DNA of 46,012 nucleotides, taken from the IMG/VR virus record IMGVR_UViG_3300042866_001605, positions 1 through 46,012 of that record; one strand, written 5' to 3'. The notes under the pieces were generated by a model. That model was not told where the DNA came from. It saw only the letters and a program-made list of their open reading frames with translations, and did no database searches. Source of the stretch: a virus. The translations under genes were made by a program, and so were the position numbers. Shown piece after piece: positions 1-46,012 of the stretch; position 1 is the stretch's first letter; each line of letters begins with the position of its first letter.

Positions 1-1165
1 CAGTGCCCTGTAGGTGCTTCTGATTCTTAAATACCTCGTACTCCCGATAAGTGCTGAGGATCTTGATGCGATCGATAATGCCGGGATCAAGCTCGTAGGC
101 AAAGTTCGCGTTCCAATCGTTGGAGTTGACGATGATCGTGCAACGCGGCCAGATCTGCTCCGAGTTCTGGAACTTCTCCTCCGTCTGGAATAGGCCATTC
201 GTGATCAGGATTTTGGTTTCTTCGGCCGAGAGGAAGGCGCGGAGGGATTTCATCGCCGTGTCATCCTTGTAGGCAATGTCGGCGGTCGCTGCGGCCTTCA
301 GACCGAATCGGTCCTCGGTGGACTTGAAGGTGTGGGTGTTGAAACCGCACTTCGAGAACGCCGCCGTCATGCCATTGAAGACGGTGGACTTACCGAGACC
401 GGCGTCCTTGCCCACCACCACCGCTGCCATACGGGCAGTGTGATCTACGGGAGAACTGAATCCAGGCGGCAGATGATTCGCTCGCCCAACGCCAATTCGT
501 CCGAGGATGAGCTTGAGCAGTTCCCGTTCGGCGTGGGGGAAGATGGTGAAAACATCCTCAAGGCCAACGTCGTAAAGGCGAGAGTCAAACCACTTCCGAG
601 CAGGAACCCAAAGACGAGGATTCCGAACTGGCGTGTTCCCGGTGAGGGACCCATCTGGGTCGAACGTCTGGCCATAGTCGAGAACTTCATGGATATTTTG
701 GTTGGCCTGGATCCGCCGCATCTTCAGCAGACGATCGGTGAACGCGAAGAGGTCGCTTTCACCACCCTTGGGACGAAACAGTGGCTGCCAGAAGTCGCGC
801 ACCTCACTCTCGGCGCCGTCAAACACGGCCTCGATGCGAGCAAAATCCTCGAGGGTGGAGATGTCCTGAAGTGGTTGAAAGCTGGCGGGATAATTGATGC
901 CCTTCACCGGCGGTGGTGCCGAGGGCCTGAGGATGCGGTGGTTGATGTGCTCCGCGCCCTCGCAGAGTTCCACGGTGTAGAAGTTCGATTTGAGAAGAGC
1001 CACGCCCTTACTGTAGAGTTCCGACAGCGCTGTGGCTGTGGGGCGATCCTCACTCTTCTTATCCTTCTTGAAGCGTTCGCCTCGTGGCTTGCGCTCCTTC
1101 GCCTCCGCGATAATGCTTACAGATTGGGGGTCACTCAGCGGCCCACCACTGTAACGATCCGACAT
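1..1165 (-). CDS. SF3-like (D5/VapE-type) helicase ATPase, C-terminus cut by window edge
   Basis: The reading frame is open from an ATG at 1165 to base 1 (388 codons read), so the C-terminus is outside the window. A P-loop GKDAGLGKST lies at residues 252-261. About 80 residues later come LRAFLSAEETKILITNGLF, which resembles the B' region of SF3 helicases, a sensor-1-like TIIVNSND, and an arginine-finger-like DPGIIDRIKIL. Such enzymes unwind DNA at phage replication forks and are often fused to a primase. The first 240 residues show no primase motif I can recognise. The first glycine of the Walker A signature is shifted by one residue from the canonical spacing. GAGGAA lies 5 nt before the ATG as a Shine-Dalgarno, and a candidate -10 lies upstream. 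The ATPase assignment is good; the subfamily is tentative. Confidence 0.72.
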   Translation of the reverse strand, partial: MSDRYSGGPLSDPQSVSIIAEAKERKPRGERFKKDKKSEDRPTATALSELYSKGVALLKSNFYTVELCEGAEHINHRILRPSAPPPVKGINYPASFQPLQDISTLEDFARIEAVFDGAESEVRDFWQPLFRPKGGESDLFAFTDRLLKMRRIQANQNIHEVLDYGQTFDPDGSLTGNTPVRNPRLWVPARKWFDSRLYDVGLEDVFTIFPHAERELLKLILGRIGVGRANHLPPGFSSPVDHTARMAAVVVGKDAGLGKSTVFNGMTAAFSKCGFNTHTFKSTEDRFGLKAAATADIAYKDDTAMKSLRAFLSAEETKILITNGLFQTEEKFQNSEQIWPRCTIIVNSNDWNANFAYELDPGIIDRIKILSTYREYEVFKNQKHLQGT

Positions 1166-1170
1166 GTGGT

Positions 1171-1176
1171 TTCCTC
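1171..1176 (-). promoter_or_regulatory. Shine-Dalgarno GAGGAA for the helicase gene
   Basis: GAGGAA sits 5 nt before the ATG at 1165 and supports that start. It is one of the few clear Shine-Dalgarno sequences in the window. Confidence 0.6.
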
Positions 1177-1185
1177 GGGGATGAT

Positions 1186-1191
1186 AGTATA
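1186..1191 (-). promoter_or_regulatory. Candidate -10 box (TATACT) for the helicase gene
   Basis: TATACT on the minus strand lies 20 bp before the helicase ATG and just after the terminator of the preceding gene. A promoter is expected in this gap if the terminator is efficient. I see no convincing -35 box at 17 bp spacing, so confidence is low. Confidence 0.3.
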
Positions 1192-1195
1192 GCTA

Positions 1196-1222
1196 GACAA
1201 GAAAGGGGAGCCGAAGCTCCCC
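1196..1222 (-). terminator. Rho-independent terminator with UUCG tetraloop
   Basis: On the minus strand GGGGAGC (1222-1216), TTCG loop (1215-1212) and GCTCCCC (1211-1205) form a perfect 7-bp stem, followed by the T-rich tail TTTCTTGT. It starts 8 bp after the stop codon of the SSB-like gene and insulates it from the helicase gene. It is the only convincing intrinsic terminator I find. Confidence 0.85.
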
Positions 1223-1229
1223 CGATGAC

Positions 1230-2189
1230 TCAGAAGTCGATGTCGAAGCTGTCGTCGTCTTTGACGAATGCTGTACACTTGAGCACGCACTTAGCGGTAG
1301 GGAAGCCGTTCCACTCACCGTGCTCTTTCACGATCAGGAAGGCGGGCTTGTCCGGAGTGATCTCGGGATCAGCGGCCAGCACTTTCTTGAGCGCGTTGTT
1401 GGGTTTGACCACGACGAAGTCGCTGACTTCGACCTCGGTGTCCACCCACTCACCATCGACCTGCGTACGGGTCGGAGCGGTGAAGGGCTCGTTGACGATC
1501 GCCTGCAGGAAGTACTGCATCCCGTAGTCCGAGTCCTTCGACCGGCATTGGGTGATCTTGTACTCGCCCAGCGGAAGGTGTGCCACCTTCACGAATGGAC
1601 CTTGCAGACGTTCCCCGGTGGATTCGCCACGCTTCGAGGGATCACTGGCGACAGCGACCTGTTCCGCGATGGCGTCGGGGTTCTCACTCAGGAGGACATC
1701 GAGGATGTCACTGGTGACTCGGTTCTCGTAGTCCGCGGAGCGGATCGGAACCGGAAGGGAGAAGAGTGTGCCACCGGCCGAGAAGGCCACGGACAGCACC
1801 GCTTCAGTGTATTTGCCAACCGTTTCCTCCTTGAAGGACAGCTTCAGACCCTTTTGACCGTTGAGGGCAGACAGTTTCCCGTCGGCGACACTCAGGGGGA
1901 TGTCCTCGTCACCCCAGCGGATGATGAGACCCTTGTCCTCGGTGGAGAACACGGTGGGGGAGTAGAGTCGTTTGAAAGTGCCGTTGGCATCGGCGCGTAC
2001 GGTGAAGGTCGAGCCTTCGTCCGGCAGATCGTTACCGGTGAGACCGGTGTAGATGGCGCTCAGTGCCTCCTTATAGGAGGGAGGGAGGGCGCGGTTCGGG
2101 ACGTCGGTGTACGCTTTCTGATAGCTGCGTGCTTCGAGACGAGCGCGGTTCTTGTCGTCGAGTTGGGGGTTGACCTTGAAAGTCTTCAT
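1230..2189 (-). CDS. Putative single-stranded DNA-binding protein with acidic C-terminal tail
   Basis: 319 residues, not recognised by direct family motif. It ends in DDDSFDIDF, an acidic tail closing on an aromatic residue, as in bacterial SSB, T7 gp2.5 and related phage single-stranded DNA-binding proteins, where the tail recruits replication partners. The body is a mixed beta-rich protein with no catalytic motif. It lies beside a helicase and has its own terminator and candidate promoter, as expected for a highly expressed replication protein. I chose the ATG at 2189 (MKTFKVNPQL). A GTG at 2264 would extend it by 25 residues, but that GTG lies upstream of the predicted transcription start and the extension is Cys/Arg-rich and unlike the rest. 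The SSB role is inferred from the tail and context only. Confidence 0.55.
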   Translation of the reverse strand: MKTFKVNPQLDDKNRARLEARSYQKAYTDVPNRALPPSYKEALSAIYTGLTGNDLPDEGSTFTVRADANGTFKRLYSPTVFSTEDKGLIIRWGDEDIPLSVADGKLSALNGQKGLKLSFKEETVGKYTEAVLSVAFSAGGTLFSLPVPIRSADYENRVTSDILDVLLSENPDAIAEQVAVASDPSKRGESTGERLQGPFVKVAHLPLGEYKITQCRSKDSDYGMQYFLQAIVNEPFTAPTRTQVDGEWVDTEVEVSDFVVVKPNNALKKVLAADPEITPDKPAFLIVKEHGEWNGFPTAKCVLKCTAFVKDDDSFDIDF

Positions 2190-2211
2190 AACCAAGTAAG
2201 CTGTGTGCGTA

Positions 2212-2247
2212 TTCCCGTGAAGTCTCGGACATCTTTCCGAGCGGGAA
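2212..2247 (-). promoter_or_regulatory. Two-tier hairpin in the 5' leader of the SSB-like gene
   Basis: Reading the minus strand: TTCCCG, CTCGGA, loop AAGATG, TCCGAG, bulge ACTTCA, CGGGAA. Inner and outer stems are each 6 bp with perfect pairing and stack on one side, with a 6-nt bulge on the other. The hairpin begins about 8 nt after a candidate -10 box, so it would sit at the very 5' end of the mRNA, 22 nt before the start codon. It has no T tract and is not an intrinsic terminator. Confidence 0.6.
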
Positions 2248-2254
2248 CATCCAT

Positions 2255-2263
2255 ATTGTACCA
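2255..2263 (-). promoter_or_regulatory. Candidate extended -10 promoter (TGG-TACAAT)
   Basis: The minus strand reads TGGTACAAT, a TGn extended -10 with five of six matches to TATAAT. It lies in the 93-bp gap between the hub-like gene and the SSB-like gene. The predicted start near 2248 leaves a leader of about 58 nt containing the hairpin. No good -35 is seen, which extended -10 promoters tolerate. Confidence 0.45.
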
Positions 2264-2282
2264 CACCTCAGCCTTAGGAAAC

Positions 2283-3602
2283 CTAGCCGCCCATCCGATC
2301 GGACCAGGCGTAGCGGGTCCAGTCCTCCACGGTCTTCAGGGTGTTGGCCCTCTCGATGAACTTCTTGGCGGCCGCCTCATTCATGGGCTTGTTCAGGCCT
2401 GGGGTCCTCGTGGCCTGAATGCTGACCCCGATCGTCCCGCCACTCTGGGCGTAGGTGACCGACATCACCTTGTAGTCCTCCATGAGGGCGTCGCCGATCT
2501 TCAAGCTCGGGATGTAGACGATGTCCTGCGGCTTCATTCCGACGACGGCGGGGCACATGAAGATCTGCGCCTGCAGTTTGACACCCTCCTCCTGCTGCAT
2601 TAGCTCCTGATTCTTGGGACCCTCGTTGTTCTTCGTGAACTTCTTCCCCTTGACCACAGTGGGCGAGGATGGGTTGACGACCGATCCCTTCTGCGCGTCT
2701 TTCACAGCCTGCTGCTGCTGATTCACAGCGGCCACGTTGGTGGCACCGGGCGACTGGAGCTGCTGCCTCTGGTTGGGAGTGCCAGTGGGCTGAGTGGGAC
2801 TATCCTGACCCTGGGTCTGAGGGGGATACTCGAACGAGCGCTGAAAGGTGGTGATGATGCCAGGCCCCAGGAGGTAGCCGTAGCGCTGCTCCGCCTTGAT
2901 CTGCTCCCCAGCCTTCGGAGGGAACTGGACCGAGTCGATCCCGTCCTTGCCCTCCTTCGAGAATGGGTTGAAGATGGCGGCCTGACCGTCGCTGTTGATG
3001 TTGAGTGGGAGAACCTTCTGCCCAGCCTGTGTGGCTATGTTGAGGATCTCCGCACCGTAAGTCTGATCCTTGTACTGCCACGACGCCAGGAAGATCTTCT
3101 TCGCATCGGTTTTTGCGGCCTGCTGCCACAGGAGGGGAACAGGCTCGCCGAACGACTTCGCCAGATCAGTCGCGGACTTGTACAGGTCCTTGCCCTTCGC
3201 GTTAAACTTGCCCTTGGTGTAGTCGGCCATCGCCGACGCCCTCACGCCGGAACTCTTCGGTCCCTGCTTCGTGGTGAGGAGGACCTCGATCTGCATGTCG
3301 GTCCCGTAGTTGATGTTCGACCCGTTGTACTGGAACTTGAAGATCACGTACGGGCCGTTGACGTAGTAGAAACGGATGAGGATCTCCTCCTCTTTCCCCT
3401 TCGTGACGCACTCCTCGTATATTTTGAACGCTGGACCTGTGGGGTTCCACGAGAATGAGCCCTCAGGCCAACTGTTCCCCGGAAGGGTGACGTTGGTGTT
3501 GTAGACGATGGACTGTTTGACACCGTCACCGAGGTCGTACGCCGAGAGATTTCGCGATCCCCATTTCACCTGGACCTGGGGATTGATGAGAACGCCTGCC
3601 AT
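2283..3602 (-). CDS. Putative baseplate hub / tail tip protein
   Basis: 439 residues, last gene of the tail module, coupled to the tape measure gene by a TAATG overlap. The N-terminal 240 residues are beta-rich. A low-complexity Gln/Pro/Thr linker follows at about residues 255-305. The C-terminal section contains PQDIVYIPSLKIGDALMEDY and a beta strand pair, the style of hub proteins (T4 gp27 / P2 gpD type) that close the tube below the tape measure. No hydrolase motif is visible. Position directly after the tape measure gene is the main argument. A distal tail protein is the alternative. Confidence 0.5.
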   Translation of the reverse strand: MAGVLINPQVQVKWGSRNLSAYDLGDGVKQSIVYNTNVTLPGNSWPEGSFSWNPTGPAFKIYEECVTKGKEEEILIRFYYVNGPYVIFKFQYNGSNINYGTDMQIEVLLTTKQGPKSSGVRASAMADYTKGKFNAKGKDLYKSATDLAKSFGEPVPLLWQQAAKTDAKKIFLASWQYKDQTYGAEILNIATQAGQKVLPLNINSDGQAAIFNPFSKEGKDGIDSVQFPPKAGEQIKAEQRYGYLLGPGIITTFQRSFEYPPQTQGQDSPTQPTGTPNQRQQLQSPGATNVAAVNQQQQAVKDAQKGSVVNPSSPTVVKGKKFTKNNEGPKNQELMQQEEGVKLQAQIFMCPAVVGMKPQDIVYIPSLKIGDALMEDYKVMSVTYAQSGGTIGVSIQATRTPGLNKPMNEAAAKKFIERANTLKTVEDWTRYAWSDRMGG

Positions 3603-6600
3603 TATGCGAATGAGGAGTTGTTGATGCGTTCGGCGGCCTGGGCCGCGTAGTTGAAGACGATCTCCGCTAGACGGCGGGGGTCATCGGCGCCACTGATGGT
3701 GATATTTTGATTCACTGTAGTGGGTCCGCCACCGAGTCTACCTTCCGCGGAGTTCCAAGTGGCGGTCTGAATGCGGGCTCCGGCCGGTGCGTACATCGAC
3801 TCGTACTGTCTCGCCGCCGCCGCGGAATCGAAGAAGCGGGGATTTTTGATGCCTCCGGCCCACGCCACGTGGACGTGGTCGTAGTGTCCCGCACGGGCAT
3901 ACGCCGGGACCTTTCGGCCATCTTTGATACTCCACCCGAGTGGGGTGTAGATCAGCTCCTTGAGGCCACTTCCGAAATTGTTTGCGAGATACTGCGCGAA
4001 CATCATCATCTGAGGTGTGGGCGCGTTCCCGTTCGAGTAATCACGTGCCCGGTTGATGCCATGGTAGCCTGGGTCACCCGGACGGTAGCCACTCGTCATG
4101 GTCAGACCGAATTTGGAAGCGGCGGCTCCGAAGATCGCCGGACCACCCTGACCGCCACCGAGAGGGCCACCAGGCATATTGAAGTCGGCCTGCACCTTCA
4201 TCTTGCCGGACTGCATCAGTGCCACAACCTGTGCTAAGCTCGCTTGAGTGGCCCGCTGGTCGATGCTCGTCTTCAGTCCCGAGATCTTGGTGCTGACCGC
4301 GATAATACCGCTCTTGACCGCATTCATCACGTTGAGGAGTTGCGTGTATTGGGCTGTGTGCTTCGCTGCTGCGGCCTTCGCTGCAGTGTCGGCGGCACTC
4401 ACTGCACCCCTAACTCCCTGTGTCGAGGAGTTCACCGTGGTCATGGTGGTGTTGACGGTGTTGGTGGCGGTGGTGATTGGCGCCAGGGACTGCGGTGGAA
4501 TGGTAACTTGGGTCGGAGCCGCTGGAGCTCCACCCGCCGCTGGTACACTTCCTGCGGGTTTGGGAGCGCCAGGCTTGGGTGGAGCGGCCGGTGTGGGCTT
4601 ACCAAGTTGGGCCTTGGCTTCAGCGACAAACGCCTTGAGTTCCGCACTACGAGAAGCTTTGAGTACCTTACTGTTGTTCAGCTCGTAGATGGCGCTGCTC
4701 ATCGCTTTCTTCAAAGCATCTGGGCCTTGCATAGACACATTGTAGGCGTTCTGCCTACCTTGGGTCTGGCGCATCTTGATGTCAGCAGCGACACTCTCTT
4801 CGTACCTCGCTTTCTTCTCCTCATCACTTCCAAGCCAATTTGTCAGCCACGAGCGAACTTTTGTGAGGAGAACATTCAGACCGAGAATGCCCAGTTCGAA
4901 GGCTTGGAGAGCCGCTGTGATGGGGGTGAAAGCGACTTTGAGAAGGTCGAGCTGGACACCGACCCCAGGGATTATGTTGATGAGACGGCCTATACCTGTA
5001 GCAAGATCGCCTATGAATCCAAATACGGTTCCAAATACGTCGGAGAGTCCGGAGATGGAGCCCCACAATGTGTGGCCGATCTCTCCGAAGATCTGCTTCA
5101 GTTGGCGCATCGTATTCTCAACGCCGCCTCCCAGGAATACGATCGCGGCCAGAATCGCGGCGACTGGTGGAAGAAGCTTGGCGACGGTGGCAAGCGCCGG
5201 ACCAACCGCGCCCAACCAACCGGCGATAGTGGCGCCCATACCTCCAGCGCCCGCCGCACCGCCGAGCCCCATACCTGCCGCGGCCATGGAGAACATCTTG
5301 ATCATGCCTTGTGTGATTGCTCCTTGAAGGACAGGCAGTCCTACTGTGAGCGCGGTTAAGATCCCCATCTCCATTGGTGCCGACTGGAATAGGGTGAGGA
5401 GCGCTTTTCCGATGAGGCCAAAGAGATTCGAGAAGATCAGTGAGATTCCCTGAGCGCCTTTCGCTTTCTGGAACCCAGCTCGCAGTCCCTTCGCGAATGG
5501 ACCGGCACTGGCAAGATCGTTGACACCCGCCATGAAGTCACCGACCGCCTTTATGGTGGATCCGACGACCGAACCGATCATCTCACCTAGCCCCTTCATG
5601 AAGTCGGAGTCGAAGAGTTGACCGAACATCGTCTTGGCCATCTCGCCAAGCTTGCTCGTGTCTACGTTCTTGAGAGCGTCAGCGTTCTTCTTGAACTCAC
5701 TGTCATCAATGGCCCCGAACGCGGCGAGAAGGTTATTGATGGACGCCAGAGCTCCACGTGCCTTCTTCGACTCACGAATCATCGTGCCCTTCTTCTTATT
5801 GCCCTCTTTATCGAGATCCGCGGAATACTGCTCAAACCACGAGGTGTAGGCGTTAAAGTTCTTGTAGAAGTCCTGAGCTACATTACGGAATCCGGTAAGT
5901 TGATCGGCAATTCCCGCTAGCGGATCATACAGCTGTGGGAGGATGTCGGTGAGTCCTGTGAGGGGGAGGACGAATCCACCGACGATGTCCCGAAGCAGGC
6001 CGAAAAGTGACGCGCTCTGCTGAGCCGCTTGGGCCGCAGTCTCCACCACCTCACCGGCGTCATTCACGAATCGACCGAGAGAGTCCCGAGCGGCGACTTT
6101 TATCTTGTCAAGCTTTCTCCCGAAGCCCAAAAGACCGGCCTCGGGGTCAAGAAATGCGGACTTCACCGCCTGGTAGATACCATCGGCGGAGTTCTGCATG
6201 GCCATCACCACGTCATTCGGGACGGCCTGATCAAGCACCTTCTGAATGACACGAAGACGCTCGGCGCTGTTCGCGCCCGTCTTTTTCAACTCGGCTTCCG
6301 CCGCCTCGAGTGAATTCTTGAGGAGTGGGTTGGATTGGTAGGCGCTGAAACGTCTGAACGCCTGAACATTCACTTTCTCCTGAGAGACCAACATCTCAAG
6401 AATCTGGGGAACACCGTAGGCGCTGCTCCCGCCACTTCCCTTACCGAGGAGAACCGCCTTCTCAGTGAACTTCTGAGTCACCAAGCCGAGAGCATCACGG
6501 TCGTTAGTGACAGTGGAGTCAAGTTCCTTGGCGAACTTCATGAACCCCTCTTTATTCTTACCGAACGCGATCATCATCGAGTCGGTCATCATTTTCGCCT

Positions 6601-7309
6601 GTTGCACGTACTCGGCGGTCTCACCGGGTAGTGCGGCGGCGGACTTCGCCAGTCGGGCGTTCAGTTGCTCCTGGAAGTTACGTGCGTCGTCAAAGCTCTT
6701 GAACACACCGAGCTTATCCCGCTTGTCCACCGCGAACATGCCACCAGCGGAGGAGATGTCCGACATCTCGTCCTTGATTCTCTCACCGATAGCGTTCGCA
6801 CCGTAGCGGAACGGCTTCATCATGATGTTGGTTCCCATCTGGAAACCCCTCACGATGGCGCCCGTCATCATATTGGCGAGGCCTTCTCCGGCTACGAAGC
6901 CACCAGCCGCCGCCGCAAAGCTATCACGTCCACCACGACCTCGGCCCGCTGGCGGTAATCCGCCTGGGGGTAGTCCACCTGGCGGAACACCACCACCACG
7001 ACCACCACGACCACCACTTCTAGCGAGGGCATCATTGGCCGCTTTCACCTTACCAGCTTCACGCCGGTACTGCTGCATCGCGCGAACATTGGAGTCGAAG
7101 GCTCCACGCTGATTCTTCAGCGCGTCGGCCATCCTCTCCGCAGCACCCGCCATATTGCCGAACTCTTTGCTGATCGGCCTGAGTTTGGAGGAGAGCTTCT
7201 CGAAACTCTTTGTCAGCGAGTTTAGTTGGCGATCAAGCTTCGCCAGACTTGGGGTGATGTTATCCTTAAAATCACCGACAAGTATGAATGTTTGCGTATT
7301 CTCAGCCAT
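3602..7309 (-). CDS. Tape measure protein with C-terminal M15-type peptidase motif
   Basis: 1,235 residues. The N-terminal 100 residues are helical and coiled-coil-like. A Gly/Pro/Arg-rich linker follows (99-128), then long helical stretches, a hydrophobic Gly/Ala-rich segment in the middle (about 640-800) suited to membrane insertion, and a Pro/Ala linker. The C-terminal section carries TSGYRPGDPGYHGINRARD and GHYDHVHVAW. H1083, D1090, H1142, D1144, H1145 and H1147 match the HxxxxxxD and HxDHxH zinc-site pattern of M15 / VanY-like peptidases. Such domains on tape measures open peptidoglycan during DNA entry. If the whole chain were a ruler at about 0.15 nm per residue, the tail would approach 185 nm, less if the peptidase and hydrophobic parts are not stretched. 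AGGTGA precedes the ATG. Confidence 0.88.
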   Translation of the reverse strand: MAENTQTFILVGDFKDNITPSLAKLDRQLNSLTKSFEKLSSKLRPISKEFGNMAGAAERMADALKNQRGAFDSNVRAMQQYRREAGKVKAANDALARSGGRGGRGGGVPPGGLPPGGLPPAGRGRGGRDSFAAAAGGFVAGEGLANMMTGAIVRGFQMGTNIMMKPFRYGANAIGERIKDEMSDISSAGGMFAVDKRDKLGVFKSFDDARNFQEQLNARLAKSAAALPGETAEYVQQAKMMTDSMMIAFGKNKEGFMKFAKELDSTVTNDRDALGLVTQKFTEKAVLLGKGSGGSSAYGVPQILEMLVSQEKVNVQAFRRFSAYQSNPLLKNSLEAAEAELKKTGANSAERLRVIQKVLDQAVPNDVVMAMQNSADGIYQAVKSAFLDPEAGLLGFGRKLDKIKVAARDSLGRFVNDAGEVVETAAQAAQQSASLFGLLRDIVGGFVLPLTGLTDILPQLYDPLAGIADQLTGFRNVAQDFYKNFNAYTSWFEQYSADLDKEGNKKKGTMIRESKKARGALASINNLLAAFGAIDDSEFKKNADALKNVDTSKLGEMAKTMFGQLFDSDFMKGLGEMIGSVVGSTIKAVGDFMAGVNDLASAGPFAKGLRAGFQKAKGAQGISLIFSNLFGLIGKALLTLFQSAPMEMGILTALTVGLPVLQGAITQGMIKMFSMAAAGMGLGGAAGAGGMGATIAGWLGAVGPALATVAKLLPPVAAILAAIVFLGGGVENTMRQLKQIFGEIGHTLWGSISGLSDVFGTVFGFIGDLATGIGRLINIIPGVGVQLDLLKVAFTPITAALQAFELGILGLNVLLTKVRSWLTNWLGSDEEKKARYEESVAADIKMRQTQGRQNAYNVSMQGPDALKKAMSSAIYELNNSKVLKASRSAELKAFVAEAKAQLGKPTPAAPPKPGAPKPAGSVPAAGGAPAAPTQVTIPPQSLAPITTATNTVNTTMTTVNSSTQGVRGAVSAADTAAKAAAAKHTAQYTQLLNVMNAVKSGIIAVSTKISGLKTSIDQRATQASLAQVVALMQSGKMKVQADFNMPGGPLGGGQGGPAIFGAAASKFGLTMTSGYRPGDPGYHGINRARDYSNGNAPTPQMMMFAQYLANNFGSGLKELIYTPLGWSIKDGRKVPAYARAGHYDHVHVAWAGGIKNPRFFDSAAAARQYESMYAPAGARIQTATWNSAEGRLGGGPTTVNQNITISGADDPRRLAEIVFNYAAQAAERINNSSFA

Positions 7310-7315
7310 TTTTCA

Positions 7316-8143
7316 TCACCTGCCTGTGGACTGTTGCTGTCTTCGAGTGGGGTCAATTGGCGCCACAGGCTGATTGTTCCCAGCCGCGCCTCCTCCAGTA
7401 CGTGAGTTCGCCGCGGCCTGGGCGGTGGCGTTTGACGGTGTGTTCCCCTTATCTTTGGCGACGTTCGCCGCTTGCTTGTCCGCCTGAGTGAACTTGGAGG
7501 AATCGAGAGCTTGACCGGCTGTGGAAGATCCCGCTTGATCGATACCGCTCCCTACCTGGTATTTCGGAACCTGCTTGAGGGCTACACCCACCATAGCACG
7601 TGTCGCCCTACCCTGAAGGTCACGCATCTGCTCCTCGACGTCTATCGACTCGATGACGTAGAGGCCGTAGGATTTGCCACCCGCCGACACGTTGTAGACG
7701 GGGACCGACACGAAGCCGCTCTCGCTATTCACCTCCACATTCATCAGATTCTCGAGGTTATCGAGCTCCTTCTGAACGGATTTGCCCAGGGTGAACCCCT
7801 CGATCAATGCCTCTGTCAGTTGGAGGTCCCGCATCCCACGTGAGGAGGCGACCACTGGTGGTGTGTTGGTGCCGAAGATGTCGACCCGTTCGACATTGGC
7901 GTTGACGTTCCACTGGACGGAGCCCGGAGCCGTGATAAATACCCACGCGTCGGAATTTGCGGAGACGGGGTTTGAACTCAGGACGTCACCACCGAAGTCG
8001 GGAACACCACCCACCGAGTACTTACTAAAGTCGGTGTTCTTAAGCGCGTCAGCCACCTTTGGGTCAAAGGCGACATTGCCCAAACCGGTGCTATTGAAGT
8101 AGCTACCGATCGCCGCATTGTTAAATGAGGAGTAGTCTGCCAT
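7316..8143 (-). CDS. Putative tail / baseplate protein upstream of the tape measure
   Basis: 275 residues from the ATG at 8143, which forms a TGATG overlap with the preceding gene (a GTG three bases earlier is less likely). The centre (WVFITAPGSV to LKQVP) contains a two-strand region with YVIESIDVEEQMRD followed by RATRAMVGVALKQVP. This recalls GpU-like or LysM-bearing tail-tube-cap proteins (gp48/gp54 type) found next to tape measures. The last 80 residues are low-complexity, rich in Ala, Gln and Asn. The exact role is an inference from position and this weak resemblance. Confidence 0.45.
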   Translation of the reverse strand: MADYSSFNNAAIGSYFNSTGLGNVAFDPKVADALKNTDFSKYSVGGVPDFGGDVLSSNPVSANSDAWVFITAPGSVQWNVNANVERVDIFGTNTPPVVASSRGMRDLQLTEALIEGFTLGKSVQKELDNLENLMNVEVNSESGFVSVPVYNVSAGGKSYGLYVIESIDVEEQMRDLQGRATRAMVGVALKQVPKYQVGSGIDQAGSSTAGQALDSSKFTQADKQAANVAKDKGNTPSNATAQAAANSRTGGGAAGNNQPVAPIDPTRRQQQSTGR

Positions 8144-8847
8144 CACCAGAGAGGCTGCGCGAGCTTGGTGGTCGGCGGAGCAACCTTAACGAGGTCCGCC
8201 GTCCTATTGAAATCAAATCCTGTAGCCGGACCACTAAGTGCTACGTTCCCTTTGAACGCCTTGATCGCGCTATTGCTCAGATCGACGTTTGGATTGAAGG
8301 CTACATCAAGAGGGATTTTAGGCCCAGTTTGAGGTGGTTGTTGAGCTTGGGCGCCTGCTTCGGCCGGGGTGAGCGTAAAGGTGATGTCTTGAACCGTGTA
8401 AGCAATCCCGCCGTAGTCCGCGTCCTCGAGTGTGGAGACGACACTGTCCGGAATGCTGATGCTGGACTTGGAAGCTATGGTGGCCAACCCCGCTGTGGTG
8501 ACATTGCTGCTACCCCCGCCGATAAACGGATTGGGGAGCGCTTGGCTGATGAAACTCGTCGCCTGGCTCAGACCCGCCGCCGCCACCTGTGTGACGATGG
8601 AAGTGGAGAGTTCACCGAATTGCGTGTTGCCGAGGCTCGAGCCAAGCTGATTGAGGATGTAGTTCTGGCCCGCATTCAGTGCGTAGCCGGACGAGGCTTG
8701 AACGGCGCCTCCCAGCACGGAATTGATGCTGAAGCTCGCCTGCTTACCACTCACAGCGCTCTGGACGGTCTCGGAGACGGAGCTGCCTACACTGGCGACG
8801 ATCGTGTCAACCAGTCCACCACTGATGGAGTCGAAACGTCGGGCCAT
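8143..8847 (-). CDS. Hypothetical tail-module protein, Ser/Ala/Gly-rich
   Basis: 234 residues from the ATG at 8847, which is coupled by TAATG to the gene before. A 28-residue extension from 8931 would overlap that gene and is rejected. The first 120 residues are Ser/Ala/Val/Gly-rich and probably helical. The middle contains SSISIPDSVVSTLEDADYGG and DITFTLTPAEAGA. I do not recognise the family. The overlaps on both sides make it part of the tail operon (9500 to 2283). Confidence 0.6.
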   Translation of the reverse strand: MARRFDSISGGLVDTIVASVGSSVSETVQSAVSGKQASFSINSVLGGAVQASSGYALNAGQNYILNQLGSSLGNTQFGELSTSIVTQVAAAGLSQATSFISQALPNPFIGGGSSNVTTAGLATIASKSSISIPDSVVSTLEDADYGGIAYTVQDITFTLTPAEAGAQAQQPPQTGPKIPLDVAFNPNVDLSNSAIKAFKGNVALSGPATGFDFNRTADLVKVAPPTTKLAQPLW

Positions 8848-9500
8848 TACTTCTTCTTCCCTTTCGTTTCGGCCGCTGGCTTGAACAGTTTGTCGCGGGA
8901 GTCTTTTGATAGACGATAGGAAAGGTGCCACTCGTCGTTCTCGTCCTTACACAGTTCGAACTCGAACTTCTTCTCATCGTGCTCGAATGTGCCACGGAAG
9001 GAGTCGCCGTCCTTACAGTATTGATTGTTTTTCCCTGGCGGTTCACCCTTCGAGGTGCCCACGTGATCAACCTCCTGTCCGAAGACGGACTCGATGGCCG
9101 ACTTGAACATGCGCGCCACCTTGTTGCCGTACTCCATGTCCGACACCTCGGCGTAGTCGCTGAAGTCGTCGAAGCGGGGGACTCCCCGGTCGCCGTGGTA
9201 GACTCGGTCGAGATCAATCGACTCGATGTCGTCGAGGGAAGGCCAGTCGGCGGGATCCGCTTTCGAGAGCGTTTCGATCGCTTCGCCGATCTGCCAGTCC
9301 TCCAGTTCCGGACTGAACTCAAAAGTGTTGATCTTACTCAGTAGTGATACCGAACCGTCGCTGTAGTCGTGAGCGAGGTGGTTGGCGTAGGATTCAGGAA
9401 TACGCGAAAAGACGCCGCCCGAACCCTGTAGTAGGGTCTGGACGGCGCGCAGTGCCTGAACCTGGTATTGATTGTCGAGGCTGTGCATACCACACGACAT
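8847..9500 (-). CDS. Hypothetical protein, first gene of the tail operon
   Basis: 217 residues, acidic overall with a Lys-rich end (KGKKK). Two cysteines bracket a charged 20-residue segment near residues 165-186. No family recognised. It follows the 5'-3' exonuclease gene after only 19 nt, which contain the GGGTAAAAAC element. If that element is a promoter, the ATG at 9500 would be nearly leaderless and the in-frame ATG at 9488 (MHSLDNQYQV) could be the real start. Neither has a Shine-Dalgarno. Confidence 0.6.
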   Translation of the reverse strand: MSCGMHSLDNQYQVQALRAVQTLLQGSGGVFSRIPESYANHLAHDYSDGSVSLLSKINTFEFSPELEDWQIGEAIETLSKADPADWPSLDDIESIDLDRVYHGDRGVPRFDDFSDYAEVSDMEYGNKVARMFKSAIESVFGQEVDHVGTSKGEPPGKNNQYCKDGDSFRGTFEHDEKKFEFELCKDENDEWHLSYRLSKDSRDKLFKPAAETKGKKK

Positions 9501-9510
9501 TTCGTATGGT

Positions 9511-9520
9511 GTTTTTACCC
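9511..9520 (-). promoter_or_regulatory. GGGTAAAAAC element before the tail operon
   Basis: GGGTAAAAAC on the minus strand overlaps the TAG stop of the exonuclease gene and lies 10 nt before the next ATG. The flanks extend the match with the copy at 16326 to 15 bases (TAGGGTAAAAACACC). It marks the switch from replication genes to tail genes. Confidence 0.55.
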
Positions 9521-10503
9521 TACAGCTTGAATGGTGCCTCGATGCCTACTGTGGCGAAGGCCCGCAGTGAGGAGTCGAAGTGGTCGGGTCGGGAGTTGGC
9601 GTTGGGATCGTTGAGTGTCTCCAGAAGGGTTCCGTAATCCTGAAAGACAGTCTCGATGTTCCAATCAGGGTTGGCGTCACACAGGTCGAAGAGGCACTTT
9701 GGCGAGCCGGGTGGAAGGTTATCGCCCATGTCACCATGAAGAACCTTGTACTCAGCGAGATTCTTAGGGTGGTCCAGATCAAACCCCATCTTGTGAGCTG
9801 TGTGCTCCTTGACGCCAAGTTCACCGACAAGACGTTCCTGGATCTTCTCAGCGGGGAAGGGAACACGCGTGTTCGCGAAGTAAACTCGATGCGACTCGTC
9901 AACGAGCTGGGACCAGTCCCTATCGAGAGTGGAGAGGAGGATCTGCCGTCGGTGGACGATGTCCTCGGTCCTATCTCGGGAAGCTCGATAGATAGCACCC
10001 GCGAAGTCGTCAGCCTCGTAACCCTCGTGTGTGAAGACACCGTAATACTCCTGACAGTAATCCATTCCAGCGTTGAACACCAGCCAGAAGTCGTCCGTCT
10101 TCTCACCTCGAGTGCCCTTGTAACTCGTCTTCAGCGTCTCTCGTGGGACGTTCTGCGCCTCAGCGTAGTTGTCCCAAGCTTGGGAGACAACCTCAGACTC
10201 TGTCATGAACTTGTCACGCCAGTAGTTGCCGGTGTCGCGATAACGTGAGTCGGCGACGATGACGTAGCGGTAGGAGTGGCGCGGTAACATGTCCGGACCA
10301 CGTTGGATTTTTGCGGCCCACGCGGCACGAAGGAGCTTCTTCGCCACCTCCTCGGACACGAGCTTGGCCACCTTGTCGGTGTACCACCTCATGATGTCGT
10401 GTGCGTACACGTGAAAGTCGACGACGACGAGTGGTGCGGGCTCCCGCTCCAGCTCAAACACTTCCTCGAGTTTTGTCCGCGTGGGGAGAGCCCTGACTGT
10501 CAT
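9520..10503 (-). CDS. FEN-family 5'-3' exonuclease (RNase H-like)
   Basis: 327 residues. The acidic active-site ladder of FEN-family nucleases is present: D29 (VVVDF), D85 (VADSRY), the YKGTRGEKTDDFW motif (128-140), G-YEADDFAGA with E163, D165 and D166, STLDRDWSQLV with D194 and D196, and GDMGDN with D258 and D261. Phage members such as T4 RNase H and T5 exonuclease remove RNA primers and flaps or process ends during replication. The start overlaps the thyX stop by 4 nt (ATGA), fixing it at 10503. It ends the replication operon. Confidence 0.9.
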   Translation of the reverse strand: MTVRALPTRTKLEEVFELEREPAPLVVVDFHVYAHDIMRWYTDKVAKLVSEEVAKKLLRAAWAAKIQRGPDMLPRHSYRYVIVADSRYRDTGNYWRDKFMTESEVVSQAWDNYAEAQNVPRETLKTSYKGTRGEKTDDFWLVFNAGMDYCQEYYGVFTHEGYEADDFAGAIYRASRDRTEDIVHRRQILLSTLDRDWSQLVDESHRVYFANTRVPFPAEKIQERLVGELGVKEHTAHKMGFDLDHPKNLAEYKVLHGDMGDNLPPGSPKCLFDLCDANPDWNIETVFQDYGTLLETLNDPNANSRPDHFDSSLRAFATVGIEAPFKL

Positions 10504-11294
10504 TCTGATTTCGCTTTGAGTACGGCGATCTCGGAACGAAGCTCAATGACTTCCTTCCTGAGGCGCTCGGTTTCGTCAACACCCTTATTGTAGCTCCAGT
10601 CTAGGGAGCCGTAAACCGTTGGGAAGACATTTGCGAAGACCGACTTACAGGCTCGGGCGAGCTCGACGTGCTCGAACTGAGCGACACCCTCGTCATCACG
10701 CACCCCAATGTAATGGATCCAACTGCGGCAAGAACCTGTAACGTACAGACGGCTATAAACGCCCTGCGGGAGAACGAATCTTGCGACCTCCTTAGCGATT
10801 CCACGGTCGAGAAGATCCTTGTAGCACTGAGTCGCGACCGTGTAAGCGGTGGACATAGTGCCCCACATCTCATCGGTGAGGTCTCCGTGACCAGCTGGTA
10901 TGCTGTTCTGTCGGTTTTTAGGATCCTGGACACGCGCTTCCTCCGGCACGTAGAACATGTTGAAGTGCGCCGACAGTCCGTCGGTGTGGTTCTTCATCTC
11001 CTGCTGGTCCTCGTACCGTCCGGAGAATTGCTGAAAGCAAAAACTTCGATGACGCAGAAGCTGCACGGCAATGGCAAGGGGGGTCACCACCTCCACCGTC
11101 ATGCTCGCCTGCTCGAACACCGACCAGTGACCGTGTTTGGCGCAGTATCTGAGGAGACGATCGACATTGGGATTCGTCTGATCCTTGGAGGTCACACGAG
11201 CGATGTAGCCCATTATGGCCTCAGGATCGGGGGTGTGGCTCACCAGTCGCGCTTTGCTGGAGCCTTCGATGAGCCAGGGGTTGGTGTTTTCCAT
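10500..11294 (-). CDS. thyX: Flavin-dependent thymidylate synthase ThyX
   Basis: 264 residues. The ThyX signature RHRx7S is complete: R81-H82-R83 and S91 in RHRSFCFQQFSGRYED, preceded by HGHWSVFEQ. ThyX methylates dUMP to dTMP with methylenetetrahydrofolate and FADH2, supplying thymidylate for phage DNA synthesis. It is common in phages of aquatic bacteria. The last 25 residues form a helix predicted to be coiled. It is coupled by TGATG to the gene before and by ATGA to the exonuclease after. No key residue is missing. Confidence 0.96.
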   Translation of the reverse strand: MENTNPWLIEGSSKARLVSHTPDPEAIMGYIARVTSKDQTNPNVDRLLRYCAKHGHWSVFEQASMTVEVVTPLAIAVQLLRHRSFCFQQFSGRYEDQQEMKNHTDGLSAHFNMFYVPEEARVQDPKNRQNSIPAGHGDLTDEMWGTMSTAYTVATQCYKDLLDRGIAKEVARFVLPQGVYSRLYVTGSCRSWIHYIGVRDDEGVAQFEHVELARACKSVFANVFPTVYGSLDWSYNKGVDETERLRKEVIELRSEIAVLKAKSE

Positions 11295-11635
11295 CAGAAT
11301 TTGATAATGTCGTCGGCCATACCGCCACGGACACCGCTATTGAAGTCAACAGGGATGTGGTCCTTAGGGTCGGAAGAAGTGTAAGGATAGAAACCGTCGG
11401 AGGTGTTGAAAAGTATATCGTTGAGACGACCCTGATAATCGGGAGTGTTGATCTTACGAGGCACGCACCGAATAGTCTCACCCTCATCGAAGATATAGCC
11501 TGCGGCGGTCAAAAACCGCTGGAAGTACTCGCACATCTCATCAATGACGCGCTCGGGCATCTCCATCGTGATCTCAGTCGGATGGCTGAAATCACTGAGT
11601 TCGGTGTAACTGAAGACGAATTTGGTTTGGGTCAT
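11294..11635 (-). CDS. Conserved-looking hypothetical protein, 113 aa
   Basis: 113 residues between the DEDDh exonuclease and thyX, starting 1 nt after the exonuclease stop and ending in a TGATG overlap with thyX. It contains a helix ITMEMPERVIDEMCEYFQRF and ends GGMADDIIKF. The style resembles small helper proteins in replication operons of large phages. No function can be assigned. Confidence 0.7.
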   Translation of the reverse strand: MTQTKFVFSYTELSDFSHPTEITMEMPERVIDEMCEYFQRFLTAAGYIFDEGETIRCVPRKINTPDYQGRLNDILFNTSDGFYPYTSSDPKDHIPVDFNSGVRGGMADDIIKF

Positions 11636-11636
11636 G

Positions 11637-12263
11637 TCAAAAGTCCAGTTCGATGAGATCTGCGTTCTCTGTAGCCTCGTCGAAGAGGCCGGCCATCTTC
11701 TGCATCACCTTCAGTGTGGAGATGCAGTCGGAGAGAGCGTCGTGGCTCCCCATGCCGCTTAGATTCGGCAGCTTCTGCCACTTCACGTCATTCTTTTTCT
11801 TCGACCACTCGCCGACCCACGCCGAGTACTGATCCATGGCGCACGAGGCGGCGGCCAGCTTCGGTCGAGGCTCCTGGTACTTGTCGAACATGTGCATCAG
11901 CAGGGCGATGTCGAAGTCCGCGTTGTAGGCGATGACGTGCTTGCCCTCGAGGTATGCGCTGATGACCTTGGCCACCTGAAGGAAAAACGGCTTATCCTGC
12001 ACCATCTCGTTGGTGATGCCGTGAATGGCCTGAACCTCCTCGCCCATGGGACGATCCGGTTTCAGCATCATGGTGAGGATGGGACGGCCAGCGGTGTTGA
12101 TGACGCTCAACTGGACGATCTCAGTGTTCGGGTCCTGCCTCAGGATCCCCGTCGACTCCAGGTCGATGATCACCGTGTTCGGATCCGCCAGTCGGTCCAC
12201 TGCCCACTGCTTCGCGGACTGCTTGGCCGAGTTCGTCTGGGGTGAGGGAGTTGATGTAGTCAT
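11637..12263 (-). CDS. DEDDh 3'-5' exonuclease (DnaQ/RNase T-like)
   Basis: 208 residues from the ATG at 12263. The active-site residues are all visible: D34 and E36 in IIDLESTG (Exo I), D118 in AYNADFDIALL (Exo II), H174 and D179 in SHDALSDC (Exo III). It hydrolyses single-stranded DNA or RNA 3' ends and may act as a separate proofreading subunit or in recombination or turnover. GGAGG lies 13 nt before the chosen ATG. An in-frame TTG at 12287 would add 8 residues. It ends NADLIELDF, a tail shared with two other proteins here, and its start lies inside the preceding 99-codon gene. Confidence 0.88.
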   Translation of the reverse strand: MTTSTPSPQTNSAKQSAKQWAVDRLADPNTVIIDLESTGILRQDPNTEIVQLSVINTAGRPILTMMLKPDRPMGEEVQAIHGITNEMVQDKPFFLQVAKVISAYLEGKHVIAYNADFDIALLMHMFDKYQEPRPKLAAASCAMDQYSAWVGEWSKKKNDVKWQKLPNLSGMGSHDALSDCISTLKVMQKMAGLFDEATENADLIELDF

Positions 12264-12420
12264 TGGCGATGCGTTGCCTCCAGTCAAGTATTTTGGTCAC
12301 CACCTCTTCGAGGCTGGTGGCGTAGCCACACACTTTGTCAATACCATCGGGGCCATCATAGAGGGTCCAATAGTAGACGGTGCGTCCTCCACGCCAAAGG
12401 TCGTAGATTTCGATCTTCAT
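12121..12420 (-). CDS. Small hypothetical protein overlapping the DEDDh exonuclease gene
   Basis: 99 residues. The ATG at 12420 overlaps the previous stop by 4 nt (ATGA), good evidence of translation, and without it 153 bp would be empty. The first 52 residues (MKIEIYDLWRGGRTVYYW onward, then SLEEVVTKILDWRQRIANDY) look like a normal small phage protein. The last 47 residues overlap the exonuclease start by 143 nt in another frame and are Gly/His/Pro-rich, so the C-terminus looks like a recent overprinted extension. Function unknown. Confidence 0.65.
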   Translation of the reverse strand: MKIEIYDLWRGGRTVYYWTLYDGPDGIDKVCGYATSLEEVVTKILDWRQRIANDYINSLTPDELGQAVREAVGSGPTGGSEHGDHRPGVDGDPEAGPEH

Positions 12421-12797
12421 GCTCCAACAGGGAGAATTGAAAAGTCGTGTGTGCCTTTCAGCCCACGTGACTTACTTTTGCCACCGAGGCGGTGATACGC
12501 GTACACACTGCCCGTAAACTTCACTCGTTCATTCTGTTCCAAAGGGATTCCCAAACGTTTCAAGTGCCGCGTCAAACACCAGAGATGTGTGAGCGGCACG
12601 GATTCCCCTAGGGGCATAGGTGTCACGATGAGGTTGACAAGGAGAACGGTCTCTAAGTGTTTCTTTCTGGGGTGCTGACGAAACTCCTTTATCCTCCCCG
12701 TGACTTCAACGAGTTGGTCCTCGAATGGTTCGAGCACCTCACGGTAGTCGGGTGAGTAGATCCGTTCCTCGGCGGGCACGGATGTTTTGTGGCTCAC
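12417..12797 (-). CDS. Putative OB-fold nucleic-acid-binding protein
   Basis: 126 residues, first gene of the replication operon. A GTG start at 12797 is used because no in-frame ATG occurs before the conserved-looking core. Alternating strands (LVEVTGRIKEFR, ETVLLVNLIVTP, LTHLWCLTRHL, ERVKFTGSVYAY, THDFSI) fit a small OB-fold of the type found in phage single-stranded nucleic-acid binding proteins. I infer the fold from this pattern only. The divergent plus-strand gene starts 42 bp away. Confidence 0.5.
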   Translation of the reverse strand: MSHKTSVPAEERIYSPDYREVLEPFEDQLVEVTGRIKEFRQHPRKKHLETVLLVNLIVTPMPLGESVPLTHLWCLTRHLKRLGIPLEQNERVKFTGSVYAYHRLGGKSKSRGLKGTHDFSILPVGA

Positions 12798-12805
12798 ATG
12801 GTGTT

Positions 12806-12814
12806 GGGTAACAC
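12806..12814 (+). promoter_or_regulatory. GGGTAACAC element before the plus-strand gene
   Basis: GGGTAACAC on the plus strand, 24 nt before the ATG at 12839, is a variant of the GGGTAAAA element seen before minus-strand genes. It is the only good match on the plus strand and precedes the only plus-strand gene. Confidence 0.45.
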
Positions 12815-12817
12815 TCT

Positions 12818-12834
12818 CTACAGACCTACTGTAG
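12818..12834. promoter_or_regulatory. Inverted repeat in the divergent promoter region
   Basis: CTACAG - ACCTA - CTGTAG is a perfect 6-bp dyad with a 5-bp spacer in the 41-bp gap between divergent genes. Its position suits an operator controlling both directions, or a short leader hairpin of the plus-strand gene. Confidence 0.45.
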
Positions 12835-12838
12835 CCGC

Positions 12839-13588
12839 ATGACCCCTCAGGAAACCCTCGGCCTAAACAAGGGCCAATTCACTCAGAAGGTGGGCCGCAT
12901 CATCGACAACAATCGCGCGAATTCCCGCCTCATCGGCGAACCGCGCGACTTTATCCTCCGCGTTTGCAGACTCGCGGCGCGGTGGGAGAAACTCGCACAG
13001 AAAACCGACACGCAGGTGTATCTCCGCTACTTCGATATGGCGGGCGGGAGACGAGTGAAGATGATCTCCCTCGAGGGTGGTGGCTCCAGGCAACCCGTCC
13101 CGAAGGCGAAACTCATCGAGGCGCTATATCCTACCAAAAAGATCGCCACCACTGCAACCCTAGAGGAGAAGCATTTCAACACCGTCAAGGCAGCGATGCG
13201 CCGTGGGGTGGAGCAACAGCTCCGTGATTACAAGGCGACCACGAGCTACCCGATCGAGTGCCTGGTGACGGGGCGCCTTCTCAGGAAGGGGACGAGGGTC
13301 GACATCGACCACCACGGGAAGCCCTTCGCGCAGCTTGCGGACGAGTGGGTGAACCATAACATGCTGACGTACGCGGACATTATACTCTGTGGGCCGCCGA
13401 CTGGGAAGAGGATCAAGGACGACGCGCTGTGGGAGTCGTGGAAGGAGTGGCACCTTGAGCACGCGAGGCTCGCGGTGGTGTGCGCGAAGGCAAATAGATC
13501 AAAAGGCGCAGCGGGATACGCTACGCCTGTGGAGTTGCTCGGGACGTTCAAGCCCCAAGCAGAGGATGAGATCGATCTCGATTTTTAG
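12839..13588 (+). CDS. Putative nuclease-like protein, the only plus-strand gene
   Basis: 249 residues. A basic helical N-terminal half is followed by TSYPIECLVTGRLLRKG and TRVDIDHHGKPFAQL. The C-x-x-TG ... D-x-DH ... PF-x-x-L arrangement recalls HNH/DCL-like (DUF3223-type) phage and bacterial proteins in which the DH is functional. I cannot confirm the fold. It ends AEDEIDLDF, an acidic-Phe tail like the SSB-like protein and the DEDDh exonuclease, suggesting shared partners. The stop codon overlaps the convergent fibre-accessory gene by 4 bp. Alternatives are a DNA-binding regulator or homing-type element. The last call is weak because the gene is well integrated. Confidence 0.55.
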   Translation: MTPQETLGLNKGQFTQKVGRIIDNNRANSRLIGEPRDFILRVCRLAARWEKLAQKTDTQVYLRYFDMAGGRRVKMISLEGGGSRQPVPKAKLIEALYPTKKIATTATLEEKHFNTVKAAMRRGVEQQLRDYKATTSYPIECLVTGRLLRKGTRVDIDHHGKPFAQLADEWVNHNMLTYADIILCGPPTGKRIKDDALWESWKEWHLEHARLAVVCAKANRSKGAAGYATPVELLGTFKPQAEDEIDLDF

Positions 13589-14316
13589 GCGTTGGGGTCA
13601 CCCTCAACACGCCAATCGAAGCTGTAGAGCTGGGGCACTGTGGTGGCGGCGTTCACTGTGGCCGTCATGGCGCTCACTTCGCCGTCGATGTATGCCTGGT
13701 AGGTGTCCAGGTCGATACCGGCATAATCCGCGGTGGGAAGTGTTCCCGGCGAGGCCTCAATGCTCAGTTGGTACATCGAGTAGATTCGGGCCTGAAGATC
13801 AGCCTGCTCGGTGGCCGAGGTCTGGATCAGAGTGATGAGACTAGCCTGAGCGGCAGCCAGATTCAGATTCGGGTTCACACCTGAGACAACCCACTCACTG
13901 TCGTTAAACCAGTAGAGAGTTTGGAAGTCCTCCGGAGTGGGAGGGACCAAATCTGTTGTTGTCGCCGGTGGGATGCCACCAACAGTGGTGATAGCGATCT
14001 CGTTCCCCAAAGGAACCGTAGAGCCGTTAAACAGCGTAGAATCGCTAGTGGAGTAGAAGATCTGGGGATTCAGGTAGGCGTCGATGATAGCCTGAGCGCT
14101 GGTGATGTAAGGAAGATATGGGGTGATGTCTGTGATGTCCTCATTTTGAGGTTTGGCGCCGGTCATCACATCGCCAACGTATTCAATCTGTCCGATGGTA
14201 TCGTACCACTGGACACAGTGAATGGTGGGATCAATGCCTACGTAGTCGACATCCTGTGCCAGGTAACCGTCGATCTGCGCGTCTCCAGTTCCAGGGAATA
14301 AAGTGTAGCGAGCCAT
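13585..14316 (-). CDS. Tail-fibre accessory protein (probable)
   Basis: 243 residues, last gene of the fibre locus. IHCVQWYDTIGQIEYVGDV near the N-terminus is typical of small proteins found after phage fibre genes. The C-terminal 80 residues are helical, with LITLIQTSATEQADLQARIYSMY and TMTATVN-like stretches, the shape of tail-fibre assembly proteins (DUF4376-like). It starts 1 nt after the stop of the Cys-rich gene. The role is inferred from context. Confidence 0.5.
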   Translation of the reverse strand: MARYTLFPGTGDAQIDGYLAQDVDYVGIDPTIHCVQWYDTIGQIEYVGDVMTGAKPQNEDITDITPYLPYITSAQAIIDAYLNPQIFYSTSDSTLFNGSTVPLGNEIAITTVGGIPPATTTDLVPPTPEDFQTLYWFNDSEWVVSGVNPNLNLAAAQASLITLIQTSATEQADLQARIYSMYQLSIEASPGTLPTADYAGIDLDTYQAYIDGEVSAMTATVNAATTVPQLYSFDWRVEGDPNA

Positions 14317-14317
14317 G

Positions 14318-14641
14318 TTACGAAGGGGGCAATTCAGCGAAAGGAACGTCAGTTGATGGAAGCTCTGATACTATAGCTCCCACAACCACATTGGCAAGAA
14401 GTTTGTTGGTGATGTCTGTGCGGTTTATGGACTCATTCCGAAGGCTTTCAACTGCGCTCGCCGTGCTTCGTTGTTGAGCCGAGTTTTCTATAAGCAACAT
14501 CGGCATGGTGCTGACAACACAGAGTTGATTGTCAACGTCTTTGCCCGTATTGATGTCGTAGCCTCGGACTGTCGCCCACCATGCACACTGTTCTTCGATG
14601 CAAGGTTTCCTTAGGAGTGGGCAGATGGTTTTCTTCGCCAT
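14318..14641 (-). CDS. Cys-rich small conserved protein after tail fibres
   Basis: 107 residues. Cysteines at 7, 14, 19 and 41 (CPLLRKPC, QCAWW, QLC) could bind a metal. The middle has PMLLIENSAQQRSTASAVESLRNE. I recall similar proteins (CPLLxKPCI...CAWY...LPMLLIEN) beside tail genes in several environmental phages, with no known function. It begins 8 nt after the upstream fibre stop. Confidence 0.65.
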   Translation of the reverse strand: MAKKTICPLLRKPCIEEQCAWWATVRGYDINTGKDVDNQLCVVSTMPMLLIENSAQQRSTASAVESLRNESINRTDITNKLLANVVVGAIVSELPSTDVPFAELPPS

Positions 14642-14649
14642 AGTTGTCG

Positions 14650-15444
14650 TTAGGATTTAGCGCAGAGGATAGCGTCTACGTATTGGACGGCCAAATTGAG
14701 AGTTCCTCCGTTGAAGGAAGCGCTACCACTCACGGACACTCCAGAAACGGAGTGGGAGTGACTCTGGTTGTTACCATTGAAGGAACCCGAACCGGACGCG
14801 GAGTGGGTGTGGCTTCCGCTACCTCCAGCCGCACCTGTATTATCGCCCTGCTGGTCATTCACACCCTGCTGCTGGCCCATTTTGCCACCGTTAGCAGGTC
14901 TTTTCTGATAGTTGTGAACGTGGGAAGGCAGCTCATTAGTAGAGATAGACGTACCACCAACGCTCAAACCCGAAAGACTGATGCTACCAGACGGCGTCTG
15001 GTTAACGGTGTTGGTACTTCCCCCACTCGCTGAGAGACCGGAGAGAGAAACACTACCAGTTACGGGAACAGATGTGAATACTGATGTGAATGGCTGGGCG
15101 CCGCCTGTAGCGCCACCATTACTGTTAACTACACGCACCGCTTTGTTATTCTGCGTGGTGACCTGAGTCCATCCGGCGGGAGCCGAAGCCTGGATGAACA
15201 TTGTCACGGTGCCGGCAGGAAAGTCACCGGAGCCAGACGCAGAAGCGTTGATCGTCACCGTTCCAACGCCAGAACTGGGACTGATCGTAATGTTATTCCC
15301 GGCGCGGATCTCAGAAACCACCTCTGCTGGGTTGATGCTAATCGCACCGTCCGGAGATATCGAGATCCCAGTGCCTGCTCTCACGGCACCAATAACCCCA
15401 GGACCTCCAGGGGCTTGCATCAGTTGGGCTAGATTTAGGGCCAT
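14650..15444 (-). CDS. Short tail fibre with His-x-His sites, paralogue A
   Basis: 264 residues. The N-terminal module (AQLMQAPGGPGVIGAVRAG, GTGISISPDGAI) is followed by FPAGTVTMFIQASAPAGW, Ser/Gly beta repeats (SGSVSLSGLSASGG type), the helix-like NELPSHVHNYQKRP, then HVH, HTH and HSHS pairs and the C-terminal VQYVDAILCAKS. HxH pairs in short fibres coordinate metal along the trimer axis. About half of its residues match the next gene upstream, with the same module order, so the two are a tandem duplication. It probably binds a host surface receptor. Confidence 0.75.
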   Translation of the reverse strand: MALNLAQLMQAPGGPGVIGAVRAGTGISISPDGAISINPAEVVSEIRAGNNITISPSSGVGTVTINASASGSGDFPAGTVTMFIQASAPAGWTQVTTQNNKAVRVVNSNGGATGGAQPFTSVFTSVPVTGSVSLSGLSASGGSTNTVNQTPSGSISLSGLSVGGTSISTNELPSHVHNYQKRPANGGKMGQQQGVNDQQGDNTGAAGGSGSHTHSASGSGSFNGNNQSHSHSVSGVSVSGSASFNGGTLNLAVQYVDAILCAKS

Positions 15445-15483
15445 AGCGGTCGAGAGTAAAGCGGTTCCGACAGATGCATGAGA

Positions 15484-15492
15484 GTTTTACCC
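15484..15492 (-). promoter_or_regulatory. GGGTAAAAC element before short fibre A
   Basis: GGGTAAAAC on the minus strand overlaps the stop codon of the preceding fibre gene (TAGGGGTAAAAC) and lies 39 nt before the ATG at 15444. The leader has no Shine-Dalgarno. Confidence 0.5.
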
Positions 15493-16293
15493 CTAGTTGG
15501 AGAGTTTTCTACAGACAATCAGATCGATGTATTGGACGGAGAAGTCGAAGCTGCCTCCGCTGAATGAGGCGTTACCGGTGACGGGAGCACTGAAGGAGTG
15601 ATCGTGACTGTAGGAGTTTCCAGAGAATGAGCCGCTTCCCGAAAGAGAGTGAGAGTGACCACCGCTAGATCCCGTAGCACTTGTGGTATCACCCTGGTTA
15701 TCTTGAATGCCCTGCTGCTGGCCCATTTTGTTACCGCCTGCTGGTCTTGGCTGGTAGTTGTGGTTGTGCGAGGCGATTTGAGCCGTGGAAACTGAGGTGG
15801 CTCCTAAAGACAGTCCCCCCAAAGAGATCGATCCACTTGCCACCTGTGAGGCGCTTGTCGTGTTTCCAGACGCGTTAACCCCACTGAGAGAGACGGAGCC
15901 AGTGAAAGTTTTTGAGCTGAAGACAGCATCCCATGCCTGACTACCGCCTGTACCGGCGCCGGCTGTGGAAACAACTCGAAGCATCCGCGTCCCGAGTTGT
16001 TCCGTGATCCAATTCGGAGGAGCGCCGGTTTGGAAGAACGTCATAACTGTTCCAACCGGGAGCAGTTTGGTCGGGTCTGGGGCGATAGTGGCAGATATCG
16101 TTACTTGGCCGAGTCCTGGATTCGGCAGGATCGTGATGTTATCGCCCGGGAGAATCCGGCTACAAAAAGCGTTTAAGTCCGCCGAGACAGCACCCGTGAC
16201 AGCATCAATGGTGATACCGCTTCCCGCCTTAACGGCCCCTCTAACCCCAGGGCCATTTGGGGGAACCATAAGTTGTGCATTACTTAGGGGCAT
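15493..16293 (-). CDS. Short tail fibre with His-x-His sites, paralogue B
   Basis: 266 residues, same architecture as the following gene: AQLMVPPNGPGVRGAVKAG, LPVGTVMTFFQTGAPPNW, SGSVSLSGVNASGN, ASHNHNYQPRPAGG, GGHSHSLSGSGSFSG, SHDHSF and the C-terminal VQYIDLIVCRK. The core and C-terminus are closest to paralogue A, while the segment after residue 35 is divergent. Two related receptor binders from separate transcription starts could be a mixed or alternative tip. Confidence 0.75.
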   Translation of the reverse strand: MPLSNAQLMVPPNGPGVRGAVKAGSGITIDAVTGAVSADLNAFCSRILPGDNITILPNPGLGQVTISATIAPDPTKLLPVGTVMTFFQTGAPPNWITEQLGTRMLRVVSTAGAGTGGSQAWDAVFSSKTFTGSVSLSGVNASGNTTSASQVASGSISLGGLSLGATSVSTAQIASHNHNYQPRPAGGNKMGQQQGIQDNQGDTTSATGSSGGHSHSLSGSGSFSGNSYSHDHSFSAPVTGNASFSGGSFDFSVQYIDLIVCRKLSN

Positions 16294-16325
16294 AACTTGA
16301 TGAGATGGGTACGGGTTCCTGAGGT

Positions 16326-16335
16326 GTTTTTACCC
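16326..16335 (-). promoter_or_regulatory. GGGTAAAAAC element before short fibre B
   Basis: GGGTAAAAAC on the minus strand overlaps the TAG stop of the preceding gene, 32 nt before the ATG at 16293. It shares TAGGGTAAAAACACC with the copy at 9511. Confidence 0.55.
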
Positions 16336-17270
16336 TAGGGGGCAGTATTCAACTCCACCCACTGCGAACCGCTGGAGTCGATGTAGAAGATGTAGAGAGT
16401 GCCGTCCGAGTTATCCCACCAGAGCTGGCCGGGATAGGCGTTCAGCGGCTTCGTCTCGGAGATCGTCGCCCCTCCCACAGAAGTTCTCAGCAACTGCTGG
16501 AGTTGGAAGATCGCGTTCTGAACGTTGATCGCGGTGAGCGGAGCCGTCGGAGTGTATGCGATGTCCGAGGCGGTGAGGTTGCCCAAGGCTCGCACCTCAG
16601 ACCACTTGACCGTCTCCGACATGATCCAGTTGCCAGATTCACAGACAACTTGCGGCGCATTATAGTCGCCGGCAATGTAGGGATTACCCGTCTTATTGAC
16701 GATGAAGAAGTCGCCACCATTCCTATTCGATGGAACTGGCAACTTCGTGCCCACCTGATAGCCAAGACGCTGACCGATGACGCTCACAAAGGAGATAGCT
16801 CCCGCCTCGGCATTGTAATAGCCACACCAGATGGCTGCATCCGTCTGAAGCTGAACGGTCTGTGCCTGTAGGTCATTCAGGGCCTGAACGACATTAGCAC
16901 GATCTGGGACGGTGCAGTTATCCAGATTTCCGATCTGATCTTGAAGCTTCTTACCGGCGTTGGCGGTCAGAGCTTGAGTGGTATTGGAAGAACTGGTGCT
17001 ATCGTTGAGCTGAACTATTCCGGTATCCTCGACGGAGGCTGCTCTAATCGACACGTTCTGAGCGTCGGTTATGACTCCTTGAACATCGACCGTGAATTGG
17101 CCAACGGTGGCGTCATTACCGTAGGTTCCAGGAAGGACTCCGGTGGCCACTCCGACAATCCGCCAGATGCCAGTACTGGTGTCCCAGCGATACTGGGTCA
17201 CCCCTTGAGGGCAAGGATTCGGGTAGAGTTGCCCGTCCAGCGGATTGTCTGGGAAGTTTAGCAGAGCCAT
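16335..17270 (-). CDS. Modular tail fibre protein (DGQLYP module)
   Basis: 311 residues. It begins with NFPDNPLDGQLYPNP followed by QYRWDTSTGIWRI, a module found at the N-terminus of four proteins here and likely the part that docks to the virion. The middle holds VEDTGIVQLNDSTSSSNTTQALTANAGKKL, a common fibre repeat. The C-terminus (YPGQLWWDNSDGTLYIFY...QWVELN) is a small beta module also seen in the 521-residue fibre. The start is 6 nt after the previous stop. Confidence 0.7.
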   Translation of the reverse strand: MALLNFPDNPLDGQLYPNPCPQGVTQYRWDTSTGIWRIVGVATGVLPGTYGNDATVGQFTVDVQGVITDAQNVSIRAASVEDTGIVQLNDSTSSSNTTQALTANAGKKLQDQIGNLDNCTVPDRANVVQALNDLQAQTVQLQTDAAIWCGYYNAEAGAISFVSVIGQRLGYQVGTKLPVPSNRNGGDFFIVNKTGNPYIAGDYNAPQVVCESGNWIMSETVKWSEVRALGNLTASDIAYTPTAPLTAINVQNAIFQLQQLLRTSVGGATISETKPLNAYPGQLWWDNSDGTLYIFYIDSSGSQWVELNTAP

Positions 17271-17276
17271 CGGTTA

Positions 17277-19331
17277 TCAGAACGGAGTCGAGTCAATCGC
17301 AATGCGTCCCCAGGTGTTGGGAGCGGTGCAAATGTAGAGGTAGTTGGCATCCCACGAAATCTCACCCGTGCTTCCCGTATCAGTTGACGAACCAGGGGTG
17401 AAGGTTGTGGACAGAATCAAGCTTCCCCCGCTAACGATGAGCGCATTGGAACCACCGGATCCGCCGGCGTTGACTGTAACGGGCCCTGTGAAGGTCGGGC
17501 TGTTGAGCGGAGCGTAGGTGGTTGCGGCAGCCGCACTTGTCAGTAGGCCAAGTTGAGCGGCCGTGCGCCAAGCGGGCAGACCCGCATTGACAGCGAGAAT
17601 CGAACCAGCGGTGCCAATTGGGAGAGAGGCTGGAGTGTTAGCGGCGGATGCGAAAACGATGTCGCCTGTGACATCCAGCAGAGTTGCGGAGATTGTTCCG
17701 GGGAACGTCTGACCGGCAGCGAATGTGATCGCTCCAGTCATGGTGCCACCAGCCAGTGGCAGCGTGCCCGTGAATGTTTGACCGGCGGCGAATGTGATAG
17801 CGCCGGTCATCGTACCACCAGCCAGTGGCAGCGTGCCCGCGAATGTCTGACCGGTGTTGAACACTATGTCTCCGGTCATCGTACCACCTGCGAGTGGCAA
17901 AGTTCCGGGGAATGTCTGAGTTCCAGTGAAGGTGATGTTGCCAGTCATTGTTCCGCCAGACAGCGGAAGCTGTAGGGCGGCCAGATCGTAGGCTTGACGA
18001 ACAGAGTTGGGCGTGGCTGCGGTCGTAGTGGAGGTGCTTCCAACTCCATCGAAGAGCTGAACGATACCAGCGGCCGTCGTACTCGCGGCGTCCACGCTAA
18101 TGACCGGGGTTGTGGTGCCAGTGGCCACTTGAACCGGGGCCGTGCCTGTGACACTCGAAACAGTTCCGGAACCGGCAGAGACCCACTCCACTCCCAGTGG
18201 CGCTAGGGAGTTAGCGGCCAAAACCTGACCGTCAGTTCCAACGGTAAGCTGACCATATCCCGGCGCCAAAGAGGAGCCGACAAGAATCCCACCAAGTTGA
18301 GTGAATGACGACTCAGGGATCACTCCGGGGAAAGGTTGACCGGCTACGAAGTCAATGGAGCCCGTCATTATCCCCCCGCCTAAGGGGAGCTTTGTGACGA
18401 CGGCGTCTGCGACGATCTTAACCGAGTTGGGAGTGGCGGCAAATCCGTCGACCTGAGAGGAGGTGGTCGAGTTGATGAGTTGAACGGAGCCGGCAACGGT
18501 GGTGGAGGCACTAACTACGCCGATGCTCGGGTTTGCCGAAGTGCCCGTGATGTTAATAGATCCGCCGGGTGTGGCGGTGATCGACTGCACGCCCGTTGAT
18601 GTTGTGGTCGCGCTTATACGACCATCAGCAGCGATGGTTACGTTATCACCCGCATACACCCCACCGATGTTGTTGGCGGCTCCTGTTCCAGCAGGTTGGA
18701 GGAATAGTGTGACGGCACCGGTAGTTCCACCACCGCCCAATCCAGTGCCAACACCGACGCCAGTGATAGTTCCACCGGATCCAGTAGCGTTCAGTGTTCC
18801 GTCTGGCAAAACAGTGCAGCCCGTCCCTGGCTTAATACCACCGATAAACAGAGACGAAGCCGGACGGAGAGTTAGGGCTCCACTTGGAGCCAGACTAAGG
18901 CCGCTGGTTGCGCTCGCTGGAACAATGACAGAGCCCAAAACCGAGTTGGTGGCCGCCAAAGCCGAAATCGAGTAAGCGTCGCCACCGAGATCCACAACAT
19001 TGATTCCAGGACCCCCAGTGATCTGCACATTCACTACGGAGCGAATGACACCGTCGGAATCGATCGAGATACCTGATCCATCGATCGTTTTAACGCCACC
19101 AAGCGAGGTTCCCTGAGGAGGCAGAAGACCCAGAAACACTGTTGGCCCTGTTCCACCACCCTGAATGCCATTGCTGGGAACGACATTACTGATGGTGCCC
19201 CCGCTGGCAGTGGAAGATATGGTGCCGTCTGGAGCAATAGACACCCCCGGGCCAGCCTTCACGGCGCCGATTGGAGTAGCACCTGTGCCGCTTCCAGGCG
19301 GCTCCATAAATTGAGCTTTGACGAATGCCAT
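17277..19331 (-). CDS. Tail fibre protein with 23-residue GTMTG repeats
   Basis: 684 residues. The N-terminus has the IGAVKAGPGVSIAPDGTI module, followed by several copies of a GTGLGGG...IGGVKPG...PDGTL unit. ATPNSVKIVADA and ATPNSVRQAYDLAAL precede LPLSGGTMTG-type repeats (about residues 455-545), then a small C-terminal beta module ISWDANYLYICTAPN. This is a classical trimeric phage fibre. GAGGGA, 8 nt before the ATG, is a clear Shine-Dalgarno. Confidence 0.8.
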   Translation of the reverse strand: MAFVKAQFMEPPGSGTGATPIGAVKAGPGVSIAPDGTISSTASGGTISNVVPSNGIQGGGTGPTVFLGLLPPQGTSLGGVKTIDGSGISIDSDGVIRSVVNVQITGGPGINVVDLGGDAYSISALAATNSVLGSVIVPASATSGLSLAPSGALTLRPASSLFIGGIKPGTGCTVLPDGTLNATGSGGTITGVGVGTGLGGGGTTGAVTLFLQPAGTGAANNIGGVYAGDNVTIAADGRISATTTSTGVQSITATPGGSINITGTSANPSIGVVSASTTVAGSVQLINSTTSSQVDGFAATPNSVKIVADAVVTKLPLGGGIMTGSIDFVAGQPFPGVIPESSFTQLGGILVGSSLAPGYGQLTVGTDGQVLAANSLAPLGVEWVSAGSGTVSSVTGTAPVQVATGTTTPVISVDAASTTAAGIVQLFDGVGSTSTTTAATPNSVRQAYDLAALQLPLSGGTMTGNITFTGTQTFPGTLPLAGGTMTGDIVFNTGQTFAGTLPLAGGTMTGAITFAAGQTFTGTLPLAGGTMTGAITFAAGQTFPGTISATLLDVTGDIVFASAANTPASLPIGTAGSILAVNAGLPAWRTAAQLGLLTSAAAATTYAPLNSPTFTGPVTVNAGGSGGSNALIVSGGSLILSTTFTPGSSTDTGSTGEISWDANYLYICTAPNTWGRIAIDSTPF
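17690..17965 (-). repeat. 69-bp tandem repeats in the fibre gene
   Basis: Four copies of a unit coding for LPLAGGTMTGxIxFxxGQTFxG, with conserved TCA positions spaced exactly 69 bp apart (17738, 17807, 17876, 17945). The high DNA identity points to recent expansion or homogenisation by recombination. Confidence 0.85.
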
Positions 19332-19349
19332 CTGTAAATCCCTCTATAC

Positions 19350-19358
19350 GTTTTACCC
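19350..19358 (-). promoter_or_regulatory. GGGTAAAAC element before the 684-aa fibre
   Basis: GGGTAAAAC on the minus strand. The TAA inside it is the stop codon of the 161-aa gene, and the element ends 18 nt before the ATG at 19331. The short leader carries GAGGGA as Shine-Dalgarno. Confidence 0.5.
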
Positions 19359-19838
19359 GAGCTGATTTAGGATGGAGATTAGTTCTGCTCCCGAAGTGGC
19401 TGCATCGATTTGGTCTTGGACACTCTGTTGGAGGCCGTTGATCCCGCTAAGGAATTCCACAGCCGCCACTTGATCCGCAGTTCTCTCACCCTCAGGCGTG
19501 GCTATCGCGAGCTGGAGTTGGTAATCGTTGGTGATGCTCAGGCCCAGCAATCCCTCGTTGTACTGCGCCTGCCAGTACTGCGCATTGTAGTTAGTAGCGG
19601 CCCTCTGAGCCTCATCCAGAACCCAGTCGAATGTCGGTGGTGAAACACTCGCATCCACCGTCTGAGCATTACTAATGTATGGGGACGGTGGAATATCCAT
19701 CTGGTCCACAATTTGGTAGGGGATACCAAAAGGCTCTAGGTATTTGAATGCGAAAGTCTCTAGATCGTCGGCGCCTGCTGACACCACGTTCAAGTAAGAG
19801 ACGGTAGAATTGTACGTGCCGTAGACGATGACGTTCAT
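19353..19838 (-). CDS. Tail-fibre accessory/chaperone-like protein
   Basis: 161 residues inside the fibre cluster, coupled by TAATG to the gene before. The N-terminus MNVIVYGTYNSTVSYLNVV and a helical C-terminal half (ERTADQVAAVEFLSGINGLQ) resemble small accessory proteins of fibres rather than adhesins. Its last codon lies in the GGGTAAAAC element. The family is not recognised with certainty. Confidence 0.5.
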   Translation of the reverse strand: MNVIVYGTYNSTVSYLNVVSAGADDLETFAFKYLEPFGIPYQIVDQMDIPPSPYISNAQTVDASVSPPTFDWVLDEAQRAATNYNAQYWQAQYNEGLLGLSITNDYQLQLAIATPEGERTADQVAAVEFLSGINGLQQSVQDQIDAATSGAELISILNQLG

Positions 19839-20848
19839 TAGAAGGTGGCGGTGTCGATGATCATGATGTCGAACTCTGAGATGTCACCCCAAGAGTTCCA
19901 AGTGATGGTGCCTCCTTGGGCGGTATTATCGAGAGTGGTGAAAGTGACAGCGTTAAGCTGAACGTCAACTGTCGTCTTGAAAGAGAAGTTGATCAGTTGG
20001 TTGACCTGCTTTAGCGCCAAACTAGATCCAAACGAACTCACACGAGCAGTCAGAAACACACCGTAGAGATTATCCGCCAAAGCATTTTGGAAGGAGACCA
20101 CAACACGTGGTTGGGTACCTGACAGCCAAGTAATGCCCGAGATGTTGTAACCCTCTCTCAGTGTGAAAGTGTAGGGAGAACCAGCTGTGATGCCAATAGT
20201 CCCCCATGCTAAAACTCCCACCGACTGAAGTGATCCAGCCAACGAGAGGGTGCCGTCGGCGGCCACACTAAGGCCGGAGCCTACACGCACTGCGCCCACT
20301 GTGAGACGAGTGGCCAACGCTGCGGAGATAGTGCCCGTGTTGACGATGGGTGAGGGTGCGCCCACCAATCCGGGGCCGACGTTGATGCTGGTGACGCCGA
20401 AACGTGCGGCGGGGATGGAGATCACACCAGCTGCATCGACATCGATGTTCTCCCCGATGATGACGCCACCCTCAGTGGTCCTCGTAGCCGGTTCAAGATC
20501 GATGGTGCCTGTCGTCGTGATAGGACCACCCGTCAATCCGAAGCCCGTATTGATTTGCTTCACGGTGCCAGTGTTGGCATCCGGTGGAATGTTGTCTAGC
20601 TTTTCCTTATCCTCCGCCGACATCGAGCCAGCGTTGTTAAGTGTGGCTGGAAGGATGCTAACGGTGGCGTTGTTCGTCCCATCCGACACCACGATGGGGA
20701 GAAGGCCGGAGACGGACTGCACTCCGAGGGGAGAATAAATCAGCCACACACCCAATGACTGACTCCACTGATACTGGAGTGAGCCTGGGATGGCTGGCAC
20801 CGGGTAAAGCTGACCGTCAGCTGGGTTTACTGGAAAGATGTAAGCCAT
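19838..20848 (-). CDS. Modular tail fibre protein (DGQLYP module)
   Basis: 336 residues. The docking-like N-terminus FPVNPADGQLYPVP...QYQWSQSLGVWLI is followed by AGSMSAEDKEKLDNIPPDAN, a short helix that also occurs in the next two fibres, then repeats of GGVIIGENIDVDAAGVISIP type and a C-terminal beta sandwich-like region (SWGDISEFDIMIIDTATF). Coupled by TAATG on both sides. Confidence 0.68.
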   Translation of the reverse strand: MAYIFPVNPADGQLYPVPAIPGSLQYQWSQSLGVWLIYSPLGVQSVSGLLPIVVSDGTNNATVSILPATLNNAGSMSAEDKEKLDNIPPDANTGTVKQINTGFGLTGGPITTTGTIDLEPATRTTEGGVIIGENIDVDAAGVISIPAARFGVTSINVGPGLVGAPSPIVNTGTISAALATRLTVGAVRVGSGLSVAADGTLSLAGSLQSVGVLAWGTIGITAGSPYTFTLREGYNISGITWLSGTQPRVVVSFQNALADNLYGVFLTARVSSFGSSLALKQVNQLINFSFKTTVDVQLNAVTFTTLDNTAQGGTITWNSWGDISEFDIMIIDTATF

Positions 20849-21609
20849 TAGGTTAGAGATACTCCGTAGAATGTCAGGTTAGCCGCGGGTGCAGAAGTGA
20901 ACTGAATTTGGTTTCCTCCGACGTTGAATGCTTGCCCAGGAATCTGAAAGATACCTCCAACAAATATCAAGAGCGCAGAAGCGGAAGGGGGAGTGAATGG
21001 TACACCACCGACTGTCAGTTGGAATGACAGGCGTGTGCCATCAAAAGAGGTGCCTATATTGTCCAATACCTTGAATGTTGACCCGGTCGCGAGAGATATT
21101 ACACCTTCGGGAGTAATGGAAACTCCAGCTCCGGCCCTGACTCCCCCAATCTCAATTGCGGTCGGTGGATCGAGGATTAGTGAGCCGTCCGTCTGAACGC
21201 TGACCCCGGGCCCCGGCTTCACACCACCGATCGTAGTGTCATTGGCGGGGAGAAGACGAATCGTTCCACGATTTGTGATGGTGTCGCCGCTGTTCGGAGC
21301 TCCCAGGCCCGTTCCCGCCGTGACGGCCTGCACTGAAGCATTTGGATTGAGGCTGTCGAGCTTAGCCTTATCGGCCGCTGACATCGAACCTGGAGTGGCA
21401 GCTGTGGCAGGCGCGATGTTTACGTCGGGAGTTTGAACCGCGCCACTCACTCCAATCGGGAAGGTGCCCGTTACCGCCTGAACCACTCCAAGTTGAAGGG
21501 TTTCCCACGCTCCCTTAGCGGCATTCCACTTGTATTGCTGCACTCCTGGGACGGCCGGATTAGGATATAGCTGGCCGTCACTTGGACTTGCTGGGAACTC
21601 AAGGGCCAT
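20848..21609 (-). CDS. Modular tail fibre protein (DGQLYP plus FDG module)
   Basis: 253 residues. N-terminus FPASPSDGQLYPNP, helix GSMSAADKAKLDSL, IGGVKPGPGVSVQTDGSL repeats, and a C-terminal module DNIGTSFDGTRLSFQLTVGG ... LLIFVGGIFQIPGQAF ... FTSAPAANLTFYG. That last module recurs in the 364-aa fibre (twice) and at the end of the 3,164-aa protein, probably as a tip or interface domain. Confidence 0.68.
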   Translation of the reverse strand: MALEFPASPSDGQLYPNPAVPGVQQYKWNAAKGAWETLQLGVVQAVTGTFPIGVSGAVQTPDVNIAPATAATPGSMSAADKAKLDSLNPNASVQAVTAGTGLGAPNSGDTITNRGTIRLLPANDTTIGGVKPGPGVSVQTDGSLILDPPTAIEIGGVRAGAGVSITPEGVISLATGSTFKVLDNIGTSFDGTRLSFQLTVGGVPFTPPSASALLIFVGGIFQIPGQAFNVGGNQIQFTSAPAANLTFYGVSLT

Positions 21610-21610
21610 A

Positions 21611-22705
21611 TTAGATACCTAGCACCTGGCAGTTGAATGTGGCCCCAGCTGGAGGCGGAGACGAGAACACTATATTGCTTCCACTCAACGAGTAAGCCTG
21701 ATTAGGTGTTTGGAGAACGCCACCAACGGCCACGAACAACGAGGCGGCGGAGGCGGGGTTGTAGATCTGTCCGCCAACTCGCAGTCCGAATGATGTATTC
21801 ACCCCATTGAACTGGGACGAGATGTCGTCGATCTGCTGAAAGGACTGACCGTTGGGAACGAACAGTCTCCCACTAAACGTAGTTCCAATGGGTGGAGCAG
21901 CTACAAACTTGATCTCCTCGTTGTTGATAACCGTGAAAGTGGCGGGTGTAGGCTGGAGAATACCGCCGAGAACGATGAACAGGTTGGCGGGCTGCGTTAC
22001 GGTCTGAAGGCCGCCGTTCACCGTGAGCGGAAACTGGGTGCGTCCACCGTCAAACAGCGGAGCGATATTGTCCAGGATAACGAAAGCGCCCGTGGCACCT
22101 TGACCACCAGCCGCACTGATGGTTCCGTCCGACGCGATGGTGATGTTATTGCCCGCCTTCACACCGCCAATGTTTCCTCCCGCGGGTGGCCGCAGGAAGA
22201 TTGTGCCGGTGGTTGAGATTGTGCCACCGCCGAGACCAACACCGGCCGTGATGCTCGTAACACCCGACAGAGCGGTGAGTGTGCCGTCCGGAAGGATGGT
22301 GACACCAGATCCCGCTTTCACACCGCCGATGTTGGGACCCGAAGGCGGAAGAAGTGAGATCGTGCCGGAAGTCGTAATGGGACCTCCTGTTAGACCGACG
22401 CCGGTATTCACGGACTTAACGGTGCCGATACTCGCTGGCAACGTATCTAATTTCTGCTTGTCAGCCGCCGACAGAGATCCGGCGGAGGCTATAGTGGCTG
22501 GCCGGATATTGACGACAGGGACTGAGGCAGTCCCGGTAATTACGATAGGCTCATTGCCCAGAACCTGAAGTACGGCTCCGGAAATCAAAACCCACACCCC
22601 CTTGTTCGTCACCCATTTGTACTGGAACGTACCAGGGATGGCTGGGTCAGGATACACCTGACCGTCAAAGGGGTTGTTTGGAAAGTTATAGGGTGTGAAT
22701 GCCAT
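21611..22705 (-). CDS. Modular tail fibre protein with two FDG modules
   Basis: 364 residues, the longest of the DGQLYP group: FPNNPFDGQVYPDP, helix GSLSAADKQKLDTL, three PDGTL-type repeats, then two successive C-terminal modules beginning DNIAPLFDGGRTQFPL and DDISSQFNGVNTSFGL, each with VGGILQ-like and APPxGxTF motifs. The tandem arrangement suggests a domain duplication. The next gene starts 1 nt after the stop. Confidence 0.68.
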   Translation of the reverse strand: MAFTPYNFPNNPFDGQVYPDPAIPGTFQYKWVTNKGVWVLISGAVLQVLGNEPIVITGTASVPVVNIRPATIASAGSLSAADKQKLDTLPASIGTVKSVNTGVGLTGGPITTSGTISLLPPSGPNIGGVKAGSGVTILPDGTLTALSGVTSITAGVGLGGGTISTTGTIFLRPPAGGNIGGVKAGNNITIASDGTISAAGGQGATGAFVILDNIAPLFDGGRTQFPLTVNGGLQTVTQPANLFIVLGGILQPTPATFTVINNEEIKFVAAPPIGTTFSGRLFVPNGQSFQQIDDISSQFNGVNTSFGLRVGGQIYNPASAASLFVAVGGVLQTPNQAYSLSGSNIVFSSPPPAGATFNCQVLGI

Positions 22706-22740
22706 GCGCTCGGCGGTAAGGGGGATGGCTCAGTTAGGGA

Positions 22741-22750
22741 ACTTTTACCC
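22741..22750 (-). promoter_or_regulatory. GGGTAAAAGT element before the DGQLYP fibre operon
   Basis: GGGTAAAAGT on the minus strand overlaps the TAG stop of the collar fibre and lies 35 nt before the ATG at 22705. The element is flanked by AGGG and CCCT, which could pair weakly. No Shine-Dalgarno is seen. Confidence 0.5.
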
Positions 22751-23661
22751 TAGTAACGGATGACGGGAAGCAGTGCGATGTTGTTGGGCCGCGTTTCCGA
22801 TGAGCCTACGGGAGCGGAAAACGGGATATTTGTTTGCGCACGGTCGATGGAGATATTTGTGAATGCGTCCGAAGTGATCACGTTGGATTGGGCATTCGCC
22901 AAAAAGAGATTAGCGGGGTCAACGGCGACGTTCATATTCGCCGACATCGTTGAGAGGATGAAATTGACCTCTCTATAGAAGGGGTCAAGGGAGCCAAAAT
23001 CCATCCTTAGCAGACCAGAGTTGGACCGGCTAAAGAAGTCGGCCCATCCCGTGTGAGTCACCTGATCGATGATGTGTTCGTGGCCGGGATCCGTCACAGT
23101 GTGATTGTGGCCGAAATCGAGGATTTCGTGAATATGGCCAGGATCTGTGACACCGTGGATGTGACCGGGATCTGTTAGAGTGTGAGTGTGTATTATGGGT
23201 TGGATATTGTGAGTGTGGAGACCGACACCGTCTTCCTGATAAGAGCCGAACTCGCGAGTCGGATCTAACGGACTGACTGGACCCCACCCACGACAGAAAC
23301 GCCCGACCAAATTCGGAAGGTTGAATGTGGTGACGCCGTCACCCGATCCGTAGATGGTGCCAATGGCTCTAAAGAGTTGGGCGTACGCCGCCCGTCCGAC
23401 TGCGGAACCATCACAGAGGAGGTAACCCTCGGGTGGCCTGGGTGAGCAAAACCACATGATTGACGCGATCGGTATGACGCCACCCGAGATGATCGGCTCA
23501 AAAGACGCGATCGAGTTGCCGGCTGCCACCCAAGCACGGAGCTGATCCCCAGCTTCTGTTACGTCGTCGAGGCGGAGAAAAGCGTGCTCATCATCGACGT
23601 ACTGGACGAAGTGAAGAATCCGCTCCTGATCGGCGTATTGTACGAGCTTGATTGGCGTCAT
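22750..23661 (-). CDS. Tail-collar fibre with DPGHxH array
   Basis: 303 residues from the ATG at 23661, one nt after the previous stop. A 34-residue upstream extension overlapping that gene is rejected. N-terminal module with RILHFVQYVDDEHAFLRL and LRAWVAAGN. The phage tail-collar domain is ASIMWFCSPRPPEGYLLCDGSAVGR...FNLPNLVGRFCRGWG. A His-x-His array of nonapeptides (DPGHIHGVT type) and the C-terminal SSETRPNNIALLPVIRY follow. Same family as the short fibre T4 gp12, which holds metal in HxH sites and binds the cell surface. Confidence 0.85.
   Translation of the reverse strand: MTPIKLVQYADQERILHFVQYVDDEHAFLRLDDVTEAGDQLRAWVAAGNSIASFEPIISGGVIPIASIMWFCSPRPPEGYLLCDGSAVGRAAYAQLFRAIGTIYGSGDGVTTFNLPNLVGRFCRGWGPVSPLDPTREFGSYQEDGVGLHTHNIQPIIHTHTLTDPGHIHGVTDPGHIHEILDFGHNHTVTDPGHEHIIDQVTHTGWADFFSRSNSGLLRMDFGSLDPFYREVNFILSTMSANMNVAVDPANLFLANAQSNVITSDAFTNISIDRAQTNIPFSAPVGSSETRPNNIALLPVIRY
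23060..23200 (-). repeat. 27-bp repeats coding for DPGHxHxVT nonapeptides
   Basis: Four adjacent nonapeptides (DPGHIHGVT, DPGHIHEIL, DFGHNHTVT, DPGHEHIID) repeat with a 27-bp period. The His-x-His pairs are probably metal ligands in the trimer. Confidence 0.75.
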
Positions 23662-23662
23662 T

Positions 23663-24586
23663 TCAGTACCGAATGTAGGGAATAAGGGCGAGGTTGTAAG
23701 GATCGGTTCGGAAGCCGCCCTCGGAATCGGTTCTCTCGATATTGGTTGAAGCCGGATCCACAACCAGATTGGTGAAGCCTATCTTATCGTTCACATTCGC
23801 TTCTCCCACCGCAGTTTGAAGATTCGCAGAAGTGGTGTTCACCGTCAAACCTGCGGAGCTTTTTACCGTATCTGGGCTGTAGTAGCTATAGATCGGACCG
23901 TTGTTGTCGAAGTATGGGGTGATGACGGCGGCCGAAGAGCTTATCTGAATGCCGAAGACTAGGTTGTCCTCATACATTGCAATCGTGTGAGTGTGTTGAG
24001 GATCCGTCACAGCGTGAGTGTGGCCAGGATCATCGCCCACGTGAGTGTGGCCAGGGTCATTGACCGCGTGAAGATGACCCGGGTCATTGACGAAGTGGGT
24101 ATGGCCCGGATCGGTTATTGTGTGGCGATGAAGGCCGATGAGATTCTCCTGAACACTCCCGAATTGCCGATCGGGCTCAAGGGAGTTCACAGGCCCCCAA
24201 CCCCTGATATATCTGCCTCGCAGATCTGGAAGATTGAAGGTTGTCGAGCCGTCCCCGGAACCGAAAGTTACCCCGATGGCCGCGAAAAGCTTCTGATACT
24301 GACGACGTTTGACGGCGGCACCGTCACAGAAGAGATACCCGGCTGGAACAAAAGGGCTCGCCCACCAGATAAGTGACCCCGCTGGAACCACACCACCAGG
24401 AACTGGCGGAACGTACGGGCCGATGTTCCCGCCACCAGCTACCCAAGCGGCTAAGACGTTTGCCTGGCCTGAGCCATTGTTCGGCACCACATACCACGTC
24501 TCACCGTCGTCCAGAAGGACGAAGACTACGGAGTTTTGAGGGTTGTTGTATCGTGCCGACGCGATTCTGACGTTTGTGGGAAGCAT
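23663..24586 (-). CDS. Tail-collar fibre with long DPGHxH array
   Basis: 307 residues. N-terminal module SVVFVLLDDGETWYVVP ... VLAAWVAGGGNIGPYVPP. Collar domain GSLIWWASPFVPAGYLFCDGAAVKR ... FNLPDLRGRYIRGWG. Five or six tandem DPGHTHxVN-type nonapeptides and the C-terminal RTDPYNLALIPYIRY follow. It is a paralogue of the genes on both sides. The start is 1 nt after the preceding stop. Confidence 0.85.
   Translation of the reverse strand: MLPTNVRIASARYNNPQNSVVFVLLDDGETWYVVPNNGSGQANVLAAWVAGGGNIGPYVPPVPGGVVPAGSLIWWASPFVPAGYLFCDGAAVKRRQYQKLFAAIGVTFGSGDGSTTFNLPDLRGRYIRGWGPVNSLEPDRQFGSVQENLIGLHRHTITDPGHTHFVNDPGHLHAVNDPGHTHVGDDPGHTHAVTDPQHTHTIAMYEDNLVFGIQISSSAAVITPYFDNNGPIYSYYSPDTVKSSAGLTVNTTSANLQTAVGEANVNDKIGFTNLVVDPASTNIERTDSEGGFRTDPYNLALIPYIRY
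23980..24130 (-). repeat. 27-bp repeats coding for DPGHTHxVN nonapeptides
   Basis: Five nonapeptides (DPGHTHFVN, DPGHLHAVN, DPGHTHVGD, DPGHTHAVT, DPQHTHTIA) in direct succession. The His-x-His spacing is strictly kept while the DNA varies, so selection acts on the protein. Confidence 0.8.
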
Positions 24587-24587
24587 G

Positions 24588-25382
24588 TTAGGTCCGGATT
24601 ATCGGCAGAAGGGCGAGATTCTTTGGCCGAGGCCCTCCAACTACACCGAAGGGATCGACAGTCATGTCCGAAAGTGCGGGACTCAAAAATATCTCCGTGA
24701 ACTGAAGGGCGAGCGTTACTCCTGTGAAGGCAATCTCTACAGTGGTCCCAGTCACATTGGTGTTCACCATCGTGATCCCTGTCAGACCACGGGGGTTGGT
24801 GTAGCTAGGGCTATCAAAAGACAACTTCACCGTTTTGAAGAAGTCAGTTCGTGGGTCGCGTGGATATGATCCGGGCAGAGGAGCGTAGCTCTCCGTCGCG
24901 GAATCGCTCGCAGAGGTGTATCCATGAGTCACGAATCCGTACTTGTAAGGGCCTGTCTCTCCGCTGTACGCCGTTCTGTGAAAGTGGTCCGTCGTATTGG
25001 TGTGAGCGTGGTTAGAAGTCGTGGAGTGGATGTGAGAGCCTGACGATGTAGGGTGCTCGTGGCCAGGGTCCGTCACGCCGTGAGTGTGAGTTGTGCCCGG
25101 AAACATCCCATGCTCGTGTTCCTTATTGATGCCATCGGCGTAGGTGAAGGGATCCCTCCCCGGATCACCAATCGAAAGGATGAAGCGGCCGACGAGATCC
25201 GGCAACTGAAAAGCGAAGTCGTCACCACCGTACGTGTTACCAATGTTGGCGTACAGCGCGGGGTAGTCATTCACTGTTACGGACCTCCCATCACACAGCA
25301 ACCAGCCCACCGGCGGATCGGGTGCGGCGGACCACATTACGGTGCCGGTCGGCACCCCGAGGTTTTGGGGAATTCCTGCCAT
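24588..25382 (-). CDS. Tail-collar fibre with irregular His-x-His array
   Basis: 264 residues, lacking the long N-terminal module of its neighbours and beginning near the collar domain: TGTVMWSAAPDPPVGWLLCDG, FQLPDLVGRFILSIGD. Then come eight HxH or HxxH pairs with irregular spacing (THTHGVTDPGHEH, SHIHSTTSNHAH, DHFH) and the C-terminal PRPKNLALLPIIRT. It is coupled by TAATG to the collagen-like fibre. Confidence 0.82.
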   Translation of the reverse strand: MAGIPQNLGVPTGTVMWSAAPDPPVGWLLCDGRSVTVNDYPALYANIGNTYGGDDFAFQLPDLVGRFILSIGDPGRDPFTYADGINKEHEHGMFPGTTHTHGVTDPGHEHPTSSGSHIHSTTSNHAHTNTTDHFHRTAYSGETGPYKYGFVTHGYTSASDSATESYAPLPGSYPRDPRTDFFKTVKLSFDSPSYTNPRGLTGITMVNTNVTGTTVEIAFTGVTLALQFTEIFLSPALSDMTVDPFGVVGGPRPKNLALLPIIRT

Positions 25383-26995
25383 TATGACCAGCAGATGATT
25401 GTGTAGTCGTAGCCAATATCGGTGGTATTTTGCGGACTACTACCGGTGAATTGGAAGTTAACCGTGTATTGAAGCGTAGGGATGAGCCCCGACTGGCCCC
25501 AGGACTGGCTTGCTGGGATGCTACTAACGATGTTATCAATGACCCGAGTAGAAGCCAAACTGTTGGAGTATGTTGTCAAGCTATATCCGCCTGGTGCGGA
25601 AAGATTGAGCTGGGGTTCCACTACCGGAGTATTTCCGATCGGGGAGTTTAGACTGACATCAACCGTGATGAAGAATGCTACCGTTCCGAGAGGCAGATTA
25701 ACACTGCCATATGTCACCGTATTGGGATAGCTTCCCTGAGCCATCACGTAGACTTCGCCATTCGGGTTGCTGGCGATGATTGTCGGAGCGCCAGCGGGAC
25801 CAGCGGGTCCCGTCAAACCTTGAGGTCCCTGTGGTCCCTGAGGGCCAACGGGTCCAGCAGGGCCTGTGGCGCCGGCGCCTCCTGTGGCACCAGTCGGTCC
25901 GGGCAAACCTTGAATCCCCTGAGGTCCCTGTGGGCCAGTGGCACCGGTCGGTCCAGCAGGTCCCTGAGGGCCAACTGCACCAGCGGGGCCTGCGGGTCCG
26001 GGAATGCCTTGCACACCCTGAGGCCCCTGAATCACACCGGCATCGTTCCAAACTGTGCCATCATAAATCCACAGCGTGTTGGTGGCGGTGACAGTGTAAG
26101 CGTCGCCCTGAGTTGCGGAAGTGGGGAGGTCGGCGGATGTGGCAACAGTCCCCAAGAAGTTGAAACCGGGACCCGGCTGTCCAGCTGGTCCAATGGGGCC
26201 TGGAACACCCTGAGGGCCTTGAGTTCCCACGGGGCCCTGAGGTCCAGTAGGGCCCGAGCCGCCGATCGGACCAACAGGACCCTGTGGGCCCGGAGGACCT
26301 TGTGGGCCGATCTTCTCGGCGTAGATCGTCTCGTCAACGATCTCGGCGATGGTCCAAGAGGAATACAGTTGCCGAACAGTCCCGGTGTTAGTATTGCCCC
26401 CACCAGTTCCCGTGATCCTGACTTTGATACTTACATCTTGTGTGGGCGCGTAGATGAAGCTAATGGTTGGAACTGAGTTTTGGGCGTCTACTACGGGTGG
26501 GTCTTGACCGGTTTCAGTAGCCCGGATGTTCAAGTTGTTAATGCTTTCGCCAGGAAGGAGCCCTGCATTAGTGCTGGCATTGACGAGGGTGAACTGAATA
26601 AAGTTCTGCGCGTTGGCGATAAAGTTCACACCAACAGTTAGATCGATCTGATATGCGCGCCCTCCTGTCAATTGCACCGAAGTGCCGTTAGTCAAGGAGA
26701 GGCCCAAAGCAGTGGCGGCACCCCAAGTTGTGATGTCGTCCAGGTAGCCTAGAGAATCCTCAGTCTCGATATAGCAAGAGATGTAGGAAGGTGGTGCAGG
26801 AACCGGGATCGGTGGCGGAACGTAGGGAGTGATCTGACCACCACCGCGGACCCACGCCAGCAACTGCTGTGTCAGAGGGCTCTCAAACTGGTTCGGGTAG
26901 ACGATCGCTGTGGTGGCGTCGACGTAGGTGACTTGAACCGCTGACTGATTCGTACTGTAGACGTACGCGGCTGTGGAGATTGCAGGCAGCGACAT
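25382..26995 (-). CDS. Collagen-like tail fibre
   Basis: 537 residues. The N-terminus ([24 protein letters not shown] ... [17 protein letters not shown]) matches the module in the 307-residue collar fibre. Two Gly-X-Y blocks (about residues 228-277 and 322-400) flank a small beta domain [19 protein letters not shown] ... [11 protein letters not shown]. The C-terminal about 130 residues are a beta-rich globular tip with no known motif. Phage collagen-like stretches form rigid triple-helical shafts. Coupled to the collar gene after it by TAATG. Confidence 0.82.
25793..26032 (-). repeat. Collagen-like Gly-X-Y block 2
   Basis: About 80 residues of uninterrupted or near-uninterrupted Gly-X-Y, rich in GPQGPQ and GPAGP triplets. 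The first block is at 26167-26313. Confidence 0.85.
26167..26313 (-). repeat. Collagen-like Gly-X-Y block 1
   Basis: About 49 residues of Gly-X-Y triplets ([14 protein letters not shown] start) before the small beta domain in the collagen-like fibre. Confidence 0.85.
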
Positions 26996-26997
26996 AA

Positions 26998-28563
26998 TCA
27001 GAGCTTAATGATGGGCAGAAGTGCGATGTTCTTCGGACGAGTTTCCGTTCCACCGGTTTCGCTGATAGCTTCGCCGCCTCCCTGAGGAATGGGGGTCACG
27101 TTACCAGCCGAGCTCCTTTGTCCAGTTTGCTGCTGGTCCGTATTAGGTGCGAGCACACCTCTGACATCCTTGAAATTAGCGACGTAATCGCAAGTGCTGA
27201 GGGTTAGTGTGTGCCGGTGAGTGCCAAAGCTGTCGTTTTGGTAGGAGCCAAAAACTCGCGCGTTATCGACACCTCCCGAAGATCGGTTGTCCCAACCACG
27301 AACGAACTGACCACGAAGATCGGGGACTTGGAATTGAGTGGAAGGAACTGTGAGTCCCGTGTAAATGCGGCCAATCGCCGCGTAAAGACTTGGATAGGTG
27401 GCCGTGTTGAGCACCGCGCCGTTGCAGTAGAGCCAACCCGCAGGTGCTGTGTTTCCGGCGAACCACTGAACGGTGCCAGAGGGAAGGAAGCCTGGAGGGA
27501 CTGGATCGGCCGCTAGAACGCCCGAACTGGTGATGTTCAAGCCCTGACCGACGATAACTCCACCTATGGCGCCATTGGTCGCCGGTTGGACGAATATGGT
27601 ACCATCGCCAACGACAGAGAGACCGGCGCCAGGCTTCACCCCACCGATTGAGCCGCTGGTGGCCGAAGCGAGGCCGATGGTGCCGGTGGTCGTAATCGGA
27701 CCGCCTGTGATTCCATTTCCTGTTTGAATCTGCGTGACGGTACCTGTTCCGGCGCCCGCCATATTGATCGTGCCATCGGGATCGATGGTGACGTTAGTTC
27801 CCGGTTTAACACCGCCAATCTCACTAGCGGAGGCTGGCTTCAGAAGTAGAGTCCCTTGGGTTGTGATCGGTTGACCGTCTGAGGTGGTCAGGCCAGTGCC
27901 CGCATCGATCTTGGTAACCGTACCGCCCTGTCCCGCATTGATTGCGCCAGCGCCAGCGATTTGGACCCAGAGTTTCTCCGGGCCACCGTCATTGAATAGG
28001 ACGAATAGGGAGCCAGTGTCATCGTTCCACCACAGAGTTCCCGCAGCGGTGATGGACGGGTTGGGTTGTTGGTCGGAGATGATGACGGCTCCGCCGCCAC
28101 CCGAACCGCCAGCACCCACCTGCACCCACTGCCGGCCGTTGGGGTCCTCATAGAGGACGTACATCTCCCCGTTGTAGTCGTTCCACCAGAGTGCGCCTTC
28201 AGGGTAGGCTTCCAGATCTGGTGGAGTGGTCTGAACCACAACTTTGGCGAAACCTTGCTCCGAGGGGTCACAATCGGCCCAGATAACGCCGGTCCAGATT
28301 TTGAGTGTCTGGGCGTTGACGTCGAACCAAAGTTCACCCTTGGAGTTGCCTACCGAGCCGACCGCGTTGGTGTTCGGAGGGGTTGTCCCTACAAAGCAAG
28401 GGCCGATCTTGGTGAGCAGCCCATTGCTATTGGCGAAGAATAGCCCCGGTTCTCCTGCGTCGATATTGACTGCTGGCTGTCCCGCTAGCAGCTGAGTGGG
28501 ATCCGGACGGTCATTAGGGACACTGGACCGGAGTAATTGAATCTGAGTTGCAGAAACAGCCAT
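26998..28563 (-). CDS. Large tail-collar fibre
   Basis: 521 residues. The N-terminus ([22 protein letters not shown] ... [13 protein letters not shown]) resembles the first residues of the 3,164-aa protein, so both may dock to the same virion site. Two GELWFDVN / [16 protein letters not shown] modules and PDGTL-type repeats follow. The collar domain is [21 protein letters not shown] ... [15 protein letters not shown], and the C-terminal is [16 protein letters not shown]. Unlike its relatives it has no HxH array, only HRHTL. Confidence 0.82.
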
Positions 28564-28604
28564 ATGTAGTTCTAATTACCAGGCGGAGTGTTGTCTATTG
28601 GGGT

Positions 28605-28614
28605 GGTTTTACCC
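28605..28614 (-). promoter_or_regulatory. GGGTAAAACC element before the collar-fibre operon
   Basis: GGGTAAAACC on the minus strand contains the TAA stop of the 3,164-aa gene and lies 41 nt before the ATG at 28563. It would start the five-gene collar/collagen operon, 28563 to 22750. Confidence 0.5.
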
Positions 28615-31600
28615 GAAGCCAATGGAGTAGAAGGTGGCTCCAGCCGGAGGCGCTTCAGAGAAGTTGATGGTGTCGCCGGTAGTTGTGTAAGCGTCGTTGG
28701 CGCTCTGAACGATACCACCAACCACAATCATCACGTAATGTGACGCTTTGGGAGCGAATGGCGCACCACCTGACAGCATCTGGAATGCAGTCTTAGATCC
28801 ATCGAAAGGTGCGTCCAAGTTGACCAACTTGACGTCCACTCCACCTCCGCCACCGCCGGAGGCGTTCAGGGTTCCATCGGGTTCGATGGTGAGGTTTTGA
28901 CCCACCTTGATGCCGCCCAACTTCGTTGGGGAGGCGATGTCCAAGGAGAGGGCACCGTTGGATCCAAGGATCAGACCCACATTCGGTTGAACGAACACGC
29001 CACCGAGATCGGTCGAGGTTGCGGGACCGAGGGTGATGTTGCAGGTTCTTCCACCTGGTGAAGGACCAGTATTGGTGACACTGATTCCGTCGGCGGCAGT
29101 GGCAGTGATGTTTGTGAACGAGTTCTCCGCCTTGACTTCTAGTTCAGCGATACCGGCCTGAACGTTTGTGGCGGCTAGTCCTGCCACAGGGCTCAGACTG
29201 ACGTTCACAGCGGCGATGGCCGTATTCTCGAAGTCGATGGTGACCCAAGCGGCTTGGGAACCCTGCTCCTTCTCCACAACGAACCAGTCGCCGGACTGCA
29301 CGCCTGTTGGAGGGATAACGGCGCCCGGAGGTCCAATGACACCAGCGTTAACAACCAGCAGGTAGTAGTTGTCCGGCAATCCACTCGCGACAGGGGCTTG
29401 AGCTCCCACCGTAAGGTAGGCGGAGCCAGCTGGAGTGACGGAGGCGACTACACCAGTGCGAGAGTTGTATGTGCCCGCTAGAACGTTGGCTCCAGTCAGG
29501 GCCGCGATCTTGGCATTGAGCTGGGAGGCGGCAAACTGGGTCAGGGCGAGATCTTCGGAGTTGCCAGTGACATCGCTAGTGAGCTGGGTGACACCCACGG
29601 TACCGACATTCGCCCTCAGAGTGGAGAGGGTGAGTCGTGTTCCGTCGTTGGATGTGGTGACCGGTGGCGAGATCTGGGCGACCATACCTCCAGCGCCAGC
29701 GATGGTGCAGAACTCCACACGGTCCTGAACTTGAAGTTCCAGCGCTTCGAGAGCGAGTTGAACGGTGTTCGCCGATGTGATTCCTGGAATCAACGGATCG
29801 ACGACGATGTCACGTGCGAAGATGCTTCCACCACCCTCAGCATTGAGGGTTCCATCGGGATCGATTGTCAGATTACGACCGACCTTGACGCCGCCGAGCT
29901 GCGTCGTGGACGCGATCGCCAATGACAGGGAACCGTCGCCGCCCAACAGGATTCCTGTGGAGGGACCCTGAACGAACACACCGCCAAGATCCACCTGTGT
30001 GGCTGGACCCAAGCGAATGGAGGCCGTTCTGCCGGTAAACGACTGAGGGGAGATCGTGACGGAGAGGGAGTCTGCTCCAGGTGCGTTGAGGTCTGTGATG
30101 GACTTTTCAGCCTTGATCTCCAGCTCCTGGATGCCGGTCTGCACGTTGGTGGCAGCGAGACCCGGAACGGTCGATAGGGAGACTTGGATTGCAGTGACGG
30201 CCTCATTCTCGAAGTCGATCGTGATCCACGCGGCTGGGAAAGTCGGCGTGTTCTCAACCACGAACCAATCACCGGACTGAACTCCAGTGACTGGGATGGT
30301 GGCACCCGGAGGACCTTGATTTCCGCTCTTAACAACCAGCAGATAGTAGTTATCGGGGAGACCCGACGCCGCGGGAGCCTGCTGATTGACTCGGAAGTAC
30401 GGGGTACCTGCGGGCGTGACCGTTACCACACGACCTGTGCTGGAGTCGTAAGTACCCGCGAGGACGTTTCCTCCAGTGATCGCTTCGATCTTGGAGTTGA
30501 GTTGAGCGGCCGCCTTCTGGGAGAGGGCGAGAACTTCGGAGGTTCCAGTGAAGTCGTTCGTTAGGGTCGTGAATCCTTGGACACCGATCGTCGCGATAGT
30601 TGGCGTCAGGGTGATCGTGGTGCCCTGGTTTGAAGTCAGTGAGGGAGCCGAGACGCTAGCTTGCAAACCAAGACCGTCCACTCTACAGAATTCCACTCGG
30701 TCCTGAGCCTGAAGCTCGATGGCTTCGAGAGCCTCCTGGACCGTGCGAGCACCGTCGATGCCAGGGATCCTAGTGATAGTGATACCTGAGGCGGAACCAG
30801 AACCATCAGCGCTGAGGATTCCATCAGCGTCGATCACCAGACCCTTACCGACACGGATACCACCGATGTGCTCGGCGGTGGCTGGTGCCACTGAGAGTCC
30901 GCCTGAGGTACTCAGGTTGAGACCGACATACGGACCGATGAACACACCGCCGATATCACTCGAAGTGGCCGGGTTTAGGGCGACTGTGGCTCTTTCGAGA
31001 ACACCAGGGGTGTAAGCTGTGGAAGTAACGGTGATTCCGTTGTTGCCGGCGGTGAGATTACCAACCGCATTCCAAAGAACTTGAGCTACCTCGGTGAAGC
31101 CAGACTGAACATTGCTAGCGCCAAGTCCAGACACCGGGGCCAAATACACGTTGGCGGCGACAACATCGCGGTTCTCGAAGTCGATTAGGATCCACTCGGG
31201 AACACCGATGTCATCCTGAACGATAAACCAGTCACCGGACTGTGCCCCGGTAGCTGGGACTACCGCTCCCGGAGGTCCCTTATCACCGGAGACGATGATG
31301 ATCACGTAGTAATTGTCGAGATCCGAACGAGCGGCGGGAGGAGTGCGACCCGCACGGAATCCCTTAGCGAAACCAGCGGCGGTGGTGGTAACCATGAAGC
31401 CGGTCGAGGCGTTGTAGGTACCGGCGAGGATGTTGACTCCAGTCAGGGCATCCACTTTGGCGTTGAGCACCGACAGAGCGAACTGAGTCGGGGCGATAGT
31501 CTCCGAGGCGCCCGATGGGTCATTGGTGAGTCGAACGATACCTGGCGCGGTGATCGATGCCGGCGCCAATCCGAGGTTGAGAGTGGTCCCGTCGTAAGAT

Positions 31601-34600
31601 GTGGGTGTTGGAGGAGTGATGTCGATGATCAATCCTTCGGTCGTCGCCTTAACAAACTCGATGCGATCCTGAACCTGAAGCTCAATAAGCTCGAATGCCT
31701 GTTGCGCGTTGCGTGCCTGCTCGATGCCACCGATGACGGGATCGATGATAACATTGCGAGCGAAGGGCTCGGCGCCACCCTCGGCGTTTAGCACGCCCTC
31801 AGGAGTGATGGTGAGATTATCACCCACCTTGATGCCACCAAGCTGAGTGGCTGAGGCGACTTTCAGTGAGATTCCACCGATGGCATCTAACGCGATGCCG
31901 TTCGAGTTGGGAGTCGGGACATAGACGGCACCGAGGTCGAAGGCGGAAGCCTTATTCAGGGTCAGCGCCACATTGAGTCCGGTTCCCACCACTGGAGCAG
32001 TAGTTGTGACGGTGATGCCGTCATTGGTGGAGGTGATGACATCGACACGATTCCACAGCGCGGTCGCTTCCTGCTCCAGAGCGGTCTGAACATTGGAGGC
32101 GGAGATTCCCGGAATCGGTGTTACGGCTACGAGTGCGGCGGTGGTGTTCCGATTCTCGTAGTCGATGCAGAACCACTCGGCGGCTTGACCAGGCTCCTTC
32201 TGAACGATGAACCAGTCGCCAGGCTGCACGAAGACGGTTGGGATAATCGCGCCCGGAGGCCCCTTATCACCACCGATGGTCACGATGACGTAGTAGTTAT
32301 CGGGGACGGCGGAAGCTGCGGGTGCTTGCTGTCCGGCGACGAAGCCAGCAAGACGTCCAACGACGGTGGGCTGAACCACGACTCCTCTCGCGGAGTCGTA
32401 AGTGCCGGCCAAGATGCTCGATCCAGTGAGAGCCTCGACCTTCGCATTCAACCCGGCAATAGCGGCTTGGGTGCAGACCAGAGACTGGGATGTGCCAGTG
32501 ACATCATTAGTCAATTGGACGATGCCCTTCTGAGTCAGGTCAGCGTAGGCTACGGCGATCTTCGCCGTGGTGCCGTCCACACCCGGAACAACGGGGGAGA
32601 CTGTGCAAGTGATACCGTCGGAATCCGCCAGAACGAACTCCACACGATCCTGTACCTGATTCTCGATGCCCTGGAGGGCTTCCTGAACGTTGGCTGCGGT
32701 CTCAATACCCACGATGGGTGTCCGCATCAGGACCTCATCGGAGTAGACTGTGGCTGCGTCAGTAGCGTTTAGTGTGCCGTCCGGGTCGATCTGAAGATTC
32801 TTACCGACCTTGATGCCGCCGAGTGTGGTAGGCGAGGCGATCTTCAGCGAGATTCCGCCCGCTTGGGAGAGGAGGATGCCTCCGTCCGTCGTCTGAGGGA
32901 CAAAAAGACCACCGATGTCGGTCTCACTGGCTGGATTGAGCTGGAGGGTTACGTCACGTCCAGTGCCGGGTTGCGGGTCGCTGATCGTGACGGTGATAGC
33001 GTCATTGAGGCTTGTGACATTGTCGACCGCTTCCCAGAGTTGACCAGCCAGTTCCTCGATGCCGGTCTGCACATTGGATGCGGCAAGACCCGGAACTTGA
33101 GCCAGCGACACGAGAACGGCGGCGGTGGTCCTATTATCGAAGTCGATAGTGACCCACTCGGCGGTGCCCGCATCCTTCTGTACGATGAACCAGTCGCCGG
33201 GCTGAACACCTCGTGGAGGGATTGGAGCGCCCGGAGGACCGTTAGAACCGCCAGTTACGACGATGACGAAATAGTTGTCAGGGACGATGTCGGCTGGGGG
33301 TGCAGGTTGTCCGACCTTGAAGTTGTGAATTGAGCCGGCCACAGTCACAGTGACCATCAGTCCAGTCAGGGCGTCGTAGGTGCCTGCCAGCACATTAACG
33401 CCGATCAGTGCCTGAATCTCAGCCTCCAAAATCGATCCAGCGCGCTGCGTGATGGCCAATTCCTCGGAGGTTCCTGTCAGGTCGTTCGTCAGCTGAACGA
33501 TACCCCTCTGTGAGGTATTGGCGTAGTCCAGTCCGAGAAGCAGCGTGGTTCCATCATTGGAAGCCTCGAGATTTTCAGGTAGAGTGGTAGGTGTGACAAC
33601 CTCCACCTGCAGACCCTCCGTTGTGGGGACAACGAATTCGATACGATCCTGAACCTGAAGCTCGATGAGTTCGAGGGCGGACTGAACATTGGTCGCGTTC
33701 TCAATACCAGGGATGGGTGGTTCCACTCCCACGAGTGACGCGACGGTGTTTCTGTTGTCGTAGTCGATGAGGATCCAAGCGGGTGTAGTTCCAGCATCGG
33801 ATTGTGCGATGAACCAGTCACCAGGTTGAACACCGGTTGGCGGGATGACTGTCCCAGAAGGACCCTTATTGCCGCCGGTGATGACGATGACGTAGTAGTT
33901 GTCGATGTCAGTGCTGGCCGCAGGCACATTTTGGCCGACTACGAATCCCTTGGCGGCACCCGCGGGTGTCACGTAAATCAGGGTTCCTGTGGTGCAATTG
34001 TAGGTACCAGCCAGAACGCTGCTTCCGCCCAACGCTTGGATTTCGGATTGCAACTCGGCGAGGGCCGCCTGCACGTTGTTGGCGACTACACCGACGATCG
34101 GTGTGACAACAACTTCCTTAGCCTCCAGTCCACTGACCGTGAGGGTCCCATCGGCGGAAGCGGACAGGTACTTGCCCACTTTAACGCCACCAAGCTGCAC
34201 GTCGTTAGCTGGGAGCAGGGAGATGGTACCCGACACGTAGATCGGTCCGCCCGTCAGACCGGTTCCTGTGAAGATGCTGGTGACGGTTCCGGTGCCACCG
34301 CCGCCGCCGCCTCCGCCACCACCGCCTCCACCACCAGTCGTGGCGGCGTCATCACCGAGGATGGAGGATGTCGTTCCTGAGGGACGTCCCGTGGAAAGCT
34401 GTTTCACGCTCCCCTTGGACACGATGTTGCCGAGCTCGTCTGTGCCCGTGGCCGTCAGCTCGCCGCCCCACATCAGGGTGGCCAGATAGTCGAAGTACTG
34501 CTTCAGTGGGATTTGGTTCCTCTCGTAGACCGGGAGACCCTTCGAGAATTGGATCGTTCCGCAGCTGTGGAAAGAGTGAGAGGTGGCGGACAGGAAGGAG

Positions 34601-37600
34601 TTGGTTGCCAGTTGAAGTGGCCAGGGGCCCGTGGCCGTAGCGTAACCCTTCTGGGGATTAGGTTCCGCTGAGATCTCCTGAACGGAGATGTTCCGTCGAC
34701 CCACTTCACGGGGTTGGAGCAGGGACTCGATGTCCTTGTCCTCGTAGCCCATGACCTGGAGGAAGCGGGACATGGCCGCCTTGGATGGAGCCCAGAAGAA
34801 GTCGTAGTCTTCCGCATTGACGACCGTATTCTCCTTCTGGAGCTGCATCGAGGAGCCAGAATCCCAGTCCTGTGTAGTCTCGGTGTTGTAAAGACCGCGG
34901 ATCATCCCCAGAGTCTTATTCGCCACATCGATCGCCAAGATCTGGACGTATTCGATGCGACCCGGGTACTTGGTGTTGGTGATGGACATCACCACGAACT
35001 CTTTCGCTGGGTCCGGGATCTTGGAGACGTCGTTGACGGTTACTGTGGTCTGGTCTGGAAGGAGAATCTCAGTGGTGTCCGTGACCACTTCACGAACTGG
35101 AACATCGTAGCGCAGCAGACCCTTGCTGGGTGTGCCATTATCCAGATTGACCGCATTCTCAAGGAAGTAGTTCTCCGCAGCGGCGGAATCACCACGGAAG
35201 TAGGTTCCGGTGGGATACTGTTCGCGGAATGGGTCAGGTGCGTAGAGGCCTTGGAAAGTGTCCGCCACGGGCACCTGAATCTCCGTGGAGAAGGTGATGG
35301 CCCAAGGAGAGTCGGTCTGCTGGGGGTTGAGTTTGATCGCCCCGGTGGGTGTCAGTGCACCATTGAAATATACGCCGTCCCAGTCATTGTTCGCAGCCGC
35401 GTACCAGTTCCTATCGGCGAACGTGACGTAGCTTCCGTGAGCGTTATCCAGCACCGGCTCCCAAGGACGCGCGGCGTCACAGAGTTGGAAGGCGGTGTAG
35501 TAAGTGGAGCCATCTACACGGTTGAGAAGGACTTCATTTAGGGTGGGTGAATCCCCCTCTTCCTTGCTCTCGTTGAAAGCCACTTGGAACACACGACCCC
35601 AGCCCCCAGTGGGTCCCGGATCCAGCTGCACACCTGGTTTGTACAGGACAGCTCCGGTGCTGGCCTGATTCAGGTGGAGGATCTTACCGGCTGTGGGAGC
35701 GAGGTGAGTGGTGGTGGAATTCCCCAGGATCATCGAGTAGATCCGATCTCGCAGTGGTCGTGGATCCGACCAACGGGAGATGTAGGGAGCCCAGGCTTCC
35801 AGACCCGGGATGGTCGTGGAGGTTCCGTATGGGAAACCCGAGTCTTTCGCACGAATTCTCAGTGTGCACTTCCCATCCTGGGAGAAGATGACCGTCGGCA
35901 AACCGTCACGGATCAGGATGCCTCTGTACTCCTTATCGGCCGCGCTTCTTGCGTAAACAGCTGTGTCAGGCGCCAGAGAATAAGGCAGGATGTTGATCGG
36001 TTTGAATCCGGGAGCCAAGTTGATCAGCTGGACTTCGGGATTGGTGCTGTCCCGTTCGATGGAGACGATGGTGGCACCGAGGCTGAGTGTCAGCGAGGAA
36101 AGAGTGTCATTCTCCGTAACGGCCAGGGGTACACGAATGCCCTGGAAGATGAATCCGGTCTCCGAGGGCAGCGCTTCGGTCGTAAGTGTGCTCCTACCGA
36201 TTCGGTAGTAGCCCTCTGAGCGTAGAGCGTTGGAGCCAAAGTTGGAGGCGCAATTGGTGGCCGTGAGGTTACCACCGCCGTAGGACCAGAAACCGACCGC
36301 ACAACCAATGCTCCAGGACGAGTCGACTTGCGCGTAACCACGGTTGATGGCTCGAACAGCGAAGTGCCGGAAATCGTTGAAGAGATCGGGAACGCCGGTC
36401 GACTTATCGTTGAACTGCTCCGTGGAGTAGTAGTAGCGAATGTTGGTGATGTCGGTGGCGTTTAGGTACTCCAGCTGCGCCGCCTGACTGACAACACTCG
36501 GCGACTCGGGCCGCAGCGCTGACGGAATGCTCGCCCAAGTAGCGTACTGCAGGGTGTACCAACGCGTGATACGATTACCGATCTCATCCTGGAGGGTGGT
36601 GTACACCTCGTAGGCGACGGGGTCATTCTGAAGGGAGACGACACTGAAAGCGTCAGCGAGTGAGGAGCGGAAACCACTGGTGATATCGCCATTCACCTCC
36701 ATACCACACATGCCGTAGTTCGAACGGACTGTGCAATTGATTACGTACGGCGAGCCATTGTTGGTGGAGTTGGACTCAGTACTCTGAAGCAGGGAGGCGG
36801 GCGTGTTGGCTACGACCACCGTCTCACCGGGATTGACCACCTCCGCCTGGTTCGTCTTACCGTTGAATGTGTCGGGGAAAGCCTTCTGGATGCGGATGTA
36901 GAAGTCGTTCAGCTCTGTCTCAGAGGCGGGATACACCGCACGGAGGCGGTTGTGAGAGCGACCGGGCCACTGGCACGTGGCGAGGATTCCCACCGTCTGT
37001 GGTGTAGCCGGGAGCTGAACCCGCGTGATGAAGTTGGCCTCAGTCTCACGGATGAAGGTGTAAGACAGGAGGAACGTGGTCGGTGTGATCGGATAGGTGT
37101 AGTAGAAACCGGGAGGCACACCTGCCGTGGTCCCACCCTGAATGGGACGTTGGTCGGCTCCAGCGGTGAACTGGAAGAACACACGATCGTTCAGACCGAA
37201 ACAGTGAGGCCTCGACGATACGAACACACCCTCACCGGCCTCACCGGCGATGATGTCGGAGACGTTGATGAGTGGGTTCTTATCTCGGAACGAGAGGTCC
37301 TGTACGAGGGAGTTGCCGGTCCACTTGATGACGCCCGTGATGGGTTCATTCACTCCGGCCAGAGTGGTGGGGTTCTTATATGTCGGAACGTAGCTTGGGC
37401 GAAGCTCAACCTTCCGCAAGTCCATACCGATGATGGTGGTACCGCGGGGCAGGATGAGGCCGCCGGTCTCGGGGTTGAAGGTCTGCAGCGTCAGGACGTC
37501 GGGACGCGCCGCGTCGGAACCCTCAAAGCGAGTGTTGAATTCCGGAATGATGTCCGGGTTGTTGGGATTGACGAGGGGCAGACCCGGGCCGTTGTAGACG

Positions 37601-38103
37601 GGCACGTAGCCGGGCGCCACCACGATGGTGAAGCGGTTGTTCGCGTCGAGGTCAGACTCGTTCTGCAGAATCGACTGCTTCGCGATCTCGATTACAGCAC
37701 GGTTGAGGGTCTTGAAGGGATTGGCCTGACCGTCATTAAGAATGGAGTCCGTCGCGGACGGAAACTCTCCCGCCACAAACACAACGTAACCGTTGGTGCC
37801 ACCCAGGAATGGGGCCGAGATCTGCTTCCAAGCTTGTTGGAGAGTCTCGGGGTCGACGACACCCGCGGACAGACTTCCGGTGATCTCATTGAAGAAAGTC
37901 TCGCCCAGCGACGGTGTCAGGGTCGGGAACTCGTCACCGACACTGGTGGGACCGACCTTGATCACGCTATTGTTCTCGGCCTCGAAGAACAGTCCCGGTG
38001 ACAGAGCGTTTGTGTTGAGTGCTAGCTCTCCAGGATCCAACAGGTTGGATGTGGGGCGCTTATTGAGAATGCTGGAACGCTTGAGAGTGATCCGAACGGC
38101 CAT
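28609..38103 (-). CDS. Giant repeat-containing virion structural protein / tail fibre, 3,164 aa
   Basis: The largest gene here. The N-terminus (ITLKRSSILNKRPTSNLLDPGELALN) matches the 521-aa collar fibre. Residues up to about 1250 form a globular part with LPRGTTIIGMDLRKVELRP and SLVQDLSFRD, patterns I recall from beta-helix structural proteins of T4-like cyanophages. A 14-glycine run (1257-1270) links to PDGTL repeats and then about five and a half copies of a unit of 322-333 residues. Each unit has QVQDRxEF, LTNDxxGxSE, LAGTYxxxTG, DNYYVIVxxGGxKGPPG, QPGDWFIVQ and LGGIKVGxNLTIDPDG. It ends with the FDG module. No enzyme motif is seen. The leader has a hairpin and a GGGTAAGAG element. Confidence 0.82.
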   Translation of the reverse strand: MAVRITLKRSSILNKRPTSNLLDPGELALNTNALSPGLFFEAENNSVIKVGPTSVGDEFPTLTPSLGETFFNEITGSLSAGVVDPETLQQAWKQISAPFLGGTNGYVVFVAGEFPSATDSILNDGQANPFKTLNRAVIEIAKQSILQNESDLDANNRFTIVVAPGYVPVYNGPGLPLVNPNNPDIIPEFNTRFEGSDAARPDVLTLQTFNPETGGLILPRGTTIIGMDLRKVELRPSYVPTYKNPTTLAGVNEPITGVIKWTGNSLVQDLSFRDKNPLINVSDIIAGEAGEGVFVSSRPHCFGLNDRVFFQFTAGADQRPIQGGTTAGVPPGFYYTYPITPTTFLLSYTFIRETEANFITRVQLPATPQTVGILATCQWPGRSHNRLRAVYPASETELNDFYIRIQKAFPDTFNGKTNQAEVVNPGETVVVANTPASLLQSTESNSTNNGSPYVINCTVRSNYGMCGMEVNGDITSGFRSSLADAFSVVSLQNDPVAYEVYTTLQDEIGNRITRWYTLQYATWASIPSALRPESPSVVSQAAQLEYLNATDITNIRYYYSTEQFNDKSTGVPDLFNDFRHFAVRAINRGYAQVDSSWSIGCAVGFWSYGGGNLTATNCASNFGSNALRSEGYYRIGRSTLTTEALPSETGFIFQGIRVPLAVTENDTLSSLTLSLGATIVSIERDSTNPEVQLINLAPGFKPINILPYSLAPDTAVYARSAADKEYRGILIRDGLPTVIFSQDGKCTLRIRAKDSGFPYGTSTTIPGLEAWAPYISRWSDPRPLRDRIYSMILGNSTTTHLAPTAGKILHLNQASTGAVLYKPGVQLDPGPTGGWGRVFQVAFNESKEEGDSPTLNEVLLNRVDGSTYYTAFQLCDAARPWEPVLDNAHGSYVTFADRNWYAAANNDWDGVYFNGALTPTGAIKLNPQQTDSPWAITFSTEIQVPVADTFQGLYAPDPFREQYPTGTYFRGDSAAAENYFLENAVNLDNGTPSKGLLRYDVPVREVVTDTTEILLPDQTTVTVNDVSKIPDPAKEFVVMSITNTKYPGRIEYVQILAIDVANKTLGMIRGLYNTETTQDWDSGSSMQLQKENTVVNAEDYDFFWAPSKAAMSRFLQVMGYEDKDIESLLQPREVGRRNISVQEISAEPNPQKGYATATGPWPLQLATNSFLSATSHSFHSCGTIQFSKGLPVYERNQIPLKQYFDYLATLMWGGELTATGTDELGNIVSKGSVKQLSTGRPSGTTSSILGDDAATTGGGGGGGGGGGGGGTGTVTSIFTGTGLTGGPIYVSGTISLLPANDVQLGGVKVGKYLSASADGTLTVSGLEAKEVVVTPIVGVVANNVQAALAELQSEIQALGGSSVLAGTYNCTTGTLIYVTPAGAAKGFVVGQNVPAASTDIDNYYVIVITGGNKGPSGTVIPPTGVQPGDWFIAQSDAGTTPAWILIDYDNRNTVASLVGVEPPIPGIENATNVQSALELIELQVQDRIEFVVPTTEGLQVEVVTPTTLPENLEASNDGTTLLLGLDYANTSQRGIVQLTNDLTGTSEELAITQRAGSILEAEIQALIGVNVLAGTYDALTGLMVTVTVAGSIHNFKVGQPAPPADIVPDNYFVIVVTGGSNGPPGAPIPPRGVQPGDWFIVQKDAGTAEWVTIDFDNRTTAAVLVSLAQVPGLAASNVQTGIEELAGQLWEAVDNVTSLNDAITVTISDPQPGTGRDVTLQLNPASETDIGGLFVPQTTDGGILLSQAGGISLKIASPTTLGGIKVGKNLQIDPDGTLNATDAATVYSDEVLMRTPIVGIETAANVQEALQGIENQVQDRVEFVLADSDGITCTVSPVVPGVDGTTAKIAVAYADLTQKGIVQLTNDVTGTSQSLVCTQAAIAGLNAKVEALTGSSILAGTYDSARGVVVQPTVVGRLAGFVAGQQAPAASAVPDNYYVIVTIGGDKGPPGAIIPTVFVQPGDWFIVQKEPGQAAEWFCIDYENRNTTAALVAVTPIPGISASNVQTALEQEATALWNRVDVITSTNDGITVTTTAPVVGTGLNVALTLNKASAFDLGAVYVPTPNSNGIALDAIGGISLKVASATQLGGIKVGDNLTITPEGVLNAEGGAEPFARNVIIDPVIGGIEQARNAQQAFELIELQVQDRIEFVKATTEGLIIDITPPTPTSYDGTTLNLGLAPASITAPGIVRLTNDPSGASETIAPTQFALSVLNAKVDALTGVNILAGTYNASTGFMVTTTAAGFAKGFRAGRTPPAARSDLDNYYVIIIVSGDKGPPGAVVPATGAQSGDWFIVQDDIGVPEWILIDFENRDVVAANVYLAPVSGLGASNVQSGFTEVAQVLWNAVGNLTAGNNGITVTSTAYTPGVLERATVALNPATSSDIGGVFIGPYVGLNLSTSGGLSVAPATAEHIGGIRVGKGLVIDADGILSADGSGSASGITITRIPGIDGARTVQEALEAIELQAQDRVEFCRVDGLGLQASVSAPSLTSNQGTTITLTPTIATIGVQGFTTLTNDFTGTSEVLALSQKAAAQLNSKIEAITGGNVLAGTYDSSTGRVVTVTPAGTPYFRVNQQAPAASGLPDNYYLLVVKSGNQGPPGATIPVTGVQSGDWFVVENTPTFPAAWITIDFENEAVTAIQVSLSTVPGLAATNVQTGIQELEIKAEKSITDLNAPGADSLSVTISPQSFTGRTASIRLGPATQVDLGGVFVQGPSTGILLGGDGSLSLAIASTTQLGGVKVGRNLTIDPDGTLNAEGGGSIFARDIVVDPLIPGITSANTVQLALEALELQVQDRVEFCTIAGAGGMVAQISPPVTTSNDGTRLTLSTLRANVGTVGVTQLTSDVTGNSEDLALTQFAASQLNAKIAALTGANVLAGTYNSRTGVVASVTPAGSAYLTVGAQAPVASGLPDNYYLLVVNAGVIGPPGAVIPPTGVQSGDWFVVEKEQGSQAAWVTIDFENTAIAAVNVSLSPVAGLAATNVQAGIAELEVKAENSFTNITATAADGISVTNTGPSPGGRTCNITLGPATSTDLGGVFVQPNVGLILGSNGALSLDIASPTKLGGIKVGQNLTIEPDGTLNASGGGGGGVDVKLVNLDAPFDGSKTAFQMLSGGAPFAPKASHYVMIVVGGIVQSANDAYTTTGDTINFSEAPPAGATFYSIGFG
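28850..34170 (-). repeat. Long direct repeats (about 1 kb units) in the giant fibre gene
   Basis: Using the codons for the QDR(I/V)EF motif as anchor, copies lie near 33644, 32645, 31664, 30698 and 29720, giving periods of 999, 981, 966 and 978 bp. A sixth LAGTY half-unit lies at about 34010. Divergence between units is high, so the expansion is old. Confidence 0.8.
34294..34335 (-). repeat. 14-codon polyglycine tract
   Basis: Fourteen consecutive Gly codons (mixed GGT, GGC, GGA) at residues 1257-1270 form a flexible hinge between the N-terminal body and the repeat shaft. The mixed codon use argues for selection on glycine rather than simple slippage. Confidence 0.9.
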
Positions 38104-38116
38104 TTTGCTGAGGAGC

Positions 38117-38151
38117 GAGTGCGAGCCCGTGAAGACGGGCTTTTAGCACTC
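38117..38151 (-). promoter_or_regulatory. Two-tier hairpin in the leader of the giant fibre gene
   Basis: Minus strand: GAGTGC, TAAA, AGCCCGT, loop CTTC, ACGGGCT, C, GCACTC. Stems of 6 and 7 bp are both perfect. It starts within the GGGTAAGAG element and ends 13 nt before the ATG region. In the minus direction there is no U tract. In the plus direction ACGGGCTTTT could terminate antisense transcripts. Confidence 0.6.
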
Positions 38152-38157
38152 TTACCC
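38149..38157 (-). promoter_or_regulatory. GGGTAAGAG variant element before the giant fibre gene
   Basis: GGGTAAGAG lies 6 nt after the stop of the 53-aa gene and 45 nt before the ATG at 38103. It is one mismatch from GGGTAAAA and in the same position relative to genes as the exact copies. Confidence 0.4.
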
Positions 38158-38161
38158 AGGC

Positions 38162-38323
38162 TCAGAGATAGGCGCCACCGGCGATGGCGTCCTCACTCAC
38201 GTTGCCCCTATCAGCCAGAGCGAGAGCCGCGTCAAGGTACTTCATGGCACCTTGCGGATCACTTCGCCGGTTGAGTTTGTACTTGTCCATCAGCGCGATG
38301 TACTTCTTGTCGTCAGATGCCAT
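38162..38323 (-). CDS. Small hypothetical protein, 53 aa
   Basis: 53 residues from the ATG at 38323 (MASDDKKYIALMDKYKLN), overlapping the kinase-like gene by 11 nt. A longer version from 38380 would overlap that gene by 68 nt and is rejected. Two helices (DKKYIALMDKYK and AMKYLDAALALADRGN) are likely. No function recognised. Last gene before the fibre locus. Confidence 0.6.
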   Translation of the reverse strand: MASDDKKYIALMDKYKLNRRSDPQGAMKYLDAALALADRGNVSEDAIAGGAYL

Positions 38324-40553
38324 CGTAAAGAACCTCGATAACTTGCCTTGCTTGAGCGTCAGTGAGTTTGCCCATGCCACGTGTGCTGAAGGACTTCTCG
38401 TTGGAGCGAATGCCGTGAGTTATCACGTCGGCCACGTCCTGATCGGTGAGGCCAAAACTCTTCAGCTTCTTTATAGCTTTTTCCTTGTTCTCGAGCACCC
38501 TTGCTGCGGTTGGGAATCTCCGTGCGAACTCAGCCTTCACTGCGGGACTGGTGGACAGCTCGGCGTTCACCATCTCCTTTCCCGCGGTACCGTCCCAGCG
38601 TCGAACTTGCCAGTCTCCGCCCATGGAGCCACCTCGCTTAATGGCCCCTTGAGGAACTCGGGTGAATACTCCCATGGCCTCGGCGAGTGCGGCTTTAGGT
38701 CCGGCTTGGGCCAAGCCCATATCCACAAAGCGGCCGTTTCCATTCCTATCAATGAAGACGTTCTCGATGTGCATGTCGTTATGGGCGATGCCCATACGGT
38801 GGAGTTTGGCCCGAGCTTCCCAATAGACGTCGGAGACAACTTTACCAGTCTTGCCGACTGGATCGTCACCTTTCTTCTTGCCGATTGGTGAGCCGGGAAC
38901 TCGCGTCATGGCGATGCGACCGTCGTGAGTACCTCTCTCGTAACCAGGACCATCATACTGCGCGGCGATCAGTTTTGGACCGAGGTCGACTTTCCCGATT
39001 CGGTCAATGAGTTTCGCCTCATTCTCACCGACAGTTCCGCGCTTGACGACCACGTCGTTTTTGTCCACAATGGCTGTGCCGTAGGCGCCCTCTCCAAGGA
39101 GTTTGGCTCCCTTCTTGAGCGAGTTGCCCCAGACGAAATCCTCCTTGCCCATCTGCATCTGGGTGTCCCTCTCGACACGCTCGTCGAGCCTCATCATGTT
39201 TTCGTGAGTCCACTTACTCACTTTCTGAGGGAGGCCAGCAGGATATAACGGACGTCTAGAGAGTCCACGTCTCGCCAACTCATCCTCGACATCCTTCGCC
39301 TCACCCGCTTTCCCTTGACGAATGAAAACGCTATATTGATCACGAAGTTCCTCGTCGCCCCACTTCTTCCATTTGCTGGGATCCGCGGGATTCGCCTTGG
39401 CTCGTCTCAGCATTTCGGCCTCGATCTCCTTCACCATGTCGTCCTTCCCAAGTTGTTTCGCGGCCTGAAGTCGATTGCGAAGTTGGTCATCAGCAAACTT
39501 GCCCCACGCATTGGGAGCTCCCGCGGCTTGGGCCTTTTGTTGGGCTTGCTTATTGGCCTGCCCCGCACGCCGAGCTCTTTCCCTTCGCAGAGCGTCCAGC
39601 CTCACCATCGCCTCAGGGCTACCATCCTTGATGTAGTGCTTCTCGAGATCGTCGAGATCCTTCGGATTGAGCGCTCGGAAAAGCTTGGAATCGGCGGGAG
39701 GTAGATTTTTAGCCTTGACGCTATTACTCTCCAGTTTGGCGGCGGCTTGATTTTCGGCATCGAATTTAGCTTTAACCGCTGCCGCTTCTCTCTTTAAGGC
39801 TGACGGGGTTTCTTTTTCGCCACGAATTCGCAAATTCATCTGAGCGACCGCTTCTATCCCTGGCGGAATAGGTTTGGACTTCCCAGCGTCCATCTTCGCC
39901 CTCTCGTCGAGAGCCTTCTGAATCTTGTCCCGCTGGTACTTGTAGGGGGCTCGCTGGAGGTACTCCTCGAGCTTCTCCTTCGGTGCCTTGGCGAGGAATC
40001 CGGCGTTGATCTGACGTGAGAGGTTCTTGTTAGGCTCGGGAGCGGGAGCGGGCTCAGCGGACTTCGGCTTGGCGGTCCGGATGTTACCGACAATCGCTTT
40101 AAGATTCCTATCGGCCTCGGACTTCATCCTGGCGTTTCTCTCGTCCTGCTCCCGCTTGGCGGCCGCTTTCTCGTCGGCGAGTTTTTGACCTTCACGCCTC
40201 ACAGCGGATGGGGTTACCTTCTCACCGCGGCCCTCCAGGTTCAGTTTGGCGGGAAGGGTGTAGCCAGTTCCCCGGCCGTCGTCCTTCACGGACGGCTTTT
40301 TGGTCGGAGCCTCCGTCGCCGGCTTTCCGGCACGGCGGGCCAACTCCGCCTCGATGGCTTTTCGCTGATACTTGTAGGGAGCTCGTTGGAGGTACTCTTC
40401 CAGCTTTTGGGTGGTAGCTTTGGCTAGGAAACCCTTTCCCACTCGATTGGAGAGAGCCTCCTCCTGTCCCTTGCGGCACTTGCCGCTAGTTCCGTACGCG
40501 CTACCGTCTGGGCGCACGCACCGTGTAAAGTCGTAGAAGTCCTGTTCGTTCAT
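38313..40553 (-). CDS. Protein-kinase-like protein with N-terminal helical repeats and Cys-pair tag
   Basis: 746 residues. Start ATG at 40553 (TGATG overlap). Residues 1-30 carry FTRCVRPDGSAYGTSGKCRKG. Two copies of GFLAKAxxxKLEEYLQRAPYK (about 40-75 and 185-220), each followed by an RGEKxTPSA segment, and three W/F-D-x-ELR type helical repeats lead into a kinase-like domain. That domain has a glycine loop GEGAYGT (487-493), K504 in VVVKRG, catalytic loop HNDMHIEN (591-598, D593, N598) and D611-M-G for the DFG position. All key residues of an active eukaryotic-like or RIO/Bud32-like kinase are present. It probably phosphorylates a host or virion protein. The gene lies in the structural region, so the protein may travel in the particle. 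Confidence 0.8.
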   Translation of the reverse strand: MNEQDFYDFTRCVRPDGSAYGTSGKCRKGQEEALSNRVGKGFLAKATTQKLEEYLQRAPYKYQRKAIEAELARRAGKPATEAPTKKPSVKDDGRGTGYTLPAKLNLEGRGEKVTPSAVRREGQKLADEKAAAKREQDERNARMKSEADRNLKAIVGNIRTAKPKSAEPAPAPEPNKNLSRQINAGFLAKAPKEKLEEYLQRAPYKYQRDKIQKALDERAKMDAGKSKPIPPGIEAVAQMNLRIRGEKETPSALKREAAAVKAKFDAENQAAAKLESNSVKAKNLPPADSKLFRALNPKDLDDLEKHYIKDGSPEAMVRLDALRRERARRAGQANKQAQQKAQAAGAPNAWGKFADDQLRNRLQAAKQLGKDDMVKEIEAEMLRRAKANPADPSKWKKWGDEELRDQYSVFIRQGKAGEAKDVEDELARRGLSRRPLYPAGLPQKVSKWTHENMMRLDERVERDTQMQMGKEDFVWGNSLKKGAKLLGEGAYGTAIVDKNDVVVKRGTVGENEAKLIDRIGKVDLGPKLIAAQYDGPGYERGTHDGRIAMTRVPGSPIGKKKGDDPVGKTGKVVSDVYWEARAKLHRMGIAHNDMHIENVFIDRNGNGRFVDMGLAQAGPKAALAEAMGVFTRVPQGAIKRGGSMGGDWQVRRWDGTAGKEMVNAELSTSPAVKAEFARRFPTAARVLENKEKAIKKLKSFGLTDQDVADVITHGIRSNEKSFSTRGMGKLTDAQARQVIEVLYDGI

Positions 40554-41239
40554 CACGCTTCACCGAGTTCCTCTTCGTCTTCCTCGTCGTCGGAATCTTC
40601 CTCATCCTCGGGGGAGTTGGACTGACCGGGATCAGCGCCGGCGTCACCACCAGCGGACTTCATCTCGGCGAATCGCAGAATGGCCTCCTCGAGACGGGCG
40701 ATCTTCTCGTCATTCTCGTTGATGGCCTCGGCGTAATCACGGAAGGGGTTGGCCTCGTCCTGGTGATTCTGCGACTCGTACATCATACCATCGTTCATGC
40801 CACGCTGGGTACGGCCGAGATCGTTCACCATCATCTTGGCCTCGACCGCCGAGATCGCCTTCAGGATCTGATTGCGCTCCTTGACGATGCGGTGCTCCTC
40901 CTGAAAGTTGCCCAGCTGCCGGGCACGACGGAGGCGGCCATTCAGACTCTCCTGAACTTTCATGAGGCGGGTGAGTTCACCCTCCATCGAGTTGTACTCG
41001 CCGGTGCCCTGCTCCTCGCCGTAATTGAAGGTCGGGGGACCACTGCCACGTGGCTGATTGCCGTAGAAGGCGGAGTGTGGCTGCCACGGCTCATCCTCCT
41101 TTTTGAGCTTGCTCACCTGAGGGGAGAGAACCGGTACGTCCTCGGCGTCGATTCCAGTGCCGTGGAAGCCGCGTTCTGAGTAGCTGTAGAGTTCATACGC
41201 CTGCTTAAGCGCGGCGTCGGCGATCGAATCTTTGCGCAT
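40553..41239 (-). CDS. Hypothetical coiled-coil protein with acidic tail
   Basis: 228 residues. A helical centre (about 85-205: GELTRLMKVQESLNGRLRRARQLGNFQEE... and later ENDEKIARLEEAILRFAEM) is predicted to form coiled coils. The last 25 residues are almost all Asp/Glu. This shape occurs in scaffolding and chaperone-like phage proteins, but no family match is claimed. It is coupled by TGATG to the kinase-like gene and preceded by GGGTAAAACC. Confidence 0.6.
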   Translation of the reverse strand: MRKDSIADAALKQAYELYSYSERGFHGTGIDAEDVPVLSPQVSKLKKEDEPWQPHSAFYGNQPRGSGPPTFNYGEEQGTGEYNSMEGELTRLMKVQESLNGRLRRARQLGNFQEEHRIVKERNQILKAISAVEAKMMVNDLGRTQRGMNDGMMYESQNHQDEANPFRDYAEAINENDEKIARLEEAILRFAEMKSAGGDAGADPGQSNSPEDEEDSDDEEDEEELGEA

Positions 41240-41251
41240 TGGGAAGTACTT

Positions 41252-42397
41252 TTACGAAGGTTTTACCCGTGGATCCTTACCGAAGATCGCCACGTACCAC
41301 AGAGCTAAGGAATTGGGGCCAACGACTTCAGAGAATGAGAGGAATGTGTCCGTCTTACTCTGCTCCTCCTTTGTTGAGGGGACGAGCACGCCGTCTTTGA
41401 GTCGACCGTAGATGTTTTCACCTGGCGTCGCCTTGGAGAAGCCCATCTTCTCGTACGCCCTCTGTCTGGAGGCGCCCTTACCGTCCTCGGAGTAGGCGTA
41501 CGTCCGCATGACGTAGCCCTCAGGAAGGGAACCCAGAACGGCATTGAAGCAACGTTGTACCTGCCTCGCCACAGCCATCTCCTCCTTTCGGCCCTGAGTC
41601 ACCGTTCCAGCCTCGTAGGTGCCATTCACCTCGAAGTTGAAGCTGTTTCGGCCGAATGTCGTGCTGACGACGTTTCCACCGGGCGTCGTGAATTCGGTCT
41701 TAATCATGCCCATGGGCGTTATACTGACTTTTGTTCCTGCCGGGACATTGGAGACGATGCTATCGAGGACTCTCTGGCTATTTTGGAAGGGCTCCAATTG
41801 CTTCAGATTCTTCTCAAGCTCACCCTTCATGGAGTCGGCCATGTCGGGATACTTCTCCATCACCATTTTGGCGTGGTCGATCTGTCTCTTGATGGCATCA
41901 ACACCGGGGCCTCCAGTGAGTTTGCTCGAGTCACCCTCAAAGGTGCCACCCTTCTCGAAGCTCTCCTCTCTCGGCTTTTTAGGAGATGACTTGGGAGCTT
42001 CCTCAGCCTTGGGCTCCGCTTTTGGCTTGGGCGCCTCCTCAGGCTCGTCCTGACCGAATCTCGAGCGATTGACGGTCAGTTTTGCGAAACTGGACTTCAA
42101 CTCCACTGTATCGCCATCACGAGTAGCTGTCCACTTATCACCGGCATCCGATTTGAAAGTCGTGCTCTCACCGTCAGCGAGTTTGCCAATGGCACTCTGA
42201 TTCTCATCGAGGAGAACGACACTTTCGCCGCCTCCCGACACTTTCATTGTGGAGCCCCAGCTGTACTTTTTGATCTCAATGGCGCTCTCCACACCTTTAC
42301 GGCAGGTTCCCGCGGTGCCGTATGCGGTACCGTCCGGACGCTCGCATCGTACGAAATCCAGAACCTTGAGTGCTTCTTCCGAGAAACTGCCTAGCAT
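41252..42397 (-). CDS. Hypothetical protein with Cys-pair tag and acetyltransferase-like C-terminal motif
   Basis: 381 residues from the ATG at 42397 (TGATG overlap; the GTG at 42400 is rejected). Near residue 20: CERPDGTAYGTAGTCRKG, nearly identical to the tag in the kinase-like protein. A Pro/Lys/Glu linker (about 115-150) follows, then a domain with GYVMRTYAYSEDGKGASRQ and RAYEKMGF ... YGRLKDG. The RxxAYEKMGF pattern recalls the last motif of GNAT acetyltransferases, but I cannot see the acetyl-CoA loop, so this is weak. Probably virion-associated. Confidence 0.6.
   Translation of the reverse strand: MLGSFSEEALKVLDFVRCERPDGTAYGTAGTCRKGVESAIEIKKYSWGSTMKVSGGGESVVLLDENQSAIGKLADGESTTFKSDAGDKWTATRDGDTVELKSSFAKLTVNRSRFGQDEPEEAPKPKAEPKAEEAPKSSPKKPREESFEKGGTFEGDSSKLTGGPGVDAIKRQIDHAKMVMEKYPDMADSMKGELEKNLKQLEPFQNSQRVLDSIVSNVPAGTKVSITPMGMIKTEFTTPGGNVVSTTFGRNSFNFEVNGTYEAGTVTQGRKEEMAVARQVQRCFNAVLGSLPEGYVMRTYAYSEDGKGASRQRAYEKMGFSKATPGENIYGRLKDGVLVPSTKEEQSKTDTFLSFSEVVGPNSLALWYVAIFGKDPRVKPS
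41259..41268 (-). promoter_or_regulatory. GGGTAAAACC element before the coiled-coil/kinase operon
   Basis: GGGTAAAACC lies in the last codons of the 381-aa gene, 19 nt before the ATG at 41239. A second weaker CGTAAAAG follows at the stop codon. Here the element is inside coding sequence, unlike most copies. Confidence 0.45.
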
Positions 42398-43002
42398 CAC
42401 GCCGTCTCCCCGCCTTTACGCCACGCATCAGCGCGTTCCTGACGCTCCTTCTGAAGGAGGTCGCCCGGCTTTGGCGCCTCGTCCTTATTTTCCTTCGGCT
42501 TCGGAGGCTGAGCCGGTGACTGCGGCTTCGGCGCCTGGGCTCCACCGCCACCACCACCGCCTTGGGGTTTCGCTTCGGGCTTCTTCGGACCGACTTTCTT
42601 CTCTCCAGCTACGGATCCCCACTCCACGAGAACGGGTTTACCATCCTTCATCGCCCAACCGAGTTTCTTACCGGATTTCACATCCTTGATCATCTTATTG
42701 TTCTTGAACTCAGAGCCCTCTTTCTTGGCCTGAGTCTCACCCTCCTCCTCCTGCTTCGTCTTCTTGGAAGAGTCGAAGTCCTTATCGTCTTTGGGATTGG
42801 CCTTGGCGCTACGGCACATACCGAAGATCATCTTCTCGTTGGGACCACACTCTTCGGCGAAAGTGGACGGCGCTCCACGTCCGGGCATATTGGTCTGTAG
42901 ACCGCGATCGATCTCGCGGCTCTCGGCGAAGGACCAGTCGACGACGCGATAGTGAACGCCCTCGATGAGGTGGTCCACTGAGGGGATATTGAAAGTGTTC
43001 AT
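42397..43002 (-). CDS. Hypothetical protein with Cys-pair tag and polyglycine linker
   Basis: 201 residues. The N-terminal 55 residues contain VDHLIEGVHYRVVDWSFAES. EECGPNEKMIFGMCRSAK fits the same C-x10-C-R tag as its neighbours. GKKLGWAMKDGKPVLVEWGS is a small beta element. The C-terminal third is Lys/Pro-rich with an 8-Gly run, and looks disordered. The ATG is 4 nt after the previous stop. No enzyme motif. Confidence 0.6.
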   Translation of the reverse strand: MNTFNIPSVDHLIEGVHYRVVDWSFAESREIDRGLQTNMPGRGAPSTFAEECGPNEKMIFGMCRSAKANPKDDKDFDSSKKTKQEEEGETQAKKEGSEFKNNKMIKDVKSGKKLGWAMKDGKPVLVEWGSVAGEKKVGPKKPEAKPQGGGGGGGAQAPKPQSPAQPPKPKENKDEAPKPGDLLQKERQERADAWRKGGETA

Positions 43003-43006
43003 TGTG

Positions 43007-43363
43007 TTACCACTTAGTGCGGTCAGCCCAATATGCGGCTGAAGATGGACCCTTGGCGATATTCTTTGCGTGACGGGCCTTAAAGGAGGCGCGCTTCGCC
43101 TTCATCCTCTCCGACTCACCCTCTTTGGGTTTACCAGCAGTGGAGGCTCCGGCCTGACCGAAGCGAATGAGCTTCTCCTGACCATCGTAGCAGGCTTTAA
43201 CGACGTGGGACTTACCGTTGTGCGTCTCAGCTTTGGGCTTATTACAAGGCATGTCCTCTTTATCGGAGTAGGACTGCTGGGGATACCCGATGGCCATAGC
43301 CTGACGTTCTGCGTAGGCCTCTTTGAACTCGGCGAGGAGATCTTCGGGGAAGGAACCGAACAT
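43007..43363 (-). CDS. Conserved phage protein (SFKARHxKNIAKG family)
   Basis: 118 residues. The C-terminal half matches a signature I recall from many aquatic phage proteins (DUF6321-like): IRFGQAGASTAGKPKEGES, RMKAKRASFKARHAKNIAKG and SAAYWADRTKW. The basic, Trp/Arg-rich stretch could bind nucleic acid. Cysteines in EDMPCNKP and VVKACYDG flank a beta hairpin. In relatives the domain is encoded near head and virion-associated genes; the function is unknown. It is coupled to the previous gene by TGATG. Confidence 0.72.
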   Translation of the reverse strand: MFGSFPEDLLAEFKEAYAERQAMAIGYPQQSYSDKEDMPCNKPKAETHNGKSHVVKACYDGQEKLIRFGQAGASTAGKPKEGESERMKAKRASFKARHAKNIAKGPSSAAYWADRTKW

Positions 43364-43854
43364 CAGCGCATTCTCCCGGAGACGACCTTGTTCTTGATCC
43401 CTCGCTCAATGGCGTCCGCCGAACGAGCCTTCGCACGCTCCTCAGGGGTCATCGCGGCGAGTTCCGCCTCACGCTTGGCGCCCTGACCGCTCGCCATGTT
43501 CACCTCGAGGTGAGCTTGCATGGCCTTTTTCATGGCGTTGAGGATACCCTCCTTCGCGTCGAGGTCGTCGTTGTCCAGATCCTTGATGGCCTTCTTATGA
43601 ATGCGACCCAGATCCTTCGTGTCTTTGGCCTTGGCGTAGCGCTCCTCGAACACCTTCTCGTGCGCGTCATCGAAGGAGCTTCCCACGTCAGCCCTGATGG
43701 CTTCGGTCACATCCTTGTATCCGGCACCGCCACCAATGTGGCAAGTCTTGGATGCTGGAATGTGCGAGGCGCCGCAGGGTTTTCCAGTCCCCTTGCCCTC
43801 ACCAAAGGACGGTGAACCAGCACTCGGACCGGCGATGAGCGGCTTACGCTTCAT
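43363..43854 (-). CDS. Hypothetical protein with Cys-pair tag
   Basis: 163 residues. GKPCGASHIPASKTCHIGGG near residue 26 is the clearest C-x10-CH tag, almost the same as in the 224-aa protein. The rest is helical and charged (DDAHEKVFEERYAKAKDTKD, AMTPEERAKARSADAIERG). The start overlaps the microgene by 4 nt (ATGA). Unknown function. Confidence 0.62.
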   Translation of the reverse strand: MKRKPLIAGPSAGSPSFGEGKGTGKPCGASHIPASKTCHIGGGAGYKDVTEAIRADVGSSFDDAHEKVFEERYAKAKDTKDLGRIHKKAIKDLDNDDLDAKEGILNAMKKAMQAHLEVNMASGQGAKREAELAAMTPEERAKARSADAIERGIKNKVVSGRMR

Positions 43855-43946
43855 CCCTTCCAGCAGGCGTCCTTCAGGTCGCCGGTAGCCTTCTCTGTGT
43901 AGCCCAATCCGAGGAGGCGATCAAAATCGTAGTCTTCAAGGTTCAT
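43851..43946 (-). CDS. 31-residue microprotein
   Basis: ATG at 43946, stop TGA at 43851. Translation begins MNLEDYDFDRLLGLGYTEK and ends DACWKG. Both ends overlap neighbours by 4 nt in ATGA form (43943-43946 and 43851-43854), exactly the spacing used by accepted genes here. Without it there would be an 88-bp gap in an otherwise gapless operon. One Cys and one Trp near the end. Function unknown. Confidence 0.75.
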   Translation of the reverse strand: MNLEDYDFDRLLGLGYTEKATGDLKDACWKG

Positions 43947-44233
43947 TGTCTGTGGTGGGTCCAGTCCCGGACTGACGAGATCTCCTCGCGGATGTCGCGA
44001 AGTTGTTGGGTGATGTGGCTGTGCCACTGCTCTTCGGCGTGCATGTGGGAGAGTAGTTCCTCCTTAGTCACGTAGGACTTAGGAATCTCCACACGCAACT
44101 CGGTGAGTGTGTGTTGCACCTTACTCAAGGTGTTGGTCATCTCGTCAAGGTTTCTCTTACCGAGATACAGGATGACGGAGAGAATGAAGCCGGTCAGAGG
44201 TCCGGCGATCGCGAAGATAACGTGTAGCGGCAT
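43943..44233 (-). CDS. Small membrane-anchored coiled-coil protein, holin-like candidate
   Basis: 96 residues from the ATG at 44233 (TGATG overlap). One hydrophobic helix at residues 4-24 (HVIFAIAGPLTGFILSVILY) is followed by a positively charged stop and about 70 residues of coiled coil with HMHAEEQWHSHI and REEISSVRDW. Such single-pass proteins occur as holins or spanin-like partners, but equally as virion membrane proteins. No lysis enzyme lies next to it. Confidence 0.45.
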   Translation of the reverse strand: MPLHVIFAIAGPLTGFILSVILYLGKRNLDEMTNTLSKVQHTLTELRVEIPKSYVTKEELLSHMHAEEQWHSHITQQLRDIREEISSVRDWTHHRQ

Positions 44234-44934
44234 CACCCAGGCAGACCAGAACCACCTTCGGCGAGACGTTGTTTGACCGAGTCAGGGAGTGCCGACTCCA
44301 GACCCATCTCCTTAGCGATGCGGATGATGTTGCGCATGATCTGACGCTGATTTCCGCCAGCACGACCAACTGCGTGCCACGCGGCTTTCACGTCGGTGGC
44401 GTTCGAGATCGGGAAGCTGGTGCCTGGACCAGCGAATTTGCCCTCAATCTCACCCGACTTCAATTCCTTGCGCTTCTCAGTGCTCCACTCGCGGTACTCG
44501 GCGTCTTGGCGCTTCTTATTCCGACAGGAGGCACATGTCCCACAGGAACAACCCTCATCAAATGAGGGCATGAACGAACCCATCGCGAGGTACTCGTCCT
44601 CCTGTTCGGAGAACACGTACTCCTTCGACTTCAATTCGCGATGTTCGGCGGCGCGGAGGGAGCGGCGACCCATAATCTCGCCCATCGCCTGACCACCGTC
44701 GGCGTACTCGTTCATGTCGCGATTGATCAGGTTCACCCTGCTCTCACGACGCTCTTTATGGTTGGCGAGACGAAGCTCGTTATGATCGGTCTTACCGATG
44801 GTCATGAAACCCTCCTTGTTGACACCAGCACCCCACTTGCGTTTCTGCTTGTTCTCCTTTTCCAGTGAGGGGTCAGATTGAGCGTTGGAGGCGTTGATCA
44901 TGCCACCAACGCCAGGCAGAACTACGCCGTCCAT
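44233..44934 (-). CDS. Hypothetical protein with CxCxxCxxC cluster
   Basis: 233 residues. At about 129-137 CSCGTCASC forms a tight cluster that probably binds zinc or is redox active. The C-terminal 65 residues (FPISNATDVKAAWHAVGRAGG ... ALPDSVKQRL) resemble a helical domain found at the end of several phage structural and environmental phage proteins. The N-terminal half is charged and helical with GRRSLRAAEHRELKSKEYVFSE. It follows a GGGTAAAAAC element. Confidence 0.55.
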   Translation of the reverse strand: MDGVVLPGVGGMINASNAQSDPSLEKENKQKRKWGAGVNKEGFMTIGKTDHNELRLANHKERRESRVNLINRDMNEYADGGQAMGEIMGRRSLRAAEHRELKSKEYVFSEQEDEYLAMGSFMPSFDEGCSCGTCASCRNKKRQDAEYREWSTEKRKELKSGEIEGKFAGPGTSFPISNATDVKAAWHAVGRAGGNQRQIMRNIIRIAKEMGLESALPDSVKQRLAEGGSGLPG

Positions 44935-44954
44935 GCGATGTCAGAAACTGAGTT

Positions 44955-44964
44955 GTTTTTACCC
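44955..44964 (-). promoter_or_regulatory. GGGTAAAAAC element before the 44.9-41.3 kb operon
   Basis: GGGTAAAAAC contains the TAA stop of the 224-aa gene and lies 20 nt before the ATG at 44934. No Shine-Dalgarno is present. It would serve the chain of overlapping genes from 44934 down to 41252. Confidence 0.5.
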
Positions 44965-45633
44965 CTTCATCGCCTCAGGGTAGGCTGTCATCAGAGCGAG
45001 GATAGCGAGTTCGGCCATCAATTTGGAGGCTCCAGTCTGTTCAGCGTAGGCGGGCGAACGATTCATGAAGAAGTCCATCAGGAGCCTCGTGTCGTGTGCC
45101 GAACGTTCGGCCACCATTCTCGCGAGAGCTCCAGGTCCGGGCAGCTTTCCACCTGCGATAGCTGTGCCGATGCCGGCGAATTTGCCGGCGAGGAGCGGTG
45201 CCGCTTGCTGGATGATCTGTCGAGCTTCTGCGGCCTCGACGATGCGCTCCACGCCGCCGTGTGCGGTCTTTCCAAGGAACGCTGCCGCTCCCTCGGTGAT
45301 GATCTTCTTAGCCCAGTCGTCCGCGGTCTTCAAGTGCTTCGCTTCGAGAGCCGTCATCGTCGCCGCCTGAATCACCGTCTCAGCGAGGAGTTGGGCTTGC
45401 TCTCTTGGGAGGCCGAAGTGAGATTCAAGATAGCCAGCTGTCGCCGAACCGAGGACCTTGCCCACCTTCCAGGCGGCCATTCCCTTTCCAACATGCTCGG
45501 CGACGTGACCCACACGCTCTACGACTTTCTTGTGACACTTTTTCTCGTCGGGGATCGCTGAAGCACCACACTGCTTGAACTCCCAGAGAATATATAGCGC
45601 GGCTTCGCTGAAATCCCCAACTTCAAAGCCCAT
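44959..45633 (-). CDS. Hypothetical helical protein with Cys-pair tag
   Basis: 224 residues. FKQCGASAIPDEKKCHKKV at about residues 19-37 is the tag shared with four neighbours. The rest is Ala-rich and helical, including GKVLGSATAGYLESHFGLP and AAPLLAGKFAGIGTAIAGG, which may interact with membranes. The start overlaps the preceding stop (TGATG). No enzyme motif. Confidence 0.6.
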   Translation of the reverse strand: MGFEVGDFSEAALYILWEFKQCGASAIPDEKKCHKKVVERVGHVAEHVGKGMAAWKVGKVLGSATAGYLESHFGLPREQAQLLAETVIQAATMTALEAKHLKTADDWAKKIITEGAAAFLGKTAHGGVERIVEAAEARQIIQQAAPLLAGKFAGIGTAIAGGKLPGPGALARMVAERSAHDTRLLMDFFMNRSPAYAEQTGASKLMAELAILALMTAYPEAMKG

Positions 45634-45998
45634 CAGTCGTCGTCCTCGTCGGAGAAGAGTAGCTCCTCGATCAAATTATCGATCTCCTCGTCACTCAGTG
45701 CCTCCTCGTCATCAACCTCGTACTGGGACACTGTGTCATCATCGTACTCCTCCTCACCCTCTTCATCATCGTACTCGTCCTCATCGGAGCCGTGGTACAT
45801 GATGGGCGAAGTCTCGAGCTTATTCTTACCGTCGGGGTACTTCCAGAGATCCACGGTGCCGTGCCACGGCGAGGTGTTGCTCACCTGATTCGTGGGCAGA
45901 CCGGTGGTCAGGTCGTAATCCTGTTCCTCGGGGGTGAGCTGCATCTCGTAGGCCTGTTGGAGCGCCTCGAGGGCTTCGGGTGCGAAGAATCCGTTCAT
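45633..45998 (-). CDS. Hypothetical acidic protein, 121 aa
   Basis: 121 residues. The last 50 residues are dominated by Asp/Glu (DEDEYDDEEGEEEYDDD and a final SDEDDD), the N-terminal 50 are normal (MNGFFAPEALEALQQAYEMQ). Acidic tails of this kind are seen in scaffold or chaperone-like phage proteins, but nothing specific is claimed. Upstream bases up to the window edge read GGTAAGAAACA, resembling the GGGTAAAA element but only 1 nt from the ATG. Confidence 0.55.
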   Translation of the reverse strand: MNGFFAPEALEALQQAYEMQLTPEEQDYDLTTGLPTNQVSNTSPWHGTVDLWKYPDGKNKLETSPIMYHGSDEDEYDDEEGEEEYDDDTVSQYEVDDEEALSDEEIDNLIEELLFSDEDDD

Positions 45999-46012
45999 TG
46001 TTTCTTACCGTT

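Follow-up and report, generated by a model that had tools for sequence, protein, structure and literature searches.

A repeated octamer as the probable core of a single-element late promoter in phages related to Synechococcus phage S-CBWM1

Introduction

The stretch of viral DNA studied here, hereafter the window (46,012 nucleotides), repeatedly carries the octamer GGGTAAAA shortly before start codons. This raises the question of what the octamer signals and which factor reads it. The initial annotation of the sequence considered either a phage late promoter, with the octamer as its -10-like part, or a transcript-end or processing signal. Sequence comparisons identify the window as part of the genome of a relative of Synechococcus phage S-CBWM1. 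In the phage clade that contains S-CBWM1, GGGTAAAA very probably forms the core of a late promoter that has a single element and no -35 box and is probably directed by a phage sigma factor.

A strand-specific octamer ahead of genes

In the window, GGGTAAAA occurs eight times, always on the minus (coding) strand and never on the plus strand. The expected number is 0.55 +/- 0.72, and none of 100 shuffled sequences reached eight copies. The eight sites and the excess over chance reported initially are thus confirmed. The shorter GGGTAA shows no excess by count (13 copies vs. 12.06 expected), and the signal is therefore the octamer. Indeed, when octamers were listed de novo, GGGTAAAA was the only one with at least four copies in upstream regions, where seven of its eight copies lie. 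The sites and two proposed variants are as follows.

9513..9520, minus strand: GGGTAAAA, preceding the ORF 8847-9500 (minus strand)
12806..12813, plus strand: variant GGGTAACA, 33 nt ahead of the sole plus-strand gene (12839-13588)
15485..15492, minus strand: GGGTAAAA, preceding the ORF 14650-15444 (minus strand); syntenic copy not found
16328..16335, minus strand: GGGTAAAA, preceding the ORF 15493-16293 (minus strand); only a loose counterpart, in the relative G006
19351..19358, minus strand: GGGTAAAA, preceding the tail fibre ORF 17277-19331 (minus strand); its TAA is the preceding stop codon; syntenic copy not found
22743..22750, minus strand: GGGTAAAA, preceding the ORF 21611-22705 (minus strand); syntenic copy not found
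28607..28614, minus strand: GGGTAAAA, preceding the tail collar fibre ORF 26998-28563 (minus strand); its TAA ends the 3164-aa ORF
38150..38157, minus strand: weak candidate variant GGGTAAGA, 54 nt ahead of 38103, the start of the 3164-aa ORF
41261..41268, minus strand: GGGTAAAA, preceding the ORF 40553-41239 (minus strand)
44957..44964, minus strand: GGGTAAAA, preceding the ORF 44233-44934 (minus strand); its TAA is the preceding stop codon

All eight copies lie just ahead of a start codon, as first described, at distances of 12, 40, 34, 19, 37, 43, 21 and 22 bases in coordinate order; the range originally given, 10-41 nt, is corrected to 12-43. The copies at 9520 and 16335 do have 15 bases in common, and the TAA of the octamer does double as the preceding stop codon at three of the eight sites (19358, 28614 and 44964). 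The two variants fared differently. GGGTAACA is supported by its position before the only plus-strand gene and by conservation of the element in relatives. Support for GGGTAAGA was not found, since S-CBWM1 has two coding-strand copies of it and none in upstream regions.

Conservation in S-CBWM1 and other relatives

A tblastn search with the tape measure protein of the window led to S-CBWM1, and a megablast search of the middle of the window against phage records returned no match. The genome of S-CBWM1 contains 33 copies of GGGTAAAA on the coding strand and one on the opposite strand. Each of the 33 precedes an annotated gene start by 7-103 nt (by 30-39 nt in 20 cases). The outcome named at the outset as refuting the promoter reading, copies just as frequent within genes or on the opposite strand, is thus not seen in S-CBWM1. 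Two copies precede tRNA genes, at 39 and 18 nt, which speaks against a signal that acts in translation alone. Among the 280 octamers of this composition, GGGTAAAA has 65 upstream copies over six genomes, vs. a mean of 0.71 for the others. In G006, the de novo listing gave no octamer above threshold.

Syntenic counterparts exist for four of the eight window sites, at 31-62% protein identity; the other four lack a clear syntenic copy. The 9520 site is found at the same place, after an exonuclease-like "polymerase" gene, in S-CBWM1 and in the relatives G031, G033 and G034, and the 28614 site in these four and G005. For the 41268 site, the counterparts lie ahead of the downstream gene in G005 and after the upstream gene in G031, G033 and G034; for the 44964 site, they lie ahead of the downstream gene in G005 and at the end of the upstream gene in the same three relatives. 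At the lone divergent gene (12839-13588 in the window), the element follows the gene's own orientation, at -32 to -38, in all six genomes.

The 190-kb relative G034 shows a partition of promoter-like elements. All 21 copies of GGGTAAAA are located at 101-190 kb, and 11 of 13 plus-strand GCTATA(A/G/T)T sites, which are TATAAT-type boxes, lie at 8-98.5 kb. Together with strand, position, tRNA genes, the orientation at the divergent gene and the association with sigma genes described below, this early/late partition makes the first proposal, a late promoter of the phage with the octamer in the -10-like role, well supported at the level of sequence.

Architecture of the element

Among 186 non-redundant sites, no partner is conserved near -35, including the GTTT and TAGG pieces: upstream of GGGTAAAA, GTTT was found 14 times vs. 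11 in a control stretch and TAGG 10 times vs. 10. The conserved positions are a C at +8, a C or T at +9 and an A at +14/+15. In the set made up of the window, G005 and G006, the purine frequency at +15 reaches 0.93, and from base composition we infer a start of transcription near +15. At two S-CBWM1 sites, the annotated gene start follows after only 7 and 12 nt, spacings too short for such a start site unless the annotated start codons are wrong.

An Rfam search of the window gave nothing. Between 9000 and 28999, consensus sigma-70 promoters are no more frequent than chance predicts, and terminator-like sites fall below that level. The search for a T7-type RNA polymerase (PF00940) was uninformative because the controls, like the phages, gave no match.

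Association with phage sigma genes

S-CBWM1 encodes two sigma factors, gp045 (241 aa) and gp055 (204 aa). The best matches of gp045 are to SigB/SigF/SigG family models, over regions 2-3 only. Against TIGR02980, it scores 53.4 bits for a cut-off of 234 and aligns over positions 3-142 of 227, which is short of a full family match to regions 2, 3 and 4. The best complete sigma chain for the gp045 profile is 8x6g_H. The best matches of gp055 are generic sigma-70/ECF and SigK models, and both proteins match phrog_351. T4 gp55 chains are absent among the structure matches listed. Structure models of gp045 (mean pLDDT 49) and gp055 (70) were too poor for use.

In 29 records, partly redundant, that were picked solely by a gp045 homologue, GGGTAAAA is always present and biased towards the sigma strand, with totals of 398 copies vs. 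18; the control pattern, read backwards, gives 69 vs. 20. No such excess is seen in 23 records that carry the tail fibre only (9 vs. 16). Enrichment is weak in G057, with 9 copies against 7 of the control pattern, and in G051, with one copy. Eight records of phages with remote sigma relatives display no comparable excess of GGGTAAAA. In cyanophages with more remote sigma genes, its counts are 1/0 for S-CBS2, 1/0 for S-CRES3 and 0/0 for S-CBS1, and no comparable octamer emerged from S-CBS2, S-CRES3 and PSS2, each covered over its first 50 kb. No sigma gene was found in the window fragment. Two short sigma-bearing fragments, L142 and L145, were considered as parts of the window's own phage, and composition gave no support for this.

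A proposed mechanism and its alternatives

That GGGTAAAA functions as a promoter is highly likely from its distribution. A phage-encoded sigma factor, most likely of the gp045 family, would bring RNA polymerase to the octamer. The polymerase would be that of the host, since S-CBWM1 has no annotated phage polymerase. The octamer would act as an extended -10 element in which GGG leads into TAAAA(C/T), the latter spanning roughly -12 to -7; transcription would begin at a purine about 15 nt past the first G, and a -35 box would not be used.

Among the possible readers, gp045 is the probable one, ahead of gp055 or a host sigma. Homologues of gp055 are present in nine of the first ten records enriched in GGGTAAAA; as both sigma genes co-occur with the octamer, co-occurrence cannot separate them. 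A late promoter read by gp055, with gp045 perhaps acting elsewhere or as a partner, is a less likely arrangement. In its favour, AGGTAAAA lies 32 nt upstream of the gp055 gene itself in S-CBWM1, and two biased fragments with a gp055 homologue, G058 (4 vs. 0) and G060 (7 vs. 1), have no gp045 match. However, these may lack gp045 merely because they are cut fragments, and the best matches of gp055 are to generic sigma-70/ECF and SigK models and not to the SigB/SigF type, whose members recognise GGGTA boxes. Recruitment of a host SigF-type sigma by the phage late in infection appears improbable. It would account for the GGTAA, which is at -12 in a cyanobacterial SigF promoter described in PMC2758279, but that promoter, in the part of the source covered, also has TAGGC near -32, whereas TAGG shows no enrichment ahead of GGGTAAAA. 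Moreover, S-CBS2, S-CRES3 and S-CBS1 are without the motif, though a host SigF would be equally open to them.

The stop codon contained in three of the eight window sites could suggest a signal at the RNA level, i.e., transcript processing, termination or enhancement of translation. Yet the overlap is consistent with compact gene packing, and a transcript-end or processing signal is disfavoured because the octamer itself contains neither a stem-loop nor a run of T. The distance to the start codon is over-long and variable for a ribosome site, two tRNA genes are preceded by the octamer, and TATAAT-type boxes replace it in the other half of G034. Action at the RNA level is very improbable.

Comparison with known promoter systems

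In the literature searched, partly by title, GGGTAAAA was not found as a phage promoter; the paper that first described S-CBWM1 (Xu et al., 2018) lies outside this coverage and may report the motif. The literature naming that phage, as far as covered, contains no promoter report for it. In the covered part of the report on cyanophage Ma-LMM01 (PMC5780444), which also has temporal promoter classes, all classes are host SigA-like, in contrast to the present element, and there is no gp55 homologue.

SigB/SigF/SigG-type promoters (GTTTAA-N12-14-GGG(A/T)A(A/T)) offer a further comparison. GGGTAA, the first six letters of the octamer, fits their -10 box, given for SigB as GGG(A/T)A(A/T) in the part of PMC8346170 covered, and regions 2-3 of gp045 match the family models. 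In contrast, GGGTAAAA sites have no GTTT box and the gp045 match ends before region 4. Likewise, the GGTAA of the cyanobacterial SigF promoter (TAGGC at -32 and GGTAA at -12; PMC2758279, covered in part) is contained in the octamer, whereas the TAGGC box is absent here and an exact octamer recurs tens of times in one phage.

T4-type late promoters resemble the system in having one short box, no -35 box, a location before virion genes and a phage sigma (T4 features partly after PMC2988020). The T4 box lies roughly one turn of the helix upstream of the start; a start at about +15 would be the counterpart here. One difference is the box, TATAAATA used with gp55/gp33/gp45 in T4 and GGGTAAAA here. 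The T4-type sliding clamp (gp45, PF02916) was matched in none of six records (five phage records and the window), in a search that had no T4 positive control and could miss remote clamps.

Perhaps, though at slightly less than even chances, a stress-family sigma of the SigB/SigF type was captured, lost its -35-reading region and gave rise to a T4-like one-box late system built on the rigid octamer, converging with T4 from a different sigma lineage. GGGTAAAA would be the late-promoter word of a phage clade represented here by one isolate and a large number of metagenome fragments, by which operons can be drawn and fragments assigned from sequence alone. The sigma-plus-one-box system can now be named, and is open to in vitro assay and to study in an isolated phage-host pair. 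Should the octamer be read by gp045 with no -35 contact, this sigma would stand beside T4 gp55 as an independent case for the study of -10-only sigma function.

The octamer and its genomic context

The window holds eight copies of the octamer GGGTAAAA, always on the minus strand as the initial annotation had reported, whereas shuffled sequences lead one to expect 0.55 copies. Each copy precedes an ORF start, also as described, with an intervening distance of 12-43 bases rather than 10-41 nt. The octamer is taken as the unit because the hexamer GGGTAA shows no excess in the window sequence, and GGGTAAAA is the sole octamer listed for the window when the octamers preceding genes are counted de novo.

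The window is a linear 46-kb IMG/VR virus fragment that encodes phage tail proteins, thymidylate synthase and exonuclease. Its tape measure protein has a match in Synechococcus phage S-CBWM1, whose annotated gene order (DnaQ-like exonuclease, thymidylate synthase, 'polymerase', tape measure) is that of the window. Using tblastn, matches were obtained for 17 of the 38 window proteins in S-CBWM1 and for 26 in G031, a relative from IMG/VR; the window thymidylate synthase itself had no tblastn match in S-CBWM1. An ORF with weak protein kinase similarity (38313-40556, minus strand) lies where the S-CBWM1 annotation places a RIO-like kinase. At locus L058 (7024-9993), the ribonucleotide reductase ORF exceeds its L052 and L055 counterparts by about 340 aa, as if it contained an intein; an intein is annotated in the ribonucleotide reductase of S-CBWM1 itself.

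Conservation of position and orientation

At four of the eight window sites (9520, 28614, 41268 and 44964), the element is found at the matching boundary in at least one relative, even though the proteins are only 31-62% identical. The other four sites lie among variable tail fibre genes. The only plus-strand gene of the window (12839-13588) has an element on its own strand, in agreement with the initial claim that a plus-strand variant behaves alike, and so do its counterparts.

Own-strand elements ahead of plus-strand gene 12839-13588 and its counterparts in relatives
Window: GGGTAACA at -33
G005: GGGTAAAA at -32, the single plus-strand copy of this record
G031, G033 and G034: GGGTAAAG at -38
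S-CBWM1: AGGTAAAA at -36

The 249-aa product of this gene, transcribed against its neighbours, is 53-56% identical in five relatives and has no Pfam or PHROG match.

The search relative to gene starts that had been suggested for related genomes bore out the initial picture in S-CBWM1, with 33 copies of GGGTAAAA on the coding strand vs 1 on the opposite strand. All 33 are located 7-103 nt ahead of an annotated CDS or tRNA start (30-39 nt for 20 of them); 29 fall between genes or overlap the stop codon of the gene before, and four lie within the 3' part of a CDS. The genes directly downstream include those for the portal protein, head maturation protease, major head protein, tape measure protein and tail fibres, as well as two tRNA genes. 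No exact copy is present at 26.7-47.4 kb. The only one-letter variants that look functional are AGGTAAAA (9 vs 1 by strand, six in upstream regions, one copy 32 nt ahead of the gp055 sigma gene) and GGGTAAAT (4 vs 1, three in upstream regions).

S-CBWM1 also carries a dispersed repeat, with a core GATGTGAAAGATT followed by ACTGTCCC, in eight copies (six plus, two minus; loci L047, L048 and L049, for example at record positions 26633, 65857, 126611 and 135656). Several copies are directly upstream of GGGTAAAA, and no Rfam family matched the repeat.

Controls and relatives selected without regard to the motif

When 280 octamers sharing one composition were counted in six genomes, GGGTAAAA was present 105 times, 65 of them upstream of genes, vs means of 16.4 and 0.71 for the other 279, the upstream counts being rough since a simple gene caller was used. 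The nearest rivals are shifted forms of GGGTAAAA.

Relatives were chosen by an encoded relative of the S-CBWM1 sigma factor gp045, the motif being ignored. GGGTAAAA is present in all 29 such records, which are partly redundant and include S-CBWM1 itself. Copies on the sigma-gene strand vs the opposite strand number 161 vs 9 in the first ten records and 237 vs 9 in nineteen further ones (E below 1e-100); the octamer read backwards gives 69 vs 20. Weak cases are G051, where 7.9 kb hold a single copy, and G057, with nine copies of the octamer against seven of the control pattern. The strand excess is absent in 23 records found via tail-fibre repeats only, which total 9 copies on the plus and 16 on the minus strand. 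In eight annotated phages that encode remote sigma relatives, each strand carries 0-5 copies. Two fragments that encode only a relative of gp055, the second sigma factor, also show the bias (G058, 4 vs 0; G060, 7 vs 1). It is missing from G061-G063, three records in which only remote relatives of gp055 occur.

Anatomy of the box

Across 186 non-redundant sites, numbered with the first G of the octamer as 0, no conserved position was found near the -35 region. T is avoided just ahead of the octamer (0.03), which is followed by C (0.54), then C/T, with a preference for T at +12/+13 and for A at +14/+15. In the set from the window, G005 and G006, C is frequent at +8 (0.81) and +9 (0.77), and position +15 is a purine in 0.93. 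From these letters we infer a geometry in which transcription would start at +15, TAAAA(C/T) would span -12 to -7, where a -10 hexamer sits, and upstream of it GGG would form an extension.

Candidate sigma factor

The match to the window's left-end protein is at 96.6-97.6 kb in S-CBWM1, with the two sigma genes at 101.6 and 109.2 kb, and at about 172-173 kb in the relative G034, with sigma genes at 177.9 and 183.4 kb. In both, they lie a few kb past this match, and therefore outside the region corresponding to the window, in which no sigma gene was found.

The best matches of gp045 (241 aa) are SigB/SigF/SigG and SigF models; they are confined to regions 2-3 and score well below cut-off. Its 15 aligned relatives are nearly invariant in the stretch that we assigned to sigma regions 2.3-3.0. 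Searched against the structure library, the gp045 profile has 8x6g_H as its best complete sigma chain; this entry carries only the label 'RNA polymerase sigma factor', and we read it as SigB from the aligned letters. For gp055 (204 aa), the best matches are generic sigma models. SigB promoters have a GGG(A/T)A(A/T) -10 element (PMC8346170), and in Synechocystis the SigF promoter pilA1 carries GGTAA at -12 and TAGGC at -32 (PMC2758279). Because gp045 best matches SigB/SigF-type models and the -10 boxes of such promoters contain GGG or GGTAA, while gp055 resembles generic sigma factors, gp045 is the better candidate. Its lack of a region 4 match fits a box without a -35 element, although the quality of the structure models was too low to confirm this. 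Hence, gp045 is the likely reader.

Probable early and late promoters

In G034, a 190-kb contig, all 21 copies of GGGTAAAA are located at 101-190 kb. A second box, GCTATA(A/G/T)T, is present 13 times on the plus strand, 11 times at 8-98.5 kb, and four times on the minus strand; a CTTGCCTT-like sequence lies upstream of most of these boxes. We read the latter boxes as host-type early promoters and GGGTAAAA as phage-type late promoters.

Likely early promoters in G034
8-98.5 kb (loci L080-L084): CTTGCCTT, about 17 nt, GCTATA(A/G)T

Most of these candidates come right after a GGCGGTTTCCC-type sequence, which looks like part of a terminator.

Comparison with known promoters

GGGTAAAA is a real, strongly conserved element of a phage clade. 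It very likely acts as a late promoter, which favours the initial proposal of a -10-like part of such a promoter, with TAAAA(C/T) putatively at -12 to -7. The element resembles the T4 late promoter in consisting of a single box, but the letters differ, those of GGGTAAAA being SigB/SigF-like.

What the first reader, a model, noticed from the sequence alone, without database searches (positions are those of the whole stretch)
38313..40553. Protein-kinase-like gene inside the virion-protein region
The C-terminal half has a glycine loop (487-493), K504, D593, N598 and D611, all needed for phosphotransfer, behind a long series of helical repeats and a Cys-pair tag. Kinases of T7 type are early proteins. 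Here the gene sits in a late-looking operon between tagged proteins and fibres. If packaged, it would be an injected effector or modify the particle. This is the best candidate for a new system in the window.
Basis: partly seen in the sequence, partly recalled or inferred. Interest (0 to 1): 0.85.

Follow-up and report, generated by a model that had tools for sequence, protein, structure and literature searches.

The report
Packaged phage kinase with partner gene
This cyanobacterial-virus gene encodes a protein kinase that is very probably carried inside the virus particle and injected into the host, together with a tiny, previously unnoticed partner gene and an exchangeable "address tag" that relatives use on many other packaged enzymes.

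Summary
The window is colinear with Synechococcus phage S-CBWM1. The gene sits where S-CBWM1 has its RIO-like kinase, directly before the giant fibre gene. A paper cites that kinase class as found in S-CBWM1 virions. Virion kinases of cyanophages are therefore already known.

Three things appear new. (1) The N-terminal Cys-pair tag is a mobile module, seen on kinases, ADP-ribosyltransferases, NMNAT-like and HNH enzymes. All four S-CBWM1 enzymes reported in virions carry such a tag; its untagged PknB-like kinase is not listed. (2) Related kinase domains ride on different delivery modules: tag 1, tag 2, a T4-like capsid-targeting peptide, or fusion to a MuF head protein. (3) A 53-aa gene overlaps the kinase stop (38162-38323). 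Sampled by this small gene alone, 23 of 24 loci have the kinase immediately upstream; one has lost the kinase but kept the small gene. Most likely reading: an injected effector kinase plus a dedicated partner. Substrate and partner role are untested.

The parts
38313..40553 (-). Kinase gene, 746 aa: Cys-pair tag, two helical repeats, variable linker, C-terminal kinase domain
40467..40532 (-). Cys-pair tag type 1 (residues 8-29, DFTRCVRPDGSAYGTSGKCRKG)
   Evidence: recurs on many unrelated proteins
40323..40445 (-). 41-aa helical repeat, copy 1 (residues 37-77)
39891..40013 (-). 41-aa helical repeat, copy 2 (residues 181-221)
38316..39206 (-). Protein-kinase-like domain (residues 450-746)
38162..38323 (-). 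Partner gene, 53 aa; its ATG lies inside the end of the kinase gene (11-nt overlap)
40553..41239 (-). Upstream gene whose stop codon overlaps the kinase start by one base (TGATG); N-terminus MRKDSIADAALKQAYELY; its homologue stands directly before the orphan partner in L111
41252..42400 (-). Second type-1 tagged protein (tag at 42293-42358); no Pfam family
42397..43002 (-). Protein with a looser Cys pair, CGPNEKMIFGMC (42805-42849)
43363..43854 (-). Protein with type-2-like tag GKPCGASHIPASKTCHIG (43732-43776)
44959..45633 (-). Protein with type-2-like Cys pair CGASAIPDEKKCHK (45526-45570)
28609..38103 (-). Giant tail-fibre/baseplate-type gene downstream; 33% identical over ~1240 aa to the S-CBWM1 gene that follows its RIO-like kinase

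Best explanation
A virion-carried effector module. The kinase is made late, sorted into the particle (most likely the head) by its N-terminal Cys-pair tag, ejected into the cyanobacterium with the DNA, and phosphorylates host target(s) before phage genes are expressed. The 53-aa protein made from the overlapping downstream gene is its dedicated partner; I favour a role in holding the kinase silent or stable until delivery. Shown by sequence: kinase fold with intact catalytic residues, purifying selection, position shared with an S-CBWM1 kinase, tag mobility, kinase-partner linkage. From the literature, in relatives only: presence in virions. Inferred: packaging in this phage, tag as the packaging signal, injection, host substrate, partner as silencer.
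For: Kinase; dN 0.039 against dS 0.48 to L001. Virion: colinearity with S-CBWM1 and the same slot as its RIO-like kinase; APH, ChoK and Rio2 kinases and NMNAT cited as S-CBWM1 virion proteins; S-CREM2 relative with 21 unique peptides. Tag: all four of those S-CBWM1 enzymes carry tag 1 or 2, the PknB-like kinase has none; tagged proteins include kinases, ADP-ribosyltransferases (some Alt-like), cytidylyltransferase/NMNAT and minor head proteins. Kinase relatives use other delivery modules: an N-terminus like the T4 capsid-targeting peptide in S-CREM2 and S-CRM01 and fusion to MuF head proteins. Partner: homologue directly downstream in 24 loci across all delivery types; 23 of 24 partner-sampled loci have the kinase upstream; the S-CREM2 partner is itself in the virion list (1 peptide).
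Against: No proteomics exist for this uncultured phage. S-CBWM1 virion data were read second-hand, and the S-CREM2 authors warn that CsCl-purified particles may carry non-packaged proteins. Global TM-scores to solved kinases are only 0.3-0.4, so the C-lobe is divergent. The tag model is poor (pLDDT 68). No substrate is known. Packaging in the tail rather than the head is not excluded.
Confidence: 0.7

Rival explanations
1. The kinase acts during assembly, phosphorylating virion or fibre proteins in the producing cell, and stays in or sticks to the particle; it is not an injected effector.
For: It lies in a late operon directly before a giant fibre gene.
Against: In T4-like relatives the kinase-partner pair lies among replication and recombination genes far from fibres, yet in S-CREM2 it is in virions with a T4-like capsid-targeting N-terminus. 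The tag it bears is shared with ADP-ribosyltransferases of the Alt-like class.
Confidence: 0.15
2. It is a small-molecule kinase (APH/choline-kinase-like) delivered in the particle rather than a protein kinase.
For: Pfam gives APH and ABC1 beside Pkinase, all weak; the loop is HNDMHxxN with DMG, as in APH/RIO-type enzymes.
Against: The best full-profile matches are eukaryotic-type Ser/Thr kinases and Bud32.
Confidence: 0.2
3. The Cys-pair tag is not an address label but a metal- or DNA-binding mini-domain, or a recombination seam that merely accompanies late genes.
For: Some tags carry four cysteines; no packaging test exists; the tag model is inconclusive.
Against: The two window tags are only 45/66 identical in DNA, so they are not a recent DNA repeat. 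All four S-CBWM1 enzymes reported in virions are tagged and its untagged PknB-like kinase is not listed. Tag types are exchanged on closely related kinases.
Confidence: 0.25
4. The 53-aa partner is an activator, docking factor or substrate of the kinase rather than a silencer.
For: In T4-like relatives it has its own capsid-targeting-like N-terminus and in S-CREM2 it is in the virion list, i.e. it travels with the kinase.
Against: L111 keeps the partner at the same place without any kinase, which is unexpected for an obligate activator and typical of orphan immunity-like genes.
Confidence: 0.4

Closest known systems
Synechococcus phage S-CBWM1 (Aokuangvirus) RIO-like kinase, HOU61_gp084
   Same: Same genomic slot before the homologous giant fibre gene; 36% identity in the catalytic core; a partner-like small gene directly downstream; cited as a virion protein class
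   Different: Shorter (316 aa from the furthest upstream start), tag type 2 instead of type 1, no 41-aa repeats
Cluster C T4-like cyanophage virion kinases (S-CREM2 ORF14; S-CRM01 'PKN8')
   Same: Related kinase domain, among the best structural matches in viral models (TM ~0.65), same partner gene downstream; S-CREM2 protein found in virions
   Different: T4-like capsid-targeting N-terminus instead of a Cys-pair tag; lies near replication/recombination genes
T4 internal proteins and Alt (capsid-targeted, injected proteins)
   Same: Works like them: a protein carried in the head and injected, in the internal proteins with a short N-terminal address
   Different: Unrelated enzyme; different tag sequence; no maturation cleavage shown here
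MuF polymorphic toxins / polyvalent phage proteins
   Same: Delivery module at the N-terminus, enzyme at the extreme C-terminus, small gene after it; relatives L026-L032 are literal MuF-kinase fusions
   Different: The window protein has no MuF domain; the polyvalent kinases of PMC5512222 lack the C-terminal subdomain, whereas this model keeps a helical C-lobe
T7 gp0.7 kinase
   Same: Phage kinase expected to modify host proteins
   Different: Early-made in T7, not packaged; no close sequence relation seen here

Membership tests
Protein-kinase-like superfamily | Gly-rich loop, VxK lysine, HxD...N catalytic loop, DxG | tested here: met
   invariant in 21 aligned kinases; catalytic-loop listing
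Protein-kinase-like superfamily | Kinase fold | tested here: met
   AF2 pLDDT 92.8; 1711 PDB matches at E<=1e-3, the 50 listed all kinases, but TM only 0.3-0.4
Protein-kinase-like superfamily | Phosphotransfer activity | not testable with these tools
   needs a biochemical assay
Cyanophage virion-associated kinases | Homology to kinases found in virions | tested here: met
Cyanophage virion-associated kinases | Presence in virions of this phage | not testable with these tools
   uncultured phage
T4-type capsid-targeted internal proteins | N-terminal MKxYxxFIxE-type peptide | tested here: not met
   absent from the window protein; present in S-CREM2/S-CRM01 relatives
MuF polymorphic toxins | Phage_Mu_F domain in the same protein | tested here: not met
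   none in the window protein; present in the relatives L026, L028, L030, L032
MuF polymorphic toxins | Immunity gene directly downstream | tested here: inconclusive
   a conserved small gene is there; inhibition untested
T7 gp0.7-type early kinases | Early gene region | tested here: not met
   the gene lies between late tagged genes and fibre genes

The most novel reading that the evidence does not exclude
Phages of cyanobacteria share a portable effector cassette (kinase plus ~50-aa partner) that is plugged into at least four different virion-delivery modules, two of which are an undescribed Cys-pair packaging tag (types 1 and 2) that addresses kinases, ADP-ribosyltransferases, NMNAT-like and HNH enzymes to the particle. 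This would be a second general capsid-address code beside the T4 one.
Probability: 0.5. Interest if true: 0.85.

Novelty: new variant of a known kind. Interest (0 to 1): 0.68.

Why it matters
If the tag is an address label, the injected proteome of many uncultured cyanophages could be read from sequence alone, and isolate S-CBWM1 makes it testable now. The kinase-partner pair gives a defined effector system whose host targets in early infection can be sought. The partner matched no PHROG family and is annotated as hypothetical in almost all isolates seen.

Tried and rejected
Near-identity search of the window in 50,697 phage records: no match. PADLOC: only generic PD-T4-6 kinase matches, not evidence of a defence system. 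AF2 of the tag: inconclusive. First kinase tree contained spurious fragments and was discarded. Promoter and terminator scan: no more than chance. Partner search in viral contigs with the full 15-row alignment failed for lack of conserved stretches; repeated with six rows. An F-x-E motif before tag 1 (45 of 71 tags) might be a maturation-cleavage site, but the window kinase lacks room for it and I do not rely on it. Tag 1 in cellular genomes: two weak MAG hits only, so a host origin is unlikely. Original papers on the S-CRM01 and S-CBWM1 proteomes could not be read here.

Full report
WHAT IS THERE. The gene is on the minus strand, 38313-40553, 746 aa. Its ATG overlaps the stop of the preceding gene (TGATG). 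Pfam sees Pkinase below its cut-off. A profile of 21 relatives finds 1344 solved chains at E<=1, mostly Ser/Thr kinases in the part shown, and the AF2 model is confident (pLDDT 92.8, pTM 0.91). Foldseek finds kinases throughout the rows listed, but with global TM-scores of 0.3-0.4, so the C-lobe is unusual. Among viral models the closest are F5B400 (unnamed in the table; I take it as the S-CRM01 kinase because of its 821-aa length), S-H34 and the three tagged kinases of S-CBWM1. The catalytic region is under purifying selection (dN 0.039, dS 0.483 against L001), more strongly than the linker (0.212, 1.181).

WHERE IT SITS. The window is an IMG/VR record of 46012 bases and is colinear with isolate S-CBWM1: polymerase 53%, tape measure, giant fibre 33% over ~1240 aa. 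In S-CBWM1 the kinase just before that fibre region is the RIO-like gp84, 36% identical in the catalytic core.

THE TAG. Residues 8-29 (DFTRCVRPDGSAYGTSGKCRKG) recur in the neighbour 41252-42400. A scan of IMG/VR with the tag alone found 62 loci, several contigs carrying more than one, including contigs of 201 and 277 kb. It sits near the N-terminus: 105 of 109 non-redundant tagged ORFs have it within the first 100 residues. A second type (KRCxxGKSCGxxCIxxxKxC or GKPCGxSxIxxxKxC) takes its place in relatives. In 96 tagged proteins Pfam and PHROGs find kinases, ADP-ribosyltransferases (some Alt-like), cytidylyltransferase/NMNAT and a minor head family. The kinase share there is inflated because many loci were found through the kinase; of 43 tag-1 proteins sampled by tag alone, 2 are kinases. 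In the isolate collection the tags were seen only in S-CBWM1, on NMNAT, gp165, three kinases, an HNH protein and a virion structural protein. The tags of the RIO-like and ChoK-like kinases lie upstream of, or across, the annotated starts. The untagged PknB-like kinase is not in the cited virion list. This association is post hoc and rests on a secondary citation.

DELIVERY MODULES CHANGE, THE KINASE STAYS. On the kinase tree, L004 with tag 2 lies inside a tag-1 clade (98/95 and 97/92 support; AU p 0.043 against the tag-1 rows being one clade). In T4-like cluster C phages the S-CREM2 and S-CRM01 relatives begin MKRFDAFLTEE and MISFDQFLSEK; T4 IPII and IPIII begin MKTYQEFIAEA. In S-CREM2 this motif stands at the start of five annotated genes, all five in the 52-protein virion list of 219 genes (about 6e-4 by hand, motif chosen after seeing the sequences). 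In L026-L032 the kinase is fused behind a MuF head protein (MuF part about 45% identical to those of cyanophages S-H1 and KBS-S-2A).

THE PARTNER. A 53-aa gene, 38162-38323, begins inside the kinase's last codons. It shows purifying selection (pN 0.008, pS 0.23 against L001). Homologues lie directly downstream of the kinase in 24 loci of every delivery type, including S-CREM2 ORF13 (in the virion list, one peptide), S-CRM01, S-B68, MA01, the MuF fusions L027/L028 and S-CBWM1 HOU61_gp083. tblastn of the partner alone against all phage records returns 12, all Synechococcus phages, with the kinase beside it wherever I looked. Sampled by the partner alone, 23 of 24 IMG/VR loci have the kinase immediately upstream; some of these contigs were already in the kinase-sampled set. 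The exception, L111, is a close relative with the same neighbours, no kinase, and the partner retained. That is why I lean to a silencer or immunity-like role, at modest confidence.

MECHANISM, MARKED. Shown by sequence: kinase, tag, partner, linkage, exchange. Reported in relatives: presence in virions. Inferred: packaging here, the tag as signal, injection, host substrate, silencing by the partner. Head or tail location is not settled.

VERDICT. New variant of a known kind (cyanophage virion kinases), with an apparently undescribed tag and partner. Literature checks were limited to the open library held here.

Noticed in passing
L010 13307-15916 (S-CREM2 ORF12) and L035 19779-21341 (S-CBWM1 gp106): A Cas9-annotated virion protein and a tagged HNH-like protein in two different cyanophages suggest that HNH nucleases are also virion cargo.
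   Followed up: partly
L035 23374-24324 and L036 23830-24702: GenBank starts of the S-CBWM1 RIO-like and ChoK-like kinases are too far downstream and cut off the Cys tag.
   Followed up: yes
L025 7939-12321 and L033 1069-6237: Very large tagged proteins: L025 has three kinase domains; L033 (1722 aa) has two kinase-like domains and several Cys tags.
   Followed up: partly
window 40553-45998: Several operon proteins share an N-terminus like GxFSPEAL (e.g. 41252-42400, 43007-43363, 45633-45998), possibly a further sorting or assembly signal.
   Followed up: no
L111 478-3653: Close relative of the window in which the kinase is absent and the partner gene remains as an orphan before the fibre gene.
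   Followed up: yes
L036 38327-39961 (S-CBWM1 gp23) and proteins such as L017 267-2114: Proteins of ~545-620 aa with a type-2 tag: the S-CBWM1 one is annotated as virion structural protein and stands before the major head protein gene; seven tagged proteins match a minor head protein PHROG.
   Followed up: partly

Follow-up and report, generated by a model that had tools for sequence, protein, structure and literature searches.

Five neighbouring open reading frames on the minus strand of a 46,012-nucleotide stretch of viral DNA (the window) encode Cys-poor proteins with a pair of cysteines close to the N-terminus, as the first-pass annotation had claimed, and each tag peptide can be located in the ORF named for it. 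The tag is probably part of a modular virion-cargo system, for which we infer packaging, proteolytic cleavage, and disulphide formation. T4-like packaging of diverse proteins, the reading proposed at the outset, is still the best supported, but the element that resembles a T4 capsid-targeting sequence (CTS) is a header upstream of the tag and not the Cys pair itself. This header, with an F-[S/A/G]-E motif, stands ahead of the tag in all but one of the proteins and was absent from the earlier description.

The Cys pairs occupy residues 22/33, 27/38, 52/63, 19/33, and 13/27 of proteins of 224, 163, 201, 382, and 747 aa, respectively (the last two lengths count the start codon and were earlier given as 381 and 746). 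Shuffling of each protein gives the chance of a pair so spaced within 60 residues of the N-terminus as p = 0.0023, 0.0045, 0.0027, 0.0024, and 0.0003, in the same order. The 224-aa protein (44959..45633), predicted with low confidence to be all-helical (pLDDT 43), carries the tag CGASAIPDEKKC (C22-x10-C33, 45535..45570) behind a header motif, F8-S-E10 (45604..45612), that is a putative prohead-protease site. C22 and C33 are invariant in an alignment in which six relatives bear a four-Cys tag. A second motif, Y-A-E198, lies close to the C-terminus (45040..45048); E198 is invariant, and [FY][AS]E is found in seven of eight aligned homologues, the sequence being ASE in L102. The 163-aa protein (43363..43854) has F-G-E in its header (43798..43806) and the tag GKP-CGASHIPASKTC-HIG (43741..43776), and in the 201-aa protein (42397..43002) F-A-E (42853..42861) stands immediately ahead of a variant tag, CGPNEKMIFGMC (C52-x10-C63, 42814..42849), whose Cys pair is kept in relatives from G017 and G020 (CGEGEKMVFGVCRK, CPPGEKVVFGVCRK).

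The two larger proteins share a different tag. In the 382-aa protein (41252..42400), CERPDGTAYGTAGTC-RKG (42302..42346) follows the header motif F6-S-E8 (MMLGSFSEEALKVLDFVRC, 42377..42385), and F356-S-E358 lies close to the C-terminus (41327..41335), where all four homologues have F[SA]E. Its body gave no Pfam or PHROG match, and its model (pLDDT 60) returned no PDB match; these structural results do not support assignment as a GNAT acetyltransferase. The 747-aa protein (38313..40556) lacks an F[SA]E header and consists of the tag CVRPDGSAYGTSGKC-RKG (40476..40520), a long linker, and a C-terminal protein-kinase-like domain (Pkinase, 1.7e-4, under the gathering score; PHROG kinase, 3.9e-5). 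Two further minus-strand genes lie in the cluster: a 118-aa phrog_7595 protein with the header MFGSFPEDLL (43007..43363), whose domain is fused behind this second type of tag in G015, and a syntenic 233-aa protein (44233..44934) that contains F-S-E and a CSCGTCASC cluster.

The first-pass division into two subtypes holds insofar as both forms exist: C-x10-C[H/R] (T1, in the 224- and 163-aa proteins) and C-x13-C-RKG (T2, in the 382- and 747-aa proteins). The types number three, however, and the variant in the 201-aa protein is separate. On sequence comparison T1 is a reduced version of a four-Cys tag (C-x2-GK-x-C-x3-C-I-x5-C) with Cys 1 and 3 lost; in the 163-aa protein the GKxC of the longer form is kept. 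Nor was the tag found to be part of a known larger domain, as no Pfam or PHROG family was found to cover it. Searches of the PDB with the tag peptides gave nothing meaningful (designed Pizza repeats were chance matches), and no description of the tag was found in the literature searched.

A DNA pattern for T2 matches the window twice, at the two tags given above, and 22 virus records about 60 times, versus no matches for the reversed control in either set. T2 is present in 41 further IMG/VR stretches, with at most six strict matches per record (at most nine for header plus tag by homology), and in just two MAG contigs from a set of 85k prokaryote genomes. The four-Cys form occurs in at least 120 stretches, a count that includes some chance or bacterial matches, and the strict T1 pattern gave only chance matches beyond close relatives of the window protein. 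The sole isolate found with T2 is Synechococcus phage S-CBWM1, and the tag-bearing viruses form an S-CBWM1-like group of aquatic phages. Candidate virion proteins of this isolate are gp161, gp162, gp165, gp174, and gp39; in gp165, F-S-E occurs within GTFSE and LEFSE. No tags were found in a 30-80 kb stretch of S-TIM5, which does encode a protease-scaffold with F[SA]E, or in the stretches examined of CRP-603 and S-CBS2, which have phrog_7595 in common with this group. A viral scan with S-CBWM1 gp170, the protease-scaffold, returned only gp170 itself, and a search of the records that contain the tag loci was successful.

The F[SAT]E motif may connect the headers to head maturation. It is present in 36 of 55 T2 headers versus 0.5 expected from body windows, and when all ORFs are ranked by F[SAT]E count the protease-scaffold fusion fills the top three places (G015, seven sites; G003 and G020, five each). 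The S-CBWM1 protease-scaffold is joint fourth with four sites, and tagged proteins are among the next ranks. A count of 21 sites compares with 2.9 by shuffling. F[SA]E recurs at the protease/scaffold junction and the scaffold C-terminus, and is also found in the S-TIM5 protease-scaffold. Phage B3 has eight such sites, plus one in its portal, whereas in Mu ALSA is repeated in scaffold and portal in place of F[SA]E, as would be expected of a protease site. F[SAT]E in T2 headers is thus a probable prohead-protease site. F[SA]E could instead be a scaffold-binding motif, because it often precedes an amphipathic helix, in the headers, at two C-termini, and in the scaffold. In that case the Cys tag alone might be the sorting signal, and the header a separate scaffold-binding element that acts without proteolysis. 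F[SA]E headers occur in only four of 69 four-Cys-tagged proteins, which often start MKKC and have the tag at residues 4-22, so the header cannot be a universal signal. The junction sites and the concerted change of motif in Mu and B3 scaffold and portal nevertheless fit a protease site better, and tag-alone sorting is a less likely reading.

The exchange of tags on homologous bodies bears on the chemistry of the Cys pair. The 224-, 163-, and 747-aa proteins each have differently tagged relatives, as judged from comparisons made with the tags removed. The body of the 224-aa T1 protein is 42-52% identical to six four-Cys-tagged proteins (best 6e-45), that of the 163-aa T1 protein is 53% identical to a T2-tagged protein (1e-36), and that of the 747-aa T2 protein matches about 20 four-Cys-tagged proteins at 50% identity (best 3e-80), one of them across 299 aa. 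Metal binding, which the first-pass annotation had entertained, is disfavoured by these swaps: the four conserved ligands of a zinc knuckle or zinc ribbon are not found, as T1 and T2 hold two Cys and stand in for four-Cys versions on homologous proteins. Four clustered Cys with basic residues would be compatible with zinc, and a zinc-knuckle-like tag could aid DNA or protein binding by late host-takeover enzymes that act in the infected cell and are never packaged. The joint loss of Cys 1 and 3 (six sequences, not all independent, versus one single loss) fits disulphide pairs, and a metal site leaves the Cys-free bodies unexplained, other phage enzymes having approximately 1.3 Cys per 100 aa. 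Metal binding is unlikely, and a putative disulphide closing the tag is favoured.

The bodies behind the tags are diverse and include effector types. A Pfam census of 105 tagged proteins gives Pkinase (22), ADPrib_exo_Tox (six), ART (three), and CTP_transf (three), to which PHROG adds HNH, endonuclease VII, and Alt-like ART. Most tagged proteins have a single body, the exceptions being L101, with three kinase-like stretches, and L042 and L023, each an ORF of tandem tag-plus-body units. The need of kinase, ADP-ribosyltransferase, and nucleotidyltransferase bodies for ATP, NAD, or CTP points to the cytoplasm and makes it improbable that the tag, as a disulphide-stabilised mini-domain, anchors proteins on the particle exterior or tail tip. 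Such a location would accord with the position of the window cluster, which adjoins a 3164-aa structural protein and tail fibres, and with the four-Cys motif found behind signal peptides in some bacterial proteins, an occurrence that shows the fold itself not to be phage-specific. Finally, that the tag is an often-copied linker spread by recombination without a common role is very improbable, since its movement among bodies and the tandem units are outweighed by signs of selection, namely the strong conservation of T2 on many unrelated bodies at a fixed position near the N-terminus, the exchange of different tags at homologous genes, and the Cys-free bodies.

Depletion of cysteine sets the tagged bodies apart from other ORFs (0.11 versus 1.25 Cys per 100 aa); in the five window proteins only one Cys, in the 382-aa body, lies outside the tag pairs. 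TerL has 1.36 Cys per 100 aa, and virion and tail proteins have 0.5-0.57. There are none in N4 vRNAP (0/3500), T7 gp16 (0/1318), or T4 IPII (0/100), but the N4 MCP is also without Cys, and because capsid proteins can be Cys-poor too, this property points to presence in the virion and not specifically to ejection. The packaging proposal is indirectly supported by this ejected-protein-like depletion together with the effector-type bodies, which include ADP-ribosyltransferases (some of them Alt-like by PHROG), and the motif common to header and protease-scaffold.

In the virion-cargo reading, the header would be a removable capsid-targeting-like propeptide. A short amphipathic N-terminal segment ending in F-[S/A/T]-E would dock the protein to the scaffold within the prohead, and the scaffold-fused Mu-I-type prohead protease, having the same F[SA]E sites, would then cut the header away and leave the Cys tag close to the new N-terminus. 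Composition and type suggest that the Cys-free bodies, like T4 Alt and N4 vRNAP, may be carried by the virion and pass into the host along with the DNA; many of these bodies are host-modifying enzymes (kinases, ADP-ribosyltransferases, nucleotidyltransferases, and nucleases). The tag remaining on the cargo would be an interchangeable small clasp through which all cargo could be recognised or retained. Disulphides would probably close it, with a C2-C4 bond to which the four-Cys form adds C1-C3, and a single bond in T2. Before lysis the cytoplasm is reducing and disulphides would not be expected there, which counts against such a clasp. A bolder and more tentative proposal is an undescribed modular cargo code, in which replaceable disulphide clasps, one type behind a removable protease-site header, load a phage-specific set of host-modifying enzymes into the virion. 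Cys would perhaps be purged from cargo so that the tag cysteines are the sole reactive thiols, the clasp closing on release and re-opening in the next host. If the virion-cargo reading is right, the injected effectors of a large uncultured group of aquatic phages could be listed by searching for a motif of 15-20 residues, and the search would point to kinases, ADP-ribosyltransferases, and nucleases that target the host during the opening minutes of infection. The absence of Cys would become a criterion by which ejected proteins could be recognised from sequence, and the tag a ready-made means to load foreign proteins into phage heads, as a second kind of capsid-targeting signal beside the T4 paradigm.

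The system bears some resemblance to several described ones. MuF polymorphic toxins also join a constant N-terminal trafficking module to variable C-terminal effectors, but the constant module here is approximately 15-20 residues and not a MuF domain. No MuF (SPP1 gp7-like) domain is among the Pfam matches of the 105 members, and the idea that some tagged proteins are minor head proteins of MuF type did not hold up, the one minor-head PHROG match examined (L121) covering the profile end only. The ejected N4 vRNAP and T7 gp16 have a virtually Cys-free body in common with the tagged proteins, but their N-termini show no visible Cys tag or F[SA]E header, and to our knowledge there is no homology to either. 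Polyvalent proteins, whose kinase, ART, and nucleotidyltransferase bodies are believed to be carried in the virion for delivery (Iyer et al. 2017, PMC5512222), contain the same body types, and one tagged protein of the Pfam census matches ART-PolyVal. The main text of that paper does not contain the word cysteine, and polyvalent proteins join many domains in one long protein, whereas here there are many short proteins with one tag each. The T4 CTS of IPI-III and Alt is likewise a short N-terminal element on otherwise unrelated proteins, including an ADP-ribosyltransferase; here the tags occur on many body families. Head-protease processing at a hydrophobic-x-Glu site and cargo ejection, both predicted here, would be further likenesses. 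The motif here is F[SA]E and not the T4 site, the headers (GSFSEEAL...) bear no resemblance by eye to the N-termini of T4 IPII or Alt, and the protease is Mu-I-like and scaffold-fused; in contrast to T4, a Cys tag of three exchangeable types would remain on the cargo.

Five ORFs on the minus strand of this 46-kb IMG/VR phage fragment (224, 163, 201, 382 and 747 aa) form an operon-like run with short overlaps, and the N-terminal cysteine pair that the first-pass annotation had read as a tag common to unrelated neighbors is present at the described place in each. Pairs of that spacing near the N-terminus are rare by shuffling (p = 0.0003 to 0.0045 per protein), and the remainder of the protein, or body, contains no other cysteine in four of the five and one in the 382-aa protein. 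Homologues of most genes in this cluster lie grouped in four related virus records (G017, G020, G022 and G015). The window also encodes, at 28609-38103, a structural protein of 3164 aa that contains several internal repeats (LAGTYN...GDWFIVQ...); its relatives in the cultured Synechococcus phage S-CBWM1, G015, G020 and G022 are about half that length (1573-1607 aa).

The tag of the 382- and 747-aa proteins (T2, C-x13-C-RKG), searched as a DNA pattern for C-x-RPDG-x2-YGT-x-G-x-CRKG, matched 41 stretches among 2.9 million viral contigs; almost every match lies close to the N-terminus of its ORF, and the bodies of these ORFs differ. Across 22 virus records, strict matches number at most six per record, except in G007, whose ten are five matches counted again on the opposite strand; a reversed control pattern gave none. 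This 40-kb contig (L234, L235) carries the same genes a second time in opposite orientation, doubling tag counts, which is probably an assembly artefact. Used as a homology query, the 382-aa protein matches dozens of other proteins (at most nine per record), mostly through its first ~50 residues. Of about 85,000 prokaryotic genomes searched, just two MAG contigs contain T2; among 50,697 phage records, it occurs only in S-CBWM1 (two records, one phage).

Judging from alignments, the tag of the 224- and 163-aa proteins (T1, C-x10-C[H/R]) is a reduced form of a four-cysteine tag, C-x2-GK-x-C-x3-C-I-x5-C, a pattern present in at least 120 IMG/VR stretches. In S-CBWM1, CTRGKSCGSACVASSYTC and CVKGKSCNAACIHRNKDC lie near the N-termini of gp162, a kinase, and gp174, annotated as virion structural. 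Aligned with its relatives, the 224-aa protein keeps cysteines 2 and 4 and lacks 1 and 3, and the 163-aa protein likewise keeps GKPC...C. Across all fetched loci, cysteines 1 and 3 are both absent in six sequences (not all independent) and a single cysteine in one, with no further combination of loss seen, counts that are only indicative because the sample was picked by the four-cysteine pattern. The joint loss matches the prediction from disulphide pairs 1-3 and 2-4. Small proteins in L091, L096, L126, L137, L152 and L198 have a C-terminal CCKVCxKGKACGxSCIxRxxxCHQPPGCACDG or similar, the same core with additional cysteines, and are a possible cellular source of the tag. Another syntenic-cluster protein (L238 12863-13420, G017) has a longer cysteine pair, CWKGYHAVGVKKKGGRTVPNC, behind a GFGFSED header.

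Comparison of bodies by BLASTP after tag removal indicates that tag types are swapped for one another on homologous bodies. The 224-aa T1 body is 42-52% identical to six four-cysteine proteins (best 6e-45), the 163-aa T1 body 53% identical to T2 proteins (1e-36), and the 747-aa T2 kinase body at best 50% identical to about twenty four-cysteine proteins (3e-80). Such replacement suggests a single common function of the tags. The small phrog_7595 protein (window 43007-43363), also present in cyanophage S-CBS2 and roseophages, has, in the window, a MFGSFPE-type header and no tag; in one record its domain is fused behind T2 (L202 14103-14975). Two reading frames (L042 178-2034 and L023 2205-3779) are polyprotein-like, with two tags and a body after each.

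Among 105 distinct tagged proteins, Pfam matches comprise Pkinase (22), APH (12) and ABC1 (12), which are overlapping kinase models, ADPrib_exo_Tox (6), ART (3), cytidylyltransferase (3), and HNH, alpha/beta hydrolase and ART-PolyVal (one each); weak matches are common here, and many bodies lack an assignment. PHROGs add HNH endonuclease, endonuclease VII and Alt-like RNA polymerase ADP-ribosyltransferase. One protein of about 1460 aa (L101 2953-7335) combines one four-cysteine tag with three kinase-domain-like stretches. Tagged bodies contain 0.11 cysteines per 100 residues (none in 44 of 54), versus 1.25 in other ORFs of the same genomes, 1.36 in terminase, 1.31 in nucleotide enzymes and 0.50-0.57 in virion and tail proteins. 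Reference ejected proteins without cysteine are N4 vRNAP (0/3500), gp51 and gp52, T7 gp16 (0/1318) and T4 IPII; Alt has two within its first 501 residues. The N4 MCP is also cysteine-free, and depletion therefore indicates the virion, not ejection alone.

Upstream of the tag, F[SAT]E occurs within 45 residues in 36 of 55 T2 headers, where the rate in body windows would give 0.5; in the 382- and 224-aa families, F[SA]E is found near the C-termini as well. In a ranking of every ORF in the fetched genomes by number of F[SAT]E sites, Mu-I-like protease-scaffold fusions take the top three places (G015, seven; G003 and G020, five each), that of S-CBWM1 (gp170, four sites) is joint fourth with a G022 protein of higher density, and two tagged proteins (G017, G007) come next. 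The four fusions hold 21 sites versus 2.9 by shuffling. In related records, sites again fall at the protease-domain end and near the scaffold C-terminus (LEFSEGET). F[SA]E sites are likewise present in the S-TIM5 protease-scaffold. Pseudomonas phage B3 carries eight and a further one in the C-terminal portion of the portal, while Mu lacks F[SA]E, with ALSA repeated in the scaffold and ALSAED in the portal. The loci concerned are L281 2557-3642 and 1-593 (Mu) and L280 3950-5221 and 341-1807 (B3). The Mu portal is processed in head assembly. Because the motif shifts jointly in scaffold and portal between Mu and B3, it behaves like a protease recognition site. A phage-specific tripeptide apparently common to both proteins may allow sequence alone to expose the cleavage sites of Mu-I-type head proteases. 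Jumbo phage SPN3US is cleaved at A-X-E, which shares the x-Glu form of F[SA]E.

We favor, with some reserve, a role of the tag module in virion packaging, with the header being processed in T2-class proteins. The simplest account would be a virion-cargo module with a removable header, a retained cysteine clasp and a cysteine-free effector body. Only 4 of 69 four-cysteine tags have such a header, and it is thus possible that the cysteine tag by itself is the sorting signal, the header being an extra feature of the T2 class; these alternatives overlap. No prior account of the tag was found in the literature searched, which does not prove that none exists. The proposed packaging module would work like the T4 capsid-targeting sequence, a propeptide that spans some 10-20 N-terminal residues and is cut off by gp21 (PMC7411985), but it shows no sequence homology to it when the headers are compared by eye with the IPII and Alt N-termini. 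Polyvalent proteins and MuF toxins carry similar cargo, but the architecture of the tagged proteins differs from both.
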